A DNA stretch of 43,552 nt from Deltaproteobacteria bacterium (GTDB lineage Bacteria; Desulfobacterota; Desulfobulbia; Desulfobulbales; Desulfurivibrionaceae), in assembly GCA_026388695.1 (NCBI GenBank), contig JAPLJH010000039.1, positions 1 through 43,552 of the forward strand. Direction: 5' to 3'. This document shows, piece by piece, positions 1 through 43,552 of this stretch. The notes beneath the pieces are model-generated. The model saw nothing but the letters and a program-made list of their open reading frames with translations, had not been told where the DNA came from and did no database searches. Within the stretch, counting starts at the first letter, position 1, and each line of letters opens with the position of its first letter. Position numbers and translations under genes: made by a program.

Positions 1-261
1 GATGGTGCAGGGTCAGGGTGCAGGTGAGCGGGTTGAATTCGGCCCTGGCAATGGTCACCGAACGGTTCATGGCGGCGGCCAGCTGTTTGGGCAGATGGGT
101 GGTGGTCAGGTAGGGAACCAGGAGAAAACTGCCAAGCCCAAAAAAAAGCGCCAATACGAGCAGTAGGCCTACGATTCTTCTGAGCCAGGCCCAGAGGGAA
201 AATGGCTTTTGCCGCCGGGGCAGATGCGGCCCAGGCGAGAAGCTGTTCTTCGGCTTACCAC
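1..261 (-). CDS. DUF748 / AsmA-like envelope protein, N-terminal part (runs off the left edge)
   Basis: Reading the minus strand gives a basic N-terminus, one hydrophobic segment (RIVGLLLVLALFFGLGSFLL), then VPYLTTTHLPKQLAAAMNRSV and FNPLTCTLTL. The pattern of a single N-terminal membrane helix followed by 'L....L.....R.V.I....FNP.T.TL.L' is typical of DUF748 proteins, large AsmA-like proteins anchored in the inner membrane that extend into the periplasm. Only about 87 codons are inside the window. The start is uncertain: the frame has no ATG, and I used GTG at 261, with TTG codons further upstream as alternatives. The next gene, plsC, is divergent, with a palindromic repeat between them. Confidence 0.6.
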
Positions 262-430
262 CGCGGATGGGGATGGAGCCAAATCGGTCTCGCGGTTTTG
301 GTGTATCAATAATGCGTATCATCATTACAACCCGAAGGGCACTTGTCCGAAGTCTGAGGTCAGTGCTTGGCAGGAGCACGAAGGAATGCTAAGATACCAA
401 GCCAGTGGAAAAACAAAAGAAAAAACCGCG

Positions 431-534
431 TAACTGTTCCGCAGCACCACATCTGCTTTGTCATCGGCCTGCTCATGTGCAATAGCACACTTCGCAGGCC
501 TCTTCCTTGCATCTGTGGCACTGCGGAACAGTTA
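431..534 (+). repeat. Dispersed palindromic element, copy 1
   Basis: This is a 104-bp imperfect palindrome. The ends TAACTGTTCCGCAG and CTGCGGAACAGTTA pair perfectly over 14 bp. Inside are CAGCACCACATCTGC on the left arm, GCATCTGTGGCACTG on the right arm, an inner stem GGCCTGC/GCAGGCC and a tip stem GTGC-aata-GCAC. Related copies lie at 4293, 10540, 23266, 27723 and 35175. It sits between the divergent DUF748 and plsC genes, 95 bp upstream of the plsC start. An ATG within it can open a false N-terminal extension of plsC. Confidence 0.9.
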
Positions 535-629
535 TCTCCTTGTCAATTCCAGCAGCAAAAAAATGGCTAATTACAAAACGGCAGACCATTTTTTTGACAC
601 GATACCATAATTATACCGGGGAGTTCAAA

Positions 630-1346
630 GTGTTTACTTTCTTACGAGGTGTTCTGGTTTTGCTGCTTGCCCCCGTGCTCACCGGGCTGGTGAGCATCGG
701 GGCGATCATCATGGTTTTCATCTTCCGGCGGTCGGCGGCGGAGGTGCAGATTCTCCCCCGCACCCTGGGCAGGATTGTTGCCTGGCTCAGCGGGGTTTCG
801 GTCCGTATGACCGGGGCTGAACTTCTTGAGCCGGGGCAGCCCTATATCTTTGCCGCCAACCACCAGAGTCAGTTTGACATCTTTGCGCTCCAGGGCTATC
901 TGGGCTGCGATTTTCGCTGGTTGCTCAAGCTGGAGCTGTTCAAGATTCCTGTGTTTGGCACGGCCATGCATCTGGCCGGATATATTCCGGTGGATCGGGC
1001 GCATGGCCGCAAGGCGCTGAAAAGTCTGGATGAGGCGGCCCGGCGTATTGCCGGAGGCACCTCGGTCGCCATCTTTCCCGAGGGCACCAGGAGCCCGGAC
1101 GGCAAGCTGGGCCAGTTCAAGGCCGGGGCCATCGTTTTGGCGATCAAGGCCGGGGTGCCGGTGGTGCCGGTGGCCATTGTCGGCACCCATCAAATTTTGC
1201 CCAAGGGCAGGTTGCTGGTTAAGCCAGGCCGGGTGGAAATCCGGGTGGGTGCGCCCATTGCCACCAGCGAGTACACCGTTAAGCAGAAGCAGGAGCTGGC
1301 CGAGCGGTTGCAGGGCAAGGTGGCGGAATTGATGGCCCGTCCCTGA
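630..1346 (+). CDS. plsC: 1-acyl-sn-glycerol-3-phosphate acyltransferase (PlsC family)
   Basis: The 238-residue product would transfer a fatty acyl group to lysophosphatidic acid to make phosphatidic acid, the precursor of membrane phospholipids, at the inner membrane. An N-terminal hydrophobic segment (about residues 7-32) is followed by the catalytic HX4D motif NHQSQFD (H78, D83) and the glycerol-phosphate-binding motif FPEGTRS (149-155). The length is normal for the family. GTG at 630 is preferred because GGGGAG lies just upstream and the protein then begins at the hydrophobic segment; a longer frame from 507 starts inside the palindromic repeat. It converges with ldcA, leaving a 34-bp gap. 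Confidence 0.92.
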   Translation: MFTFLRGVLVLLLAPVLTGLVSIGAIIMVFIFRRSAAEVQILPRTLGRIVAWLSGVSVRMTGAELLEPGQPYIFAANHQSQFDIFALQGYLGCDFRWLLKLELFKIPVFGTAMHLAGYIPVDRAHGRKALKSLDEAARRIAGGTSVAIFPEGTRSPDGKLGQFKAGAIVLAIKAGVPVVPVAIVGTHQILPKGRLLVKPGRVEIRVGAPIATSEYTVKQKQELAERLQGKVAELMARP

Positions 1347-1380
1347 GGAGGGGCAATAGGGGCTGTTTGGGAATACCCGG

Positions 1381-2298
1381 CTATTGATTCAGGAGTTGCG
1401 GAAAAACAAGGCGGCCTGCGGAGGAATCTAGCTGCACCTCGGCACCCACGGGTAGGATCAGATTTCTGCTGCCATGGCCGCAGGGGAAGTTGGCCCAGAT
1501 AGGGATGGTTCGGTGGGCCAGCAGATCAAGCACCCGCTGCCAGATGGCTTCACGCTCTCCGCACTGGTCAAAATCTCCCAGGACAAGCCCAGCGATCTGT
1601 TCCAGCTTTCCCGCAGCCCAGAGATGGGTGAGCAGTCGGTCGATGCGGTAGGGCGCTTCGCCGATATCCTCCAGCACCAAAATAGTATCCCGCCAGTCCG
1701 GTTCAAAGGGGGTGCCCAGCAGGTGGACCAGGCTGGTCAAGTTGCCGGGCAGAAGCCTGCCGCTGGCCTGGCCGCCTTTGAGGATTTCCAACCCCTTTAT
1801 TTTGCTCTCCGGCCTTGGTCTGCCGGTGAGTAGGTCGAAAAAAGCATCCTGCGAATCGCGGTCGCTTCGGGCCAGGGTGGTGAGCATGGGGCCGTGGAAG
1901 GTGATGAGCCCGGTTTTCTGTTGGATTGTGGAGAGCAGGACCGTGAGGTCGGAAAAACCGATGAGTATCTTTGGCTGTTCACGGATAAGGGCAAGGTCCA
2001 GATCGGGCAGGAGGCGCAGGCAGCCGTATCCGCCGCGCACAGCCAGTATGGCCTTTACCTCCGGGTCGCGCCAGAGTTCGTGCAGCTCGGCCAGGCGCTG
2101 CTGGTCGGTGCCTGCCAGGTAGTCGTTGTGCCGGAGGATGTCGTTTCGGTGCCTGGTTTTAAATCCCAGCTCGGTGAGGATCTTCAGACCGGCGCGGAAA
2201 TCGCCTTCGTTGCGCACCGGTCCGGCCGGGGCGATAATGCCGATGGTCTCCCCTTTTTTGAGGGGGGCCGGGAGTATGGGCTTAGGTATTGCGTTCAT
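1381..2298 (-). CDS. ldcA: LD-carboxypeptidase (peptidase family S66, LdcA-like)
   Basis: The 305-residue product belongs to the S66 serine peptidases, which remove the terminal D-Ala from murein tetrapeptides during cytoplasmic peptidoglycan recycling. The N-terminal domain has GETIGIIAPAGP and VRGGYGCLRLLP. The probable nucleophile is S116 in LIGFSDLT, with E210 in VLEDIGEAPYR and H275 in FPCGHG as the other members of the Ser-Glu-His triad; this assignment is by family analogy. The frame is open far upstream, but MNAIPKP at 2298 gives the correct N-terminus. It overlaps the end of coaX by 17 bp, so the two are probably cotranscribed. Related microcin-immunity (MccF) proteins share the fold. 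Confidence 0.88.
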   Translation of the reverse strand: MNAIPKPILPAPLKKGETIGIIAPAGPVRNEGDFRAGLKILTELGFKTRHRNDILRHNDYLAGTDQQRLAELHELWRDPEVKAILAVRGGYGCLRLLPDLDLALIREQPKILIGFSDLTVLLSTIQQKTGLITFHGPMLTTLARSDRDSQDAFFDLLTGRPRPESKIKGLEILKGGQASGRLLPGNLTSLVHLLGTPFEPDWRDTILVLEDIGEAPYRIDRLLTHLWAAGKLEQIAGLVLGDFDQCGEREAIWQRVLDLLAHRTIPIWANFPCGHGSRNLILPVGAEVQLDSSAGRLVFPQLLNQ

Positions 2299-3055
2299 GG
2301 AGCAGTTGCAGTCCGTTGAGGGTGAGCATGGGATCCACGTGATCAAGGCTGGTGGTGTACGGGGCGATGAGGGTAGCCATGCCGCCTGTCGCCACTGCTT
2401 GCGGGAGATCCGGGGCCATTTGTTCCCGTAGGCGGTGGATAAGGCCGTCCACCATGCCGCCATAACCGAAAAGGATGCCCGACTTGATCGCGGCCACGGT
2501 ATTGGTGCCGATGGCGGCATCAGGCGGGGTGGAGATGTCAACCTGGGGTAGTTTGGCTGTCCGGCTGCCCAAGGCCTCCATGGCAATGGACAGCCCAGGG
2601 GCGATGGCGCCGCCCAGGTATTCACCCGCAGCCGAGACGCAGTCCCAGGTGATGGCGGTGCCGAAATCAACGACGATGAGAGGACATTTGAACCTGGCAT
2701 AGGCCGCCACGGCATTGACCAGCCGGTCGGCGCCGATCTCCGCAGGGTTGTCGATAAGAACCGGCATGCCGGTCTGCACCGTATCCGAGCCTACCATCAG
2801 CGGAACGGTATTTAGGTAGCGGGTGGCAAAGGCTGCCCAGACGGACTGCATAGTCGGCACCACGCTGGAGATGATGGTGTCGGAGATATCGTTGAAGCGG
2901 AGTCCTTCCATGATAAAAAGGCCGTGGAAGATGGCGGCCAGCTCATCAACCGTACTGCCCTTGTCGGTTTTCACCCGCCAGTGGCAGCGAAGTTTTGGCC
3001 CGGTGTAAACCCCGATCACCATGTGGGTATTGCCGATATCAACCGCCAGCAGCAT
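2282..3055 (-). CDS. coaX: Type III pantothenate kinase
   Basis: The 257-residue product would phosphorylate pantothenate, the first step of coenzyme A synthesis. Family motifs are visible: the N-terminal phosphate-binding DIGNT (residues 6-10), the pantothenate-binding GADRLVNAVAAY, and VVDFGTAITWD with LGGAIAPGL in the second half. The length matches bacterial CoaX (about 255). The N-terminus MLLAVDIGNTHMVIG is typical, so the start at 3055 is secure. The gene is first in a coaX-ldcA unit and divergent from cutA, with 288 bp between them holding an inverted repeat. Confidence 0.95.
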   Translation of the reverse strand: MLLAVDIGNTHMVIGVYTGPKLRCHWRVKTDKGSTVDELAAIFHGLFIMEGLRFNDISDTIISSVVPTMQSVWAAFATRYLNTVPLMVGSDTVQTGMPVLIDNPAEIGADRLVNAVAAYARFKCPLIVVDFGTAITWDCVSAAGEYLGGAIAPGLSIAMEALGSRTAKLPQVDISTPPDAAIGTNTVAAIKSGILFGYGGMVDGLIHRLREQMAPDLPQAVATGGMATLIAPYTTSLDHVDPMLTLNGLQLLHERNT

Positions 3056-3132
3056 GGGCGACTCCCTGTTTGTGGTGAGAAAAGCTGGTACGAATGTCCA
3101 AGCCGTTGTTCAAAGAATACCTGTAACATGGA

Positions 3133-3202
3133 ATGCCGTGATCGGCATAAGGTGCCGTAACGAAATGGCAAGAAATGCGATGGTTATTTCGTAACGGCAC
3201 CT
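3133..3202. repeat. Nested inverted repeats between coaX and cutA
   Basis: A small dyad, ATGCCG-tgat-CGGCAT (3133-3148), is followed by a larger one: AGGTGCCGTAACGAAAT (3150-3166) pairs with ATTTCGTAACGGCACCT (3186-3202), 16 of 17 bases matching, around a 19-base spacer. No T-run follows on either strand, so it is not an obvious terminator. Its place between divergent genes would suit a regulatory or structural element. It does not share sequence with the 104-bp palindrome family. Confidence 0.6.
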
Positions 3203-3277
3203 AAATGTACCAGAGATCGGGCCAGGCTGTCCATGCTCTTGGTCGCCTCTGCGAAAAACTTTGTTTGGCAAGAAGGG

Positions 3278-3306
3278 TTGACAGATTCCTGGCGGGGAAC
3301 AAGAAT
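3278..3306 (+). promoter_or_regulatory. Candidate sigma-70 promoter for cutA
   Basis: TTGACA (3278-3283) is a perfect -35 box. At 17 bp spacing AAGAAT (3301-3306) matches the -10 consensus at four of six positions. It lies about 40 bp upstream of the cutA start. This is a pattern match only. Confidence 0.35.
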
Positions 3307-3343
3307 GATGAGTGAATTGTCTGTATCGTAAGGAGTCTGCCCA

Positions 3344-3670
3344 ATGAACGAATATATCCAGGTTGCCACCACGGTCGCCACCGAGAAGGAGGCCGCAGCC
3401 ATTGCCGGATTGCTGGTTGAGCAGCGGCTGGCCGCCTGTGTTCAGGTGATCGGCCCCATGACCAGCCACTATCGCTGGCAGGGGAAGATCGAAACGGCGG
3501 AGGAATATCTCTGTCTTGCCAAAAGCCGCGCTACGCTTTATTCTGAAATTGAGGCAGCGATTAAGTCGATCCATCCCTATGAGGTTGCGGAGATCATCGC
3601 TACCCCGATGACTGCCGGGAGCAAGGAGTATCTGGCCTGGCTCGCCGCAGAAGTCAAGGAGCCGTCTTGA
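3344..3670 (+). CDS. cutA: Divalent-cation tolerance protein CutA
   Basis: The 108-residue product is a CutA1 protein, a small trimeric ferredoxin-like-fold protein linked to tolerance of copper and other divalent metals; its exact biochemical role is unsettled even in well-studied species. Visible family features are the N-terminal VATTVATEKEAAAIAGLLVEQRLAACVQV, then YRWQGKIETAEE and IKSIHPYEVAEIIATP. A good ribosome binding site (AAGGAG) precedes ATG at 3344. It runs straight into the Cys-rich mini-protein gene at 3673, so the two are probably cotranscribed. Confidence 0.93.
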   Translation: MNEYIQVATTVATEKEAAAIAGLLVEQRLAACVQVIGPMTSHYRWQGKIETAEEYLCLAKSRATLYSEIEAAIKSIHPYEVAEIIATPMTAGSKEYLAWLAAEVKEPS

Positions 3671-3672
3671 TC

Positions 3673-3879
3673 ATGGAGGGGGAACAGCCGAAAAAGGCGG
3701 GTCGTCGCCGAAATCCCAAGGAGTTTCAGTGTCATTGTTGTCGGCGGAAATTGCCCTTCTGCTGGAACTGCCCATGCGGCTTTCAGATCTGCGATGACTG
3801 TTTTAAAGAAAATATGTGGACCATCAGCAATGGCCCTACCTGGGTCTGCTCGGATTGCGGCAGGATACGGATGATGTAA
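3673..3879 (+). CDS. Small cysteine-rich, probably zinc-binding protein
   Basis: This 68-residue protein has a basic N-terminus (KKAGRRRNPKEF) and eight to nine cysteines arranged as CHCC, FCWNCPCG, ICDDC and VCSDCG. Paired C-x2-C and CDDC motifs suggest a treble-clef or zinc-ribbon fold, perhaps nucleic-acid binding; no function can be assigned. ATG at 3673 follows the cutA stop by 2 bp. A TTG at 3667 overlapping the cutA stop is an alternative that adds two residues. The context implies cotranslation with cutA, and a metal-related role is conceivable but unproven. Confidence 0.7.
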   Translation: MEGEQPKKAGRRRNPKEFQCHCCRRKLPFCWNCPCGFQICDDCFKENMWTISNGPTWVCSDCGRIRMM

Positions 3880-3939
3880 TTTTTGATTGCGTTTGAGACG
3901 GGACAGGGGGTGTCCTGAAAAAAAATGGGGGGAATGAGT

Positions 3940-4293
3940 ATGGACAACCAGCGAGAGAGCAGGCGGTGCCGAAGATTTCCGGTGAAGGACGGGGTGATTG
4001 CCCTGGATTCCGTGTACGGCGAAATCATCGATATGAGCTTCGGCGGATTGTCTTTTCGGTACACGGCCTATGACGACATGACCACCGAGCCTGCGGAGTT
4101 CGGCATCATCTTTGGCGGGGAGGAACTCTTTTTTGACAATATTCCCCTCACCAATGTCTGCGATATTGTCATGGATGAAAAGGCTGGAGGCGCGGGTGAG
4201 GTTAGGCGCAGGGGTATGGCCTTTGGCGATCTTGTTCCGGAGCAGGTAGTGACTCTGGCCAGGTTTATCCGGCAGTTTTCCCTGGAAAAATAG
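3940..4293 (+). CDS. PilZ-domain protein (probable c-di-GMP receptor)
   Basis: The 117-residue product is a single PilZ domain. The c-di-GMP-binding arginine motif is visible as RRCRRFPV near the N-terminus, and the second motif as IDMSFGGLSF. It probably acts as a cytoplasmic effector coupling c-di-GMP to motility or surface behaviour; no partner gene is adjacent. Three in-frame ATGs exist (3925, 3934, 3940). ATG at 3940 has the best spacing from the GGGGGG tract. A short hairpin GGACA-ggggg-TGTCC lies upstream at 3901-3915. The stop codon TAG abuts palindromic element copy 2. Confidence 0.8.
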   Translation: MDNQRESRRCRRFPVKDGVIALDSVYGEIIDMSFGGLSFRYTAYDDMTTEPAEFGIIFGGEELFFDNIPLTNVCDIVMDEKAGGAGEVRRRGMAFGDLVPEQVVTLARFIRQFSLEK

Positions 4294-4398
4294 TAACTGT
4301 CCAGCAGCACCACATCTGCTTTGTCATCGGCCTACTCATGTGCAATAGCACACTTCGCAGGCCTCTTTCGCGCATCTGTGGCACTGCTGAATAGTTAC
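4293..4398 (+). repeat. Dispersed palindromic element, copy 2
   Basis: The ends GTAACTGTCCAGCAG and CTGCTGAATAGTTAC pair over 15 positions with one G-T and one C-A. The inner arms, the GGCCTAC/GCAGGCC stem and the GTGC-aata-GCAC tip are nearly identical to copy 1. It begins at the last base of the PilZ stop codon and lies between PilZ (plus) and the YaiI-family gene (minus), where it could also act as a transcript-end hairpin. Confidence 0.9.
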
Positions 4399-4453
4399 GG
4401 AAAATAAAGAGAGAAAATTTTTGTCGGTGAGGCGCCATTCATCGAGGTGCGGT

Positions 4454-4912
4454 TTACGGTGCGGCAGTTGCATGCCGGGTCAGGAACTTGTCCAACTGGT
4501 TGGCAAACGCCTGGAGATGCACCTTGCTCAAGGCCGATGGTCCGCCGGTAATGGTGCCCGTTGAGCGCATCTCGTCCATGAAGTCCCTGCGCGCCAGGTG
4601 TTCCTGGATGGTATCTGGCGTATAGAGCGTGCCCCGAGGATTCAGGGCGGTTGCCGAGGCGGCGACCACCTCGGCAGCGAGGGGAATATCCGCAGTGATT
4701 ACCAGGTCGCCCGGCTCAAGGCTCTCGATGATTCGGGCATCTGCGACATTGAATCCTGCCGTGACCTGAACCGTTTTGATAAAGGGTGAGCGCGGGATTT
4801 TTAGGTTGTGGTTTGCCACCAGGATACTCTCTATCCGCATCCGCTCTGCAGCCCGGAAGAGAATTTCCTTTATTGGGCCGGGGCAGGCATCTGCGTCAAT
4901 CCAAATGCGCAT
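4454..4912 (-). CDS. yaiI: UPF0178 family protein (YaiI/YqxD-like)
   Basis: The 152-residue product starts [18 protein letters not shown] and contains [37 protein letters not shown] and the C-terminal TGGPSALS. These are hallmarks of the UPF0178/DUF188 family, which has a PIN-like nuclease fold with conserved acidic residues. Biochemical function is not established. The length is standard. It lies downstream of the glycine-zipper lipoprotein gene on the same strand, separated by 99 bp containing a strong hairpin. Confidence 0.88.
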
Positions 4913-4942
4913 GGTCTAGGTATGGCCTTTTTTTCTCGTGAA

Positions 4943-4982
4943 GTTCGGGGCGGCATTCTGTCGCAGGAATATCGCCCCGAAC
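4943..4982. terminator. Stable 10-bp hairpin downstream of the glycine-zipper lipoprotein gene
   Basis: GTTCGGGGCG (4943-4952) and CGCCCCGAAC (4973-4982) pair perfectly, and the enclosed bases extend the stem with ATTC/GAAT. No T-run follows on the minus strand, so a classic Rho-independent terminator is not demonstrated. It may be a 3'-end stabilising or Rho-associated hairpin for the lipoprotein transcript. Confidence 0.45.
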
Positions 4983-5011
4983 ATTGTCTGTCTGGAGTAT
5001 CCAGCAGGCGA

Positions 5012-5476
5012 TTATTTCTGGATCACCCATCTGCCCTCATTGTCCCGGCAAGCCGTGGAGATCACTTTTTCCGGGCGGCCGTCCACGGTGGCGAGGATTT
5101 CTGCCTCACGGCAGACCTGGCCGGACGGCTGCGTGTAAGCAGGTTTTGGCGTTACGGAGTATGAACGGTTGTTGTCGGGATTGACCCATTGGCTGCGCTG
5201 ATGGGAAGGCGAGGTTTCGTATACCTGATTGAGCTGCGCCTGGTCGTATTTATCCATTTCGTTGCCAACGATATAGCCCAGCATGCCGCCTACTGCTGCG
5301 CCGAGTAAGGTTCCCTTGGTGTTGTGGCCGATGGCCTGACCGACGATGGCGCCAGTTGCCGCGCCGATAGCCCCGCCGCTTGCGCCTTTTGAGGTATTAT
5401 TGGCGGCGCACCCGGAGGTGATCAGCATGAAAATAATCGCCATTGCCGCCATCTGTAGTCCATGATTTTTCTGCAT
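5012..5476 (-). CDS. Glycine-zipper lipoprotein (17-kDa surface antigen / SlyB-like)
   Basis: The 154-residue product begins with a lipoprotein signal ending in the lipobox ITSGC, so it should be lipidated and envelope-anchored. It continues with a Gly/Ala-rich glycine-zipper (GASGGAIGAATGAIVGQAIG and GTLLGAAVGGMLGYIVGNEMD). The C-terminal half has VCREAEILATVDGRPEKVISTACRDNEGRWVI, like the Rickettsia 17-kDa antigen family. It probably has a structural role in the outer membrane. A clear AAGGAG precedes ATG at 5476. Confidence 0.85.
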   Translation of the reverse strand: MQKNHGLQMAAMAIIFMLITSGCAANNTSKGASGGAIGAATGAIVGQAIGHNTKGTLLGAAVGGMLGYIVGNEMDKYDQAQLNQVYETSPSHQRSQWVNPDNNRSYSVTPKPAYTQPSGQVCREAEILATVDGRPEKVISTACRDNEGRWVIQK

Positions 5477-5555
5477 TGTGTTCTCCTTATATTGTTGAGT
5501 TTTTTTGTCCTGGTCATGTCTTAAGCCGCATCAAAAGATGCGATTGTTCATGCAA

Positions 5556-5584
5556 AAGATATAACGCTTACCATTAAACGTCAA
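5556..5584 (-). promoter_or_regulatory. Candidate sigma-70 promoter for the glycine-zipper lipoprotein
   Basis: On the minus strand TTGACG (5584-5579) is followed after 17 bp by TATCTT (5561-5556). The boxes match consensus at five and four of six positions. It lies about 80 bp upstream of the start at 5476, beside the thiD stop codon. Confidence 0.35.
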
Positions 5585-5600
5585 TGGCGAGTGCTTGATC

Positions 5601-6449
5601 TTATCCCCGGAAAAGATGATGGGCCAGCGGGCCTTTGCCGCTGCCGAGGGTGAGGCTGGCGCTTTGCCGCAGGACGGTGTCCATGAAGGCAACTGCCTTG
5701 AAAAAGGCGTCCTGATAGTTGCCGTGGAGCAGATGGTAAGCGGCAAAGGCCGAGGCAAAGGTGCAGCCGGTGCCGTGGGTATTTTTGGTGGCGATCCGTG
5801 CATGTTTGGCCGTGAGGATTTCCGAGCCTGATGTATGCCTGACGATCAGGAAATCTTCCACTCCCTCGGTTTTTTCCCCGATATGCCCCCCAGTGAGCAC
5901 GATGGCCCTCAGCTTGGGGTAGCGGGCAAGCAGAGCTGCTGCTGTTTTCACCGCTTCCTGGGGTGTTTCGAGATTTCGGTCTGTCAGGGCTGCCAGCTCT
6001 GGGAGGTTGGGGGTAAGGACTGTGGCGGTGTTGAGCAGGGCTTCGAGGCCCGCATTGCTCTTGGTTTTTAGGAAGAGTTCATGTCCGTCGCTTGCCGTAA
6101 GCACGGGGTCGCAGATGACCTCGCCGGAAAAATCGTGCAGGGACTCGGCCATGGCCCCGGCGATTTCGTCGGAGCCAAGCATGCCGGTTTTGATGTGGCT
6201 GACCGGCAGATCGGCCAGGACCAGCTCTATCTGTTTTTTGACAAATTCCGGCGCAATGGGCAGGAAGGAGGAAACGCCGAGGCTGTTTTGGGCGGTGAGG
6301 CAGGTGATCGCTGCCCCACCATAGACCCCGATGGCGGTGAAGGTTTTGAGATCCGCCTGGATACCGGCCCCACCCGAGGGATCGGAGCCGGCAATGCTCA
6401 GGATTGCCCGTGAGGCATGCCGCTCCGAGAGGCTGAATTCCGTGGCCAT
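5601..6449 (-). CDS. thiD: Hydroxymethylpyrimidine / phosphomethylpyrimidine kinase
   Basis: The 282-residue product phosphorylates HMP and HMP-phosphate for thiamine synthesis. Ribokinase-fold motifs are clear: SIAGSDPSGGAGIQADLKTF at the N-terminus, KTGMLGSDEIAGA, CDPVLTASDGHELF, TPNLPELAAL and the anion-hole signature NTHGTGCTFASAFAAY near the C-terminus. The open frame continues upstream to 6611, but MATEF at 6449 fits the family and leaves a 16-bp gap after the FKBP gene, with GGGG about 9 bases before the start. No other thiamine genes or TPP riboswitch are seen here. Confidence 0.92.
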   Translation of the reverse strand: MATEFSLSERHASRAILSIAGSDPSGGAGIQADLKTFTAIGVYGGAAITCLTAQNSLGVSSFLPIAPEFVKKQIELVLADLPVSHIKTGMLGSDEIAGAMAESLHDFSGEVICDPVLTASDGHELFLKTKSNAGLEALLNTATVLTPNLPELAALTDRNLETPQEAVKTAAALLARYPKLRAIVLTGGHIGEKTEGVEDFLIVRHTSGSEILTAKHARIATKNTHGTGCTFASAFAAYHLLHGNYQDAFFKAVAFMDTVLRQSASLTLGSGKGPLAHHLFRG

Positions 6450-6465
6450 GGGGCGAATCCCCTGC

Positions 6466-6978
6466 CTAGGCGCAACCGCAGTCGCGGTTCGGGGTGCAGC
6501 CGCCCTTGCTACTTGTGCCGCAGCCAGCTCCTTCGGCGACAGGGGTGTCGATGGAAAGCAGGGTGATCTGGTAGGTGATATCCTGACCAGCCAGCGGGTG
6601 GTTGAAATCAACGGTTACTGTGTCTGCCTCAACGGAGAGTACCGTGGCCGGAACCTTGTGCTGCTGGCCATCATGCTCCATATTCATGCCAAGGATTATC
6701 CCCGGGGCGATGGGCTGGTCGGCAAGACCTTGGCGGCTCACGGTCATGATCAGGTCTTCGTTTCTCAAGCCATAGGCATCCTTGGACGCAACGGTGATGC
6801 TCTTGGTTTCCTGAGGGGCCATGCCCAACACCGCCTGCTCAAAGGCGGGCAGCACCCCGCCGGTGCCCATCTGGAATTGCAGGGGGCCGGTATCCTGGGA
6901 GGAATCAAATTTTTCACCGGTGGATAAAAGTCCATCGTAGATAATGGTGACGGAGTCGTTTTCGGAAACGCGCTGCAT
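6466..6978 (-). CDS. slyD: FKBP-type peptidyl-prolyl isomerase, SlyD-like
   Basis: The 170-residue product should catalyse cis-trans isomerisation of proline bonds and act as a chaperone in the cytoplasm. The FKBP half is split by the insert-in-flap region as in SlyD: VTIIYDGLLSTGEKFDSS, GVLPAFEQAVLGM, DAYGLRNEDLI, and later VDFNHPLAGQDITYQITLL. The tail (about the last 21 residues) has five cysteines and resembles the metal-binding tail of SlyD, which in E. coli helps deliver nickel to hydrogenase. A Hyb-type hydrogenase is encoded about 31 kb away. AAGGAG precedes ATG at 6978. It leads the slyD-thiD pair. Confidence 0.9.
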   Translation of the reverse strand: MQRVSENDSVTIIYDGLLSTGEKFDSSQDTGPLQFQMGTGGVLPAFEQAVLGMAPQETKSITVASKDAYGLRNEDLIMTVSRQGLADQPIAPGIILGMNMEHDGQQHKVPATVLSVEADTVTVDFNHPLAGQDITYQITLLSIDTPVAEGAGCGTSSKGGCTPNRDCGCA

Positions 6979-7040
6979 GGTGTGTTACTCCTTTGTTCGG
7001 TTGCGGTGGTGGGTGAGCGTAATATGCTGTCGGGGATGGG

Positions 7041-7259
7041 TCAAGGTCGGGCCTGAAGCCACCACTTGAGGGCAAGCAGCAGCAATGGGGCCAGGTGAAA
7101 CAAGAGATCGAAGATGTCAATGGGGCGATGGAGCTGGCCGTTTTTTAGCATGATGATCTTTTCCACCACATGCGGCATGGGATGGAACGGTGCCAGCAGC
7201 ATGAACATCGCAAAAACGATCAGAACCGAAAACGGAAGTTGCTCAAGGAATTGGAACAT
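7041..7259 (-). CDS. Small two-helix membrane protein
   Basis: The 72-residue product has two hydrophobic stretches: LPFSVLIVFAMFMLLAPF near the N-terminus and LLFHLAPLLLLALKWW near the C-terminus. They are joined by MPHVVEKIIMLKNGQLHRPIDIFD. I recall similar short proteins in other proteobacteria carrying the uninformative label 'RND transporter', but nothing here supports transport. ATG at 7259 comes 2 bp after the stop of the upstream 501-residue gene, so translation is probably coupled. The function is unknown. Confidence 0.7.
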   Translation of the reverse strand: MFQFLEQLPFSVLIVFAMFMLLAPFHPMPHVVEKIIMLKNGQLHRPIDIFDLLFHLAPLLLLALKWWLQARP

Positions 7260-7261
7260 GG

Positions 7262-8767
7262 TCAGTTTTGGGCGCTTGCCAGGTTTGCGGTGCGTACTTC
7301 CAGTTTGGCGAGAAGACGTCCCACCGTGGTTTTGTGTGCCTGGGTAGGTTTCTCGTCCTTGTCGTCGGAGCTGCAATCGGTGGTTTCAAAGCTGAATAAT
7401 AGTTTTTCGAGCCGGGAGCCGTATGTGCCTATGGCCTCTTTGGCTGTATGGAAGAGGCCTTCGTAGGGAAAGGGCTTTTCGAACTCGCAGAGTTTGGCGT
7501 CGATGAACTTGTGCAGCCTGGCAATATCATTCTTGGTATTGCCATAGTAGATATCGCAGGTGTTAAGAAGATTGATGAGTATCTGGTGCAAATCCTCTGG
7601 TTTTAGGGCCTTTTGACCCCCAGCGGCGCTGAAAAGCAGTTTGATGGCTCGCACAAAACCTTTGAGGCCCATGAAGAAGTCGGCGGCTTTTTCGGCGGCA
7701 ATCGTATTGGGGTTTGCCGGAGAGCCTGGCGCGTTGATCTGGCGTTTCAGTTCCGGGATGATGGTGTTTTTCATGGTGTAGTGGAAGGTTCTCGTTTCTT
7801 CCAGGACTATGGGGAGAGCCTGGATCTGCTTCAGGCTCAGCGCCTTGTTTCTCAGGCCGACCAGGTTTCTGGACAGGCTGGCGGTGATGGCTTCGATTCT
7901 TTCAAGAATCGCTGGGGCCGGTGTCTCCCGCATACTGCTCAGCTCCTGCTGGGCCTTGTCCACCACCGTAATCTCTCCGGGGAGATTTTTCAGAAAAAAC
8001 TCAATGAATTCTTTGAGTTGGTCGGTGGCGGCCATTGCGACTTGGAAATTATGCTCGACGATGGCTCGGGCGAGTCCGGAGAGGCCGCCCAGGTCGATGT
8101 TACGGATCCTTTTTTCCAGATCAACAGCCTGGGTGTGATAGTCATGCAGGGTGGGGGTGTCGTTCTGGCCGCTATCGTCCTTGGTCATGCGGTAAAAATT
8201 GTAGCCCTCATCCACCATTGCTGCGGTTCGTCGGCCAAGCTCCCTGGCCAGGGGAAGCAGGCCGCGGACGGAGAGCCGTTCCCGCAGGGTTTTGTCCGCT
8301 TCGGTTAAAAGGGTGATCTGGTCGCGCCATTTTTTTACGGTGTTCTGATAGGCGGCGCAGTCCTGCACAATTTTTTGTGCCTGGGTGATAGCCTTGAGGG
8401 GCTGGATGGTTTTGCGGCGGATATCGATATCCAGGGCGCCCAGCTCGTTTTCACATTTCTCGATATGTGCAAGGATCTTTGCTGCTTTTGCGGGTTGCTG
8501 GTCCCTGACCTCGGTCATGGTGTCCGGCAGGCCGAGAAAACCCAGGATGTGGCTGTAGTGGTTAAAATTGCAATCCTGCCACTGGGTTACACGGGGGTCG
8601 GCGGAGAGGGTGAGCGTTTCTTTTTTTTGTGCGGACAGAGCCTCTTTGGCCTGGTTGATGACGCCTTCGGCTTGGGCAAGTGTGGCAGTCGGGCCCTTCT
8701 CCGCCCCTGTGGGAGGCGGCTGGTCAAGTTTCGGCTGCATGGAGGCAAAGGGCACGGGTGTGATCAT
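7262..8767 (-). CDS. Unrecognised 501-residue helical protein
   Basis: I do not recognise this protein. It has no signal peptide or membrane helix, a Pro-rich N-terminus (residues about 5-25), then predominantly helical, charged sequence with long heptad-like stretches. Landmarks include ADPRVTQWQDCNFNHYSHILGFLGL, LPLARELGRRTAAMVDEGYNFYRM and AIVEHNFQVAMAATDQLKEFIEFFLKNLPG. It could be a cytosolic scaffold or structural protein. Codon use resembles its neighbours, so it is likely a real gene. ATG at 8767 (MITPVPF) is preferred over an in-frame TTG at 8797. It is immediately followed by the small membrane protein at 7259. Confidence 0.75.
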   Translation of the reverse strand: MITPVPFASMQPKLDQPPPTGAEKGPTATLAQAEGVINQAKEALSAQKKETLTLSADPRVTQWQDCNFNHYSHILGFLGLPDTMTEVRDQQPAKAAKILAHIEKCENELGALDIDIRRKTIQPLKAITQAQKIVQDCAAYQNTVKKWRDQITLLTEADKTLRERLSVRGLLPLARELGRRTAAMVDEGYNFYRMTKDDSGQNDTPTLHDYHTQAVDLEKRIRNIDLGGLSGLARAIVEHNFQVAMAATDQLKEFIEFFLKNLPGEITVVDKAQQELSSMRETPAPAILERIEAITASLSRNLVGLRNKALSLKQIQALPIVLEETRTFHYTMKNTIIPELKRQINAPGSPANPNTIAAEKAADFFMGLKGFVRAIKLLFSAAGGQKALKPEDLHQILINLLNTCDIYYGNTKNDIARLHKFIDAKLCEFEKPFPYEGLFHTAKEAIGTYGSRLEKLLFSFETTDCSSDDKDEKPTQAHKTTVGRLLAKLEVRTANLASAQN

Positions 8768-8947
8768 GGTTTGCGACTTTATCCGGTTGAAAAACAAAGA
8801 AAAATGAAAGGTTGTTGCTCCAAGAGCTGCTTTTTCGTACGGTGCAGGAAACCTAAAAAAATAGTCTTTTTTTCAAGGATATGCTACTTTAAAATTTTTC
8901 AAATTTCTGGACTATGGTTTGGGGATGTCTGCCATTGCCGCAACTAC

Positions 8948-8976
8948 TTGACAAGATAGAAAGATAGGCATATTTT
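8948..8976 (+). promoter_or_regulatory. Candidate sigma-70 promoter for the Cys-protein/hisI/hisG unit
   Basis: TTGACA (8948-8953) is a perfect -35 box. After 17 bp, TATTTT (8971-8976) matches the -10 at four of six positions. It lies in a very AT-rich 200-bp gap and would start transcription about 15 bases before ATG at 8999. The -10 box falls inside a small dyad AGGCA-tattt-TGCCT (8966-8980). Confidence 0.5.
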
Positions 8977-8998
8977 GCCTGTTTTTCAGGTGGCGGCC

Positions 8999-9172
8999 AT
9001 GGAACTGGTCTGTGAGAAATACCAGGAAAAGGTTGATTCCGAAAAGGCTGTCTGCCAGAGGCCTACGGAATATTGTAAATTCAGGAGCGCCTGCCTGCTT
9101 CATTTCCTGGCCAGGGAAAAAGCTGGGGAGGAGAAGAAAGAGCCGGAGGACATGGGCGGAGAGGGCAAGTAA
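8999..9172 (+). CDS. 57-residue protein with four cysteines, upstream of hisI
   Basis: The product [20 protein letters not shown]... has four cysteines in its first 34 residues (spacing about C-x13-C-x6-C-x5-C) and then a charged tail rich in Glu, Lys and Gly. This could be a small metal- or Fe-S-binding fold. I do not recognise a family. AGGTGG precedes ATG at 8999 and a convincing promoter lies just upstream. It is 26 bp before hisI, so it is probably the first gene of that operon. Confidence 0.6.
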
Positions 9173-9198
9173 ATAATGCCTGCCGTTGTGGGAGAATT

Positions 9199-9576
9199 AT
9201 GAGTGTGCTGCGATTTGACAAGGGAGGCGGCCTGTTGCCGGCCATTGCCCAGGACCAACTGACCAGGGAGGTTCTCATGCTTGCCTATATCAATGAAGAG
9301 TCCTGGCAAAAGACTCTGGAAACAGGCAAGGTCCATTACTGGAGCCGCTCCCGCAACCAGCTCTGGCTCAAGGGGGAGACCTCCGGGCATGTGCAGCTGG
9401 TAAAAGAGATCCTAGTTGACTGTGATGCGGATACCGTGGTCTTTCTGGTGGAACAGTTGGGCGGCGCCGCTTGCCACAAAGGGTACCGGAGCTGTTTTTT
9501 TCGAAAGGTGCAGGGCAGCGGGCTTGAGGTAAACGATACGCCGGTTTTTGATCCCGGGAAGGTCTATAAAAAATGA
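9199..9576 (+). CDS. hisI: Phosphoribosyl-AMP cyclohydrolase
   Basis: The 125-residue product opens the adenine ring of phosphoribosyl-AMP in histidine synthesis, using zinc. Conserved motifs include [36 protein letters not shown] and the metal-binding [29 protein letters not shown]. It is the stand-alone enzyme, not fused to the HisE pyrophosphohydrolase. GGGAG precedes ATG at 9199. The stop overlaps the hisG start by 4 bp (ATGA), showing translational coupling. Confidence 0.96.
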
Positions 9577-10445
9577 ACATCTTGAAACTGGGTATTCCCA
9601 AAGGCAGCCTGGAAAAGGCGACTGTTGAGCTTTTTGAAAAGTCGGGTTGGCGGATCAAGCTCTCCTCCCGCAATTATTTCCCGGAGGTGGATGATCCCGA
9701 GCTGTCCTGTTCCATCTGTCGGCCCCAGGAAATGTCCAGCTATGTGGAAAAAGAGGTGCTGGACGCAGGCATCACCGGCAAGGACTGGACCCTGGAGAAC
9801 GAATCCGACATCGTGGTGGTGGCCGACCTGATTTATTCCAAGGTCAGCAGACGGCCGACCCGCTGGGTGATCGCCGTGCCGGGGGACTCCAGCATCCAGC
9901 GGCTTGAAGATCTGGAAGGCAAGAAGATCGCCACCGAGCTGGTCGGCTATACCCGGAAATTTTTTGCCCAAAAGGGCATCAACGTTGATATCTCTTTTTC
10001 CTGGGGCGCCACCGAGGCCAAGGTCGTTTCCGGGCTGGCCGACGCCATCGTCGAGGTCACCGAAACGGAAAGCACCATCCGGGCCCATGGTCTGCGGATC
10101 ATCCACGAGTTGATGACCTCCAATACCCAGTTCATTGCTTCAAAGGCTGCCTGGGCTGATCCCTGGAAGCGGGAGAAGATCGAGAACATCGCCCTGTTGC
10201 TGCAGGGGGCTTTGCGGGCCGACAAGATCGTCGGCCTTAAGATGAACGTGCCCCAGACCCATCTTGACCAGGTGATCGCGATTCTGCCCAGTATGAACGC
10301 CCCCACTGTGGCGCATTTGTATCACTCGGACTGGTATTCGGTGGAAACGGTTATCTCCGAGCATGAGGTGCGGGATCTTATCCCGAGGCTATTAAAAAAC
10401 GGCGCCGAAGGCATCATCGAATATTCCTTGAACAAAGTGATCTAA
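9573..10445 (+). CDS. hisG: ATP phosphoribosyltransferase, long form
   Basis: The 290-residue product catalyses the committed step of histidine synthesis, joining ATP and PRPP. It begins [23 protein letters not shown]. The PRPP-site region reads [22 protein letters not shown]. The extra C-terminal domain (about residues 215-290, [29 protein letters not shown]) is the ACT-like regulatory domain of the long form, which is inhibited by histidine and needs no HisZ. The hisI-hisG pair is an isolated fragment of the pathway. Element copy 3 follows 95 bp downstream. Confidence 0.96.
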
Positions 10446-10539
10446 AGTTTCATTCGGACAGGGCTGTCAAACAAAGACTGGGCGACTGTGTCGCCGTACT
10501 CGTTGACCAGAGACGGGAAAACGTGGCTCAACCGCTGGA

Positions 10540-10650
10540 ATGTAAACATTCAGCGGTGCCGCAGATGCGCGGAAGAGGCCTGCGAGCTATAGCCCGCCTA
10601 TGCAAGCAGGCCGATGACAAAGCAGATGTGGTGCTGCTGAATGTTTACAT
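10540..10650 (-). repeat. Dispersed palindromic element, copy 3 (inverted orientation)
   Basis: The ends ATGTAAACATTCAGC and GCTGAATGTTTACAT pair perfectly over 15 bp. Read on the minus strand, the arms match the other copies (CAGCACCACATCTGC, TTGTCATCGGCCTGC), but the tip is replaced by a different self-pairing sequence (ATAG-gcgggc-CTAT). The minus-strand 3' flank continues with GGTTGAGCCAC, shared with the flank of copy 4. The element ends 17 bp before the engB start codon and so occupies its 5' leader. Confidence 0.9.
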
Positions 10651-10667
10651 GTCGCCAGGGAGAAAAT

Positions 10668-11264
10668 GTGACCGACTCTGCCGTGAATTACGCGAAGATC
10701 GAATTTGTGAAAAGCGCCTACAAAATGGCGCAGCTGCCCGAGGAACCCCTGCCTGAAATCGCCTTTGCCGGGCGTTCCAATGTGGGCAAGTCAAGCCTGA
10801 TCAACCGGTTGGTGAATCGCAACGGGTTGGTTAAGGTCAGTTCCCGGCCGGGCAAAACCCAGAGCCTCAACTATTTTATCGTGGACGCCAAGCTCTATCT
10901 GGTCGATCTGCCGGGCTACGGTTTTGCCAAGGTCTCGAAAAAACTTCAAGACGAATGGCAGGGGCTGGTTACCGAATATCTGTCCACCAGCCCAACCCTG
11001 CGCTGCGTGGTGGTGCTCATCGACATCCGGCATCTCCTCAAGGCCCAGGACCGGGAGCTGGTCGAATGGCTTCGGAGTAAGGGGCGTCCCTTTATCATCG
11101 TCTATACCAAGCGGGACAAGCTGTCCAATAACGAGCAGGCCAAGCAGGCCGCGAGTCTCGATGCCGCTCTCGGTCTGAGCAAGCAGGATCGGGTGCTGTT
11201 TTCCGCGAAAACCGGTGATGGCAAGGCTGAGCTGATGGCGGCAATCGCCACTTTTCTGGGGTAA
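10668..11264 (+). CDS. engB: Ribosome-biogenesis GTPase EngB (YsxC/YihA)
   Basis: The 198-residue GTPase is needed for large-subunit ribosome assembly. G motifs are clear: AGRSNVGKSSLINRL (P-loop, about 34-48), DLPGYGFAKV (G3), and TKRDKLS (G4), with FSAKTGDG as G5. GTG at 10668 is chosen because AGGGAG lies 5 bases upstream and the sequence starts like other EngB proteins. A frame from 10641 would begin inside the palindromic element. Transcription probably reads through that element from hisG or begins between them. Confidence 0.95.
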   Translation: MTDSAVNYAKIEFVKSAYKMAQLPEEPLPEIAFAGRSNVGKSSLINRLVNRNGLVKVSSRPGKTQSLNYFIVDAKLYLVDLPGYGFAKVSKKLQDEWQGLVTEYLSTSPTLRCVVVLIDIRHLLKAQDRELVEWLRSKGRPFIIVYTKRDKLSNNEQAKQAASLDAALGLSKQDRVLFSAKTGDGKAELMAAIATFLG

Positions 11265-11349
11265 TTTTTTCTAGGTCTTGATCGTGATGACAATGCCGTC
11301 GGCTTAGGCAGGGGGCTTCTTTTTTTTAGGAAGTGTGAGGACGCAAACC

Positions 11350-11625
11350 ATGATAAAGCAGGATGAATGGCACTGTTGGCAGATTACTTTTTGCGGGAGC
11401 GAAGACAGCTGTCTTGCCTGGAAGCAGGGCCTTGAGAACAGGCCGTGCTGGGAGGTTGCCCAGGAACTGGACGATTACCGCAGCGCGCTCAATGTCTGCA
11501 AGGACTGTATAGTTTTCATCTCAAAAGAGCACAACGCGGCCTTAAGCGAAGAGGAAGTCCAAGAGATCATGGAGCGCAAGATCGAGTGCGTGCTTGCCAC
11601 GCAATGCCCCAGACGGACGAGGTGA
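11350..11625 (+). CDS. Small cysteine-rich protein with CW motifs
   Basis: The 91-residue product has eight cysteines, including WHCWQITFCG, RPCWEV, VCKDC and ATQCP. The repeated CW pattern and the CKDC pair suggest a small metal- or Fe-S-binding protein, as often found in anaerobic Desulfobacterota. It is mostly charged helix between the cysteines (SEEEVQEIMERKI). ATG at 11350 is preferred, with GTGAGG 9 bases upstream; a GTG at 11335 is the alternative. It follows engB by 85 bp and converges with lepA. The function is unknown. Confidence 0.65.
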   Translation: MIKQDEWHCWQITFCGSEDSCLAWKQGLENRPCWEVAQELDDYRSALNVCKDCIVFISKEHNAALSEEEVQEIMERKIECVLATQCPRRTR

Positions 11626-11700
11626 GAGGCCGTTATCGCAGGGGCGCTTGATTCTCTGTGGGTGTTTCGGCTTTTTCTTGTTGAATAAAAAAGCGCGGCC

Positions 11701-13494
11701 TTACTGGTCCGACTTGAGCACCGCCAGGAAGGCGCTCTGCGGAATCTCCACATTGCCCACGGTTTTCATCCGCTTTTTCCCGGCCTTTTGTTTCTCCAAC
11801 AGTTTTCGCTTGCGGCTGATGTCGCCGCCGTAGCATTTCGCCAGCACGTCTTTGCGCAGAGCAGAGATGGTTTCCCGTCCGATGATGTTGCCCCCCACTG
11901 CCGCCTGGATGGCGATCTTGAACATCTGCCGCGGAATCTCCTCTTTCAGCTTTTCGCAGGCATGGAGCCCGCGCGCCCGGGCATTGTTGCTGTGTACCAG
12001 TTGGGAGAGGGCGTCCACCCGCTCGCCATTGACCAGGATGTCCAGCTTGACCAGATCACTTTCCCGGTAATCCAGGAGATCGTAATCAAAGGATCCGTAC
12101 CCCTGGGTGACGGATTTGAGTCGGTCGTAGAAATCGTAGATGATTTCCCCAAGGGGCAGCTCGCAGGTGAACTCGATCCTGCCGGGAATGGGGTAGTGGT
12201 AATGGGTGTTTTCGCCGCGCCGCTCCATGCACAGAGTCATCACCACCCCCATGTAGCGTTCCGGGATGAGGATGGTCGCTTTGATAAAGGGCTCCTCGAT
12301 GCGGTCAATGGTGGTCGGGTCCGGGTAGTGGGCTGGGTTGTCCACCTCTTTCATGGTCCCATCTTTGAGGAAAAGCTTGTAGTTTACCGAAGGCACGGTG
12401 AGGATCAGCGAGAGGTCGAACTCCCGCTCCAGCCGTTCCTGGACCACCTCCAGATGGAGCAGGCCTAGGAAGCCGCAGCGGAAACCGAAGCCCAGCGCGG
12501 TGGACGCATCCTTCTGGAAGGAGAGGGAGGCGTCGTTGAGGGTGAGCTTTTCCAAGGCCGTGGCCAGGATTTCGTAGTCGTCCGTGGACACGGGATAGAT
12601 GGAGGAAAACACCACCTGCTTGATCTCCTGGAACCCAGGCAAGGGCTTGGCGCAGGGGCGGTCCTTCAGGGTGATGGTGTCGCCGGGTCTGGTATCGGTG
12701 ATGTTTTTGATTCCGGCGATGATGTAGCCGACCTGGCCTGCGCTCAGTTCTTTTTGCGGTTCGCGGGTCAGGTGGAAGAAGCCGACCTCCTCGACCCGGT
12801 AGGACGCATTGTTGGCCATGAAGAGCATGGAGTCTCCGGCCTTGATCCGTCCTTCAAAGATGCGGCAGGAGATGATGGTCCCCCGGAAGGGATCGTAGAA
12901 TGCGTCAAAGATCAGGGCCTCCAGGGGTTTTTCCGGGTCGCCCTTGGGCGGGGGCAGGAGATTGACCACCGCCTCCAGCACCGCATCGACGCCTACTCCG
13001 GTCTTTGCTGAACAGAGTTGGATGTGGTCGGCGTCCAACCCAAGGTCTTCCTCGATTTGGTGGGCAACCCCTTCCGGGTCTGCGGAGGGGAGATCGATCT
13101 TATTAATGACCGGGATTATTTCCAGGTTATGTTCCATGGCCAGGTAGAGGTTGGCCAGCGTTTGAGCCTCGATGCCTTGGGCCGCATCGACGAGGAGCAA
13201 GGCGCCTTCGCAGGAGGCAAGGGCTCGGGAGACCTCGTAGCTGAAATCGACGTGGCCCGGAGTGTCAACGAGATTGAGGATGTAGTCTTTGCCGTTCTTG
13301 GCCCGGTAGGGAAGGCAGATCGCCTGGCTTTTGATGGTGATGCCGCGCTCGCGCTCGATATCCATGCTGTCGAGAAGCTGGTCGTGGAACTGGCGGTCGG
13401 TAACCATGCCGCAGAGCTGGATAAAGCGGTCGGCCAGGGTGGATTTTCCGTGATCGATATGGGCGATGATGCTGAAATTTCGAATGTTTTCCAT
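11701..13494 (-). CDS. lepA: Elongation factor 4 (LepA), back-translocating GTPase
   Basis: The 597-residue product is the standard length for LepA, a ribosome-bound GTPase acting on stalled or mistranslocated ribosomes and in initiation. Visible features are the G1 motif [25 protein letters not shown] (G2), VDTPGHVDF (G3), [11 protein letters not shown] (G4), EF-G-like domains, and the LepA-specific C-terminal end [42 protein letters not shown]. The start at 13494 ([12 protein letters not shown]) fits the family, although the frame is open further upstream and no strong ribosome binding site is seen. Confidence 0.96.
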
Positions 13495-13603
13495 AAGGGA
13501 ATCCGGGGAGTGTCCTGTTTTTTCGGCCAGGCAGTTGTTGTACTGTATCAGAAACAAGAAAATGGGCGGAAAAATTATGCTGAGCCCACAGAAGAGGGTA
13601 TCT

Positions 13604-13632
13604 ATCATAAAAAGGTAGCCTTGCAAAGGCAA
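13604..13632 (-). promoter_or_regulatory. Candidate sigma-70 promoter for lepA
   Basis: On the minus strand TTGCCT (13632-13627) and TATGAT (13609-13604) are spaced by 17 bp. The -10 matches five of six consensus bases. Transcription would begin about 100 bases before the lepA start. The rest of the 248-bp divergent gap shows no other clear signal except a TTGACC at 13716. Confidence 0.4.
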
Positions 13633-13742
13633 TTTTAAAAAGGGATTATGCTCCTTTGTGTCTGTGAAGAGGCATGCGGCGAGGCAGGCAAGGGGTGCGC
13701 GGTTGTGGAAAGAGATTGACCTTTGGCGCGGTTCTAATAATA

Positions 13743-14729
13743 ATGACCCACATGAAAGAAGACCCGGAAGTCCTTGAAATAATCGATGATGAGGAAGATG
13801 CGCAGGAAGTCCTGCATCCTCTGGTCGCCCTACCGGATGACGACCATCTCCCGGCCTTGGGCAATGCGGGCCTCCATCGGTATCTCCAGGAGATCAGCCA
13901 GTACAAGCTCATGAGCCGTGAAGAGACCGATGAACTGGCCCGCCATTTTCAGGCAACCGGCGACCCGGAGGCGGCCTACAAACTGGTGACCTCCAATCTG
14001 CGGCTGGTGGTCAAGGTGGCCATGGATTTCCAGAAATACTGGATGCAGAACTTTCTCGATCTCATCCAAGAGGGCAATGTCGGCCTGGTGCAGGCGGTGA
14101 AAAAATTCGACCCCTACCGGCAGGTGAAATTTTCCTATTATGCCGCGTACTGGATACGGGCTTATATCCTCAAGTTCATTATGGATAACTGGCGGCTGGT
14201 CAAGATCGGCACCACCAAGGCCCAGCGCAAATTGTTTTTCAGCTTGAATAAAGAAAAAAAACTGCTAGAATCGCAGGGTTTTGCGCCGGAGGTCAAATTG
14301 CTGGCCCAGCGCCTCAATGTCAAGGAAAGTGAAGTCATTGAGATGAGCCAGCGTATGGACAACTGGGATGTTTCCCTGGAAAGTCCGGTGCGGGAAGGCT
14401 CCGACGAGGAACAGAAGAATTTCCTGCCCATGGTTGGGCCCACCGTGGAAGAACGGGTAGCGGAAAAGGAAGTGCATGAGTGGATGGGCACGGTTCTCGA
14501 CAAGCTGCGCGAGACCTTGAACGACAAGGAAAAGGCTATCCTGGCCGACCGGCTGCTGAGCGACGAGCCCCTCACCCTACAGGATATTGCCGACAAGTTT
14601 GACATCTCCCGGGAACGGGTGCGGCAGATCGAGGCCAATCTCCTGAAGAAAATGCGGGAGTATTTTGAAAAGGAAGTCCCAGATATCAAGGACTTCCTTG
14701 CGGAATTCCTCAACCCCTGGCGTTCATAG
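13743..14729 (+). CDS. rpoH: RpoH-type (sigma-32-like) RNA polymerase sigma factor
   Basis: The 328-residue product is a group 3 sigma factor, probably of heat-shock type. Region 1.2 is [21 protein letters not shown] (about 46-66). Region 2 includes [34 protein letters not shown] and [18 protein letters not shown]. The RpoH box [10 protein letters not shown] is at 161-170. Region 4.2 has [21 protein letters not shown] (about 278-298). An acidic N-terminal extension ([11 protein letters not shown]) precedes region 1.2. The start is uncertain: neither ATG 13743 nor 13752 has a recognisable ribosome binding site. It probably heads the following aminotransferase and TPR genes. Confidence 0.88.
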
Positions 14730-14780
14730 CCCTTGGTCGGCGATCCCGCCGCCTTTGGCGATACCTGGAAAAAAAGCATT

Positions 14781-15974
14781 ATGCGAGTTCCCCTCTTAGA
14801 CTTACATGGCCAGATGGCTCCTCTGCGTGACGAGATCCTTGCCGCAGTGACCGAGGTCATTGATTCGACCCAGTACATCCTCGGTCCCAAGGTCGAACAG
14901 TTTGAAAAAAATATCGCCTCCTATTGTGGCTCTAATTATGGCATCGGCGTTGCCAGCGGCACCGACGCGCTGCTGGCCGCACTCATGGCCTTGGGTATCG
15001 GCCCAGGCGATGCGGTGTTGACCACGCCCTATTCCTTTTTCGCCACCATGGGCTGCATCCTCCGCTTAGGCGCGCGGCCGGTTTTTGCTGATATCGACCC
15101 GGTGAGTTACAATATCGACCCGGCGCGGATGGCCGAAGCCCTGGCCCAGGATGCCCAGGGAGATAAGCGGATCAAGGCGATCATCCCGGTGCATCTTTAC
15201 GGCCAATGTGCGGACATGGGGGCGATTCTTGCCCTTGCTAGGCAGTACAATCTGCCGGTGGTGGAGGATGCCGCCCAGGCCATTGGCGCGGTGTATCTCA
15301 TGCAGACCGGCGGCCAGACCGTCTGGCATCGGGCAGGCTCCATGGGCGAGGCCGGCTGCTTTTCATTTTTCCCCAGCAAGAATCTCGGTGGCGTGGGCGA
15401 CGGCGGGTTGATTACCTGCAACGATCCCGCTCTGGCCGAACGCCTCCGGATTATCCGGGTGCATGGTGGGGCGCCCAAGTATCACCACGGGGTGGTGGGG
15501 GGCAATTTCCGGATCGATCCCATCCAGACCGTGGTGCTTGACATAAAACTTGCCCGCCTGCCAGAGTGGCACAGAGCGCGGCGGCGTAATGCCGCCAATT
15601 ATCGCCGTCTATTCGCCCAAACCGGCCTGCTGGAGAGTGGGGCTGTTTCTTTGCCCGAAGCGGTGTATGAGGCGGAGGGGTTGACGGTCGGGGCAGAGTG
15701 CGACTATCATATCTATAATCAGTTTGTCATCCGGGCCAGGGACCGTGACGGGCTGCTCCGGCATCTCATAAGTCACGAAGTCGGGGCGGAGATCTATTAT
15801 CCCATTCCCCTCCACCGGCAGGGGTGTCTTGCTGGTCTGGGATATGAAGAGGTCTCGTTTCCCGAAGCGGAGCGGGCGGCACTTGAGACCCTGGCGCTGC
15901 CAATTTTCCCGGAACTTACGGATGCGATGCAATGTTTTGTTGTTGAAAAGATTGCCGAATTTTATACACGGTAG
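14781..15974 (+). CDS. DegT/DnrJ/EryC1/StrS-family sugar aminotransferase
   Basis: The 397-residue PLP enzyme belongs to the family that aminates keto-sugars for surface polysaccharides. Features: VPLLDLHGQMAPLRDEI at the start, GVASGTDALLAALMALGIGPGD, VEDAAQAIGA (PLP-contacting D163), and the PLP-binding lysine K200 in FSFFPSKNLGGVGDGG. The substrate cannot be read from sequence; 3-keto or 4-keto UDP-sugars are usual. It lies 51 bp after rpoH and 69 bp before the TPR/beta-barrel gene, a plausible link to polysaccharide export. ATG at 14781 gives the family N-terminus. Confidence 0.88.
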   Translation: MRVPLLDLHGQMAPLRDEILAAVTEVIDSTQYILGPKVEQFEKNIASYCGSNYGIGVASGTDALLAALMALGIGPGDAVLTTPYSFFATMGCILRLGARPVFADIDPVSYNIDPARMAEALAQDAQGDKRIKAIIPVHLYGQCADMGAILALARQYNLPVVEDAAQAIGAVYLMQTGGQTVWHRAGSMGEAGCFSFFPSKNLGGVGDGGLITCNDPALAERLRIIRVHGGAPKYHHGVVGGNFRIDPIQTVVLDIKLARLPEWHRARRRNAANYRRLFAQTGLLESGAVSLPEAVYEAEGLTVGAECDYHIYNQFVIRARDRDGLLRHLISHEVGAEIYYPIPLHRQGCLAGLGYEEVSFPEAERAALETLALPIFPELTDAMQCFVVEKIAEFYTR

Positions 15975-16043
15975 ACCTGCTCCCCCTTTTTCAGTTTCTG
16001 AAGCCGGTCCTTTTTACGGTTGCCAAAAGGACACTCTCTGTTG

Positions 16044-19000
16044 ATGCGTATCAGATTGCCTATCTTCCTGCACCCCGCCTTGCCTTTCCCCCGCGCGAGA
16101 ACTCTCGTCCTCGTTTTACTGTCTATTTTTGCGCTGTGTTCCCAGGCTTGCCTTCCCCCTACGGGCTATGCGGCAGAGCCTTCTGTGTCACCACCGGGTA
16201 AGCAGGTTGTTCCGGCCCGGACCATCCAGCTCAAGGAGGACAAGGATGTCGCCTGGAAGGCTCTCTGGGATCAGGGGCGGGAACTGGCGCGCAACGGCAG
16301 GCTCGCCGAGGCGGTGCCTGTTTATGAGGCTTTGTTGGGCATGCGGGAGGGGCTTGAGGCGGCTCGTTGGGAGCTGGTCACCATTCTTTTGCAATTAAAA
16401 AGAGAAGAGAACGCCCTGCCCCATCTTGAGTTGTTGGTTGAGGCTGCTCCCAGGAATCTTCAGTACCTGCTGGCCCTGGCAGAGGCGAGCAGAGTCCAGG
16501 GTAATGGTGCCAGGGCTGTGGAGTTGTACAAAAAAGTGCTCCAGCGGGAGCCGGATAATCGCCAAGTCTTGCGTGGCGCGGCCTCTGCCCTGCTTGTCCA
16601 GCAGAAGAAGGTCGAAGCGGCGGCAATGCTGGAGACCCTGCTTCAAAAGGAGCCCGCTCGCCCTGCCTTGCGGGAAGAATTGGCCAATCTCTATTACGAG
16701 ATGGGTGCCTACGACAAGGCCAGGGCGCATTTCACCGTTCTGGCCAGGGAAAACCAGGCCGATCCGGCAATCCTGCTCAAGACGGCCCAAGCCTATGACA
16801 AATCAGGGCTCGAAAGCCAGGCAGTTGAGTACTGGCAGCGTCTGGCGCGCACCCCCCAGAGCGCCGAGGCAAAAGAACGGTTGACCGCCTATTATCTTAA
16901 GGGCGGCAAGGGAGAGGAGGCCTTGGCCTATCTTCTCCCTCTTTTGGAAAAGGAGCCATCCTCCCCCAGACTTCTCAAACGCCTTGGCCAGATCTATGTC
17001 AGCCTTTCCCGCCTTCCCGAGGCCCTTGCCTATTTTGAGCGCTATATTTCCCTCAAGCCCGAGGATAAAGAGGTATTGCGGCAGGTGATCGATATTCACG
17101 CCGCCCTGGGGAACAAAACCGAGCTGACCGCCATGGGGCGTGGCCTCAGTCTTGGGTCTGCGCCAAACCTTGAGAATCTGGAACGTGGGGCCGGGCAGTA
17201 TGAGGCCAATGGCGAGCTTCAGGAAGCTGTAGCCCTGTATGACCAGATTCTGGCGGTTACCCCCGATGACCCGAAGATTCTGGCCAAGCGGGCCAAGGCG
17301 TTGCTGGCGGGCGGCAATGACGACGAGGCCAACGCCAGGTGGGCGCATCTGGAGCGAAGGCAAAAGCTCCTCGAAGTGCTGGAGATTCTCTTCAAGATGG
17401 AGCCGGGAAACAAGACGGTTCTTAAAAAACTGGCCCGCATGTACTTGGACCGCGGGGAACTGTCCAAGAGCCTGGATATGTTTTCCCGTCTGGAGGCCCT
17501 TGGGATAAGGACGCCGGAGGTTCTCGCCGGGCAGGTTTTGGTGTATGAGCGGCTGAGGTATTCCGCCAAGGCGCTGGCCCTGTATGAGCAGCTTCTCGAC
17601 GGGGCTGATGAAAACGGCATGTTCAGGCTCCGCTGCGTTCAGCTGGCAGGGGAGCTTGGCCTGCTCAGGAAAACCCAGGAGCATCTCGCCCGGCTCCAGG
17701 AAAAATTCCCCAGGTTGTGCGAATCTCCGCAAACCCAGCTGCTCATTGCCAAGGCCCTGACGGAAACCGCTTCTTATATTGCGGCCAGGGAAGACTATGC
17801 CGGAATAATTGCAACGCACCAGGCTGACGGGGAGCTGGTCACGGCTGCGCTTTTCGGCCTGGCCGAGGTGTATCGGCAGAGCGGGTTGCCTTATGAGGCG
17901 GAGCAGGTCTTGCGGCAGGCCTATATTCGCCATCCCCAGGACGAAGCGATTTTGGGCCGTTTGTTTGCCTTGGCCCTCGAGGAAAAGCGTTTTGCCGAGG
18001 CCTGGGTTTGGCTTGGGCAACTGATGCAACAGGATGGCACGGGCAAGCGGCAGACTAACGGCGCTTCCCGAAAGATCGGGGCCCTGGTGAAAGAAGCCCT
18101 TGACCCCAGGCTGTTGCGGGCACGTTTGCTAGCGGCTGAGGGAGAGACCGAAGTCGCAGCTAAGGTCCTGGTCCAGCTGGCCAACGAGTTGCCGGACACG
18201 GCTGGGAGCGGGCAGCTGCCGACGCCACTGCTACGTCGGGAGGTTGATCTGTTGCGGGCGCGGCTGTTGTTTGCTGAGGCTCATTATGCGGAGGCCGAAC
18301 AGATTGCCGTGTCTTTGTTCGGGCAGCGTGACAGACTTGAGGCCGACTTGCTTCTGGTGCGCATTTACCGCGCCCAAGGGAAAAGCGGTGCGGCAGAGGC
18401 GCTTTTTCAGCGAATGCTGGCGGAAACCAGCCAGGATCAGGGGCTTGTCCTTGATCTCCTGAAGGCTCTAAAAGAAGAGGGGCTGGTTGTGGAGCTGAGC
18501 GAGAGGGCGGAGGTGGCCAGTTGGCAATACCCAGAATCTGTCACGATCCGTTCTTTGTCTGCCTCGGCCCAGGAGGCCAATGGTGAGGTCGGTGCAACCA
18601 TTGAGATCTTGCAGGGTATGGCCCGAGATTTTCCGGAGCAGGAGTTTGCCGCCGTGCGTCTTGCTCAGCTACTTTTCAGCCGAGGGCGTTTTGCCGAGGC
18701 CAGGGCGGTGGAAGAGCGCTTTCCGAACCTTGCGACGCGACCGGACATGATTCTGCTCAAGGCGCGGATTCTCTGGGCAGAGCATGAATGGGAGCAGGCT
18801 GTGGCCGTGTATGACGCGTTTTTGAATCCTTTGTTGGCGGAGAGTATTGCGGCCCAGGCAAGGGAGCGCGGGGTGGCCTTGCCCCGAGACGAGAAGCCGA
18901 GTCTGTGGACGCAGGCGACCGTCGCCGAGGTTGACAGGCAGACCATGGTTGATGGGCTGATGGAGCCTAGGGCGGTGCTTGAGACCGGGCCTGGGGCAAC

Positions 19001-20213
19001 GGCGCTGAATCAGGTCGCGGTTCCGTTTTATGCCCAATACCGCTGGCACAAACAGTTTGCTCTGGAAAAAACTGCCAGGCAGGCGGTGATGCAGCGTGAA
19101 TATCTGGCTGCGGCAAATTATTTCAAAACCTTGCTGCGGGAATATCCGGCGGACGCCTCCCTGCAGTTTGATCTTGCCGGGATTTACAGCAGATTTGGTC
19201 AGCTGGGTCATGAGGCGGCGCTCTATGAGGAAATAACCGCCGCTGGAGGTGACTTTCCTGGGCTGGATGAGGCCAGACAGAGAAACGAGCTGAAGCGTCA
19301 ACCCCGGGTTGCCCTTGGGTATGGCTATCTCAAGGAGGAAGGCCGGGAAGGTTATAAGGCGATCCGGAAAAGTTGGGAAGGGGCTAGCCTGCAATACTCG
19401 CCCTATTTGCAGCATGATCTGGAGGTGAATCTTGCTCGGCTTGACTACCAGAATCCTGGAGGAAACGGCAAGGTCCGCGGAACCCGTGCCCTTGTGTCCT
19501 ATGCGGCCAATGTCAACGAGCAGCTTCTCCTGCGGGGCGGGGTAGGGTCGGAGTTGTTGGAAAACAGCCAGCCCGACACCACTGTTGTTGAAATGGCAGC
19601 AGAGGGTCGCCTGGGTGACCGGGTGACCGGGATTATTTCCTATGACCGAGATGTCAAGCATGATACCCTGGCCAGCCTCGGGCGGAATATCGTGCAGCAG
19701 GATTATAAGGCGGATTTTGTGCTGGACATGGTTCGCAGCGTCCAGGCGGGCGGCGGATATATCTACTCCAGTTTCTCCGACGACAATACCATGAAGGGCT
19801 ATGACCTCTGGGCTGCCTACCTGCTTTTCTTTGAACCGGCATTTGTAAAATTCAGCTATACCTACGATTTCAAAGACACCGCTGAGGGAAGAGGCGGTGG
19901 CCCCCTCCAGCCGGATGGGTTTGCCGCTTCCGACCATCCATACTGGACGCCGATAAATTACTGGCAGAACCGTTTCAGTGTATATTTCAAGCACCAGCTC
20001 TCCGATGATCAGTTTCGCCGCGGGGTTCCCAGGTACTATGATCTTGAGTATGCCGTGGTCTATGATGAAATGGGGTATGCCATGCAAACCTGGAAGGGCG
20101 GTTTTTTTGTCGAGTGTGTCCCGCAAGTTATTCTTGCTGCAACAACAGAGCTGACTTCAGGCCCGGAGTACCGGGCCAAGGAGTTTTTTCTTTCGGCTGT
20201 TTATCGCTGGTAG
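16044..20213 (+). CDS. Large TPR protein with C-terminal outer-membrane beta-barrel (PelB/BcsC/PgaA-like)
   Basis: The 1389-residue product has an N-terminal signal peptide (hydrophobic LVLVLLSIFALCSQ, cleavage near GYAAEP). About 1000 residues of degenerate tetratricopeptide repeats follow, such as LAEAVPVYEALLG and RAVELYKKVLQREPDNRQVL. From about residue 1087 (QPRVALGYGYLKEE) the sequence alternates as transmembrane beta-strands to a C-terminal YRW, typical of barrels inserted by BAM. This architecture is that of exopolysaccharide exporters PelB, BcsC and PgaA. No synthase or glycosyltransferase gene is adjacent, so the polymer is unknown. The aminotransferase upstream supports a polysaccharide role. 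An in-frame TTG at 16041 is an alternative start. Confidence 0.75.
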   Translation: MRIRLPIFLHPALPFPRARTLVLVLLSIFALCSQACLPPTGYAAEPSVSPPGKQVVPARTIQLKEDKDVAWKALWDQGRELARNGRLAEAVPVYEALLGMREGLEAARWELVTILLQLKREENALPHLELLVEAAPRNLQYLLALAEASRVQGNGARAVELYKKVLQREPDNRQVLRGAASALLVQQKKVEAAAMLETLLQKEPARPALREELANLYYEMGAYDKARAHFTVLARENQADPAILLKTAQAYDKSGLESQAVEYWQRLARTPQSAEAKERLTAYYLKGGKGEEALAYLLPLLEKEPSSPRLLKRLGQIYVSLSRLPEALAYFERYISLKPEDKEVLRQVIDIHAALGNKTELTAMGRGLSLGSAPNLENLERGAGQYEANGELQEAVALYDQILAVTPDDPKILAKRAKALLAGGNDDEANARWAHLERRQKLLEVLEILFKMEPGNKTVLKKLARMYLDRGELSKSLDMFSRLEALGIRTPEVLAGQVLVYERLRYSAKALALYEQLLDGADENGMFRLRCVQLAGELGLLRKTQEHLARLQEKFPRLCESPQTQLLIAKALTETASYIAAREDYAGIIATHQADGELVTAALFGLAEVYRQSGLPYEAEQVLRQAYIRHPQDEAILGRLFALALEEKRFAEAWVWLGQLMQQDGTGKRQTNGASRKIGALVKEALDPRLLRARLLAAEGETEVAAKVLVQLANELPDTAGSGQLPTPLLRREVDLLRARLLFAEAHYAEAEQIAVSLFGQRDRLEADLLLVRIYRAQGKSGAAEALFQRMLAETSQDQGLVLDLLKALKEEGLVVELSERAEVASWQYPESVTIRSLSASAQEANGEVGATIEILQGMARDFPEQEFAAVRLAQLLFSRGRFAEARAVEERFPNLATRPDMILLKARILWAEHEWEQAVAVYDAFLNPLLAESIAAQARERGVALPRDEKPSLWTQATVAEVDRQTMVDGLMEPRAVLETGPGATALNQVAVPFYAQYRWHKQFALEKTARQAVMQREYLAAANYFKTLLREYPADASLQFDLAGIYSRFGQLGHEAALYEEITAAGGDFPGLDEARQRNELKRQPRVALGYGYLKEEGREGYKAIRKSWEGASLQYSPYLQHDLEVNLARLDYQNPGGNGKVRGTRALVSYAANVNEQLLLRGGVGSELLENSQPDTTVVEMAAEGRLGDRVTGIISYDRDVKHDTLASLGRNIVQQDYKADFVLDMVRSVQAGGGYIYSSFSDDNTMKGYDLWAAYLLFFEPAFVKFSYTYDFKDTAEGRGGGPLQPDGFAASDHPYWTPINYWQNRFSVYFKHQLSDDQFRRGVPRYYDLEYAVVYDEMGYAMQTWKGGFFVECVPQVILAATTELTSGPEYRAKEFFLSAVYRW

Positions 20214-20338
20214 ACTTGGTTTCTGCAGTGTGCTTTCCCTTGCAATCTTTTTTGCTGTGTGCTAATTGAAGGTCTTGTTGTTGCTCCGTCGTGCCCCTAT
20301 CTTGGAGTGTGCCGGGCAGAGGATGTGTTTAAAAGGGT

Positions 20339-20399
20339 GCCGTTTTGTCCGGGACAATTGCTGCGGTGATTGCCTGCCGGGAAAACGGCCATTTTTTTT
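20339..20399 (+). terminator. Rho-independent terminator upstream of greA
   Basis: GCCGTTTT (20339-20346) pairs with AAAACGGC (20382-20389), with further GC pairing inside, followed by eight Ts (20392-20399). It should end the rpoH/DegT/TPR transcript. It ends only 31 bp before the greA start, so it could also act as an attenuator in a greA leader. Confidence 0.7.
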
Positions 20400-20430
20400 A
20401 TAGAGTTATTGCCTTGGCAAGGAGGTTGTT

Positions 20431-20916
20431 ATGGTTGTGCGTATTCCCATGTCTCAGGAGGGATATGCCAGATTGCGTCAGGAGCTGGACCGGCTGGTGA
20501 AGAAAGAACGGCCCGCAGTCATTGAGGCGATTGAGGTGGCACGGGGGCACGGCGATTTGAAGGAAAACGCCGAATACCACGCGGCCAAGGAGCGTCAGGG
20601 GCACATCGAAGGGCGGATCATGGAGCTTAAGGACAATCTTGGTCGTGCCGAGGTTATTGACTGCACGAACGTGAATTGTTCCCGGGTGGTTTTTGGCACG
20701 GTTGTCTCCCTTGTTGATCTGGACACGGAAGAAGAGATCCGGTACCAGCTTTTAGGGCCGTTAGAGGCGGACGTGAGCATGGGCAGTATTTCCGTGCTTT
20801 CCCCGATTGGTCAAGCAATGATTGGGAAAAGCGTGGGTGACGAGATAACCGTGAAAACTCCCGGCGGGGTGCGGCAGCTGGAGGTTATGGACATCAACCC
20901 GCCAGAGCGGGCGTGA
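20431..20916 (+). CDS. greA: Transcription elongation factor GreA
   Basis: The 161-residue product stimulates cleavage of backtracked RNA in stalled RNA polymerase. The N-terminal coiled coil includes MSQEGYARLRQELDRLVKKERPAVIEAIEVARGHGDLKENAEYHAAKE, with the acidic tip region GDLKENAEYH. The C-terminal FKBP-like domain has GPLEADVSMGSISVLSPIGQAMIGKSVGDEI. A strong AAGGAGG sits 8 bases before ATG at 20431. The gene is apparently monocistronic, between a terminator on each side. Confidence 0.95.
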   Translation: MVVRIPMSQEGYARLRQELDRLVKKERPAVIEAIEVARGHGDLKENAEYHAAKERQGHIEGRIMELKDNLGRAEVIDCTNVNCSRVVFGTVVSLVDLDTEEEIRYQLLGPLEADVSMGSISVLSPIGQAMIGKSVGDEITVKTPGGVRQLEVMDINPPERA

Positions 20917-21014
20917 TTTGGCAAGGCGTTGTTCCTTGGGCTTGCTGCGGAACCAGATGTGCTGCTGCGAATTTGTTTGAGGGCCGGAATCAGGCCTGAT
21001 TGTCAGCCATGATT

Positions 21015-21055
21015 GTTGAAATCGCAAAAGGCCGCGATTTCAACGGTTGGTTTTT
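21015..21055 (+). terminator. Rho-independent terminator of greA
   Basis: GTTGAAATCGC (21015-21025) and GCGATTTCAAC (21034-21044) form a perfect 11-bp stem with an 8-base loop, followed by GGTTGG and TTTTT. A further palindrome AATCAGGCCTGATT lies just upstream (20988-21001). The T-run favours the plus direction. Confidence 0.75.
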
Positions 21056-21101
21056 ATAACTTTTGATTCCAGTGTTACGGACCTGTGGTTTTTTCCTTTT
21101 T

Positions 21102-21689
21102 TTACGAATCCGTCATAATGCCGGAAATGAAGATATCGCTAATCTGCTGGGCTGCTTCGGCAATGGTATAGTTGTGGTCCGGCGACAGAACCCAGAGCCT
21201 GGATGTTTCATCCAGCGCGCCGAAAAAGGCCCGCTTGAACACGCCCGGCAGGAGGCTTTTGCGGAACACCCCTTCTTCCTGGCCTTTGTGGACAATGGCG
21301 GAAACCACATCCACATATTCAATAAATTTTGTATTCCTGTACTCTTTCATGAATTTGTTACTCTGACGCAACTCCATCTGTAGAACCTCGGCAAGCTCTC
21401 TTTTCTCTTCCATGAGCTGCATGTGGTGCAGGGCGAAAATCTGGAGCATCCTCCGGGGGTCGCTCTCTTTTTCCATGAGAAGCTTGACCTCCAGAATGAT
21501 CTTGCCGATCTCTTCCTCAAACAGTGAGATGAGGATGTCGTACTTATTGTTGAAGTACAGGTAGATGGTTCCGTCGGCAACCTGGGCTTCCTTGGCGATA
21601 TCGGAAATGCGGGCGCTGAAAAAACCTTTCCTGGCAAAAACGGTGATGGCCGCTTCGATAATCTTGGTATGTTTGTCCGATGTTCTCAT
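21102..21689 (-). CDS. TetR-family regulator, FadR-like (fatty-acid degradation type)
   Basis: The 195-residue repressor has an N-terminal helix-turn-helix (KIIEAAITVFARKGFFSARISDIAKEAQVADGTIYLYFNNKYDILISLFEEE, about residues 9-60) nearly identical in pattern to the Bacillus-type FadR/YsiA group. The ligand domain has HHMQLMEEKRELAEVLQMELRQ and FISGIM at the end. In that group acyl-CoA releases the repressor from beta-oxidation genes. An operator closely matching the Bacillus FadR box lies between its own promoter and start codon, suggesting autoregulation. No fatty-acid gene is adjacent. Confidence 0.82.
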   Translation of the reverse strand: MRTSDKHTKIIEAAITVFARKGFFSARISDIAKEAQVADGTIYLYFNNKYDILISLFEEEIGKIILEVKLLMEKESDPRRMLQIFALHHMQLMEEKRELAEVLQMELRQSNKFMKEYRNTKFIEYVDVVSAIVHKGQEEGVFRKSLLPGVFKRAFFGALDETSRLWVLSPDHNYTIAEAAQQISDIFISGIMTDS

Positions 21690-21737
21690 GGATTTAGCAG
21701 GATAAGCAGAGGTGGAGGCAGTAAGCCTGTTGTCTTA

Positions 21738-21755
21738 TGAATGCGTATTCATTCA
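21738..21755 (-). promoter_or_regulatory. FadR-like operator
   Basis: The 18-bp site TGAATGCGTATTCATTCA contains the dyad TGAAT-gcgt-ATTCA. It matches, from memory, the Bacillus subtilis FadR box TGAATGAMTANTCATTCA at all but two defined positions. It lies about 5-22 bases downstream of the transcription start predicted from the adjacent promoter, where bound repressor would block initiation. Confidence 0.65.
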
Positions 21756-21766
21756 TTTTTCGGCCT

Positions 21767-21795
21767 ATCATAGAAGGGGAAGTGGCGGGTGTCAA
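21767..21795 (-). promoter_or_regulatory. Strong sigma-70 promoter for the FadR-like regulator
   Basis: On the minus strand TTGACA (21795-21790) and TATGAT (21772-21767) are separated by exactly 17 bp. This is a perfect -35 and a five-of-six -10, the best promoter match noticed in the window. Transcription would start near 21760, just before the operator. Confidence 0.65.
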
Positions 21796-21798
21796 GGC

Positions 21799-21832
21799 AA
21801 AAAAATCCCTTCATGAGGGAAGGATTTTTTTT
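21799..21832. terminator. A/T-flanked hairpin (possible bidirectional terminator)
   Basis: A run of As, TCCCTTC, a short loop, GAGGGAAGGA and eight Ts form a hairpin with A- and T-tracts on its two sides. It lies upstream of both the FadR-like gene and purD, directly behind the regulator promoter, so it may insulate the divergent units. A second dyad AAATGCC/GGCATTT (21912-21940) lies closer to purD. The 242 bp between the operator and purD otherwise show no clear promoter or riboswitch. Confidence 0.5.
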
Positions 21833-21997
21833 GAGCAGGTGCAGGGAAGTGTTGGGCGGCGGGCGGGCCTGCTTGGCAATTAATGCTTTCTTGCTAAACG
21901 GTTTTGGGGTAAAATGCCTCACTCTGTTTTTGGGGCATTTCTCAATGACTCCAAGGGGATAATAGATCATTTCAGGAAGAAGCCGAGGAGATTTTTG

Positions 21998-23272
21998 ATG
22001 AAGATTCTGGTTGTTGGTTCGGGGGGCAGGGAACATGCTCTGGTCTGGAAATTGCGGCAGAGCCCCAGGGTAACGAAGATTTTTTGCGCTCCGGGCAATG
22101 CCGGTATCAGCGGACTGGCAACCTGCGTCAAGATCAGCGCCACCGATATTGAGGCGCTGGCCGACTTCGCTAAAACGGAAGGGATTGGTCTCACCGTAGT
22201 TGGGCCTGAAGTTCCCCTTTCCCTGGGAATCGTCGATTCTTTTGAAGAAAAAGGCCTGCGGGCTTTTGGTCCCCGGCGCAACGCTGCCACCCTTGAAGGC
22301 AGTAAGGTCTTCATGAAGGATCTGCTTGAAAAATATCATATCCCCTCTGCTTTTTATGCGACCTTTACGGACCGAGAAGAGGCGCTGTCGTATATTGAAA
22401 AGCAGGCCGCGCCGATGGTGGTCAAGACCGATGGACTGGCTGCGGGCAAGGGCGTAGTGGTGGCTCAAACCATTGCCGAGGCCAAGGCGGCGGTGGACCT
22501 GTTCATGAAGGAGAAGGCATTTGGCGAGGCAGGCAATCGGGTAGTGGTCGAGGAGTTTCTCTGTGGCGAGGAGGCCTCTTTTCTTGCCTTCACCGATGGG
22601 GAGACGGTGCTCCCCCTGCCGACCTCCCAGGATCACAAGGCGATTTTTGATGGCGATAAAGGCCCGAACACCGGTGGCATGGGCGCTTATTCTCCTGCCC
22701 CGGTGGTGACCGAGGCCCTGCATCGACAGGTCATGGAAACGGTGATGCTGCCGACGGTAAAAGCCTTGGCTGCAGAAGGCTGCCCGTACAAGGGTGTGCT
22801 CTATGCCGGCCTGATGATTGATAAGGGGGTGGTCAAGGTGCTTGAGTTCAATTGTCGGTTTGGTGATCCCGAGGCCCAGCCCCTGCTCATGCGGCTTAAA
22901 ACCGATCTGGTGGAGGTGATGGAGGCGGTGGTTGACGGACGTCTGTCCGAGATTTTCCTTGAGATCGACCCGCGGCCTACGGTTTGTGTGGTCATGGCGG
23001 CTGGTGGCTATCCCGGGAAGTACGTGAATGGCAAGGCCATCGCGGGGCTTGGCAAAGCGGGACAGCACCAGGATGTGGTGGTTTTTCACGCCGGCACTGC
23101 ATTGCAGGGCGATACTGTTGTTACCAACGGCGGCCGGGTGCTGGGCGTTACCGCCATCGGCGACACGGTGCAGGAGGCCATTGCCAAGGCATACAAGGCT
23201 GCGGAAGAGATCAGTTGGGACGGCTGTTATTACCGCAAGGATATCGGCCGCAAGGCTTTGGACCGAATGTAA
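21998..23272 (+). CDS. purD: Phosphoribosylamine-glycine ligase (GAR synthetase)
   Basis: The 424-residue ATP-grasp enzyme joins phosphoribosylamine and glycine in purine synthesis. It begins KILVVGSGGREHALVWKLRQSP. The ATP-grasp core has VVKTDGLAAGKGVVVAQT and VVEEFLCGEEASFLAFTDG, then DHKAIFDGDKGPNTGGMGAYSPAP, and metal-binding EFNCRFGDPEAQPLL near the end. GAGGAG precedes ATG at 21998 with good spacing; the upstream open frame is not part of the protein. Its TAA stop codon lies inside palindromic element copy 4. Confidence 0.96.
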   Translation: MKILVVGSGGREHALVWKLRQSPRVTKIFCAPGNAGISGLATCVKISATDIEALADFAKTEGIGLTVVGPEVPLSLGIVDSFEEKGLRAFGPRRNAATLEGSKVFMKDLLEKYHIPSAFYATFTDREEALSYIEKQAAPMVVKTDGLAAGKGVVVAQTIAEAKAAVDLFMKEKAFGEAGNRVVVEEFLCGEEASFLAFTDGETVLPLPTSQDHKAIFDGDKGPNTGGMGAYSPAPVVTEALHRQVMETVMLPTVKALAAEGCPYKGVLYAGLMIDKGVVKVLEFNCRFGDPEAQPLLMRLKTDLVEVMEAVVDGRLSEIFLEIDPRPTVCVVMAAGGYPGKYVNGKAIAGLGKAGQHQDVVVFHAGTALQGDTVVTNGGRVLGVTAIGDTVQEAIAKAYKAAEEISWDGCYYRKDIGRKALDRM

Positions 23273-23377
23273 ACGTCCAGCAACACCGCATTTGCTTTGT
23301 CATCGGCCTGCTCATGTGCACCAGCACACTTCGCAGACCTTTTTCGCTCATCTGCGGCACTGCTGAACGTTTACATT
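23266..23377 (+). repeat. Dispersed palindromic element, copy 4
   Basis: The ends AATGTAAACGTCCAGCA and TGCTGAACGTTTACATT pair over 17 positions with a single C-A mismatch. Inner arms and the GGCCTGC/GCAGACC stem match the family; the tip is GTGC-acca-GCAC, with the stem kept and the loop changed. The TAA of the outer stem is the purD stop codon (23270-23272). The downstream flank GGTTGAGCCAC is shared with copy 3. It separates purD from purE. Confidence 0.9.
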
Positions 23378-23439
23378 AAAGAGGTTGAGCCACTTTTTTG
23401 TTTCTGGCGAATGAATACGATCGAAAAGGGGAGAGAGTT

Positions 23440-23928
23440 ATGATCGGTATTGTCATGGGCAGTGATTCGGATCTGCCGGTTATGCAGGGTTGCGTGGATT
23501 TTTTGAAGAAAATGGATATCCCTTACGAAATAACAGTGGCTTCCGCCCATCGTAGCCCGGCGCGGGCCATGGAGTACGCAAGCAGCGCCAAGGACCGTGG
23601 CCTGAAGATAATCATCGCCGCAGCCGGGATGGCGGCCCATCTGGCCGGAGTTCTCGCGGCCCATACTATTCTGCCCGTTATCGGGGTGCCGGTGGATTCC
23701 TCATCCTTAAACGGTCTTGATGCCTTGCTCTCCACGGTGCAGATGCCGCCTGGGGTGCCGGTGGCCACCATGGGCATCGGCAAGGCCGGGGCGAAAAATG
23801 CCGCTATTCTTGCGGCGCAGATCCTGGCCCTTGCCGATGAAAAGCTGGCTGGTCGACTTGTCTCCTTTAAAGCAGAGATGGCCCGTGAGGTCGAGGAAAA
23901 GGCACAGCGTCTAGTCGGGAGCCTGTGA
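23440..23928 (+). CDS. purE: N5-carboxyaminoimidazole ribonucleotide mutase
   Basis: The 162-residue product catalyses the class I PurE mutase step of purine synthesis. It has IGIVMGSDSDLPVMQGCVDFLKKM, the active-site SAHRSPARAMEYA (the conserved His in SAHR), IAAAGMAAHLAGVLAAHT and PVDSSSLNGLDALLSTVQMPPGVPVATMGIGKAGAKNAAILAAQIL. ATG at 23440 follows GGGGAGAGAG. It is coupled to tsaC by a 4-bp overlap (GTGA). PurK, the usual partner supplying N5-CAIR, is not in the window. Confidence 0.95.
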   Translation: MIGIVMGSDSDLPVMQGCVDFLKKMDIPYEITVASAHRSPARAMEYASSAKDRGLKIIIAAAGMAAHLAGVLAAHTILPVIGVPVDSSSLNGLDALLSTVQMPPGVPVATMGIGKAGAKNAAILAAQILALADEKLAGRLVSFKAEMAREVEEKAQRLVGSL

Positions 23929-24557
23929 CGAATCGCGCAGTGGAGCCTCGAGTAACAGACAAGGCTCTGGCCCAGGCCTGTACGGTCCTTCGGACTGGTG
24001 GGGTTGTCGCTTTTCCCACGGAAACATATTACGGGCTGGCGGTTGATCCTTTTAACCAGGCGGCTCTCTCCCGTCTTTTCGCCTTGAAAGGACGCTCTTC
24101 CGACAAACCGGTTTTGCTGATTGCTGACAATCCCTCCCAGCTTGAAACTCTGGTCGCGGAGATTCCCCCCCCTTTCACTCTTCTGATGGAGAGATTCTGG
24201 CCCGGCCCATTGACCCTTGTTTTTCCGGGGGCGGCGGCATTGCCTGCGCTGCTCACCGGGAACAGGGGCACCATCGGGGTGCGGGTGTCTTCCCATCCCG
24301 TGGCTCGGCAACTTGTCAGGGCCTTCGGCCGGCCGATAACCGCGACCAGCGCTAATCTTTCCGGACACTCGCCAGCGGTGGGGGCCAGCGGAGTTTGTTC
24401 CCAGCTTGGGCTGGAGGTGGAAGCCGTTCTCGATGGCGGAGAAACTCCGGGCGGCCAGGGCTCTACCCTTCTGGGCTATCAAGAGGGCAAGGTTTGTCTG
24501 CTTAGGGCCGGAGTTATTCCTTTTGCCGAGATAGAGGCTGTACTGGCCGGGGCATAA
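23925..24557 (+). CDS. tsaC: L-threonylcarbamoyladenylate synthase (YrdC/Sua5 family)
   Basis: The 210-residue product makes threonylcarbamoyl-AMP from threonine, bicarbonate and ATP for the t6A37 tRNA modification. Family motifs: LRTGGVVAFPTETYYGLAVDPFN, LFALKGRSSDKPVLLI, FWPGPLTLVF, TIGVRVSSHPVARQL and PITATSANLSGHSPA. It is the short form, lacking the Sua5 C-terminal domain. The GTG start overlaps the purE stop (GTGA). A second t6A gene, tsaE, lies 3.4 kb downstream on the other strand. Confidence 0.92.
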   Translation: MTNRAVEPRVTDKALAQACTVLRTGGVVAFPTETYYGLAVDPFNQAALSRLFALKGRSSDKPVLLIADNPSQLETLVAEIPPPFTLLMERFWPGPLTLVFPGAAALPALLTGNRGTIGVRVSSHPVARQLVRAFGRPITATSANLSGHSPAVGASGVCSQLGLEVEAVLDGGETPGGQGSTLLGYQEGKVCLLRAGVIPFAEIEAVLAGA

Positions 24558-24574
24558 TTTTTCTATTTATACAT

Positions 24575-24603
24575 TTGCCGATCCGTAACGCTTTCGGTAT
24601 GAT
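24575..24603 (+). promoter_or_regulatory. Candidate sigma-70 promoter for the HPt-HDOD-kinase cassette
   Basis: TTGCCG (24575-24580) and TATGAT (24598-24603) are spaced by 17 bp, matching consensus at four and five of six positions. They lie in an AT-rich 138-bp gap. A leader hairpin CGGTCG-CGCC/GGCGACCG (24638-24671) follows, ahead of the HPt start. Confidence 0.45.
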
Positions 24604-24695
24604 AAATTTATTAATTCGGGATTTGATTTGATTGCTACGGTCGTCGCCTTGTTTTTTGGCTGTGGCGACCGTCAACTTCACGATAAGGAACTGAG

Positions 24696-25022
24696 ATGGC
24701 AGACCTTGATTGGGATAGAAATTTTGCCTTGGAGCAGTCTGGGGACGACGAGGAGATGTTGGCGGAGCTTTTGGTGCTGTTTAATGATTCTTCGGCCTCT
24801 GATCTGGCGCGGATCAATGACGGTCTTGCCGCGGAAGACGCCGTAGCCGTGGCTGATGCCGCGCACAGTATTAAGGGCGCCTCGGCCAGTCTCGGGGTGG
24901 AGGGCGTACGCAAGGTTGCGGCTGAGCTTGAAAAACAAGGGCGAGCCGGCGACCTTTCCCAGGGGAAAGATCTTGCGGCCCAGCTTGCCGCACTTCTTAA
25001 GGCCTTTGACGGTCAGAAATGA
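24696..25022 (+). CDS. Stand-alone HPt (histidine phosphotransfer) domain protein
   Basis: The 108-residue helical protein has the phospho-accepting histidine H57 in AAHSIKGASASLGVEGV, the HPt signature. It would relay phosphate between receiver domains and histidine kinases in the cytoplasm. AAGGA precedes ATG at 24696. It is the first gene of a cassette with an HDOD protein and a hybrid kinase. The kinase ends in a receiver but has no HPt of its own, so this protein is a natural partner. Confidence 0.88.
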   Translation: MADLDWDRNFALEQSGDDEEMLAELLVLFNDSSASDLARINDGLAAEDAVAVADAAHSIKGASASLGVEGVRKVAAELEKQGRAGDLSQGKDLAAQLAALLKAFDGQK

Positions 25023-25090
25023 CAATGCCTGGGGCAGAAAGCCCATATGCTGTCGGGAAAATATTTCCCCTGAATTTGAGTGCTTGAGCC

Positions 25091-25933
25091 ATGCCCAGCG
25101 CCAAAGATATACTGAGAAAATTCACCGAGCTTAAAACACTCCCGCATGTGGCGATCAAAGTGACCCAACTGGTCAACGACGATCGCAGCACCATGCAGGA
25201 TTTCGAGGAAATCATTAAGCTCGATCCCGTTCTGGTCACCCGGCTGTTGCGTCTGGTCAATAGCCCTTATTTCGGCTTGTCCCAAAAGGTTGAATCCATT
25301 TCCAAGGCCGTTGTTTTTGCAGGTATGAAGCAGCTCCGCAATCTGGTGGCGGTTGAAGGATTGCGCGGGATGTTCAAGGGCGATGATGCTGATTTCTCGG
25401 CCCAAAAACTCTGGCTGCATTCCGCCACCGTGGCCATTCTTGCCGGGATGATCGCCAAGCGTATTTTCGGCAAGGACGGCGAGGATGTTTTTCTGGCCGG
25501 CATCATTCATGATATCGGCCTCATCGTTGAAAATCAGATGGTCGGGGAGCAGCTGCGTGAAGCCTGCAAGGCCTTCAAGGATGGAAAGGGAACCCTCATC
25601 GAGTGTGAACGCAATGCCATTGGCGCCGACCATGCTGAGGTGGGCTATCTTCTGACTCAGGCATGGGGTCTGCCCCAGGAAGTGCTCAGCGCCATCAAGT
25701 CGCATCATCTTGCCAAACCGGTGAAAGATGTTTCCGGAACCGGCAGTATTCTCCAACTGGCAGAATTCATGGCGGGAAAAATGAAGTACTGGGCCATTCC
25801 TGGGCCCACCGAACAACTGCCCCCCGAACTGACGGCGCATGTGAAGGAGCGGGTGGCGGATTACAAGATTATCATCAGGGATCTGCCTGGGGAAATGGCT
25901 AAGGCCAAAGAGCTGTACGAAGCGAGCGAGTGA
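25091..25933 (+). CDS. HDOD-domain signalling protein
   Basis: The 280-residue product is an HDOD domain: ILRKFTELKTLPHVAIKVTQLVNDD, IIKLDPVLVTRLLRLVNSPYFGLSQKVESISKAVVFAGMKQLRNLVAV, and LHSATVAILAGMIAKRIFG. Unlike many HDOD proteins it keeps an HDIG-type motif (FLAGIIHDIGLIVENQ) and a later HH pair (KSHHLAKP). Whether it hydrolyses cyclic dinucleotides is unknown. It lies between the HPt gene and the hybrid kinase, 7 bp before the latter, so it is probably the regulated output or scaffold of this relay. Confidence 0.88.
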   Translation: MPSAKDILRKFTELKTLPHVAIKVTQLVNDDRSTMQDFEEIIKLDPVLVTRLLRLVNSPYFGLSQKVESISKAVVFAGMKQLRNLVAVEGLRGMFKGDDADFSAQKLWLHSATVAILAGMIAKRIFGKDGEDVFLAGIIHDIGLIVENQMVGEQLREACKAFKDGKGTLIECERNAIGADHAEVGYLLTQAWGLPQEVLSAIKSHHLAKPVKDVSGTGSILQLAEFMAGKMKYWAIPGPTEQLPPELTAHVKERVADYKIIIRDLPGEMAKAKELYEASE

Positions 25934-25940
25934 AGCGCTG

Positions 25941-27725
25941 ATGACCGAGCCCACATTTGACTCCATATTCGATGATCTGATCGACGCCAATGAGGAACTG
26001 CAAAGTTTTCTGGCGATTCTCAATGCGTTGTTGCCGGAGGCTTCGGTCCTTCTGGTGAGCGAAGCAGGCACGGTGCTTGATGGGGCGCGGCCTCTGGCGC
26101 TTGTTCAGCCGGTGCGGGAGCGGCTTGTTCAAGAGGCAAAAGCGGCCGATGGCTTTGTCGCGGGAAAGGCGGATAGCGGCGCCCGTTGCCATGCGGTGTA
26201 TCTTGCCAAATTGTCGGCGGTGCTGATCGTTTCTTGCGCTGCGGCTCCGGAAGAGGATTGGCGGCCAGGTTCCGCGCTCACCACTTTGTTGCAGAATACC
26301 ATTGATCTTGCCTTGCACAGACAGGAGCGGGAGATGCTTGTCGCCGATCATGAACAGTCGGTCAGGCAGATCAACATCCTCCAGCAGCAGCACGGCAAGC
26401 TTATTGAGGACAACTACCGTCAGTACCGGCTCAACCAGGATCGGGAAAAAGAGTATGCCAGGAAGTTGGAAAGTGAAATAACCAAACAAACCGCCGAGTT
26501 GCGAGAAGCCAATGTGCGGCTTGAGGAGATCAGTCAGCTGAAGAGCGATTTTCTGGCCAACATGAGTCACGAACTGCGGACGCCCATGAACGCCATCATC
26601 GGCTTCAGCGAGCTCCTGTCCGAAACTCCCCTTGCCGAAGAGCAGCTCGATTATACCAGAACCATCAGTCAATCCGCCGCAAGCCTGCTGAGCCTGATTA
26701 ACGATATCCTTGATCTGGCAAAAATCGAGGCGGGAAAACTCGAGCTTGAACGCCTGCCCTTTGAGCTTGCCGAGGTGGTCGACAATGTGGCCGCCATGTT
26801 CAAGATTCCTGCCAGGGAAAAAGGGGTTGTTGTCGCCTGCAAGATTGACAACCGTATCCCGAAAAGAATTATGGGGGACAGCAACCGCCTGCGTCAGGTT
26901 TTGATCAATCTGGCTGGAAACGCCATGAAGTTCACCGAGCAGGGCGGGATTGATATTCTGGTTGACTATGAGCGCGAAGCTGCGGGCCAGATTGTCAGTC
27001 GTTTTTCGGTGCGTGACAGCGGCATAGGTATTCCCGCCGACAGGGTTGAGGCAATTTTTGAAAAGTTTACCCAGGCCGACGGCTCGACCACCCGGAAATA
27101 CGGGGGCACGGGGCTGGGGTTGGCCATTTGTCTTCAGCTCGTGGAACTCATGGGCGGTCGTCTCGCGGTGGAGAGCGAGGTGGGCAAGGGCAGTACCTTT
27201 TATTTTGTGATCCCCCTGGAAGAGGCTCCGGCAGAGATCATCTCCTTGAAAGAGCATAAGGCTGCGGGCCGTGAAAAGGCTGCCAGCGGCGGGAGGATTC
27301 TTCTGGTTGAGGATAATGCGGTCAACCAGCGGCTGGCCAGCATCCTGATTACCCGGGAAGGCTACGAGGTCGAGGTGGCCTCCGATGGGGCTGAGGCCTT
27401 GGAACATCTTCGCCATCAGGTTTTTGATCTTGTTCTGATGGATGTTCAGATGCCTAATATGGACGGCATGGAGGCCACCAGAAAAATCAGGGAGATTGAG
27501 GCAGACCCGGCCTTGCGGCAGAATTATGTCGGGCTGCGCACCCTGAAAGAGCCGCTGGCTATAGTCGGGCTCACGGCTCATGCCAGAAAAGAGGATGAGA
27601 CAGCCTGTTACGATTCAGGGATGAACGGCTTTCTCACCAAGCCCATTATCAAAGCAAAGCTGGCCATGATCCTCAGTGAGATGATGCCGCGGATCTCCTG
27701 CCTGGAAAACAAAGATCCCTCGTAA
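25941..27725 (+). CDS. Cytoplasmic hybrid sensor histidine kinase with C-terminal receiver
   Basis: The 594-residue product has no membrane helix. An N-terminal sensor-like region (1-130) leads into a coiled coil (about 135-200). HisKA has the phospho-accepting H210 in FLANMSHELRTPMNAIIGFSELL. The ATPase domain shows the N box NLAGNAMKF, VRDSGIGIP and GGTGLGLAI. A receiver from about 453 has acceptor D501 in LVLMDVQMPNMDG and a conserved K in FLTKPI. The input signal is unknown. The stop codon TAA belongs to palindromic element copy 5, so the last few residues may be affected by its insertion. Confidence 0.92.
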   Translation: MTEPTFDSIFDDLIDANEELQSFLAILNALLPEASVLLVSEAGTVLDGARPLALVQPVRERLVQEAKAADGFVAGKADSGARCHAVYLAKLSAVLIVSCAAAPEEDWRPGSALTTLLQNTIDLALHRQEREMLVADHEQSVRQINILQQQHGKLIEDNYRQYRLNQDREKEYARKLESEITKQTAELREANVRLEEISQLKSDFLANMSHELRTPMNAIIGFSELLSETPLAEEQLDYTRTISQSAASLLSLINDILDLAKIEAGKLELERLPFELAEVVDNVAAMFKIPAREKGVVVACKIDNRIPKRIMGDSNRLRQVLINLAGNAMKFTEQGGIDILVDYEREAAGQIVSRFSVRDSGIGIPADRVEAIFEKFTQADGSTTRKYGGTGLGLAICLQLVELMGGRLAVESEVGKGSTFYFVIPLEEAPAEIISLKEHKAAGREKAASGGRILLVEDNAVNQRLASILITREGYEVEVASDGAEALEHLRHQVFDLVLMDVQMPNMDGMEATRKIREIEADPALRQNYVGLRTLKEPLAIVGLTAHARKEDETACYDSGMNGFLTKPIIKAKLAMILSEMMPRISCLENKDPS

Positions 27726-27873
27726 CTGCTCAGCAGCACCAGCAGCACTACATCTGCTTCGCAGTCTTACAGCGCTCGCTTAGCTGTCATCGGCTGGCTC
27801 GTGTGCAATAGCCCCCTCATCGGCCTCTTCCGCGCATCTGTGGCAGCAGTGAAGCGGCGTTGCTGAGCAGTTC
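27723..27873 (+). repeat. Dispersed palindromic element, copy 5 (expanded, degenerate)
   Basis: AACTGCTCAGCA (27724-27735) pairs perfectly with TGCTGAGCAGTT (27861-27872). The copy is about 150 bp. It has a duplicated CAGCAGCAC unit on the left, an insertion around TTCGCAGTCTTACAGCGCTCG, and a decayed inner stem and tip. ACATCTGC, TGTCATCGGC, GTGTGCAATAGC and CCGCGCATCTGTGGCA remain recognisable. Its first TAA is the stop codon of the hybrid kinase. Confidence 0.85.
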
Positions 27874-27907
27874 GCCCCTTTTTCGATTCGTTTTGATTCC
27901 CGTTTTT

Positions 27908-28408
27908 TCAGCCGTTGCTGCTGGGCCTCTGCCATCCCTGGCTGGTGGCCTGCATTGCGGTGATTTTCTCCCGCCAGGCTTCGCCATGGGCGGTTATCTC
28001 GACCAGCCGCTCTGTTTCGCCCAGCAGGCTCAGCTCGATATGGAGCCGGTCCTCGGGCATAAGGCTGCCCAGTCGGTCCGGCCATTCGATCACGGAAAGT
28101 CCTGTCCCGTAGAGATATTCCAGCAGGCCGAGATCCTCGATTTCCGTTTCATCGCTCAAGCGATAGAGATCCAGATGATAGAGGGGCAGCCGCCCCGGAT
28201 ATTCGTGCAGGAGGCTGAATGTGGGGCTGGTTATATAGCAGGATTCCGGTACCTGTAGGCCCTGGCCGATGGCCTGGGTGAGGGTGGTTTTCCCGGCCCC
28301 CAGAGTTCCGGCCAGGGTGATCACTTCGCCGGGGCGGGCGGTCTCACCGAGATAACGGCCCAGGGCAATGGTGGCGCGGAGATCCGGCAGGGAAATGGTG
28401 ATTTTCAT
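27908..28408 (-). CDS. tsaE: tRNA threonylcarbamoyladenosine biosynthesis ATPase TsaE
   Basis: The 166-residue P-loop protein works with TsaB and TsaD in t6A37 formation. Walker A is AGTLGAGKTTLTQAIGQGL (about 33-51). The family motif SPTFSLLHEYPGRLPLYHLDLYRL follows, then LGLLEYLYGTGLSVIEWPDRL. The true start is MKITISLPDL at 28408; the open frame extends upstream into the cytochrome gene, which stops at 28410. It is the last gene of a minus-strand unit with the cytochrome and flavoprotein. Confidence 0.93.
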   Translation of the reverse strand: MKITISLPDLRATIALGRYLGETARPGEVITLAGTLGAGKTTLTQAIGQGLQVPESCYITSPTFSLLHEYPGRLPLYHLDLYRLSDETEIEDLGLLEYLYGTGLSVIEWPDRLGSLMPEDRLHIELSLLGETERLVEITAHGEAWREKITAMQATSQGWQRPSSNG

Positions 28409-28409
28409 T

Positions 28410-28697
28410 TTATTTGTATTTCTTGTGGCAAAAGAGGCATCGGTATTTCGGGGGATGGCCATCGGGCAGAGGCGCTTGACCTTCCGGGGTATGGCAGGCG
28501 CCGCAATGCTTCTCCGCTTCTTTTTTTTCCATGGGATAAAAAGGCAGGTGAATCTCATCCTGGGGCAGTTTGTGGGTTGATTCTGGCGGCGCCTTGAGTA
28601 AAAAAACAAGGATGGCTGCACAGCCAGCGACGAACAGAATATTGAACAGTCGGGTTTTGTTTTTTTTAGGTTCAGGGTTCACGGGTAAGTCCTTCAT
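28410..28697 (-). CDS. Small membrane-anchored c-type cytochrome (two heme motifs)
   Basis: The 95-residue product has a short charged N-terminus, one hydrophobic helix (about 18-35, LFNILFVAGCAAILVFLL) and a periplasmic domain. That domain has two heme-binding CxxCH motifs, CGACH (65-69) and CLFCH (87-91). The helix is probably an uncleaved anchor, so the hemes would face the periplasm. The start overlaps the flavoprotein stop by 4 bp (ATGA) and the stop lies 1 bp before tsaE. Electron donor and acceptor are unknown. Confidence 0.82.
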   Translation of the reverse strand: MKDLPVNPEPKKNKTRLFNILFVAGCAAILVFLLKAPPESTHKLPQDEIHLPFYPMEKKEAEKHCGACHTPEGQAPLPDGHPPKYRCLFCHKKYK

Positions 28698-29725
28698 GAG
28701 GGGTGGTTAATTCCCATTTCCAGGGCGCTGAAAGGAATAAGGCCGGTGCGCAGGCAGAAAACCATGCTCTCCAAAATAAGTTTGCCGGTCAGTTTGCCGC
28801 CGGACGCCAGCTCAAGAAGGCCGGCATGCTGCTGGTGTTTCTTGATGAGCTGGGCCATTTTTTTGCTTTCATACCCGCTGTCCAGGATGGTGCGCGCAGT
28901 CTCCTCTCCGGAAACGATGGCCGAATAGATGCCCTCGCCGGTGAGGCCCGAGGCAAGGCCTGCCGCATCGCCAATCAGAAAACGGTTATTAAAGCGCCAG
29001 CCGCGAAAGTCGAAGTTGATCAGCGCGGCCTGCGGTTGGCGGGACTTGAGTTCATGGCCGTGGTCTGCCGCCCATCGGTGCAAGCTGTTCAGTAACATGC
29101 CGGGTTTGCTGGTGCTGCGCCTGGCGTATACGCCAATGGAGGCGGTATCCTGGTGGGGGAAGATCCAGGCATAGCCGTTGCCGAAAAGATCGGTGTTGAG
29201 ATGCCACTGCATCTCGGGGAAGTCCCCTGCTATCTGGTAGTTGATGCCAACCCCCATTTTTTCGGTGGGAATCCCCATTTGCCGCCGGACCAGGGAGCTG
29301 CTGCCATCGGCGCCCACCAGGAAATCGTAGCCAAACTCTTCGTCCCCTCTGGTAACCACTTTATCTTCGTTGATTTTCAGAACAAGGGAGTTGGTGGCGA
29401 TGGTTACTCCGGCGGTCACGGCTCGTTCTGCCATCCAGCGCCCGAGTCTGCCCCGGTCAACGGTGCGGATAATCGGTTTTTCGTCTTGGATCACGGTGTG
29501 TTGCCAATTGCTGTTGATCTGCTGGCGGGTGAAGGATCGCTCCCATAGGGCCTCTGGAAAGCCGAGGTCCTGGGCGGCTGCGGGAATGCCACCGGCACAG
29601 ACCTTGGGGCCGATCTCGCGGTTGCGCTCAAGCACCAGGACCTCTTGGCCCTGTAGGGCAAGAAGGGTGGCGCAGGCCAGTCCTCCAGGGCCGCCGCCTA
29701 CGATGACAGTATGGAATTTTCTCAT
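28694..29725 (-). CDS. Geranylgeranyl-reductase-family FAD-dependent oxidoreductase
   Basis: The 343-residue product begins HTVIVGGGPGGLACATLLALQGQEVLVLERN, a Rossmann FAD-binding motif. It has GPKVCAGGIP typical of geranylgeranyl reductases, DFLVGADGSSSLVRRQMG, and the second FAD motif FLIGDAAGLASGLTGEGIYSAI. Such enzymes reduce isoprenoid double bonds of quinones, lipids or chlorophyll side chains; the substrate here is unknown. The start at 29725 gives the family N-terminus. Coupling to a membrane cytochrome suggests a membrane-associated redox role. Confidence 0.85.
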   Translation of the reverse strand: MRKFHTVIVGGGPGGLACATLLALQGQEVLVLERNREIGPKVCAGGIPAAAQDLGFPEALWERSFTRQQINSNWQHTVIQDEKPIIRTVDRGRLGRWMAERAVTAGVTIATNSLVLKINEDKVVTRGDEEFGYDFLVGADGSSSLVRRQMGIPTEKMGVGINYQIAGDFPEMQWHLNTDLFGNGYAWIFPHQDTASIGVYARRSTSKPGMLLNSLHRWAADHGHELKSRQPQAALINFDFRGWRFNNRFLIGDAAGLASGLTGEGIYSAIVSGEETARTILDSGYESKKMAQLIKKHQQHAGLLELASGGKLTGKLILESMVFCLRTGLIPFSALEMGINHPS

Positions 29726-30044
29726 GGCTGTTGTCTTAAATCCCCTGTTGAAAACACCTCGCACACTATATGAGGATGGCTTTTTCTGTCAAGATATTAG
29801 GAGCCGTTTCGGCAGAAAGACCTTGTCCGGCTGTGTCGTTACGGCGCTTTATTCCGAATATTATTATTCAGGCGGCGAGACTGTTTTTTTACAACGGCTT
29901 AAGAGCTCTGGAATCATGGAGAGGTTCATGGTATTATCGCGGAAATTTTATGATGCGAGAAGGTCTTGGGGATGTTCCTGCGGGGCATCGTTGTCAACAA
30001 AATAAGTCTCCTGTCTGGAGACGCTTGTATAAGAGGATGGACGT
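29726..30044. other. Divergent intergenic region, 319 bp
   Basis: This gap lies between the divergent flavoprotein and M23 peptidase genes. It holds no credible ORF. It is AT-rich around 29850-29890, where promoters would be expected, but no clean -35/-10 pair was found. A 6-bp hairpin GTCTCC-tgtct-GGAGAC (30006-30022) sits just upstream of the M23 ribosome binding site. Confidence 0.5.
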
Positions 30045-31415
30045 ATGAAGCTTGACCCGTTTGCTAAAGTGAAAAAAAACAGGAGCGCACTTCCAGCGCT
30101 GGTCCTTGGGGGAACGGGGTTATTCGCCCTGGTTTTGGTGGCTTTCTTCTGGCTGGTGGGGGAGATGGAAAGGCCGCAGGTGGTGATCAACGGGGAGAGT
30201 TCCCATCTCGGTCTGAGTAAACAGCTCACCGTAACGGCCAGCGATGCAAAGAGCGGCTTGAGCTCCATCGAGGTTGCCCTGATTCAGGAGGGCAAGAAGG
30301 CGGTGCTGCTGGAAAAAACCTATCCCAGGGCAGGATATCTCTCCGGGGCCGGGTCGCATAAGATCGAGGAGACCATCGAGGTTACGCCCAAGGCTCTTGG
30401 CTTTAAGGACGGAGCAGCGGAGCTGGTGGTGAAGGCGGTTGATTTCTCCTTGTGGAACTGGTTCAGGGGCAATATCACCGTGCAGTCCTCGGTGGTTACC
30501 ATCGACACCAAGCCGCCAGCGATCAGCGTGATGGAGTCTCCCAAGTATATCAAGGGCGGCGGGGCCGGGGTGGTTGTCTATCGGGTCAGCGAGCCTGCGG
30601 GCAGGCACGGGGTGATGGTCAACGATATCTTCTATCCTGGGTTTGCCATGCCCAAGCGGGGTGCGGGAATCTATGGCGCCTGCATGGGGCTGCCCCACGA
30701 TATCGCCAAGATCGAAACGGCCTTTGTCGTTGCGGCGGATCAGGCGGGAAACGAGGCCAAGTCACCGTTCACCATGGATCTGCATGTGCGCAACATTGTC
30801 AGTGACAAGATCAGCATCAGCGACGCGTTTCTTTCCGCCAAGCTGCCGGAATTCGCCACCTATTATCCGGAGTTGAGCGGCACACCGGTCGAGCAGTATA
30901 TCAAGGTGAACAACGATATCCGGCAGGCCAATTACAAAAAGATTCAGGAGATTTGCTCAAAGTTTCAGCCAGAGCGCCTCTGGGACGGCCGTTTCGGGCG
31001 AATGGAAGGCAGCCCCAAGGCTGGATACGCCGATCACCGCACCTACCTGTACAACAACGAAAAGATCGACGAGCAGGTCCATCTGGGGGTTGATATCGCC
31101 TCGCTGGAGCATGCCAATGTCGAGGCCGCCAACCGGGGGCTGGTGGTTTTTGCCGAGTACCTGGGGATTTACGGGAATACCGTTATTCTGGACCACGGTC
31201 AGGGGATATTCAGCCTGTACTCCCACATGAGCCAGATCGATGTCCCGGTGGGCACCATGGTTGAGAAGGGCGGGCTTTTGGGCCTTACCGGTACCACCGG
31301 CATGGCCGGGGGCGATCATCTCCACTTCAGCATGCTGGTCAACGGGATCTTTGTCGATCCGCGTGAGTGGTGGGACGAAGAATGGTTGAAAATTCATATG
31401 CTGAGTGTGCTCTAA
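30045..31415 (+). CDS. Membrane-anchored M23 family metallopeptidase
   Basis: The 456-residue product has a basic N-terminus and one membrane helix (about 17-38), so the rest is periplasmic. A beta-rich Ig-like region follows (about 45-270, with VTIDTKPPAISV). The C-terminal LytM domain keeps the zinc ligands H346 and D350 in HLGVDIAS and H425/H427 in DHLHFSM, indicating an active DD-endopeptidase on peptidoglycan. GAGGATGG precedes ATG at 30045. It lies 3 bp before mutL, an unusual functional pairing but clearly one transcription unit. Confidence 0.88.
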   Translation: MKLDPFAKVKKNRSALPALVLGGTGLFALVLVAFFWLVGEMERPQVVINGESSHLGLSKQLTVTASDAKSGLSSIEVALIQEGKKAVLLEKTYPRAGYLSGAGSHKIEETIEVTPKALGFKDGAAELVVKAVDFSLWNWFRGNITVQSSVVTIDTKPPAISVMESPKYIKGGGAGVVVYRVSEPAGRHGVMVNDIFYPGFAMPKRGAGIYGACMGLPHDIAKIETAFVVAADQAGNEAKSPFTMDLHVRNIVSDKISISDAFLSAKLPEFATYYPELSGTPVEQYIKVNNDIRQANYKKIQEICSKFQPERLWDGRFGRMEGSPKAGYADHRTYLYNNEKIDEQVHLGVDIASLEHANVEAANRGLVVFAEYLGIYGNTVILDHGQGIFSLYSHMSQIDVPVGTMVEKGGLLGLTGTTGMAGGDHLHFSMLVNGIFVDPREWWDEEWLKIHMLSVL

Positions 31416-31418
31416 ACC

Positions 31419-33290
31419 TTGTCCAGAATCAGGATTCTTCCGGAAAATCTGGCCAACCAGATCGCCGCTGGCGAGGTTGTCGAGCGGCCTGCCTCGGTGG
31501 TCAAGGAGCTGCTGGAAAACGCCATCGACGCGGGGGCCAGCCAGATCGGCATCCAGGTGGAGGGCGACGGCACCCGCTTGATCCGGGTGATCGACGACGG
31601 CTCGGGCATGGATCAGGATGATGTGCTCCTCTGCCTGGAGCGTCATGCCACCAGCAAGATTACAAGCCTTGCCGAGCTTGGTTCCATTCGCTCCCTTGGG
31701 TTCAGGGGCGAGGCCGTTCCCAGTATCGCCTCGGTGTCTCGGATGCGGATTACCTCGCGGCCTGCGGCACAAGCCCTGGGAACCCAACTCGATCTCCGTT
31801 TCGGCAAGGTCCTCAAGGTGCATGAGATGGGGGGCAGCCCTGGCACTGCCTTTGAGATTACGGATCTCTTCGGCAATGTCCCGGCCCGGAAGAAGTTTCT
31901 CAAATCCACCAGAACGGAGCTGGCTCACATCGAAGAGGTGGTGAAGAATTATGCCCTGGCCCGACCGGAGCTGGGTTTCAGTTTCAGCGTGGATGGCCGT
32001 GAGGTTCTCCATTTGCCTGCCGGGTTGGACACGCCCCGGAGCAGGGCGGAACGGATTTTTGGCAAGGTGGGTGGGGCTCTGGTGGAGTTGGGTCTGCAGG
32101 TCCCAGCCGGGAACGACGAGACCGTGCCCGGAGTTTCCGGGTTTCTTCTGCCGCCGGATGCTCCTGCCGCAGCCCGGCTCAGAATCTTTGTCAATGGCCG
32201 GGCGATCCACGACCGCCTGATCGCCCATGCGGTGAGCGAAGGTCTCCAGAACTATCTCATGAAAGGCCGAGGTCCGGGTGGGGTGCTTTTTCTGACCATG
32301 CCGCTCGTCAGCGTTGATGTGAATGTCCACCCCACCAAGCAGGAGGTCCGGTTTCACAAGCCGACCGCAGTACACCAGGCCGTGGTCGCTGCGGTCCAGA
32401 CCGCTATGGCGGTTTATCAGCAGACCTTGAAGCAGGAGATATTCCGTCCGACTCCCGCTGGGCCGGGCATGGCGCAGACCCAATCTACTCCAGTCATGGC
32501 TTATTCTCCGGTCTCCGCGTATCCGCCGCCTGCGGTGCGGGAGTCGATGTCGCTTTTTAAGACTGCCGTTGGTGCTCAGCCCGTTGTTCTCCAGAATGCG
32601 CCTGTAAAGGAACAGCCTCCCGTGTCGTCGGAGATTGGCGCGGAGATACAGCGCGCCTTTGCGGCAGAGCAGCCCGAACCTTCCGCCGTGTCGGGGGAAG
32701 AGGCTGCTCCTTCCCCCCGTGGATTGCGTTATCTCGGACAGGTGCTGGACACCTATCTGCTCTGCGCCACGGAAAACGGCCTGCTTGTCATTGACCAGCA
32801 TGCCGCCCATGAGCGACTGCTGTTTGAATCGTTGAAGAGGCAGTTTGCCAGCAAAAAGATCGCCCGCCAAGCCTTGCTCTTCCCAAAGGTTCTGGAATGC
32901 ACCCTGGAGGAGAACCAGATTCTCAAGCAGTATGCCGAGGAGATTGCCGCCCTTGGGGTCGAGATAGAGGATTTTGGCGGGGGCAGCCAGGTGGTGAAGG
33001 CTGTGCCTGCGGTGCTTGGCCGTTCTTCGGTCGAGGAGGTGATGGCCGGGATTTTTTCCCGATTTTCTGAAGCAGGTGCGGGGAAAGGCGGGGTGCGGGC
33101 CGAAGAGGTGCTTTCCGACATGGCCTGCAAGGCCGCGATCAAGGCAGGGCAAAGCCTGACCGCCAGGGAAGCCGAAGCCCTGCTGGAGGAGATGCAGCGG
33201 GCCGACATCTTTTCCCATTGCCCTCATGGCCGACCGGTGGCCAAGAGTTTCACCCCCCACGACATTAAGAAATGGTTCTATCGCGGCTGA
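31419..33290 (+). CDS. mutL: DNA mismatch repair protein MutL
   Basis: The 623-residue product couples mismatch recognition to strand incision. The GHKL ATPase domain has LANQIAAGEVVERPASVVKELLENAIDAGA, DDGSGM, TSKITSLAEL and LGFRGEAVPSIASVS. A Pro-rich linker spans about 345-425. The C-terminal domain carries the endonuclease motif DQHAAHERLLFE plus ACKAAIKAG and FSHCPHGRP, so this MutL should be nicking-competent, as in bacteria lacking MutH. The start appears to be TTG at 31419, the first codon giving the conserved N-terminus RIRILPE, and the ribosome binding site is weak. Confidence 0.95.
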   Translation: MSRIRILPENLANQIAAGEVVERPASVVKELLENAIDAGASQIGIQVEGDGTRLIRVIDDGSGMDQDDVLLCLERHATSKITSLAELGSIRSLGFRGEAVPSIASVSRMRITSRPAAQALGTQLDLRFGKVLKVHEMGGSPGTAFEITDLFGNVPARKKFLKSTRTELAHIEEVVKNYALARPELGFSFSVDGREVLHLPAGLDTPRSRAERIFGKVGGALVELGLQVPAGNDETVPGVSGFLLPPDAPAAARLRIFVNGRAIHDRLIAHAVSEGLQNYLMKGRGPGGVLFLTMPLVSVDVNVHPTKQEVRFHKPTAVHQAVVAAVQTAMAVYQQTLKQEIFRPTPAGPGMAQTQSTPVMAYSPVSAYPPPAVRESMSLFKTAVGAQPVVLQNAPVKEQPPVSSEIGAEIQRAFAAEQPEPSAVSGEEAAPSPRGLRYLGQVLDTYLLCATENGLLVIDQHAAHERLLFESLKRQFASKKIARQALLFPKVLECTLEENQILKQYAEEIAALGVEIEDFGGGSQVVKAVPAVLGRSSVEEVMAGIFSRFSEAGAGKGGVRAEEVLSDMACKAAIKAGQSLTAREAEALLEEMQRADIFSHCPHGRPVAKSFTPHDIKKWFYRG

Positions 33291-33317
33291 GCCCGGTTAA
33301 GTCATCGTCAAAAAATC

Positions 33318-33342
33318 ATCTGGCCGTTTTAGGCAGCCAGAT
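33318..33342. terminator. Hairpin between mutL and purC
   Basis: ATCTGGC (33318-33324) and GCCAGAT (33336-33342) form a perfect 7-bp stem. An A-run precedes it on the plus strand, giving a T-run on the minus strand, so the terminator orientation is antisense to both neighbours. It may be a weak bidirectional terminator after mutL. Confidence 0.4.
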
Positions 33343-33503
33343 GGCATAAGGAACCGTACAGTAGACAGCATAAATGGCCTGTTGTTTCTGAACGGATTCT
33401 AAAAAAATATCGCGTAAGCGGCCGGGAAAATGTATCCTTTTCCGAAAGCATCCAGCATATCCATGCCGCATCGCGGCTGTAATTTTTCGATAAGGAAGAC
33501 GTC

Positions 33504-34394
33504 ATGACAACGCCGGTAACCCAAACGAATTTTGCCAATCTCCATCTGCTGCATCGCGGCAAGGTCCGCGATCTTTACGATGTGGAAGACCATCTGCTCA
33601 TGGTGGCCTCGGACCGAATCTCTGCCTATGACGTGGTCATGGATGATCCCATCCCAGACAAGGGCGCGATCCTGACCAAGCTTTCCCTGTTCTGGTTCGA
33701 TTATCTCAAGGACATTGTGCCCAATCATCTGATCACGGCAAATGTGGCGGAATATCCGGCTGCCTGCGCTCCGTACCGGGAGCAGTTGGCGGGCCGAAGC
33801 CTGCTGGTGAAAAAGGCCAAGCCCCTGCCGGTGGAGTGTATAGTCCGCGGCTATCTCTCCGGTTCGTTCTGGCAGGCCTATAAGAAAGACCCGAATGTTT
33901 GCGGCTTTGCCCTGCCTGCCGGGATGCGGGAGTCGGACAAGTTTCCCGAGCCGCTTTTCACCCCGTCCACCAAGGCGGCGCTTGGCATGCACGATGAGAA
34001 TATCTCCCTGGTCGAGATGGAAAATCTCCTGGGTAAGGAACAGACCGCCAAGATCAAGGACATCTGTGTGCGCCTCTACATGAAGGCTGCGGACTATGCC
34101 CGCAGCAGGGGCATCATCATTGCCGACACCAAGTTTGAACTGGGTATCTATAACGGCGAGATAATTCTCATTGATGAGGTGCTGACCCCGGATTCTTCCA
34201 GATTTTGGCCCCAAGATCAGTACCAGCCCGGCGCCGGGCAGCCGAGTTTCGACAAACAGTTTCTGCGGGACTATCTTTCCACCCTCAATTGGGGAAAGAA
34301 CCCGCCGCCGCCCAAGCTGCCCCAGGAAATCATCGAGAAAACCGCTTCCCGTTATCGGGAGGCGTTGGTCAAGATAACCGGCGGAGATATTTAA
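33504..34394 (+). CDS. purC: Phosphoribosylaminoimidazole-succinocarboxamide synthase (SAICAR synthetase)
   Basis: The 296-residue product joins CAIR and aspartate in purine synthesis. It has [32 protein letters not shown] at the start, [38 protein letters not shown] and [15 protein letters not shown] near the end. It is the longer, eukaryote-like form (about 295 residues) rather than the 240-residue E. coli form. AAGGA precedes ATG at 33504. It is separate from purD and purE in the same window. Confidence 0.96.
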
Positions 34395-34403
34395 AATTTA
34401 CAG

Positions 34404-34431
34404 CTCACAGCTTGCAGCTTTAAGCTGTGAG
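34404..34431. repeat. Hairpin between purC and the lipoprotein gene
   Basis: CTCACAGCTT (34404-34413) pairs perfectly with AAGCTGTGAG (34422-34431) around an 8-base loop. There is no T-run. I recall the motif AGCTCACAGCTTGCAGCTT as common intergenic sequence in related genomes, so this may be a simple dispersed hairpin. Confidence 0.5.
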
Positions 34432-34454
34432 TCCTTGTGCCGCGAGGTGGTGTG

Positions 34455-35168
34455 ATGTCGAGGCCCGTTGTCGGGGTCCTGTCCAGAACCGTTGCCCTCA
34501 TACCGATGGTCTTTGTTCTGCTCGGGCTTGCCGGTTGCGGGGTTTCCGGGAGCAGTGCCAGCGATGGCGTCAGGGAATTTTTCACCCCGACGGATGTTAG
34601 CATCATCCGTCATCATATGCAGCAGTATCGCGGCTCTTTGCGGGATTTCACCGCACGTCTGTACGCCAAGAATCCAAAATACGAGAAAGACCCGGCTAAA
34701 CAACGGCAAAAGATCGATGCCATTTTCGGTCCCCTGGCCATCGGGGAGCAGGTGTATGCCTACAAGCCCTCCCATGAAGTACTCACTGCGGCGTTTCAAG
34801 GGGAGGCGAGTGAGTCGGACCGGGTATACCTGCTGAGCCTTGGCCTGTGGAAAAGCATCCGGGAGGCTTACAATATTAAAGAAGATGATCTTTTTCTAAG
34901 CGGTCTCCAGGTCTCTCTGGAGCGGTTGCAGCGGCTACATCATAATGTCAGTCAGGTGAACTGGCGGTTGAAAACCTACAAGGACAAAAACGGAAAGCTA
35001 TTGTTCCTCACCAATGAGGCCGGGGAAAGCGGTTATCTCAATATGGGCTATGAGGTTATCATGACCCAGATTCTCACCCGCATTGAGGACGATATCATCA
35101 TGCGGGGAGGATTGCCGCAGCAATACATGTTCAAAATGTCCACCCTGTTTGTCGGCATCATCATCTGA
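34455..35168 (+). CDS. Predicted lipoprotein of unknown function
   Basis: The 237-residue product has a signal peptide ending in the lipobox LAGC (VFVLLGLAGCG), so it should be lipidated and envelope-anchored. The mature part is helical and charged: FFTPTDVSIIRHHMQQYRGSLRDFTARLYAKNPKYEKDP, then YLLSLGLWKSIREAYNI and a conserved-looking end IEDDIIMRGGLPQQYMFKMSTLFVGIII. I do not recognise the family. ATG at 34455 is preferred, with GAGGTGG upstream. It is downstream of purC and 6 bp before element copy 6. Confidence 0.75.
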   Translation: MSRPVVGVLSRTVALIPMVFVLLGLAGCGVSGSSASDGVREFFTPTDVSIIRHHMQQYRGSLRDFTARLYAKNPKYEKDPAKQRQKIDAIFGPLAIGEQVYAYKPSHEVLTAAFQGEASESDRVYLLSLGLWKSIREAYNIKEDDLFLSGLQVSLERLQRLHHNVSQVNWRLKTYKDKNGKLLFLTNEAGESGYLNMGYEVIMTQILTRIEDDIIMRGGLPQQYMFKMSTLFVGIII

Positions 35169-35174
35169 TCGCGG

Positions 35175-35280
35175 GCAACTGTCCAGCAGCACTGCATCTG
35201 CGTTGTCATCGGCCTGCTCATGTGCAATAGCACACTTCGCAGGCCTCTTCCTAGTATCTGCGGCACTGCTGAACAGTTGC
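35175..35280 (+). repeat. Dispersed palindromic element, copy 6
   Basis: GCAACTGTCCAGCAG and CTGCTGAACAGTTGC pair over 15 positions with a single C-A mismatch. The inner GGCCTGC/GCAGGCC stem and GTGC-aata-GCAC tip are intact. The first paired position after the closing G-C is C-G here where copy 1 has T-A, a compensatory change. The downstream flank has GGTTGAG at nearly the same distance as in copies 3 and 4. It lies between the convergent lipoprotein and dnaJ-like genes. Confidence 0.9.
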
Positions 35281-35325
35281 GTTTCTTGGTTGAGATCTGG
35301 ATAGTTAGTAGCAGGGCGGTTAACT

Positions 35326-36264
35326 CTACAGGCCGGACTCCTTCACCCTGTCCACCAGCTCCTTTTGTTCATCTGACAAGTCCTTGGGTACTGCCACCAA
35401 GATTTTCACCAGCAGGTCTCCCCGTGCGCCTCCAGGGCTGTCCGGCAATCCGTGTTTGCGCAGGCGCAGTTTTGCCTGGGGCTGACAGCCCGGCGGAACT
35501 TTGACCTTGAGCTGTTTGCCTTCCAGGGTCGGGACTTCCACCTCCGCGCCCAACACCGCCGAGCTGTAAGGTATTTGCAGGTCCATGCTGAGATGGGAAC
35601 CGTCCCGGACATAGGTCGGGTGCGGTTCCACCTTGATCAGCAGATACAGATCGCCTGATGGTCCGCCCATGGGGGAGGGGGAGCCCTTGCCGGAGATGCG
35701 TAGTTTCTTGCCGGTCTCGATTCCGGCGGGGATCTTTACGGAAACCTTTTCCGCTACAGCGCCGCGGCCAAGGGAGATGGTTTTTTCGGCGCCGTTCAGC
35801 ACTTCTTCGAGGGTGATGGGCAGTTCCAGGGAAAGATCATTGCCCTTTACCTGTTGCTGCTGGCGGAAATCCTGAAAGCCATGGCTCGCCCGCCCGCCTG
35901 CCCCTGGCTGGCGAAACATCTCCTCGAAACCGCCCCCGCCGCCGGAACTCCGAAAAGAAGCGCGGCCTCCCCCGAAGTTGATGCCGAATTCCCGCAGAAT
36001 ATCGCCCAGATCGGCGTTGCGGAAAATATCTTCCTGGGAATAGCGCTGCTGGAACCCGGCGGAGCCAACGGTGTCGTATTGCTGCCGCTTTTCCTTGTCG
36101 GAGAGAACGGCGTACGCCTCGCTGATCTTTTTAAACTGCTCCTCCGCCTCCTTATTGCCCTTGTTGCGGTCCGGGTGGTGCTTGAGGGCAAGTTTGCGGT
36201 AGGCTTTCTTGATTTCCTCCGGTGACGCGCTTTTTTCCACACCGAGTAATTTATAGTAATCCAT
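35326..36264 (-). CDS. cbpA: DnaJ-family co-chaperone, CbpA-type
   Basis: The 312-residue product has an N-terminal J domain ([34 protein letters not shown], with the HPD motif that stimulates DnaK). A Gly/Phe/Gln-rich linker follows (about 85-140), then two C-terminal substrate-binding beta domains ([42 protein letters not shown]). It lacks the DnaJ zinc-finger repeats, which is why CbpA type is preferred. It lies 59 bp downstream of ssb on the same strand. Confidence 0.93.
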
Positions 36265-36323
36265 ACCGAGCCTGCCTGTCTGTTCTGGCGTCTGTTATTA
36301 AATTGTTGTGCTGCAAAGAGCTG

Positions 36324-36734
36324 CTAGAACGGAACATCATCACCCATGACCGGCTCTGGAAAAGGCTGATCGTTGTATTGCTGGCCCTGGGAAGAATCTC
36401 CGCCACTGCCACGGGGGGAGAGCATCTTCATCTCCCGGGCCACGATCTCGGTGGTGTATTTGGTGTTGCCGTCCTTGTCATCCCATTTGCGGGTTTGCAG
36501 GCGGCCTTCAATGAAAACCTTGGAACCCTTTGACAGGTACTCGCCGCAAATCTCTCCCAGACGGCCAAAGGCCACGATCCGGTGCCATTCGGTCAACTCT
36601 TCCTTGGTGCCGTCCTGTTTTTTCCAGGTTTCCGTAGTGGCTACATTGAAGCTGGCGATGGCGGCTCCTGCCTGTGAGTAACGTACTTCCGGGTCTTTGC
36701 CGAGGTTGCCGATGAGGATGACTTTGTTGACCAT
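36324..36734 (-). CDS. ssb: Single-stranded DNA-binding protein
   Basis: The 136-residue product binds ssDNA in replication and repair. The OB fold begins [36 protein letters not shown] and includes [38 protein letters not shown] short Gly/Gln/Ser-rich linker leads to the acidic tail GDDVPF, which recruits partner proteins. AAGGAG lies just before ATG at 36734. The 233-bp gap upstream, to the radical SAM gene, shows no obvious terminator or ORF. Confidence 0.96.
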
Positions 36735-36967
36735 TTCTTCTCCTTATATGTTTGATCGGGTTTGCAAAAGAAAGAGGCGTTGTTTGGGTAGCCCGCCCAT
36801 CATAACGGCTATTGCCTGAGCCTGCACCAACCTTTTCCGGAGCGCTCTGGTTTCGCGGTGTGGCGGGCGGGGTACGATATCCCATAGTAAGGATCGCCCG
36901 GGCAAAAATCAACACCCAAAAGGGTGGGCCATGGAATTGGCATCAGCTCCGCATGATGGCGGCGTGC

Positions 36968-38107
36968 TCAGGGCGGGCTGCATTTTTTACGGGCTGCCAG
37001 GTCGAGCATGGCGGGCAACCCGCCCCTTTCTTCCGGGGTAAAACCAAAAACATCCCGCCAGATCTCATCGCTCTCCATGCAAAAATACAGACAGGTTTCC
37101 GGGTCCAGATAGCGGGAAAGATGCTGCGCCATGTGTTGGTACATCTCGGTGCGCAGGGGGCGGAAATAGCGGAATTTGTTGTCCAACCCCAGGACAAACT
37201 CTTCATGGAAAAAGCGGGACCTGGGGAAACGCGCGGTGGCAATGCCTTTCAGGGCGGGGAGAAAGCGCAGCGCCCCCATGCTGATCCAAACGATGCTTGC
37301 CGCCGGAACCGTGGCAAAGAGCCGGTCAATCGTCTCTTTGTAGCCCTTTTCCCAGCCGGGATGATAGATGAGCGGGTCAAAATGAAAGGCCAGTTTGTAG
37401 CCCCAGGCGGCGCATTGGGCAGCCGCCGCCAGCCGTTGGTCTAGGCTGGCGGTGCGCAGCTCTTCCTTGGCCATGATTTCTGTGCTGTTGAGCGACCAGG
37501 CCATGATGGTGCGACCGCCATGCTCGCAGTGCTTAAGGTTGTCCAGGGCCACGGCCTTGGACTTCAGCTCAAGCACCGCGTTGGGCTGATCCCGGAAAAA
37601 TTCGATGAGGATTTTGCTCAAGCCCGTGACCCGGTCCAGGGCCATGCTGTCGGTGAATTCTCCGGTGCCGATGCGGCGGAAGGTTTGCGGGGCCTCGGCA
37701 AAGGTGGCGGTGAGCTCGGCCAGCAGATCCTCGGTATTTACAAAAAAAGAAAGCCAGGGGTTGTTGAGGTAGGCTTGCAGGATGCAGTAGACGCAGTCCA
37801 TGGGACAGTTCATGCCGACATTGAGCACCTGATAGTCGCAGCAACGGTATTCTCTGGTCGCGGGGCAGGGCTTGAGAAAGCGGCCTCGGTTTTTGCAGAG
37901 AATAAGATGTTTTTTCCCGCTGGTGAGGCTCAGGGGGCCGGACCCGGCAGTGGAAAGATCGAGGCCGGAGCGTGGCGCAATAATCCGCACATCCCGGCCG
38001 GGGAGATTGGCCAGGATATTTGTGGTGAGGGGCAGATCCCGGCAGTCTTCCTCTACATAGACATGTTGGATTATGCTGGCCGGATCAAGATTGGTGGTAT
38101 GGGGCAT
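36968..38107 (-). CDS. Spore-photoproduct-lyase-like radical SAM protein
   Basis: The 379-residue product has the radical-SAM cysteine motif CPMDCVYC (C101, C105, C108), followed by ILQAYLNNP, as in the SPL family, and AWSLNST and KLAFHFDPLIYHPGWEKGY, typical SPL-family blocks. The region that in Bacillus SPL carries the hydrogen-donating cysteine (about ACTSD) here reads GTGEFTDS, with no cysteine. Canonical thymine-dimer repair is therefore doubtful. Other cysteines occur near the N-terminus (CKNRGRFLKPC, RCCDYQ). AGGAAAGG precedes ATG at 38107. It is divergent from the hydrogenase operon. Confidence 0.83.
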   Translation of the reverse strand: MPHTTNLDPASIIQHVYVEEDCRDLPLTTNILANLPGRDVRIIAPRSGLDLSTAGSGPLSLTSGKKHLILCKNRGRFLKPCPATREYRCCDYQVLNVGMNCPMDCVYCILQAYLNNPWLSFFVNTEDLLAELTATFAEAPQTFRRIGTGEFTDSMALDRVTGLSKILIEFFRDQPNAVLELKSKAVALDNLKHCEHGGRTIMAWSLNSTEIMAKEELRTASLDQRLAAAAQCAAWGYKLAFHFDPLIYHPGWEKGYKETIDRLFATVPAASIVWISMGALRFLPALKGIATARFPRSRFFHEEFVLGLDNKFRYFRPLRTEMYQHMAQHLSRYLDPETCLYFCMESDEIWRDVFGFTPEERGGLPAMLDLAARKKCSPP

Positions 38108-38143
38108 GGCGTTTGCCTTTCCTGGTTGCGTTTTGGTTGCGGC

Positions 38144-38172
38144 ACCATACCGTAAAGAATCGGGTCGGCCAA
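38144..38172 (-). promoter_or_regulatory. Candidate sigma-70 promoter for the SPL-like gene
   Basis: On the minus strand TTGGCC (38172-38167) and TATGGT (38149-38144) are spaced by 17 bp, each matching four of six consensus bases. It lies 37 bp upstream of the start codon. Confidence 0.35.
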
Positions 38173-38183
38173 CGAGAAAATTC

Positions 38184-38213
38184 TTGACCCCCGGTTGGAA
38201 ATCGCGCTACTAT
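38184..38213 (+). promoter_or_regulatory. Candidate sigma-70 promoter for the hyb operon
   Basis: TTGACC (38184-38189) and TACTAT (38208-38213) are spaced by 18 bp. A leader of about 130 bases would follow, containing a small hairpin GGGGT-gat-ACCCC (38314-38326) shortly before the hybO ribosome binding site. No convincing sigma-54 or FNR site was found. Confidence 0.4.
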
Positions 38214-38347
38214 TTTTTAGGTGTTTATACCTATTCTCATCGTGCTTGACTTGTGGCCGGTTTTTATGATGCAATGATGGACAATCTTTTGAAGTTCCGC
38301 TGTTATTTTGTAAGGGGTGATACCCCACACACGTAAAGAGGCGAACG

Positions 38348-39472
38348 ATGAAAGAGCAGGATTTTGCCAGGGTCAGTGAGCGTCTGGACGGGATATCCCG
38401 TCGTGATTTCATGAAGTTCTGCACGGTGATCGCTGCCGGCATGGGGCTTCCCCTTGAGTTCGCGCCGCAGATCGCGGCGGCGATCACTGCCCCGCAACGC
38501 CCCCCGGTGATCTGGCTTTCCGGCTCGGCCTGCACCGGCTGCACCGAATCGTTGCTGCGGCCCTCTCATCCTTCCCTTGAACACCTCATCCTTGATCTCA
38601 TCTCCCTTGATTACAACGAAACCCTCAACGCCGGGGCCGGGCATCAGGCGGAAGCGGCTCTGCAGGCCTCGATTCAGAAGAATGCCGGCAAGTTCATTAT
38701 GGTGGTGGAAGGCGCCATCCCCGTAAAAGACGGCGGGGTGTACTGCATGATCGGCGGCAAGCCTTTCAGCGAAATCGTCCGTGATACCGCAGCCAAGGCA
38801 GCCGCGGTTATCGCCATTGGCTCCTGCGCCTCCTGGGGCGGGGTTGCTGCGGCAAAACCAAACCCCACCGGCTGCATTGGCGCGCCGGAGTTTCTCAAGG
38901 GCAAGACCGTGGTGACGATCCCCGGGTGCCCGCCCAATGCCTACAATTTTCTCTCCACCGTGATCCACTTCCTGACCTTTAAAAAATTGCCCGCCCTGGA
39001 TGAAAAAGGGAGACCGAAATTCGCCTATGGTCGCCTGATCCACGAAAATTGCGAACGCCGGCCCCATTTTGACGCAGGCCGGTTTGCCATCAAGTTCGGC
39101 GATGAGGGGCACCGGAAAGGCTATTGCCTGTTCAAGCTTGGCTGTAAGGGACCGATGACCTTTGCCAACTGTCCGGCCATCTTGTTTAACGAGGTCGGGC
39201 CAGGCGCCTGGCCGGTGGGTACGGGGCATCCCTGTTTCGGCTGCACCGAGGAAGGGGTGGGATTCAATATCCCGCTACATACCCAGGCCGACTTGAAGTA
39301 CATCACCCCTGGGGCGGCGTATCCGCACATCGTCACCGAGCGGGGAGAGGGCGCCTCGGTGGGCGCTGTGGCCCTTGTTGCCGGGGTGGCTGGCGTGGCG
39401 CTGGGAGCCGGGGTGGCGGTTGCCAAGAACCTTGGCAAGACCGAGCATGGGTCTTCGTCAAAGGGAGAATAG
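38348..39472 (+). CDS. hybO: [NiFe] hydrogenase small subunit (HybO-like, periplasmic)
   Basis: The 374-residue Fe-S subunit transfers electrons from the NiFe site. A twin-arginine signal (ISRRDFMKF, R18/R19) marks Tat export. The proximal cluster ligands start at C62 and C65 (SGSACTGCTES), with GSCASWGG and IPGCPPN further on. Medial and distal cluster cysteines lie in GYCLFKLGCKGP, NCPAILFN and GHPCFGCTEEG. A C-terminal hydrophobic helix (ASVGAVALVAGVAGVALGAGVAV) anchors it to the membrane. AGAGG precedes ATG at 38348. It is first in hybO-A-B-C. Confidence 0.95.
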   Translation: MKEQDFARVSERLDGISRRDFMKFCTVIAAGMGLPLEFAPQIAAAITAPQRPPVIWLSGSACTGCTESLLRPSHPSLEHLILDLISLDYNETLNAGAGHQAEAALQASIQKNAGKFIMVVEGAIPVKDGGVYCMIGGKPFSEIVRDTAAKAAAVIAIGSCASWGGVAAAKPNPTGCIGAPEFLKGKTVVTIPGCPPNAYNFLSTVIHFLTFKKLPALDEKGRPKFAYGRLIHENCERRPHFDAGRFAIKFGDEGHRKGYCLFKLGCKGPMTFANCPAILFNEVGPGAWPVGTGHPCFGCTEEGVGFNIPLHTQADLKYITPGAAYPHIVTERGEGASVGAVALVAGVAGVALGAGVAVAKNLGKTEHGSSSKGE

Positions 39473-39475
39473 GCC

Positions 39476-40426
39476 ATGAAGATACGACGCAGGGATTTTT
39501 TAAAAGGGGTTGCGGCCAGCACCCTGTTGCTTGCCGCAGAGCAAACCCCGGCCCAGGCCAAACGAGCCCGCAAGGATCTGCCCCCCAATGCCGTTGGTAT
39601 CCTGTACGACTCTACTCTCTGTGTCGGCTGTAAGGTCTGCGAACATGCCTGCAAACAGGCCAACAACAAGCCGGTGGAACACACCAACCCCAAGGAGCCG
39701 ATGTGGGATAATCCCCAGGATCTCTCCGCCAACACCCTGAATGTTATCAAGCGCTACGGCGTTGAAGGGCAAAAAGACACGGTCGATGGTTTTGCTTTCA
39801 TCAAGCGGCACTGCATGCACTGCCTTGATCCCGCCTGTGTTTCGGCCTGTCCGGCCTCGGCGCTGGTGAAAAATCCCGAGAACGGGGTGGTGACGTACAA
39901 CAAAAAGGCCTGCATCGGCTGCCGTTATTGCCAGGTGGCCTGCCCCTACAATATCCCCAAGTTTGAGTGGGATTCGCCCTTCCCCGAGATTACCAAGTGC
40001 CAGCTGTGCGCCCATCTTCTGGCCAAGGGCGGGATTTCCGCCTGCTGCGCTGCCTGCCCCACCGGGGCTTCCCTGTTCGGGCCGGTGGAAAAGCTGCGGC
40101 TTGAGGCCAAGCGGCGGTTGGGTATGAAATTGGGAGAGTATTACGATTTTCCGGTGGCCAATATTGATTCCACCGAGGTGCAGCAGCACCGGGCCGGCGG
40201 ATATGTCCAGCATGTGTATGGCGAGCGGGAGCTTGGCGGCTCCCAGGTTCTTTATCTGGCCGGGGTGCCGTTTGCCAACCTCGGCCTGCCCGATCTGCCC
40301 GAGGATTCCTATGTGGCCCTGGCGGACGGCATCCAGTACGCCATTTACAAAGGCATGGTTTATCCTCTCGTGGTCCTGGGCGGTCTGATCTACATCATCC
40401 GGAACAGGGAAGAGAAAAAGGAGTAG
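39476..40426 (+). CDS. hybA: Hydrogenase 2 ferredoxin-like subunit HybA
   Basis: The 316-residue periplasmic Fe-S protein links the hydrogenase dimer to the membrane subunit HybB. It has a Tat signal (RRRDFLKG), then four [4Fe-4S] cysteine clusters: LCVGCKVCEHACKQA, HCMHCLDPACVSACP, ACIGCRYCQVACP, and CQLCAHLL with ACCAACPTG. A C-terminal hydrophobic segment (GMVYPLVVLGGLIYII) anchors it. It starts 3 bp after hybO and is followed by hybB after 39 bp. Confidence 0.94.
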   Translation: MKIRRRDFLKGVAASTLLLAAEQTPAQAKRARKDLPPNAVGILYDSTLCVGCKVCEHACKQANNKPVEHTNPKEPMWDNPQDLSANTLNVIKRYGVEGQKDTVDGFAFIKRHCMHCLDPACVSACPASALVKNPENGVVTYNKKACIGCRYCQVACPYNIPKFEWDSPFPEITKCQLCAHLLAKGGISACCAACPTGASLFGPVEKLRLEAKRRLGMKLGEYYDFPVANIDSTEVQQHRAGGYVQHVYGERELGGSQVLYLAGVPFANLGLPDLPEDSYVALADGIQYAIYKGMVYPLVVLGGLIYIIRNREEKKE

Positions 40427-40465
40427 GGGCGCAAGTTCTGGCTTTTTACGGAAAGGAGTGTTCCC

Positions 40466-41602
40466 ATGCAGGAAAGACAAGTATTAGGAGGCAAGGTGCT
40501 GACCATACCTTTTAAGGTATGCGCTGCCATCGTGCTCATTGGCCTTTTTTTCATCGGCAAACGGTTCATCTTCGGAATCGGCTCGGTTTCCAACATGAAC
40601 GACGGCTATCCCTGGGGAATCTGGATCGCCTATGATGTGGTGGTGGGTACAGCCCTGGCCTGCGCCGGGTATTCCATCGCCCTGATCGTCTATGTATTCA
40701 ACAAGGGTGAATATTCGCCTCTGGTGCGGCCTGCTTTGATGACCAGTATGTTTGGCTATACCCTGGCCGGAATCTCCGTAATCTTCGACATTGGCCGTTA
40801 TTGGCAGGCCTATAACATCTTTCTGCCTTGGCTCAGCAACCTGCATTCGGTCATGTTCGAGGTGGCGCTGTGCATCGGCACCTATATCCTGGTGCTGTGG
40901 ATGGAGTTTGCTCCGGTTCTGTTGGATAAGTTCAAGGCAGATGAGTTGAAGGTCAGGCTCAACCGGATCATCTTCGTCTTTATCGCCCTGGGCATCCTCC
41001 TGCCCACCATGCATCAGTCCTCGCTAGGTACCATGATGCTCATGGCCGGACACAAGCTTTCCCCCCTCTGGTGGAGCGGTTTTCTGCCCCTGCTTTTTTT
41101 GATCACCGCCGTGGTCATTGGCTATGCCGCGGTGATTTTTGAGTCGCTTGTTGCCGCCATTGCCTTCAAGCGGCCCATGGAGATGCATCTGCTCAGCAAG
41201 ATCTCGGCACTCATGCCCTGGCTGCTTGGCCTTTATCTGGTGGTGCGGATCGAGGATGTGAACCTGCGGGGCTATCTGCCCCTGGCCTTTGACGGAGGAC
41301 TTCTGGGTAACCTCTTCCTTCTGGAAAATTTGTTGTTTCTAGCCGCCCTGCTGATTCTGGCCTATCCCAGCAACCGGCAGAGTCCGAGGCTGTTGTTCAT
41401 CGCCTCCTGCGCCATGCTGCTGGGGGGGAGCATGTACCGGTTCAACACCTATATAGTTGGCTTTGATCCCGGTACCGGCTGGCAGTATTTCCCCTCGGTG
41501 CCGGAACTGTTCATCACCTTCGGCATTATTGCTGCGGAAGTGATGGCCTACCTGTGGTTTGTCAAAACCTTGCCGGTGTTGCCCAAGCTCACCAAGGCAT
41601 AA
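40466..41602 (+). CDS. hybB: Hydrogenase 2 membrane subunit HybB (NrfD-like)
   Basis: The 378-residue integral membrane protein has about nine or ten hydrophobic helices and no heme-ligand pattern, as in the NrfD/PsrC family that exchanges electrons with menaquinone. Typical blocks are NMNDGYPWGIWIAYDVVVGTALACAGY, GISVIFDIGRYWQAYNIF, LPTMHQSSLGTMMLMAG and GGSMYRFNTYIVGFDPG. AAAGGAG precedes ATG at 40466. In E. coli this complex can pump protons and work in either direction. Confidence 0.94.
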   Translation: MQERQVLGGKVLTIPFKVCAAIVLIGLFFIGKRFIFGIGSVSNMNDGYPWGIWIAYDVVVGTALACAGYSIALIVYVFNKGEYSPLVRPALMTSMFGYTLAGISVIFDIGRYWQAYNIFLPWLSNLHSVMFEVALCIGTYILVLWMEFAPVLLDKFKADELKVRLNRIIFVFIALGILLPTMHQSSLGTMMLMAGHKLSPLWWSGFLPLLFLITAVVIGYAAVIFESLVAAIAFKRPMEMHLLSKISALMPWLLGLYLVVRIEDVNLRGYLPLAFDGGLLGNLFLLENLLFLAALLILAYPSNRQSPRLLFIASCAMLLGGSMYRFNTYIVGFDPGTGWQYFPSVPELFITFGIIAAEVMAYLWFVKTLPVLPKLTKA

Positions 41603-41665
41603 TGCATATTGGAAAGGTAAAGTCCAGCTCAGGGCCGGAAAGGTTCGTAAACAAGGAGATTGTTC

Positions 41666-43369
41666 ATGGCTAAGAGAATCGTCGTTGATCCCATCACCAG
41701 AATCGAAGGGCATCTCCGGATTGATTGCGAGATTGACAATGGGCGGGTGACCAAGGCCTGGTCTTCCGGCCAGATGTGGCGCGGAATCGAGTTGATCCTC
41801 CAGGGCCGCGACCCTCGCGACGCGTGGGTGTTTACCCAGCGGATCTGCGGGGTCTGCACCACGGTGCACGCCATTGCCTCGGTGCGGGCCGTGGAAAATG
41901 CCCTGGGCCTGGAGGTGCCGCTCAACGCCCAGTACATTCGAAACATGATGATCGGTGCCCACGGGATCTTCGACCATATCGTGCATTTTTACCACCTCTC
42001 CGCTCTGGACTGGGTGGATATTGTTTCCGCCCTCAAGGGCAGTCCCAAAGCCGCCGCCGCCCTCGGGCAGCAGCTTTCGCCCTGGCCTCATAACAGTGAG
42101 CAGGAAATTAAGGCGGTGCAGGAAAGGCTCAAAGGTTTTGTCGGCACCGGCCAGTTGGGGATTTTTGCCAGCGGCTACTGGGGCCACCCGGCCATGAAGC
42201 TCTCTCCGGATGTCAATCTGCTTGCCGCCACCCATTATTTCCAAGCCCTGGACTACCAGCGCCGGATCAACAAGGTGGTGGCCATTCTCGGCAGCAAAAC
42301 CCCGCATATCCAGAATCTGGCCGTGGGCGGCGTAGCCAACCCCATCAACCCGGACAGCCAGTCCACCCTGACCATCGAGCGGCTTTACTATATCAAGACC
42401 CTGATCGACGAGATCGGCGATTTTATCAAAAACGTCTACATGGTCGATGTCGCGGCCATAGGCGCTTTTTATGCGGACTGGACCAAGTACGGAGCCGGGG
42501 TGACCAATTATCTTTCGGTGCCGGATATGCCCCTCGATACCAAGGGAACAGCCTTTGATCTCCCTGGCGGCTACATTGCCAATGGCAATGTGGGCTCGTT
42601 TAAGCCGATCACCGGGTTCAACGATGATTTCTTCAAGCAAGGGGTCAAGGAGGGGATCAAACACTCCTGGTACAAGGGAGACTGGGACCGCCACCCCTGG
42701 GAGGAGGAAACCGTGCCCCAGCATACCGACTTCCAGGACAACGGCAAATATTCTTGGGTCAAATCACCGACCTTCAACGGCAAACCGGCCCAGGTCGGGC
42801 CGTTGGCCAATGTATTGTGCATGTATGCGGCAGGGCACGCCCCAACCAAGACTTACACCGACGGCCTTCTGCAAACGGTGAGCAAGCTGGCCGGGGCCAA
42901 GGTCGGGATCGACGCTCTGCATTCCACCATCGGTCGGCATGCAGCCCGGGCGGTGCGTTGCGCCGTGTTGCACGATTCCCTGCTCGGTCAGTGGCAGGCT
43001 CTGATGGACAACATCGGCAGGGGGGATTATACAACCTTCAACGCGCCTGTATTCCCGAAGGGCGAACAGCGCGGGGTGGGTTTTCATGAGGCGCCGCGCG
43101 GGGTGCTGTCCCACTGGGTCGTGATCCAGGACGGCAAGATCAAGAATTATCAATGCGTGGTCCCGTCCACCTGGAACGCGGGGCCCAGAAACAACAAAGA
43201 CGAGCCTGGACCATACGAAGCCTCGCTGGTGGGCAATCCGGTGGCTGACCCGGAAAAACCCCTTGAGGTGTTGCGCACGGTCCATTCCTTTGACCCGTGC
43301 CTGGCCTGCGCCATCCATCTTCTGGACCCTGAGAGTAGGGAAATCGTCACCGTCAGGACCGTAGCGTAA
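41666..43369 (+). CDS. hybC: [NiFe] hydrogenase large subunit (HybC-like)
   Basis: The 567-residue subunit holds the NiFe active site. The L1 motif is RICGVCTTVH (C61, C64) and the L2 motif DPCLACAIH (C545, C548). L2 has cysteine rather than an in-frame TGA, so it is not a [NiFeSe] enzyme. After H551 a 16-residue extension (LLDPESREIVTVRTVA) should be removed by the HybD protease after nickel insertion. AAGGAG precedes ATG at 41666; a TTG at 41660 is unlikely. The protein has no signal and would be exported with HybO. Confidence 0.96.
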   Translation: MAKRIVVDPITRIEGHLRIDCEIDNGRVTKAWSSGQMWRGIELILQGRDPRDAWVFTQRICGVCTTVHAIASVRAVENALGLEVPLNAQYIRNMMIGAHGIFDHIVHFYHLSALDWVDIVSALKGSPKAAAALGQQLSPWPHNSEQEIKAVQERLKGFVGTGQLGIFASGYWGHPAMKLSPDVNLLAATHYFQALDYQRRINKVVAILGSKTPHIQNLAVGGVANPINPDSQSTLTIERLYYIKTLIDEIGDFIKNVYMVDVAAIGAFYADWTKYGAGVTNYLSVPDMPLDTKGTAFDLPGGYIANGNVGSFKPITGFNDDFFKQGVKEGIKHSWYKGDWDRHPWEEETVPQHTDFQDNGKYSWVKSPTFNGKPAQVGPLANVLCMYAAGHAPTKTYTDGLLQTVSKLAGAKVGIDALHSTIGRHAARAVRCAVLHDSLLGQWQALMDNIGRGDYTTFNAPVFPKGEQRGVGFHEAPRGVLSHWVVIQDGKIKNYQCVVPSTWNAGPRNNKDEPGPYEASLVGNPVADPEKPLEVLRTVHSFDPCLACAIHLLDPESREIVTVRTVA

Positions 43370-43395
43370 ACTTGTTGTTTGGAATATTCATTAAA

Positions 43396-43430
43396 AACAG
43401 GCCGCCCCGGTTATCGGGACGGCCTGTTTT
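43396..43430 (+). terminator. Hairpin terminator between hybC and hybD
   Basis: AACAGGCCG (43396-43404) pairs with CGGCCTGTT (43420-43428). An inner CCCG/CGGG continues the stem after one mismatch, the loop is 5 bases, and a short T-run follows. It lies 26 bp after the hybC stop, and the hybD ribosome binding site (AAGGAGG) follows within a few bases. It is probably a partial terminator or mRNA-processing hairpin that lowers protease expression relative to the structural subunits. Confidence 0.75.
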
Positions 43431-43442
43431 ATAAGGAGGCGT

Positions 43443-43552
43443 ATGGCTGACAAGATTTTGGTGCTTGGCGTGGGGAACGTGTTGCTTTCCGACGAGGGGG
43501 CGGGAGTACGAGCAGTAGAGCAACTCCAGCGCCGGTATGCCTTTCCTCCCCA
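43443..43552 (+). CDS. hybD: Hydrogenase maturation endopeptidase, N-terminal part (runs off the right edge)
   Basis: The first 36 codons read ADKILVLGVGNVLLSDEGAGVRAVEQLQ, the HybD/HyaD N-terminal motif GxGNxLxxDEGxG, whose Asp or Glu residue binds the active-site nickel of the precursor. The protein would cleave the C-terminal extension of the upstream large subunit. ATG at 43443 is preceded by AAGGAGG. The rest is outside the window. Confidence 0.9.
   Translation, partial: MADKILVLGVGNVLLSDEGAGVRAVEQLQRRYAFPP

Follow-up and report, generated by a model that had tools for sequence, protein, structure and literature searches.

The intergenic palindromes of the window (the whole 43,552-nucleotide stretch analysed here) appear to be copies of an IS66-type MITE (a non-autonomous transposon with inverted repeats) that was spread by an IS66-family enzyme; we put the probability of this reading at about 85%. 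The repeats are short, carry terminal inverted repeats, contain no transposase gene, show target duplications with corresponding empty sites and are dispersed in many copies. Together with the matching ends of IS66 elements described below, these features bear out the resemblance to MITEs noted in the first-pass annotation. A model search located the element at 56 places in the source genome (G000, 2.58 Mb), and related genomes contained 132 copies (G019) and at least 57 distinct places (G482). Altogether 319 copies were collected across genomes, and the family spans an order, Desulfobulbales and relatives.

Structure and mobility of the repeat unit

The unit is a geneless hairpin of about 106 nt, with terminal repeats as its arms (GTAACTGTCCAGC.../...GCTGAACAGTTAC) and the ends GTAA...TTAC. 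The extent first assigned to the element is that of the palindrome; the mobile unit is often longer (about 150 nt), with many copies carrying a tail, usually of 43-47 nt after the hairpin, which ends in another terminal repeat, GCTGGATAGTTAC. The tail motif was present in 77 of 190 copies versus 10 of 190 in an upstream control. Target duplications of 8 bp (at least 7/8 identical) were detected for 43 of the 190 copies, 39 at the tail end and four others, non-overlapping, at the hairpin end, compared to 0/760 in a shifted-flank control; the remaining 147 had no duplication at 7/8. The hairpin alone, or the hairpin with its tail, can carry the duplication and be missing at the orthologous site of a sister species. 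Empty sites with duplications were found for window copies 1, 2 and 3, the three compared of six (Table 1).

Table 1. Coordinates of the repeat copies and their parts in the window
Feature	Position	Strand	Basis or remark
Copy 1, left target duplication AAAACCGC	422..429	+	Empty site in G005 is AAAACGGC; scored 7/8 because the right duplication is AAAACGGC
Copy 1, hairpin	430..535	-	Bottom strand is the better fold
Copy 1, tail ending in third terminal repeat (GGCTAATTAC)	536..574	+	Comparison with G005 empty site
Copy 1, right target duplication AAAACGGC	575..582	+	Empty-site comparison
Copy 2, left target duplication GGAAAAATA, one additional A	4284..4292	+	Empty site GGAAAATA in G010; G001 also empty
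Copy 2, hairpin only, no tail	4293..4398	-	Fold and empty-site comparison
Copy 2, right target duplication GGAAAATA	4399..4406	+	Empty-site comparison
Copy 3, tail-side target duplication GTGTCGCC	10488..10495	+	Empty sites in G013, G005 and G016
Copy 3, tail (element oppositely oriented)	10496..10541	-	Empty-site comparison
Copy 3, hairpin (window + strand is element bottom strand)	10542..10648	+	Fold and model match
Copy 3, hairpin-side target duplication ATGTCGCC, 7/8	10649..10656	+	Empty-site comparison
Copy 4, hairpin	23269..23374	-	Fold and model match
Copy 4, tail ending GGCGAATGAATAC	23375..23418	+	By eye; tail type as in L010 and L088
Copy 5, degenerate, insert of about 25 nt	27722..27872	-	Model match, E 2e-6
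Copy 6, hairpin, ends GCAAC...GTTGC	35175..35280	-	Fold and model match
Copy 6, probable shortened tail ending CTGGATAGTTAG	35281..35308	+	By eye

All six positions listed in the first-pass annotation exist in the window, and five of them (copies 1-4 and 6) are good hairpins with z-scores of -5.7 to -9.4 on the strand read there and none of 200 shuffles folding as well. The sixth palindrome, copy 5, is degenerate and folds at the level of shuffled sequence (z +0.20). The inner stem GGCCTGC/GCAGGCC described earlier is absent from copy 5 and altered in copy 4, which has GCAGACC. Read by eye, the flanks of copy 4 (GACCGAAT / GATCGAAA) are identical at 6/8 positions, and those of copy 6 revealed no clear target duplication. 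The GTAA of copies 4 and 5 provides the TAA stop codon of the ORFs at 21914-23272 and 25941-27725, respectively.

Integron attC sites have the core site GTTRRRY. This identity was not supported: most right ends are GTTAC followed by variable bases, and the insertion sites are unrelated to one another and in some cases duplicated. Rfam and a literature search, with ISfinder outside its scope, returned no name for the family, in agreement with the initial failure to recognise the sequence. Copy 1 was unmatched in plasmid and phage collections, and a core pattern had 0 exact matches in viral contigs.

Abundant long palindromes between genes could also represent a REP/REPIN-like repeat whose mobility depends on a RAYT (Y1 transposase), and the genome does encode a RAYT-type protein (228 aa) and an IS200-type protein (143 aa). 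REPINs and REP sequences with RAYT are likewise intergenic, high-copy, non-autonomous hairpins (PMC3116915). However, no model match was found around the two genes (L062, L063; 11 kb for the RAYT-type gene and 9 kb for the IS200-type gene), and 8-bp target duplications are present. In a one-contig relative, replication-strand bias was absent, with 60-69 of 132 copies co-directional when origins were tried in 50-kb steps. With no RAYT link and no strand bias, the REP comparison made earlier is not supported, and a RAYT-driven origin is highly improbable.

Relation to IS66 elements

A search for a cognate transposase with matching ends had been proposed in the first-pass annotation, and elements with matching ends were found: intact single-gene (TnpC) IS66 elements in related genomes share both their ends and their 8-bp duplications with the hairpins. 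The element at locus L145 in G048 (1729 bp, ends GTAACTATCCAGC, duplication 8/8) encodes an IS66 TnpC (NF033517, 289.7 bits, cut-off 180). The same genome also has hairpins (43 matches counting both strands), and both of those examined have 8/8 duplications. Relatives of this TnpC were located at 30 loci, and the ends were readable at 13 of them (L145 included), all with GTAAC and an 8/8 duplication, and five of the 13 had ends reading GTAAC[TC]AT[TC]CAGC. GCTGGATAGTTAC follows an IS66 fragment in G482 (85% identical, 99 aa) and also two of the three hairpin tails examined in that genome; at the third, one base differs.

A putative IS66 parent and hairpins were found together in G048 (intact) and G482 (fragment), and in none of the 17 genomes of the own genus (mostly drafts), where neither the Pfam model nor the L145 protein (E 1e-30) detected an IS66 TnpC. 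Therefore, a donor within the genus can only be inferred. Five of 16 IS-bearing genomes had no hairpin, and across these 16 the TnpC identity tracked the hairpin score weakly (rho 0.47, p 0.065; rho 0.64, p 0.010 with G498 dropped post hoc). The IS ends resemble the hairpin over the first 13-15 bases and are unlike it further in, which leaves the origin of the core unaccounted for.

To our knowledge, transposition in the IS66 family is poorly understood. TnpC, produced elsewhere in the cell or supplied from outside, would bind the GTAA ends and may thereby move the hairpin unit into intergenic DNA. The GTAA ends, the 8-bp duplication and the NF033517 TnpC of the putative parent are all IS66-like; published IS66 ends likewise begin with GTAA (GTAAGCGTCCGGCGAACTCACCTT, GTAACCGTCCGGGCA; PMC12888890), and 8-bp repeats are tabulated for two IS66 elements (PMC3281130). 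In contrast to IS66, the hairpin unit has no gene and consists entirely of a structured hairpin. The likely parents have one long gene, TnpC, whereas classic IS66 elements are described as having TnpA and TnpB as well (PMC12888890). MITECca01 and MITEPsy1 are also short and geneless with IS-like terminal repeats (PMC9769881, PMC3189936), but they are tied in these sources to IS982 and perhaps IS5, and the present family differs from them in its in-place arm covariation and order-wide distribution.

Matched arm changes and core replacement after insertion

The covariation is real, and a part of it arose after insertion. The earlier estimate of at least five pairs with compensatory changes stands, because RNAalifold on the five good window copies gave 34 pairs, seven with two-sided change. 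Among 29 copies of the source genome, two-sided change occurred in 22 of 35 pairs against a mean of 9.9 after shuffling, and the covariation score reached 0.268 versus a shuffled mean of 0.106, with 0/500 shuffles as high. Orthologous insertions were compared after exclusion of within-locus pairs, outer-stem scores below 12 and left junctions with fewer than 10/14 identical positions (126 to 85 pairs), followed by removal of repeated uses of a copy (85 to 41) and of pairs with more than nine changes per arm (41 to 33). The 33 remaining insertions showed 22 compensatory two-sided changes, compared to a permutation mean of 2.0 and a maximum of 8 in 5000; before thinning, there were 66 against a mean of 6.8 (64 of 85 pairs with up to nine changes per arm). 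The first-pass annotation had offered selection or a copying mechanism as alternatives for keeping the fold, and this either-or is supported to that extent, given that matched changes also arise after insertion. Candidate causes of the arm matching are hairpin-mediated copying, exchange from one copy to another, and selection.

Cores are also often replaced in place: the copy with the nearest interior was the orthologue in no more than 8 of 41 pairs. It was the orthologue in 0/15 pairs with matched arm changes versus 7/18 others (p 0.009), which points to block replacement. Simple exchange among existing copies was rejected as the only source of the arm changes, since most arm types are private (86 of 107 seen once).

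Pure replication errors, with template switching of one arm onto the other and neither fold selection nor exchange, could also generate the in-place matched changes. Template switching has been described as giving rise to compensatory changes in hairpins, in which both stem sides change in match as they do here (PMC8794818), and private, fully matched arms do exist (L090, L027). The hairpins described in that source belong to RNA genes, whereas these are dispersed transposons with core replacement. The block replacement noted above speaks against pure switching. Moreover, stem positions 16-17 hold a CA/CA mismatch that is retained in its classic form in 137 of 190 copies versus seven matched, at least two of which owe their match to a shifted register only. 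Template switching alone does not account for this retention, and we regard it as an unlikely full explanation.

Most of the genomes are apparently short-read metagenome assemblies with repeats probably close to the read length, so the matched changes and core swaps might be assembly errors. An isolate-like pair, G019 and G024, offered no comparable core: a single 20-kb stretch of G019 has five copies, which correspond to 0 intact hairpins in G024, with one cleanly missing (162 nt), one apparent decayed remnant, one apparently missing (alignment edges only) and two positions with dissimilar sequence. Nevertheless, by the design of the comparison the arms should lie within 17 nt of their flanks, and pairs from the three-contig genome G007 (L094, L098, L106, L114) show matched changes too. 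Thus, assembly error is a very improbable cause.

Strand asymmetry and implications

The palindromes were initially read on the top strand, but the bottom strand folds better: its RNA energy was lower in 270 of 270 tested copies (mean -68.2 versus -52.8 kcal/mol). On this strand tandem U.G/G.U takes the place of the CA/CA mismatch, tandem GA/GA that of TC/TC, and G.U that of C.A, so that the outer stem runs unbroken for up to 22 bp. The unpaired stretches rank among the most conserved parts. One-sided in-place changes left a G.U pair 21 times on the bottom strand and five times on the top.

These properties would fit a mobile structured RNA or ssDNA whose bottom strand is made and used after insertion, with selection on its fold causing the compensatory changes. 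However, 15 of the 21 G.U events fall at stem positions 8-10, and outside them the asymmetry disappears (6 versus 5); it is therefore mostly inherited, which weakens it as proof of selection. Furthermore, the insertions vary in presence between sister species, and co-oriented neighbour genes run with the top strand 21:8 (counts based on crude ORF calls). Rfam 15 gave 0 window matches at gathering score; at a lax threshold, two weak miRNA-family matches, far below their gathering scores, appeared around copy 1. We consider such a use of the bottom strand doubtful, and equally so its combined form, in which an IS66-mobilised element has a functional bottom-strand RNA or ssDNA whose fold is selected in place and whose core passes from copy to copy as a cassette would.

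A plausible account for the IS66-type MITE, which we hold with middling confidence, is that the matched arm changes come mostly from DNA-level copying, by template switching through the hairpin together with exchange among dispersed copies. The bottom-strand fold would then be kept because transposition needs the folded form, rather than for use by the host.

The results connect a sizeable repeat family, present in Desulfobulbales and their relatives, to IS66. If the bottom strand were functional after all, this would be a mobile hairpin family with dozens to over 100 copies per genome across an order. A functional RNA is commonly inferred with confidence from compensatory changes, and here they arise after insertion in apparent transposon ends. 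The 319 copies, many of them at orthologous sites, are natural replicates for telling fold selection apart from gene conversion and copying within the hairpin.

Fold and distribution of the hairpin family

The first-pass annotation had described six palindromes in the window, and all six places are present. Five of them are hairpins of 106-107 nt, whereas the remaining one, at 27722, is degenerate, with a fold no better than that of shuffled sequences. The two-sided pair changes claimed at the same time were recovered in 7 of 34 pairs among the five window copies.

A covariance model built from five window copies was used to search the window's own genome (G000; 2.58 Mb, 114 contigs, 87% complete). 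With 150 of 543 candidates scored, it revealed 86 matches on both strands, corresponding to 56 distinct places. Of 58 genomes comprising the own genome and its relatives, 52 contain matches, among them every one of the 17 genus members; a phylum-wide sample of 395 genomes gave matches in 23, 14 of which are from outside the order (several of those 14 weak). The one-contig relative G019 contains a diverged subfamily with at least 132 distinct hairpin places, and all 150 of its scored candidates match the model. Among the named genomes, the matches listed for the exact core pattern are metagenome-assembled Desulfobulbaceae, Deltaproteobacteria, Desulfobacterales or Proteobacteria. Searches of open-access papers turned up nothing recognisable as this element.

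Covariation in the own genome was analyzed using the 29 of 56 places with near-standard length. In these copies, 93.5% of cells are paired, and two-sided changes occur in 22 of 35 pairs compared to a shuffled mean of 9.9. The covariation score was 0.268 (0.106 for shuffled sequences), falling to 0.069 or less when the 3' partners were slid by 1-3 columns. Each of the four base pairs occurs at position 5 of the stem among 190 copies (C-G 105, A-T 32, G-C 30, T-A 16).

The bottom strand, complementary to that read in the first pass, was more stable in all 270 copies tested. On this strand, tandem U.G/G.U, tandem GA/GA and G.U take the place of the conserved mismatches of the top strand, and the outer stem is continuous for up to 22 bp. 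Flank composition showed no directional pressure (A+C 0.491). One-sided in-place changes favoured G.U on the bottom strand by 21 : 5, with 15 of these 21 at stem positions 8-10 and a ratio of 6 : 5 elsewhere. This bias is confined mostly to positions 8-10 and thus represents a conserved design feature, not proof of in-place selection.

Insertion units and IS66-like ends

Three window copies have empty sites in other genomes and are bounded by short duplications, with the hairpin inserted alone or together with a tail.

Hairpin copies and a RAYT-type gene, with their insertion features
Position	Feature	Inserted unit	Duplication	Empty site	Remarks
430	hairpin copy	hairpin + 39-nt tail	AAAACSGC	G005	
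4293	hairpin copy	hairpin alone	GGAAAATA (left one with an extra A)	sister species G010 and G001	
10542	hairpin copy	tail + hairpin	(G/A)TGTCGCC	G013, G005, G016	
23269	hairpin copy				GTAA end can provide a stop codon
27722	hairpin copy				GTAA end can provide a stop codon
L062:4990-5676	RAYT-type gene				nearby pieces resembling two other transposases; ~34-nt dispersed repeats

The survey of duplications and tails covered 190 copies bounded by GTA...TAC. Of these, 77 have a tail end, usually at a distance of 43-47 nt (upstream control, 10). An 8-bp duplication with at least 7/8 identity was present at the tail end in 39 copies and at the hairpin end in 4 others, compared to 0 of 760 in the shifted-flank control; the other 147 copies showed no such duplication. 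One copy in G007 (L106) is flanked, together with its tail, by a direct repeat of ~18 nt, longer than the usual 8-bp duplication. In G006 (L125), at the site of window 10540/10542, the hairpin is cleanly gone from inside its unit with the tail and target duplications remaining, a loss compatible with slippage between short direct repeats.

IS66 elements have GTAA ends and an 8-bp target duplication, both in common with the hairpin element. For IS66 elements, 8-bp repeats are given in PMC3281130, and GTAA ends in PMC12888890. The IS66 domain PF03050 was detected in 18 of 58 genomes (own genus and relatives), and in none of the 17 genomes of the own genus. The intact element L145 from G048, a genome of the same order, comprises 1729 bp with one long gene encoding TnpC, an IS66 transposase; it carries GTAACTATCCAGC at both ends and the target duplication GAATATTT. 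A search of 242 genomes of the order with this TnpC revealed relatives in 25 at E 1e-30, none of them in the own genus. The ends were readable at 13 of 30 TnpC-relative loci, and all 13 have 8/8 duplications and GTAAC ends, including five with GTAAC[TC]AT[TC]CAGC. In G482, GCTGGATAGTTAC follows an IS66 fragment and is also found in two of the three hairpin tails examined there. The hairpins examined in G482 (three) and G048 (two) have perfect or near-perfect 8-bp duplications. The hairpin is carried by 11 of 16 IS-bearing genomes, and the top hairpin scores belong to genomes with the nearest TnpC, the overall correlation being weak (rho 0.47, p 0.065). The identification of the element as a transposon, a MITE of the IS66 type, is well supported; the donor IS66 for the own genus is missing.

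Genomic surroundings

Based on crude ORF calls, most copies lie between genes, with 5 of 56 inside an ORF of at least 90 aa. By the same calls they are located near 3' ends: the median distance is 19 nt, versus 73 nt for 5' ends, and 26 of 55 are no more than 10 nt away. The GTAA end can provide a stop codon, as in the two copies so marked in the table. In own-genome loci with both neighbours co-oriented, these run with the top strand by 21 : 8 (p 0.024, crude ORF calls). G019 showed no replication-strand bias.

Other repeats share some of these sites. At the site of window 4293, L122, L124 and L126 (G003, G009 and G015) have a different repeat-like sequence, GATGGCGTCGCA..., of ~150 nt at or adjoining the element's place, ending in TGCTTAGCCATC in two of the three. 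Near the window 10540 site, several sister species (L121, L123, L124, L127, L131, L132) contain a further inverted repeat of the GGAGCCGTAACGAA...TTCGTAACGGCTCC type in the same intergenic region.

Matched arm changes and core replacement at orthologous sites

For 29 of the 56 own copies, the two flanks of the copy were found together in a single locus of G013; in two of these cases, L013 and W277, no element-sized segment separates the flanks, so that 27 copies share the site. The 319 unique copies yielded 126 pairs with both flanks in common, which were filtered and thinned to 33 orthologous pairs. The 33 pairs show 46 left-arm and 61 right-arm changes, with 22 matched (compensatory two-sided) changes versus 2.0 expected and at least one in 15 pairs. 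Therefore, matched change continues after insertion and is not merely inherited from different founders.

The interior at one and the same site often differs between genomes, most of which are drafts in this comparison: of 41 pairs, the orthologue supplied the nearest interior in 8 and ranked below tenth in 30. At L021/L221, the outer arms match over ~28 nt each and the core differs, the G000 core being 97-99% identical to other copies. No comparable core was found between the better assemblies, G019 and G024. The orthologue was the nearest interior in 0 of 15 pairs with a matched arm change versus 7 of 18 others (p 0.009). Because cores are replaced at orthologous sites, exchange between copies is likely. 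L087 and L088 have lost the core, retaining one CATCTGC versus two in intact copies. A module of ~25 nt (CGCAGTCTCGC...GCTCGCTTAGC type) is located at differing points inside the hairpin and another of 14 nt (GCAGCGAAGCGGCG type) in its right arm (L067, L068, L212, L221 and others), with gain or loss of both seen between orthologous sites.

The 190 copies have 107 arm types, of which 86 occur a single time; because most arm types are private, arm copying or selection is needed besides exchange. The surprising part of this family is its in-place covariation together with core exchange.
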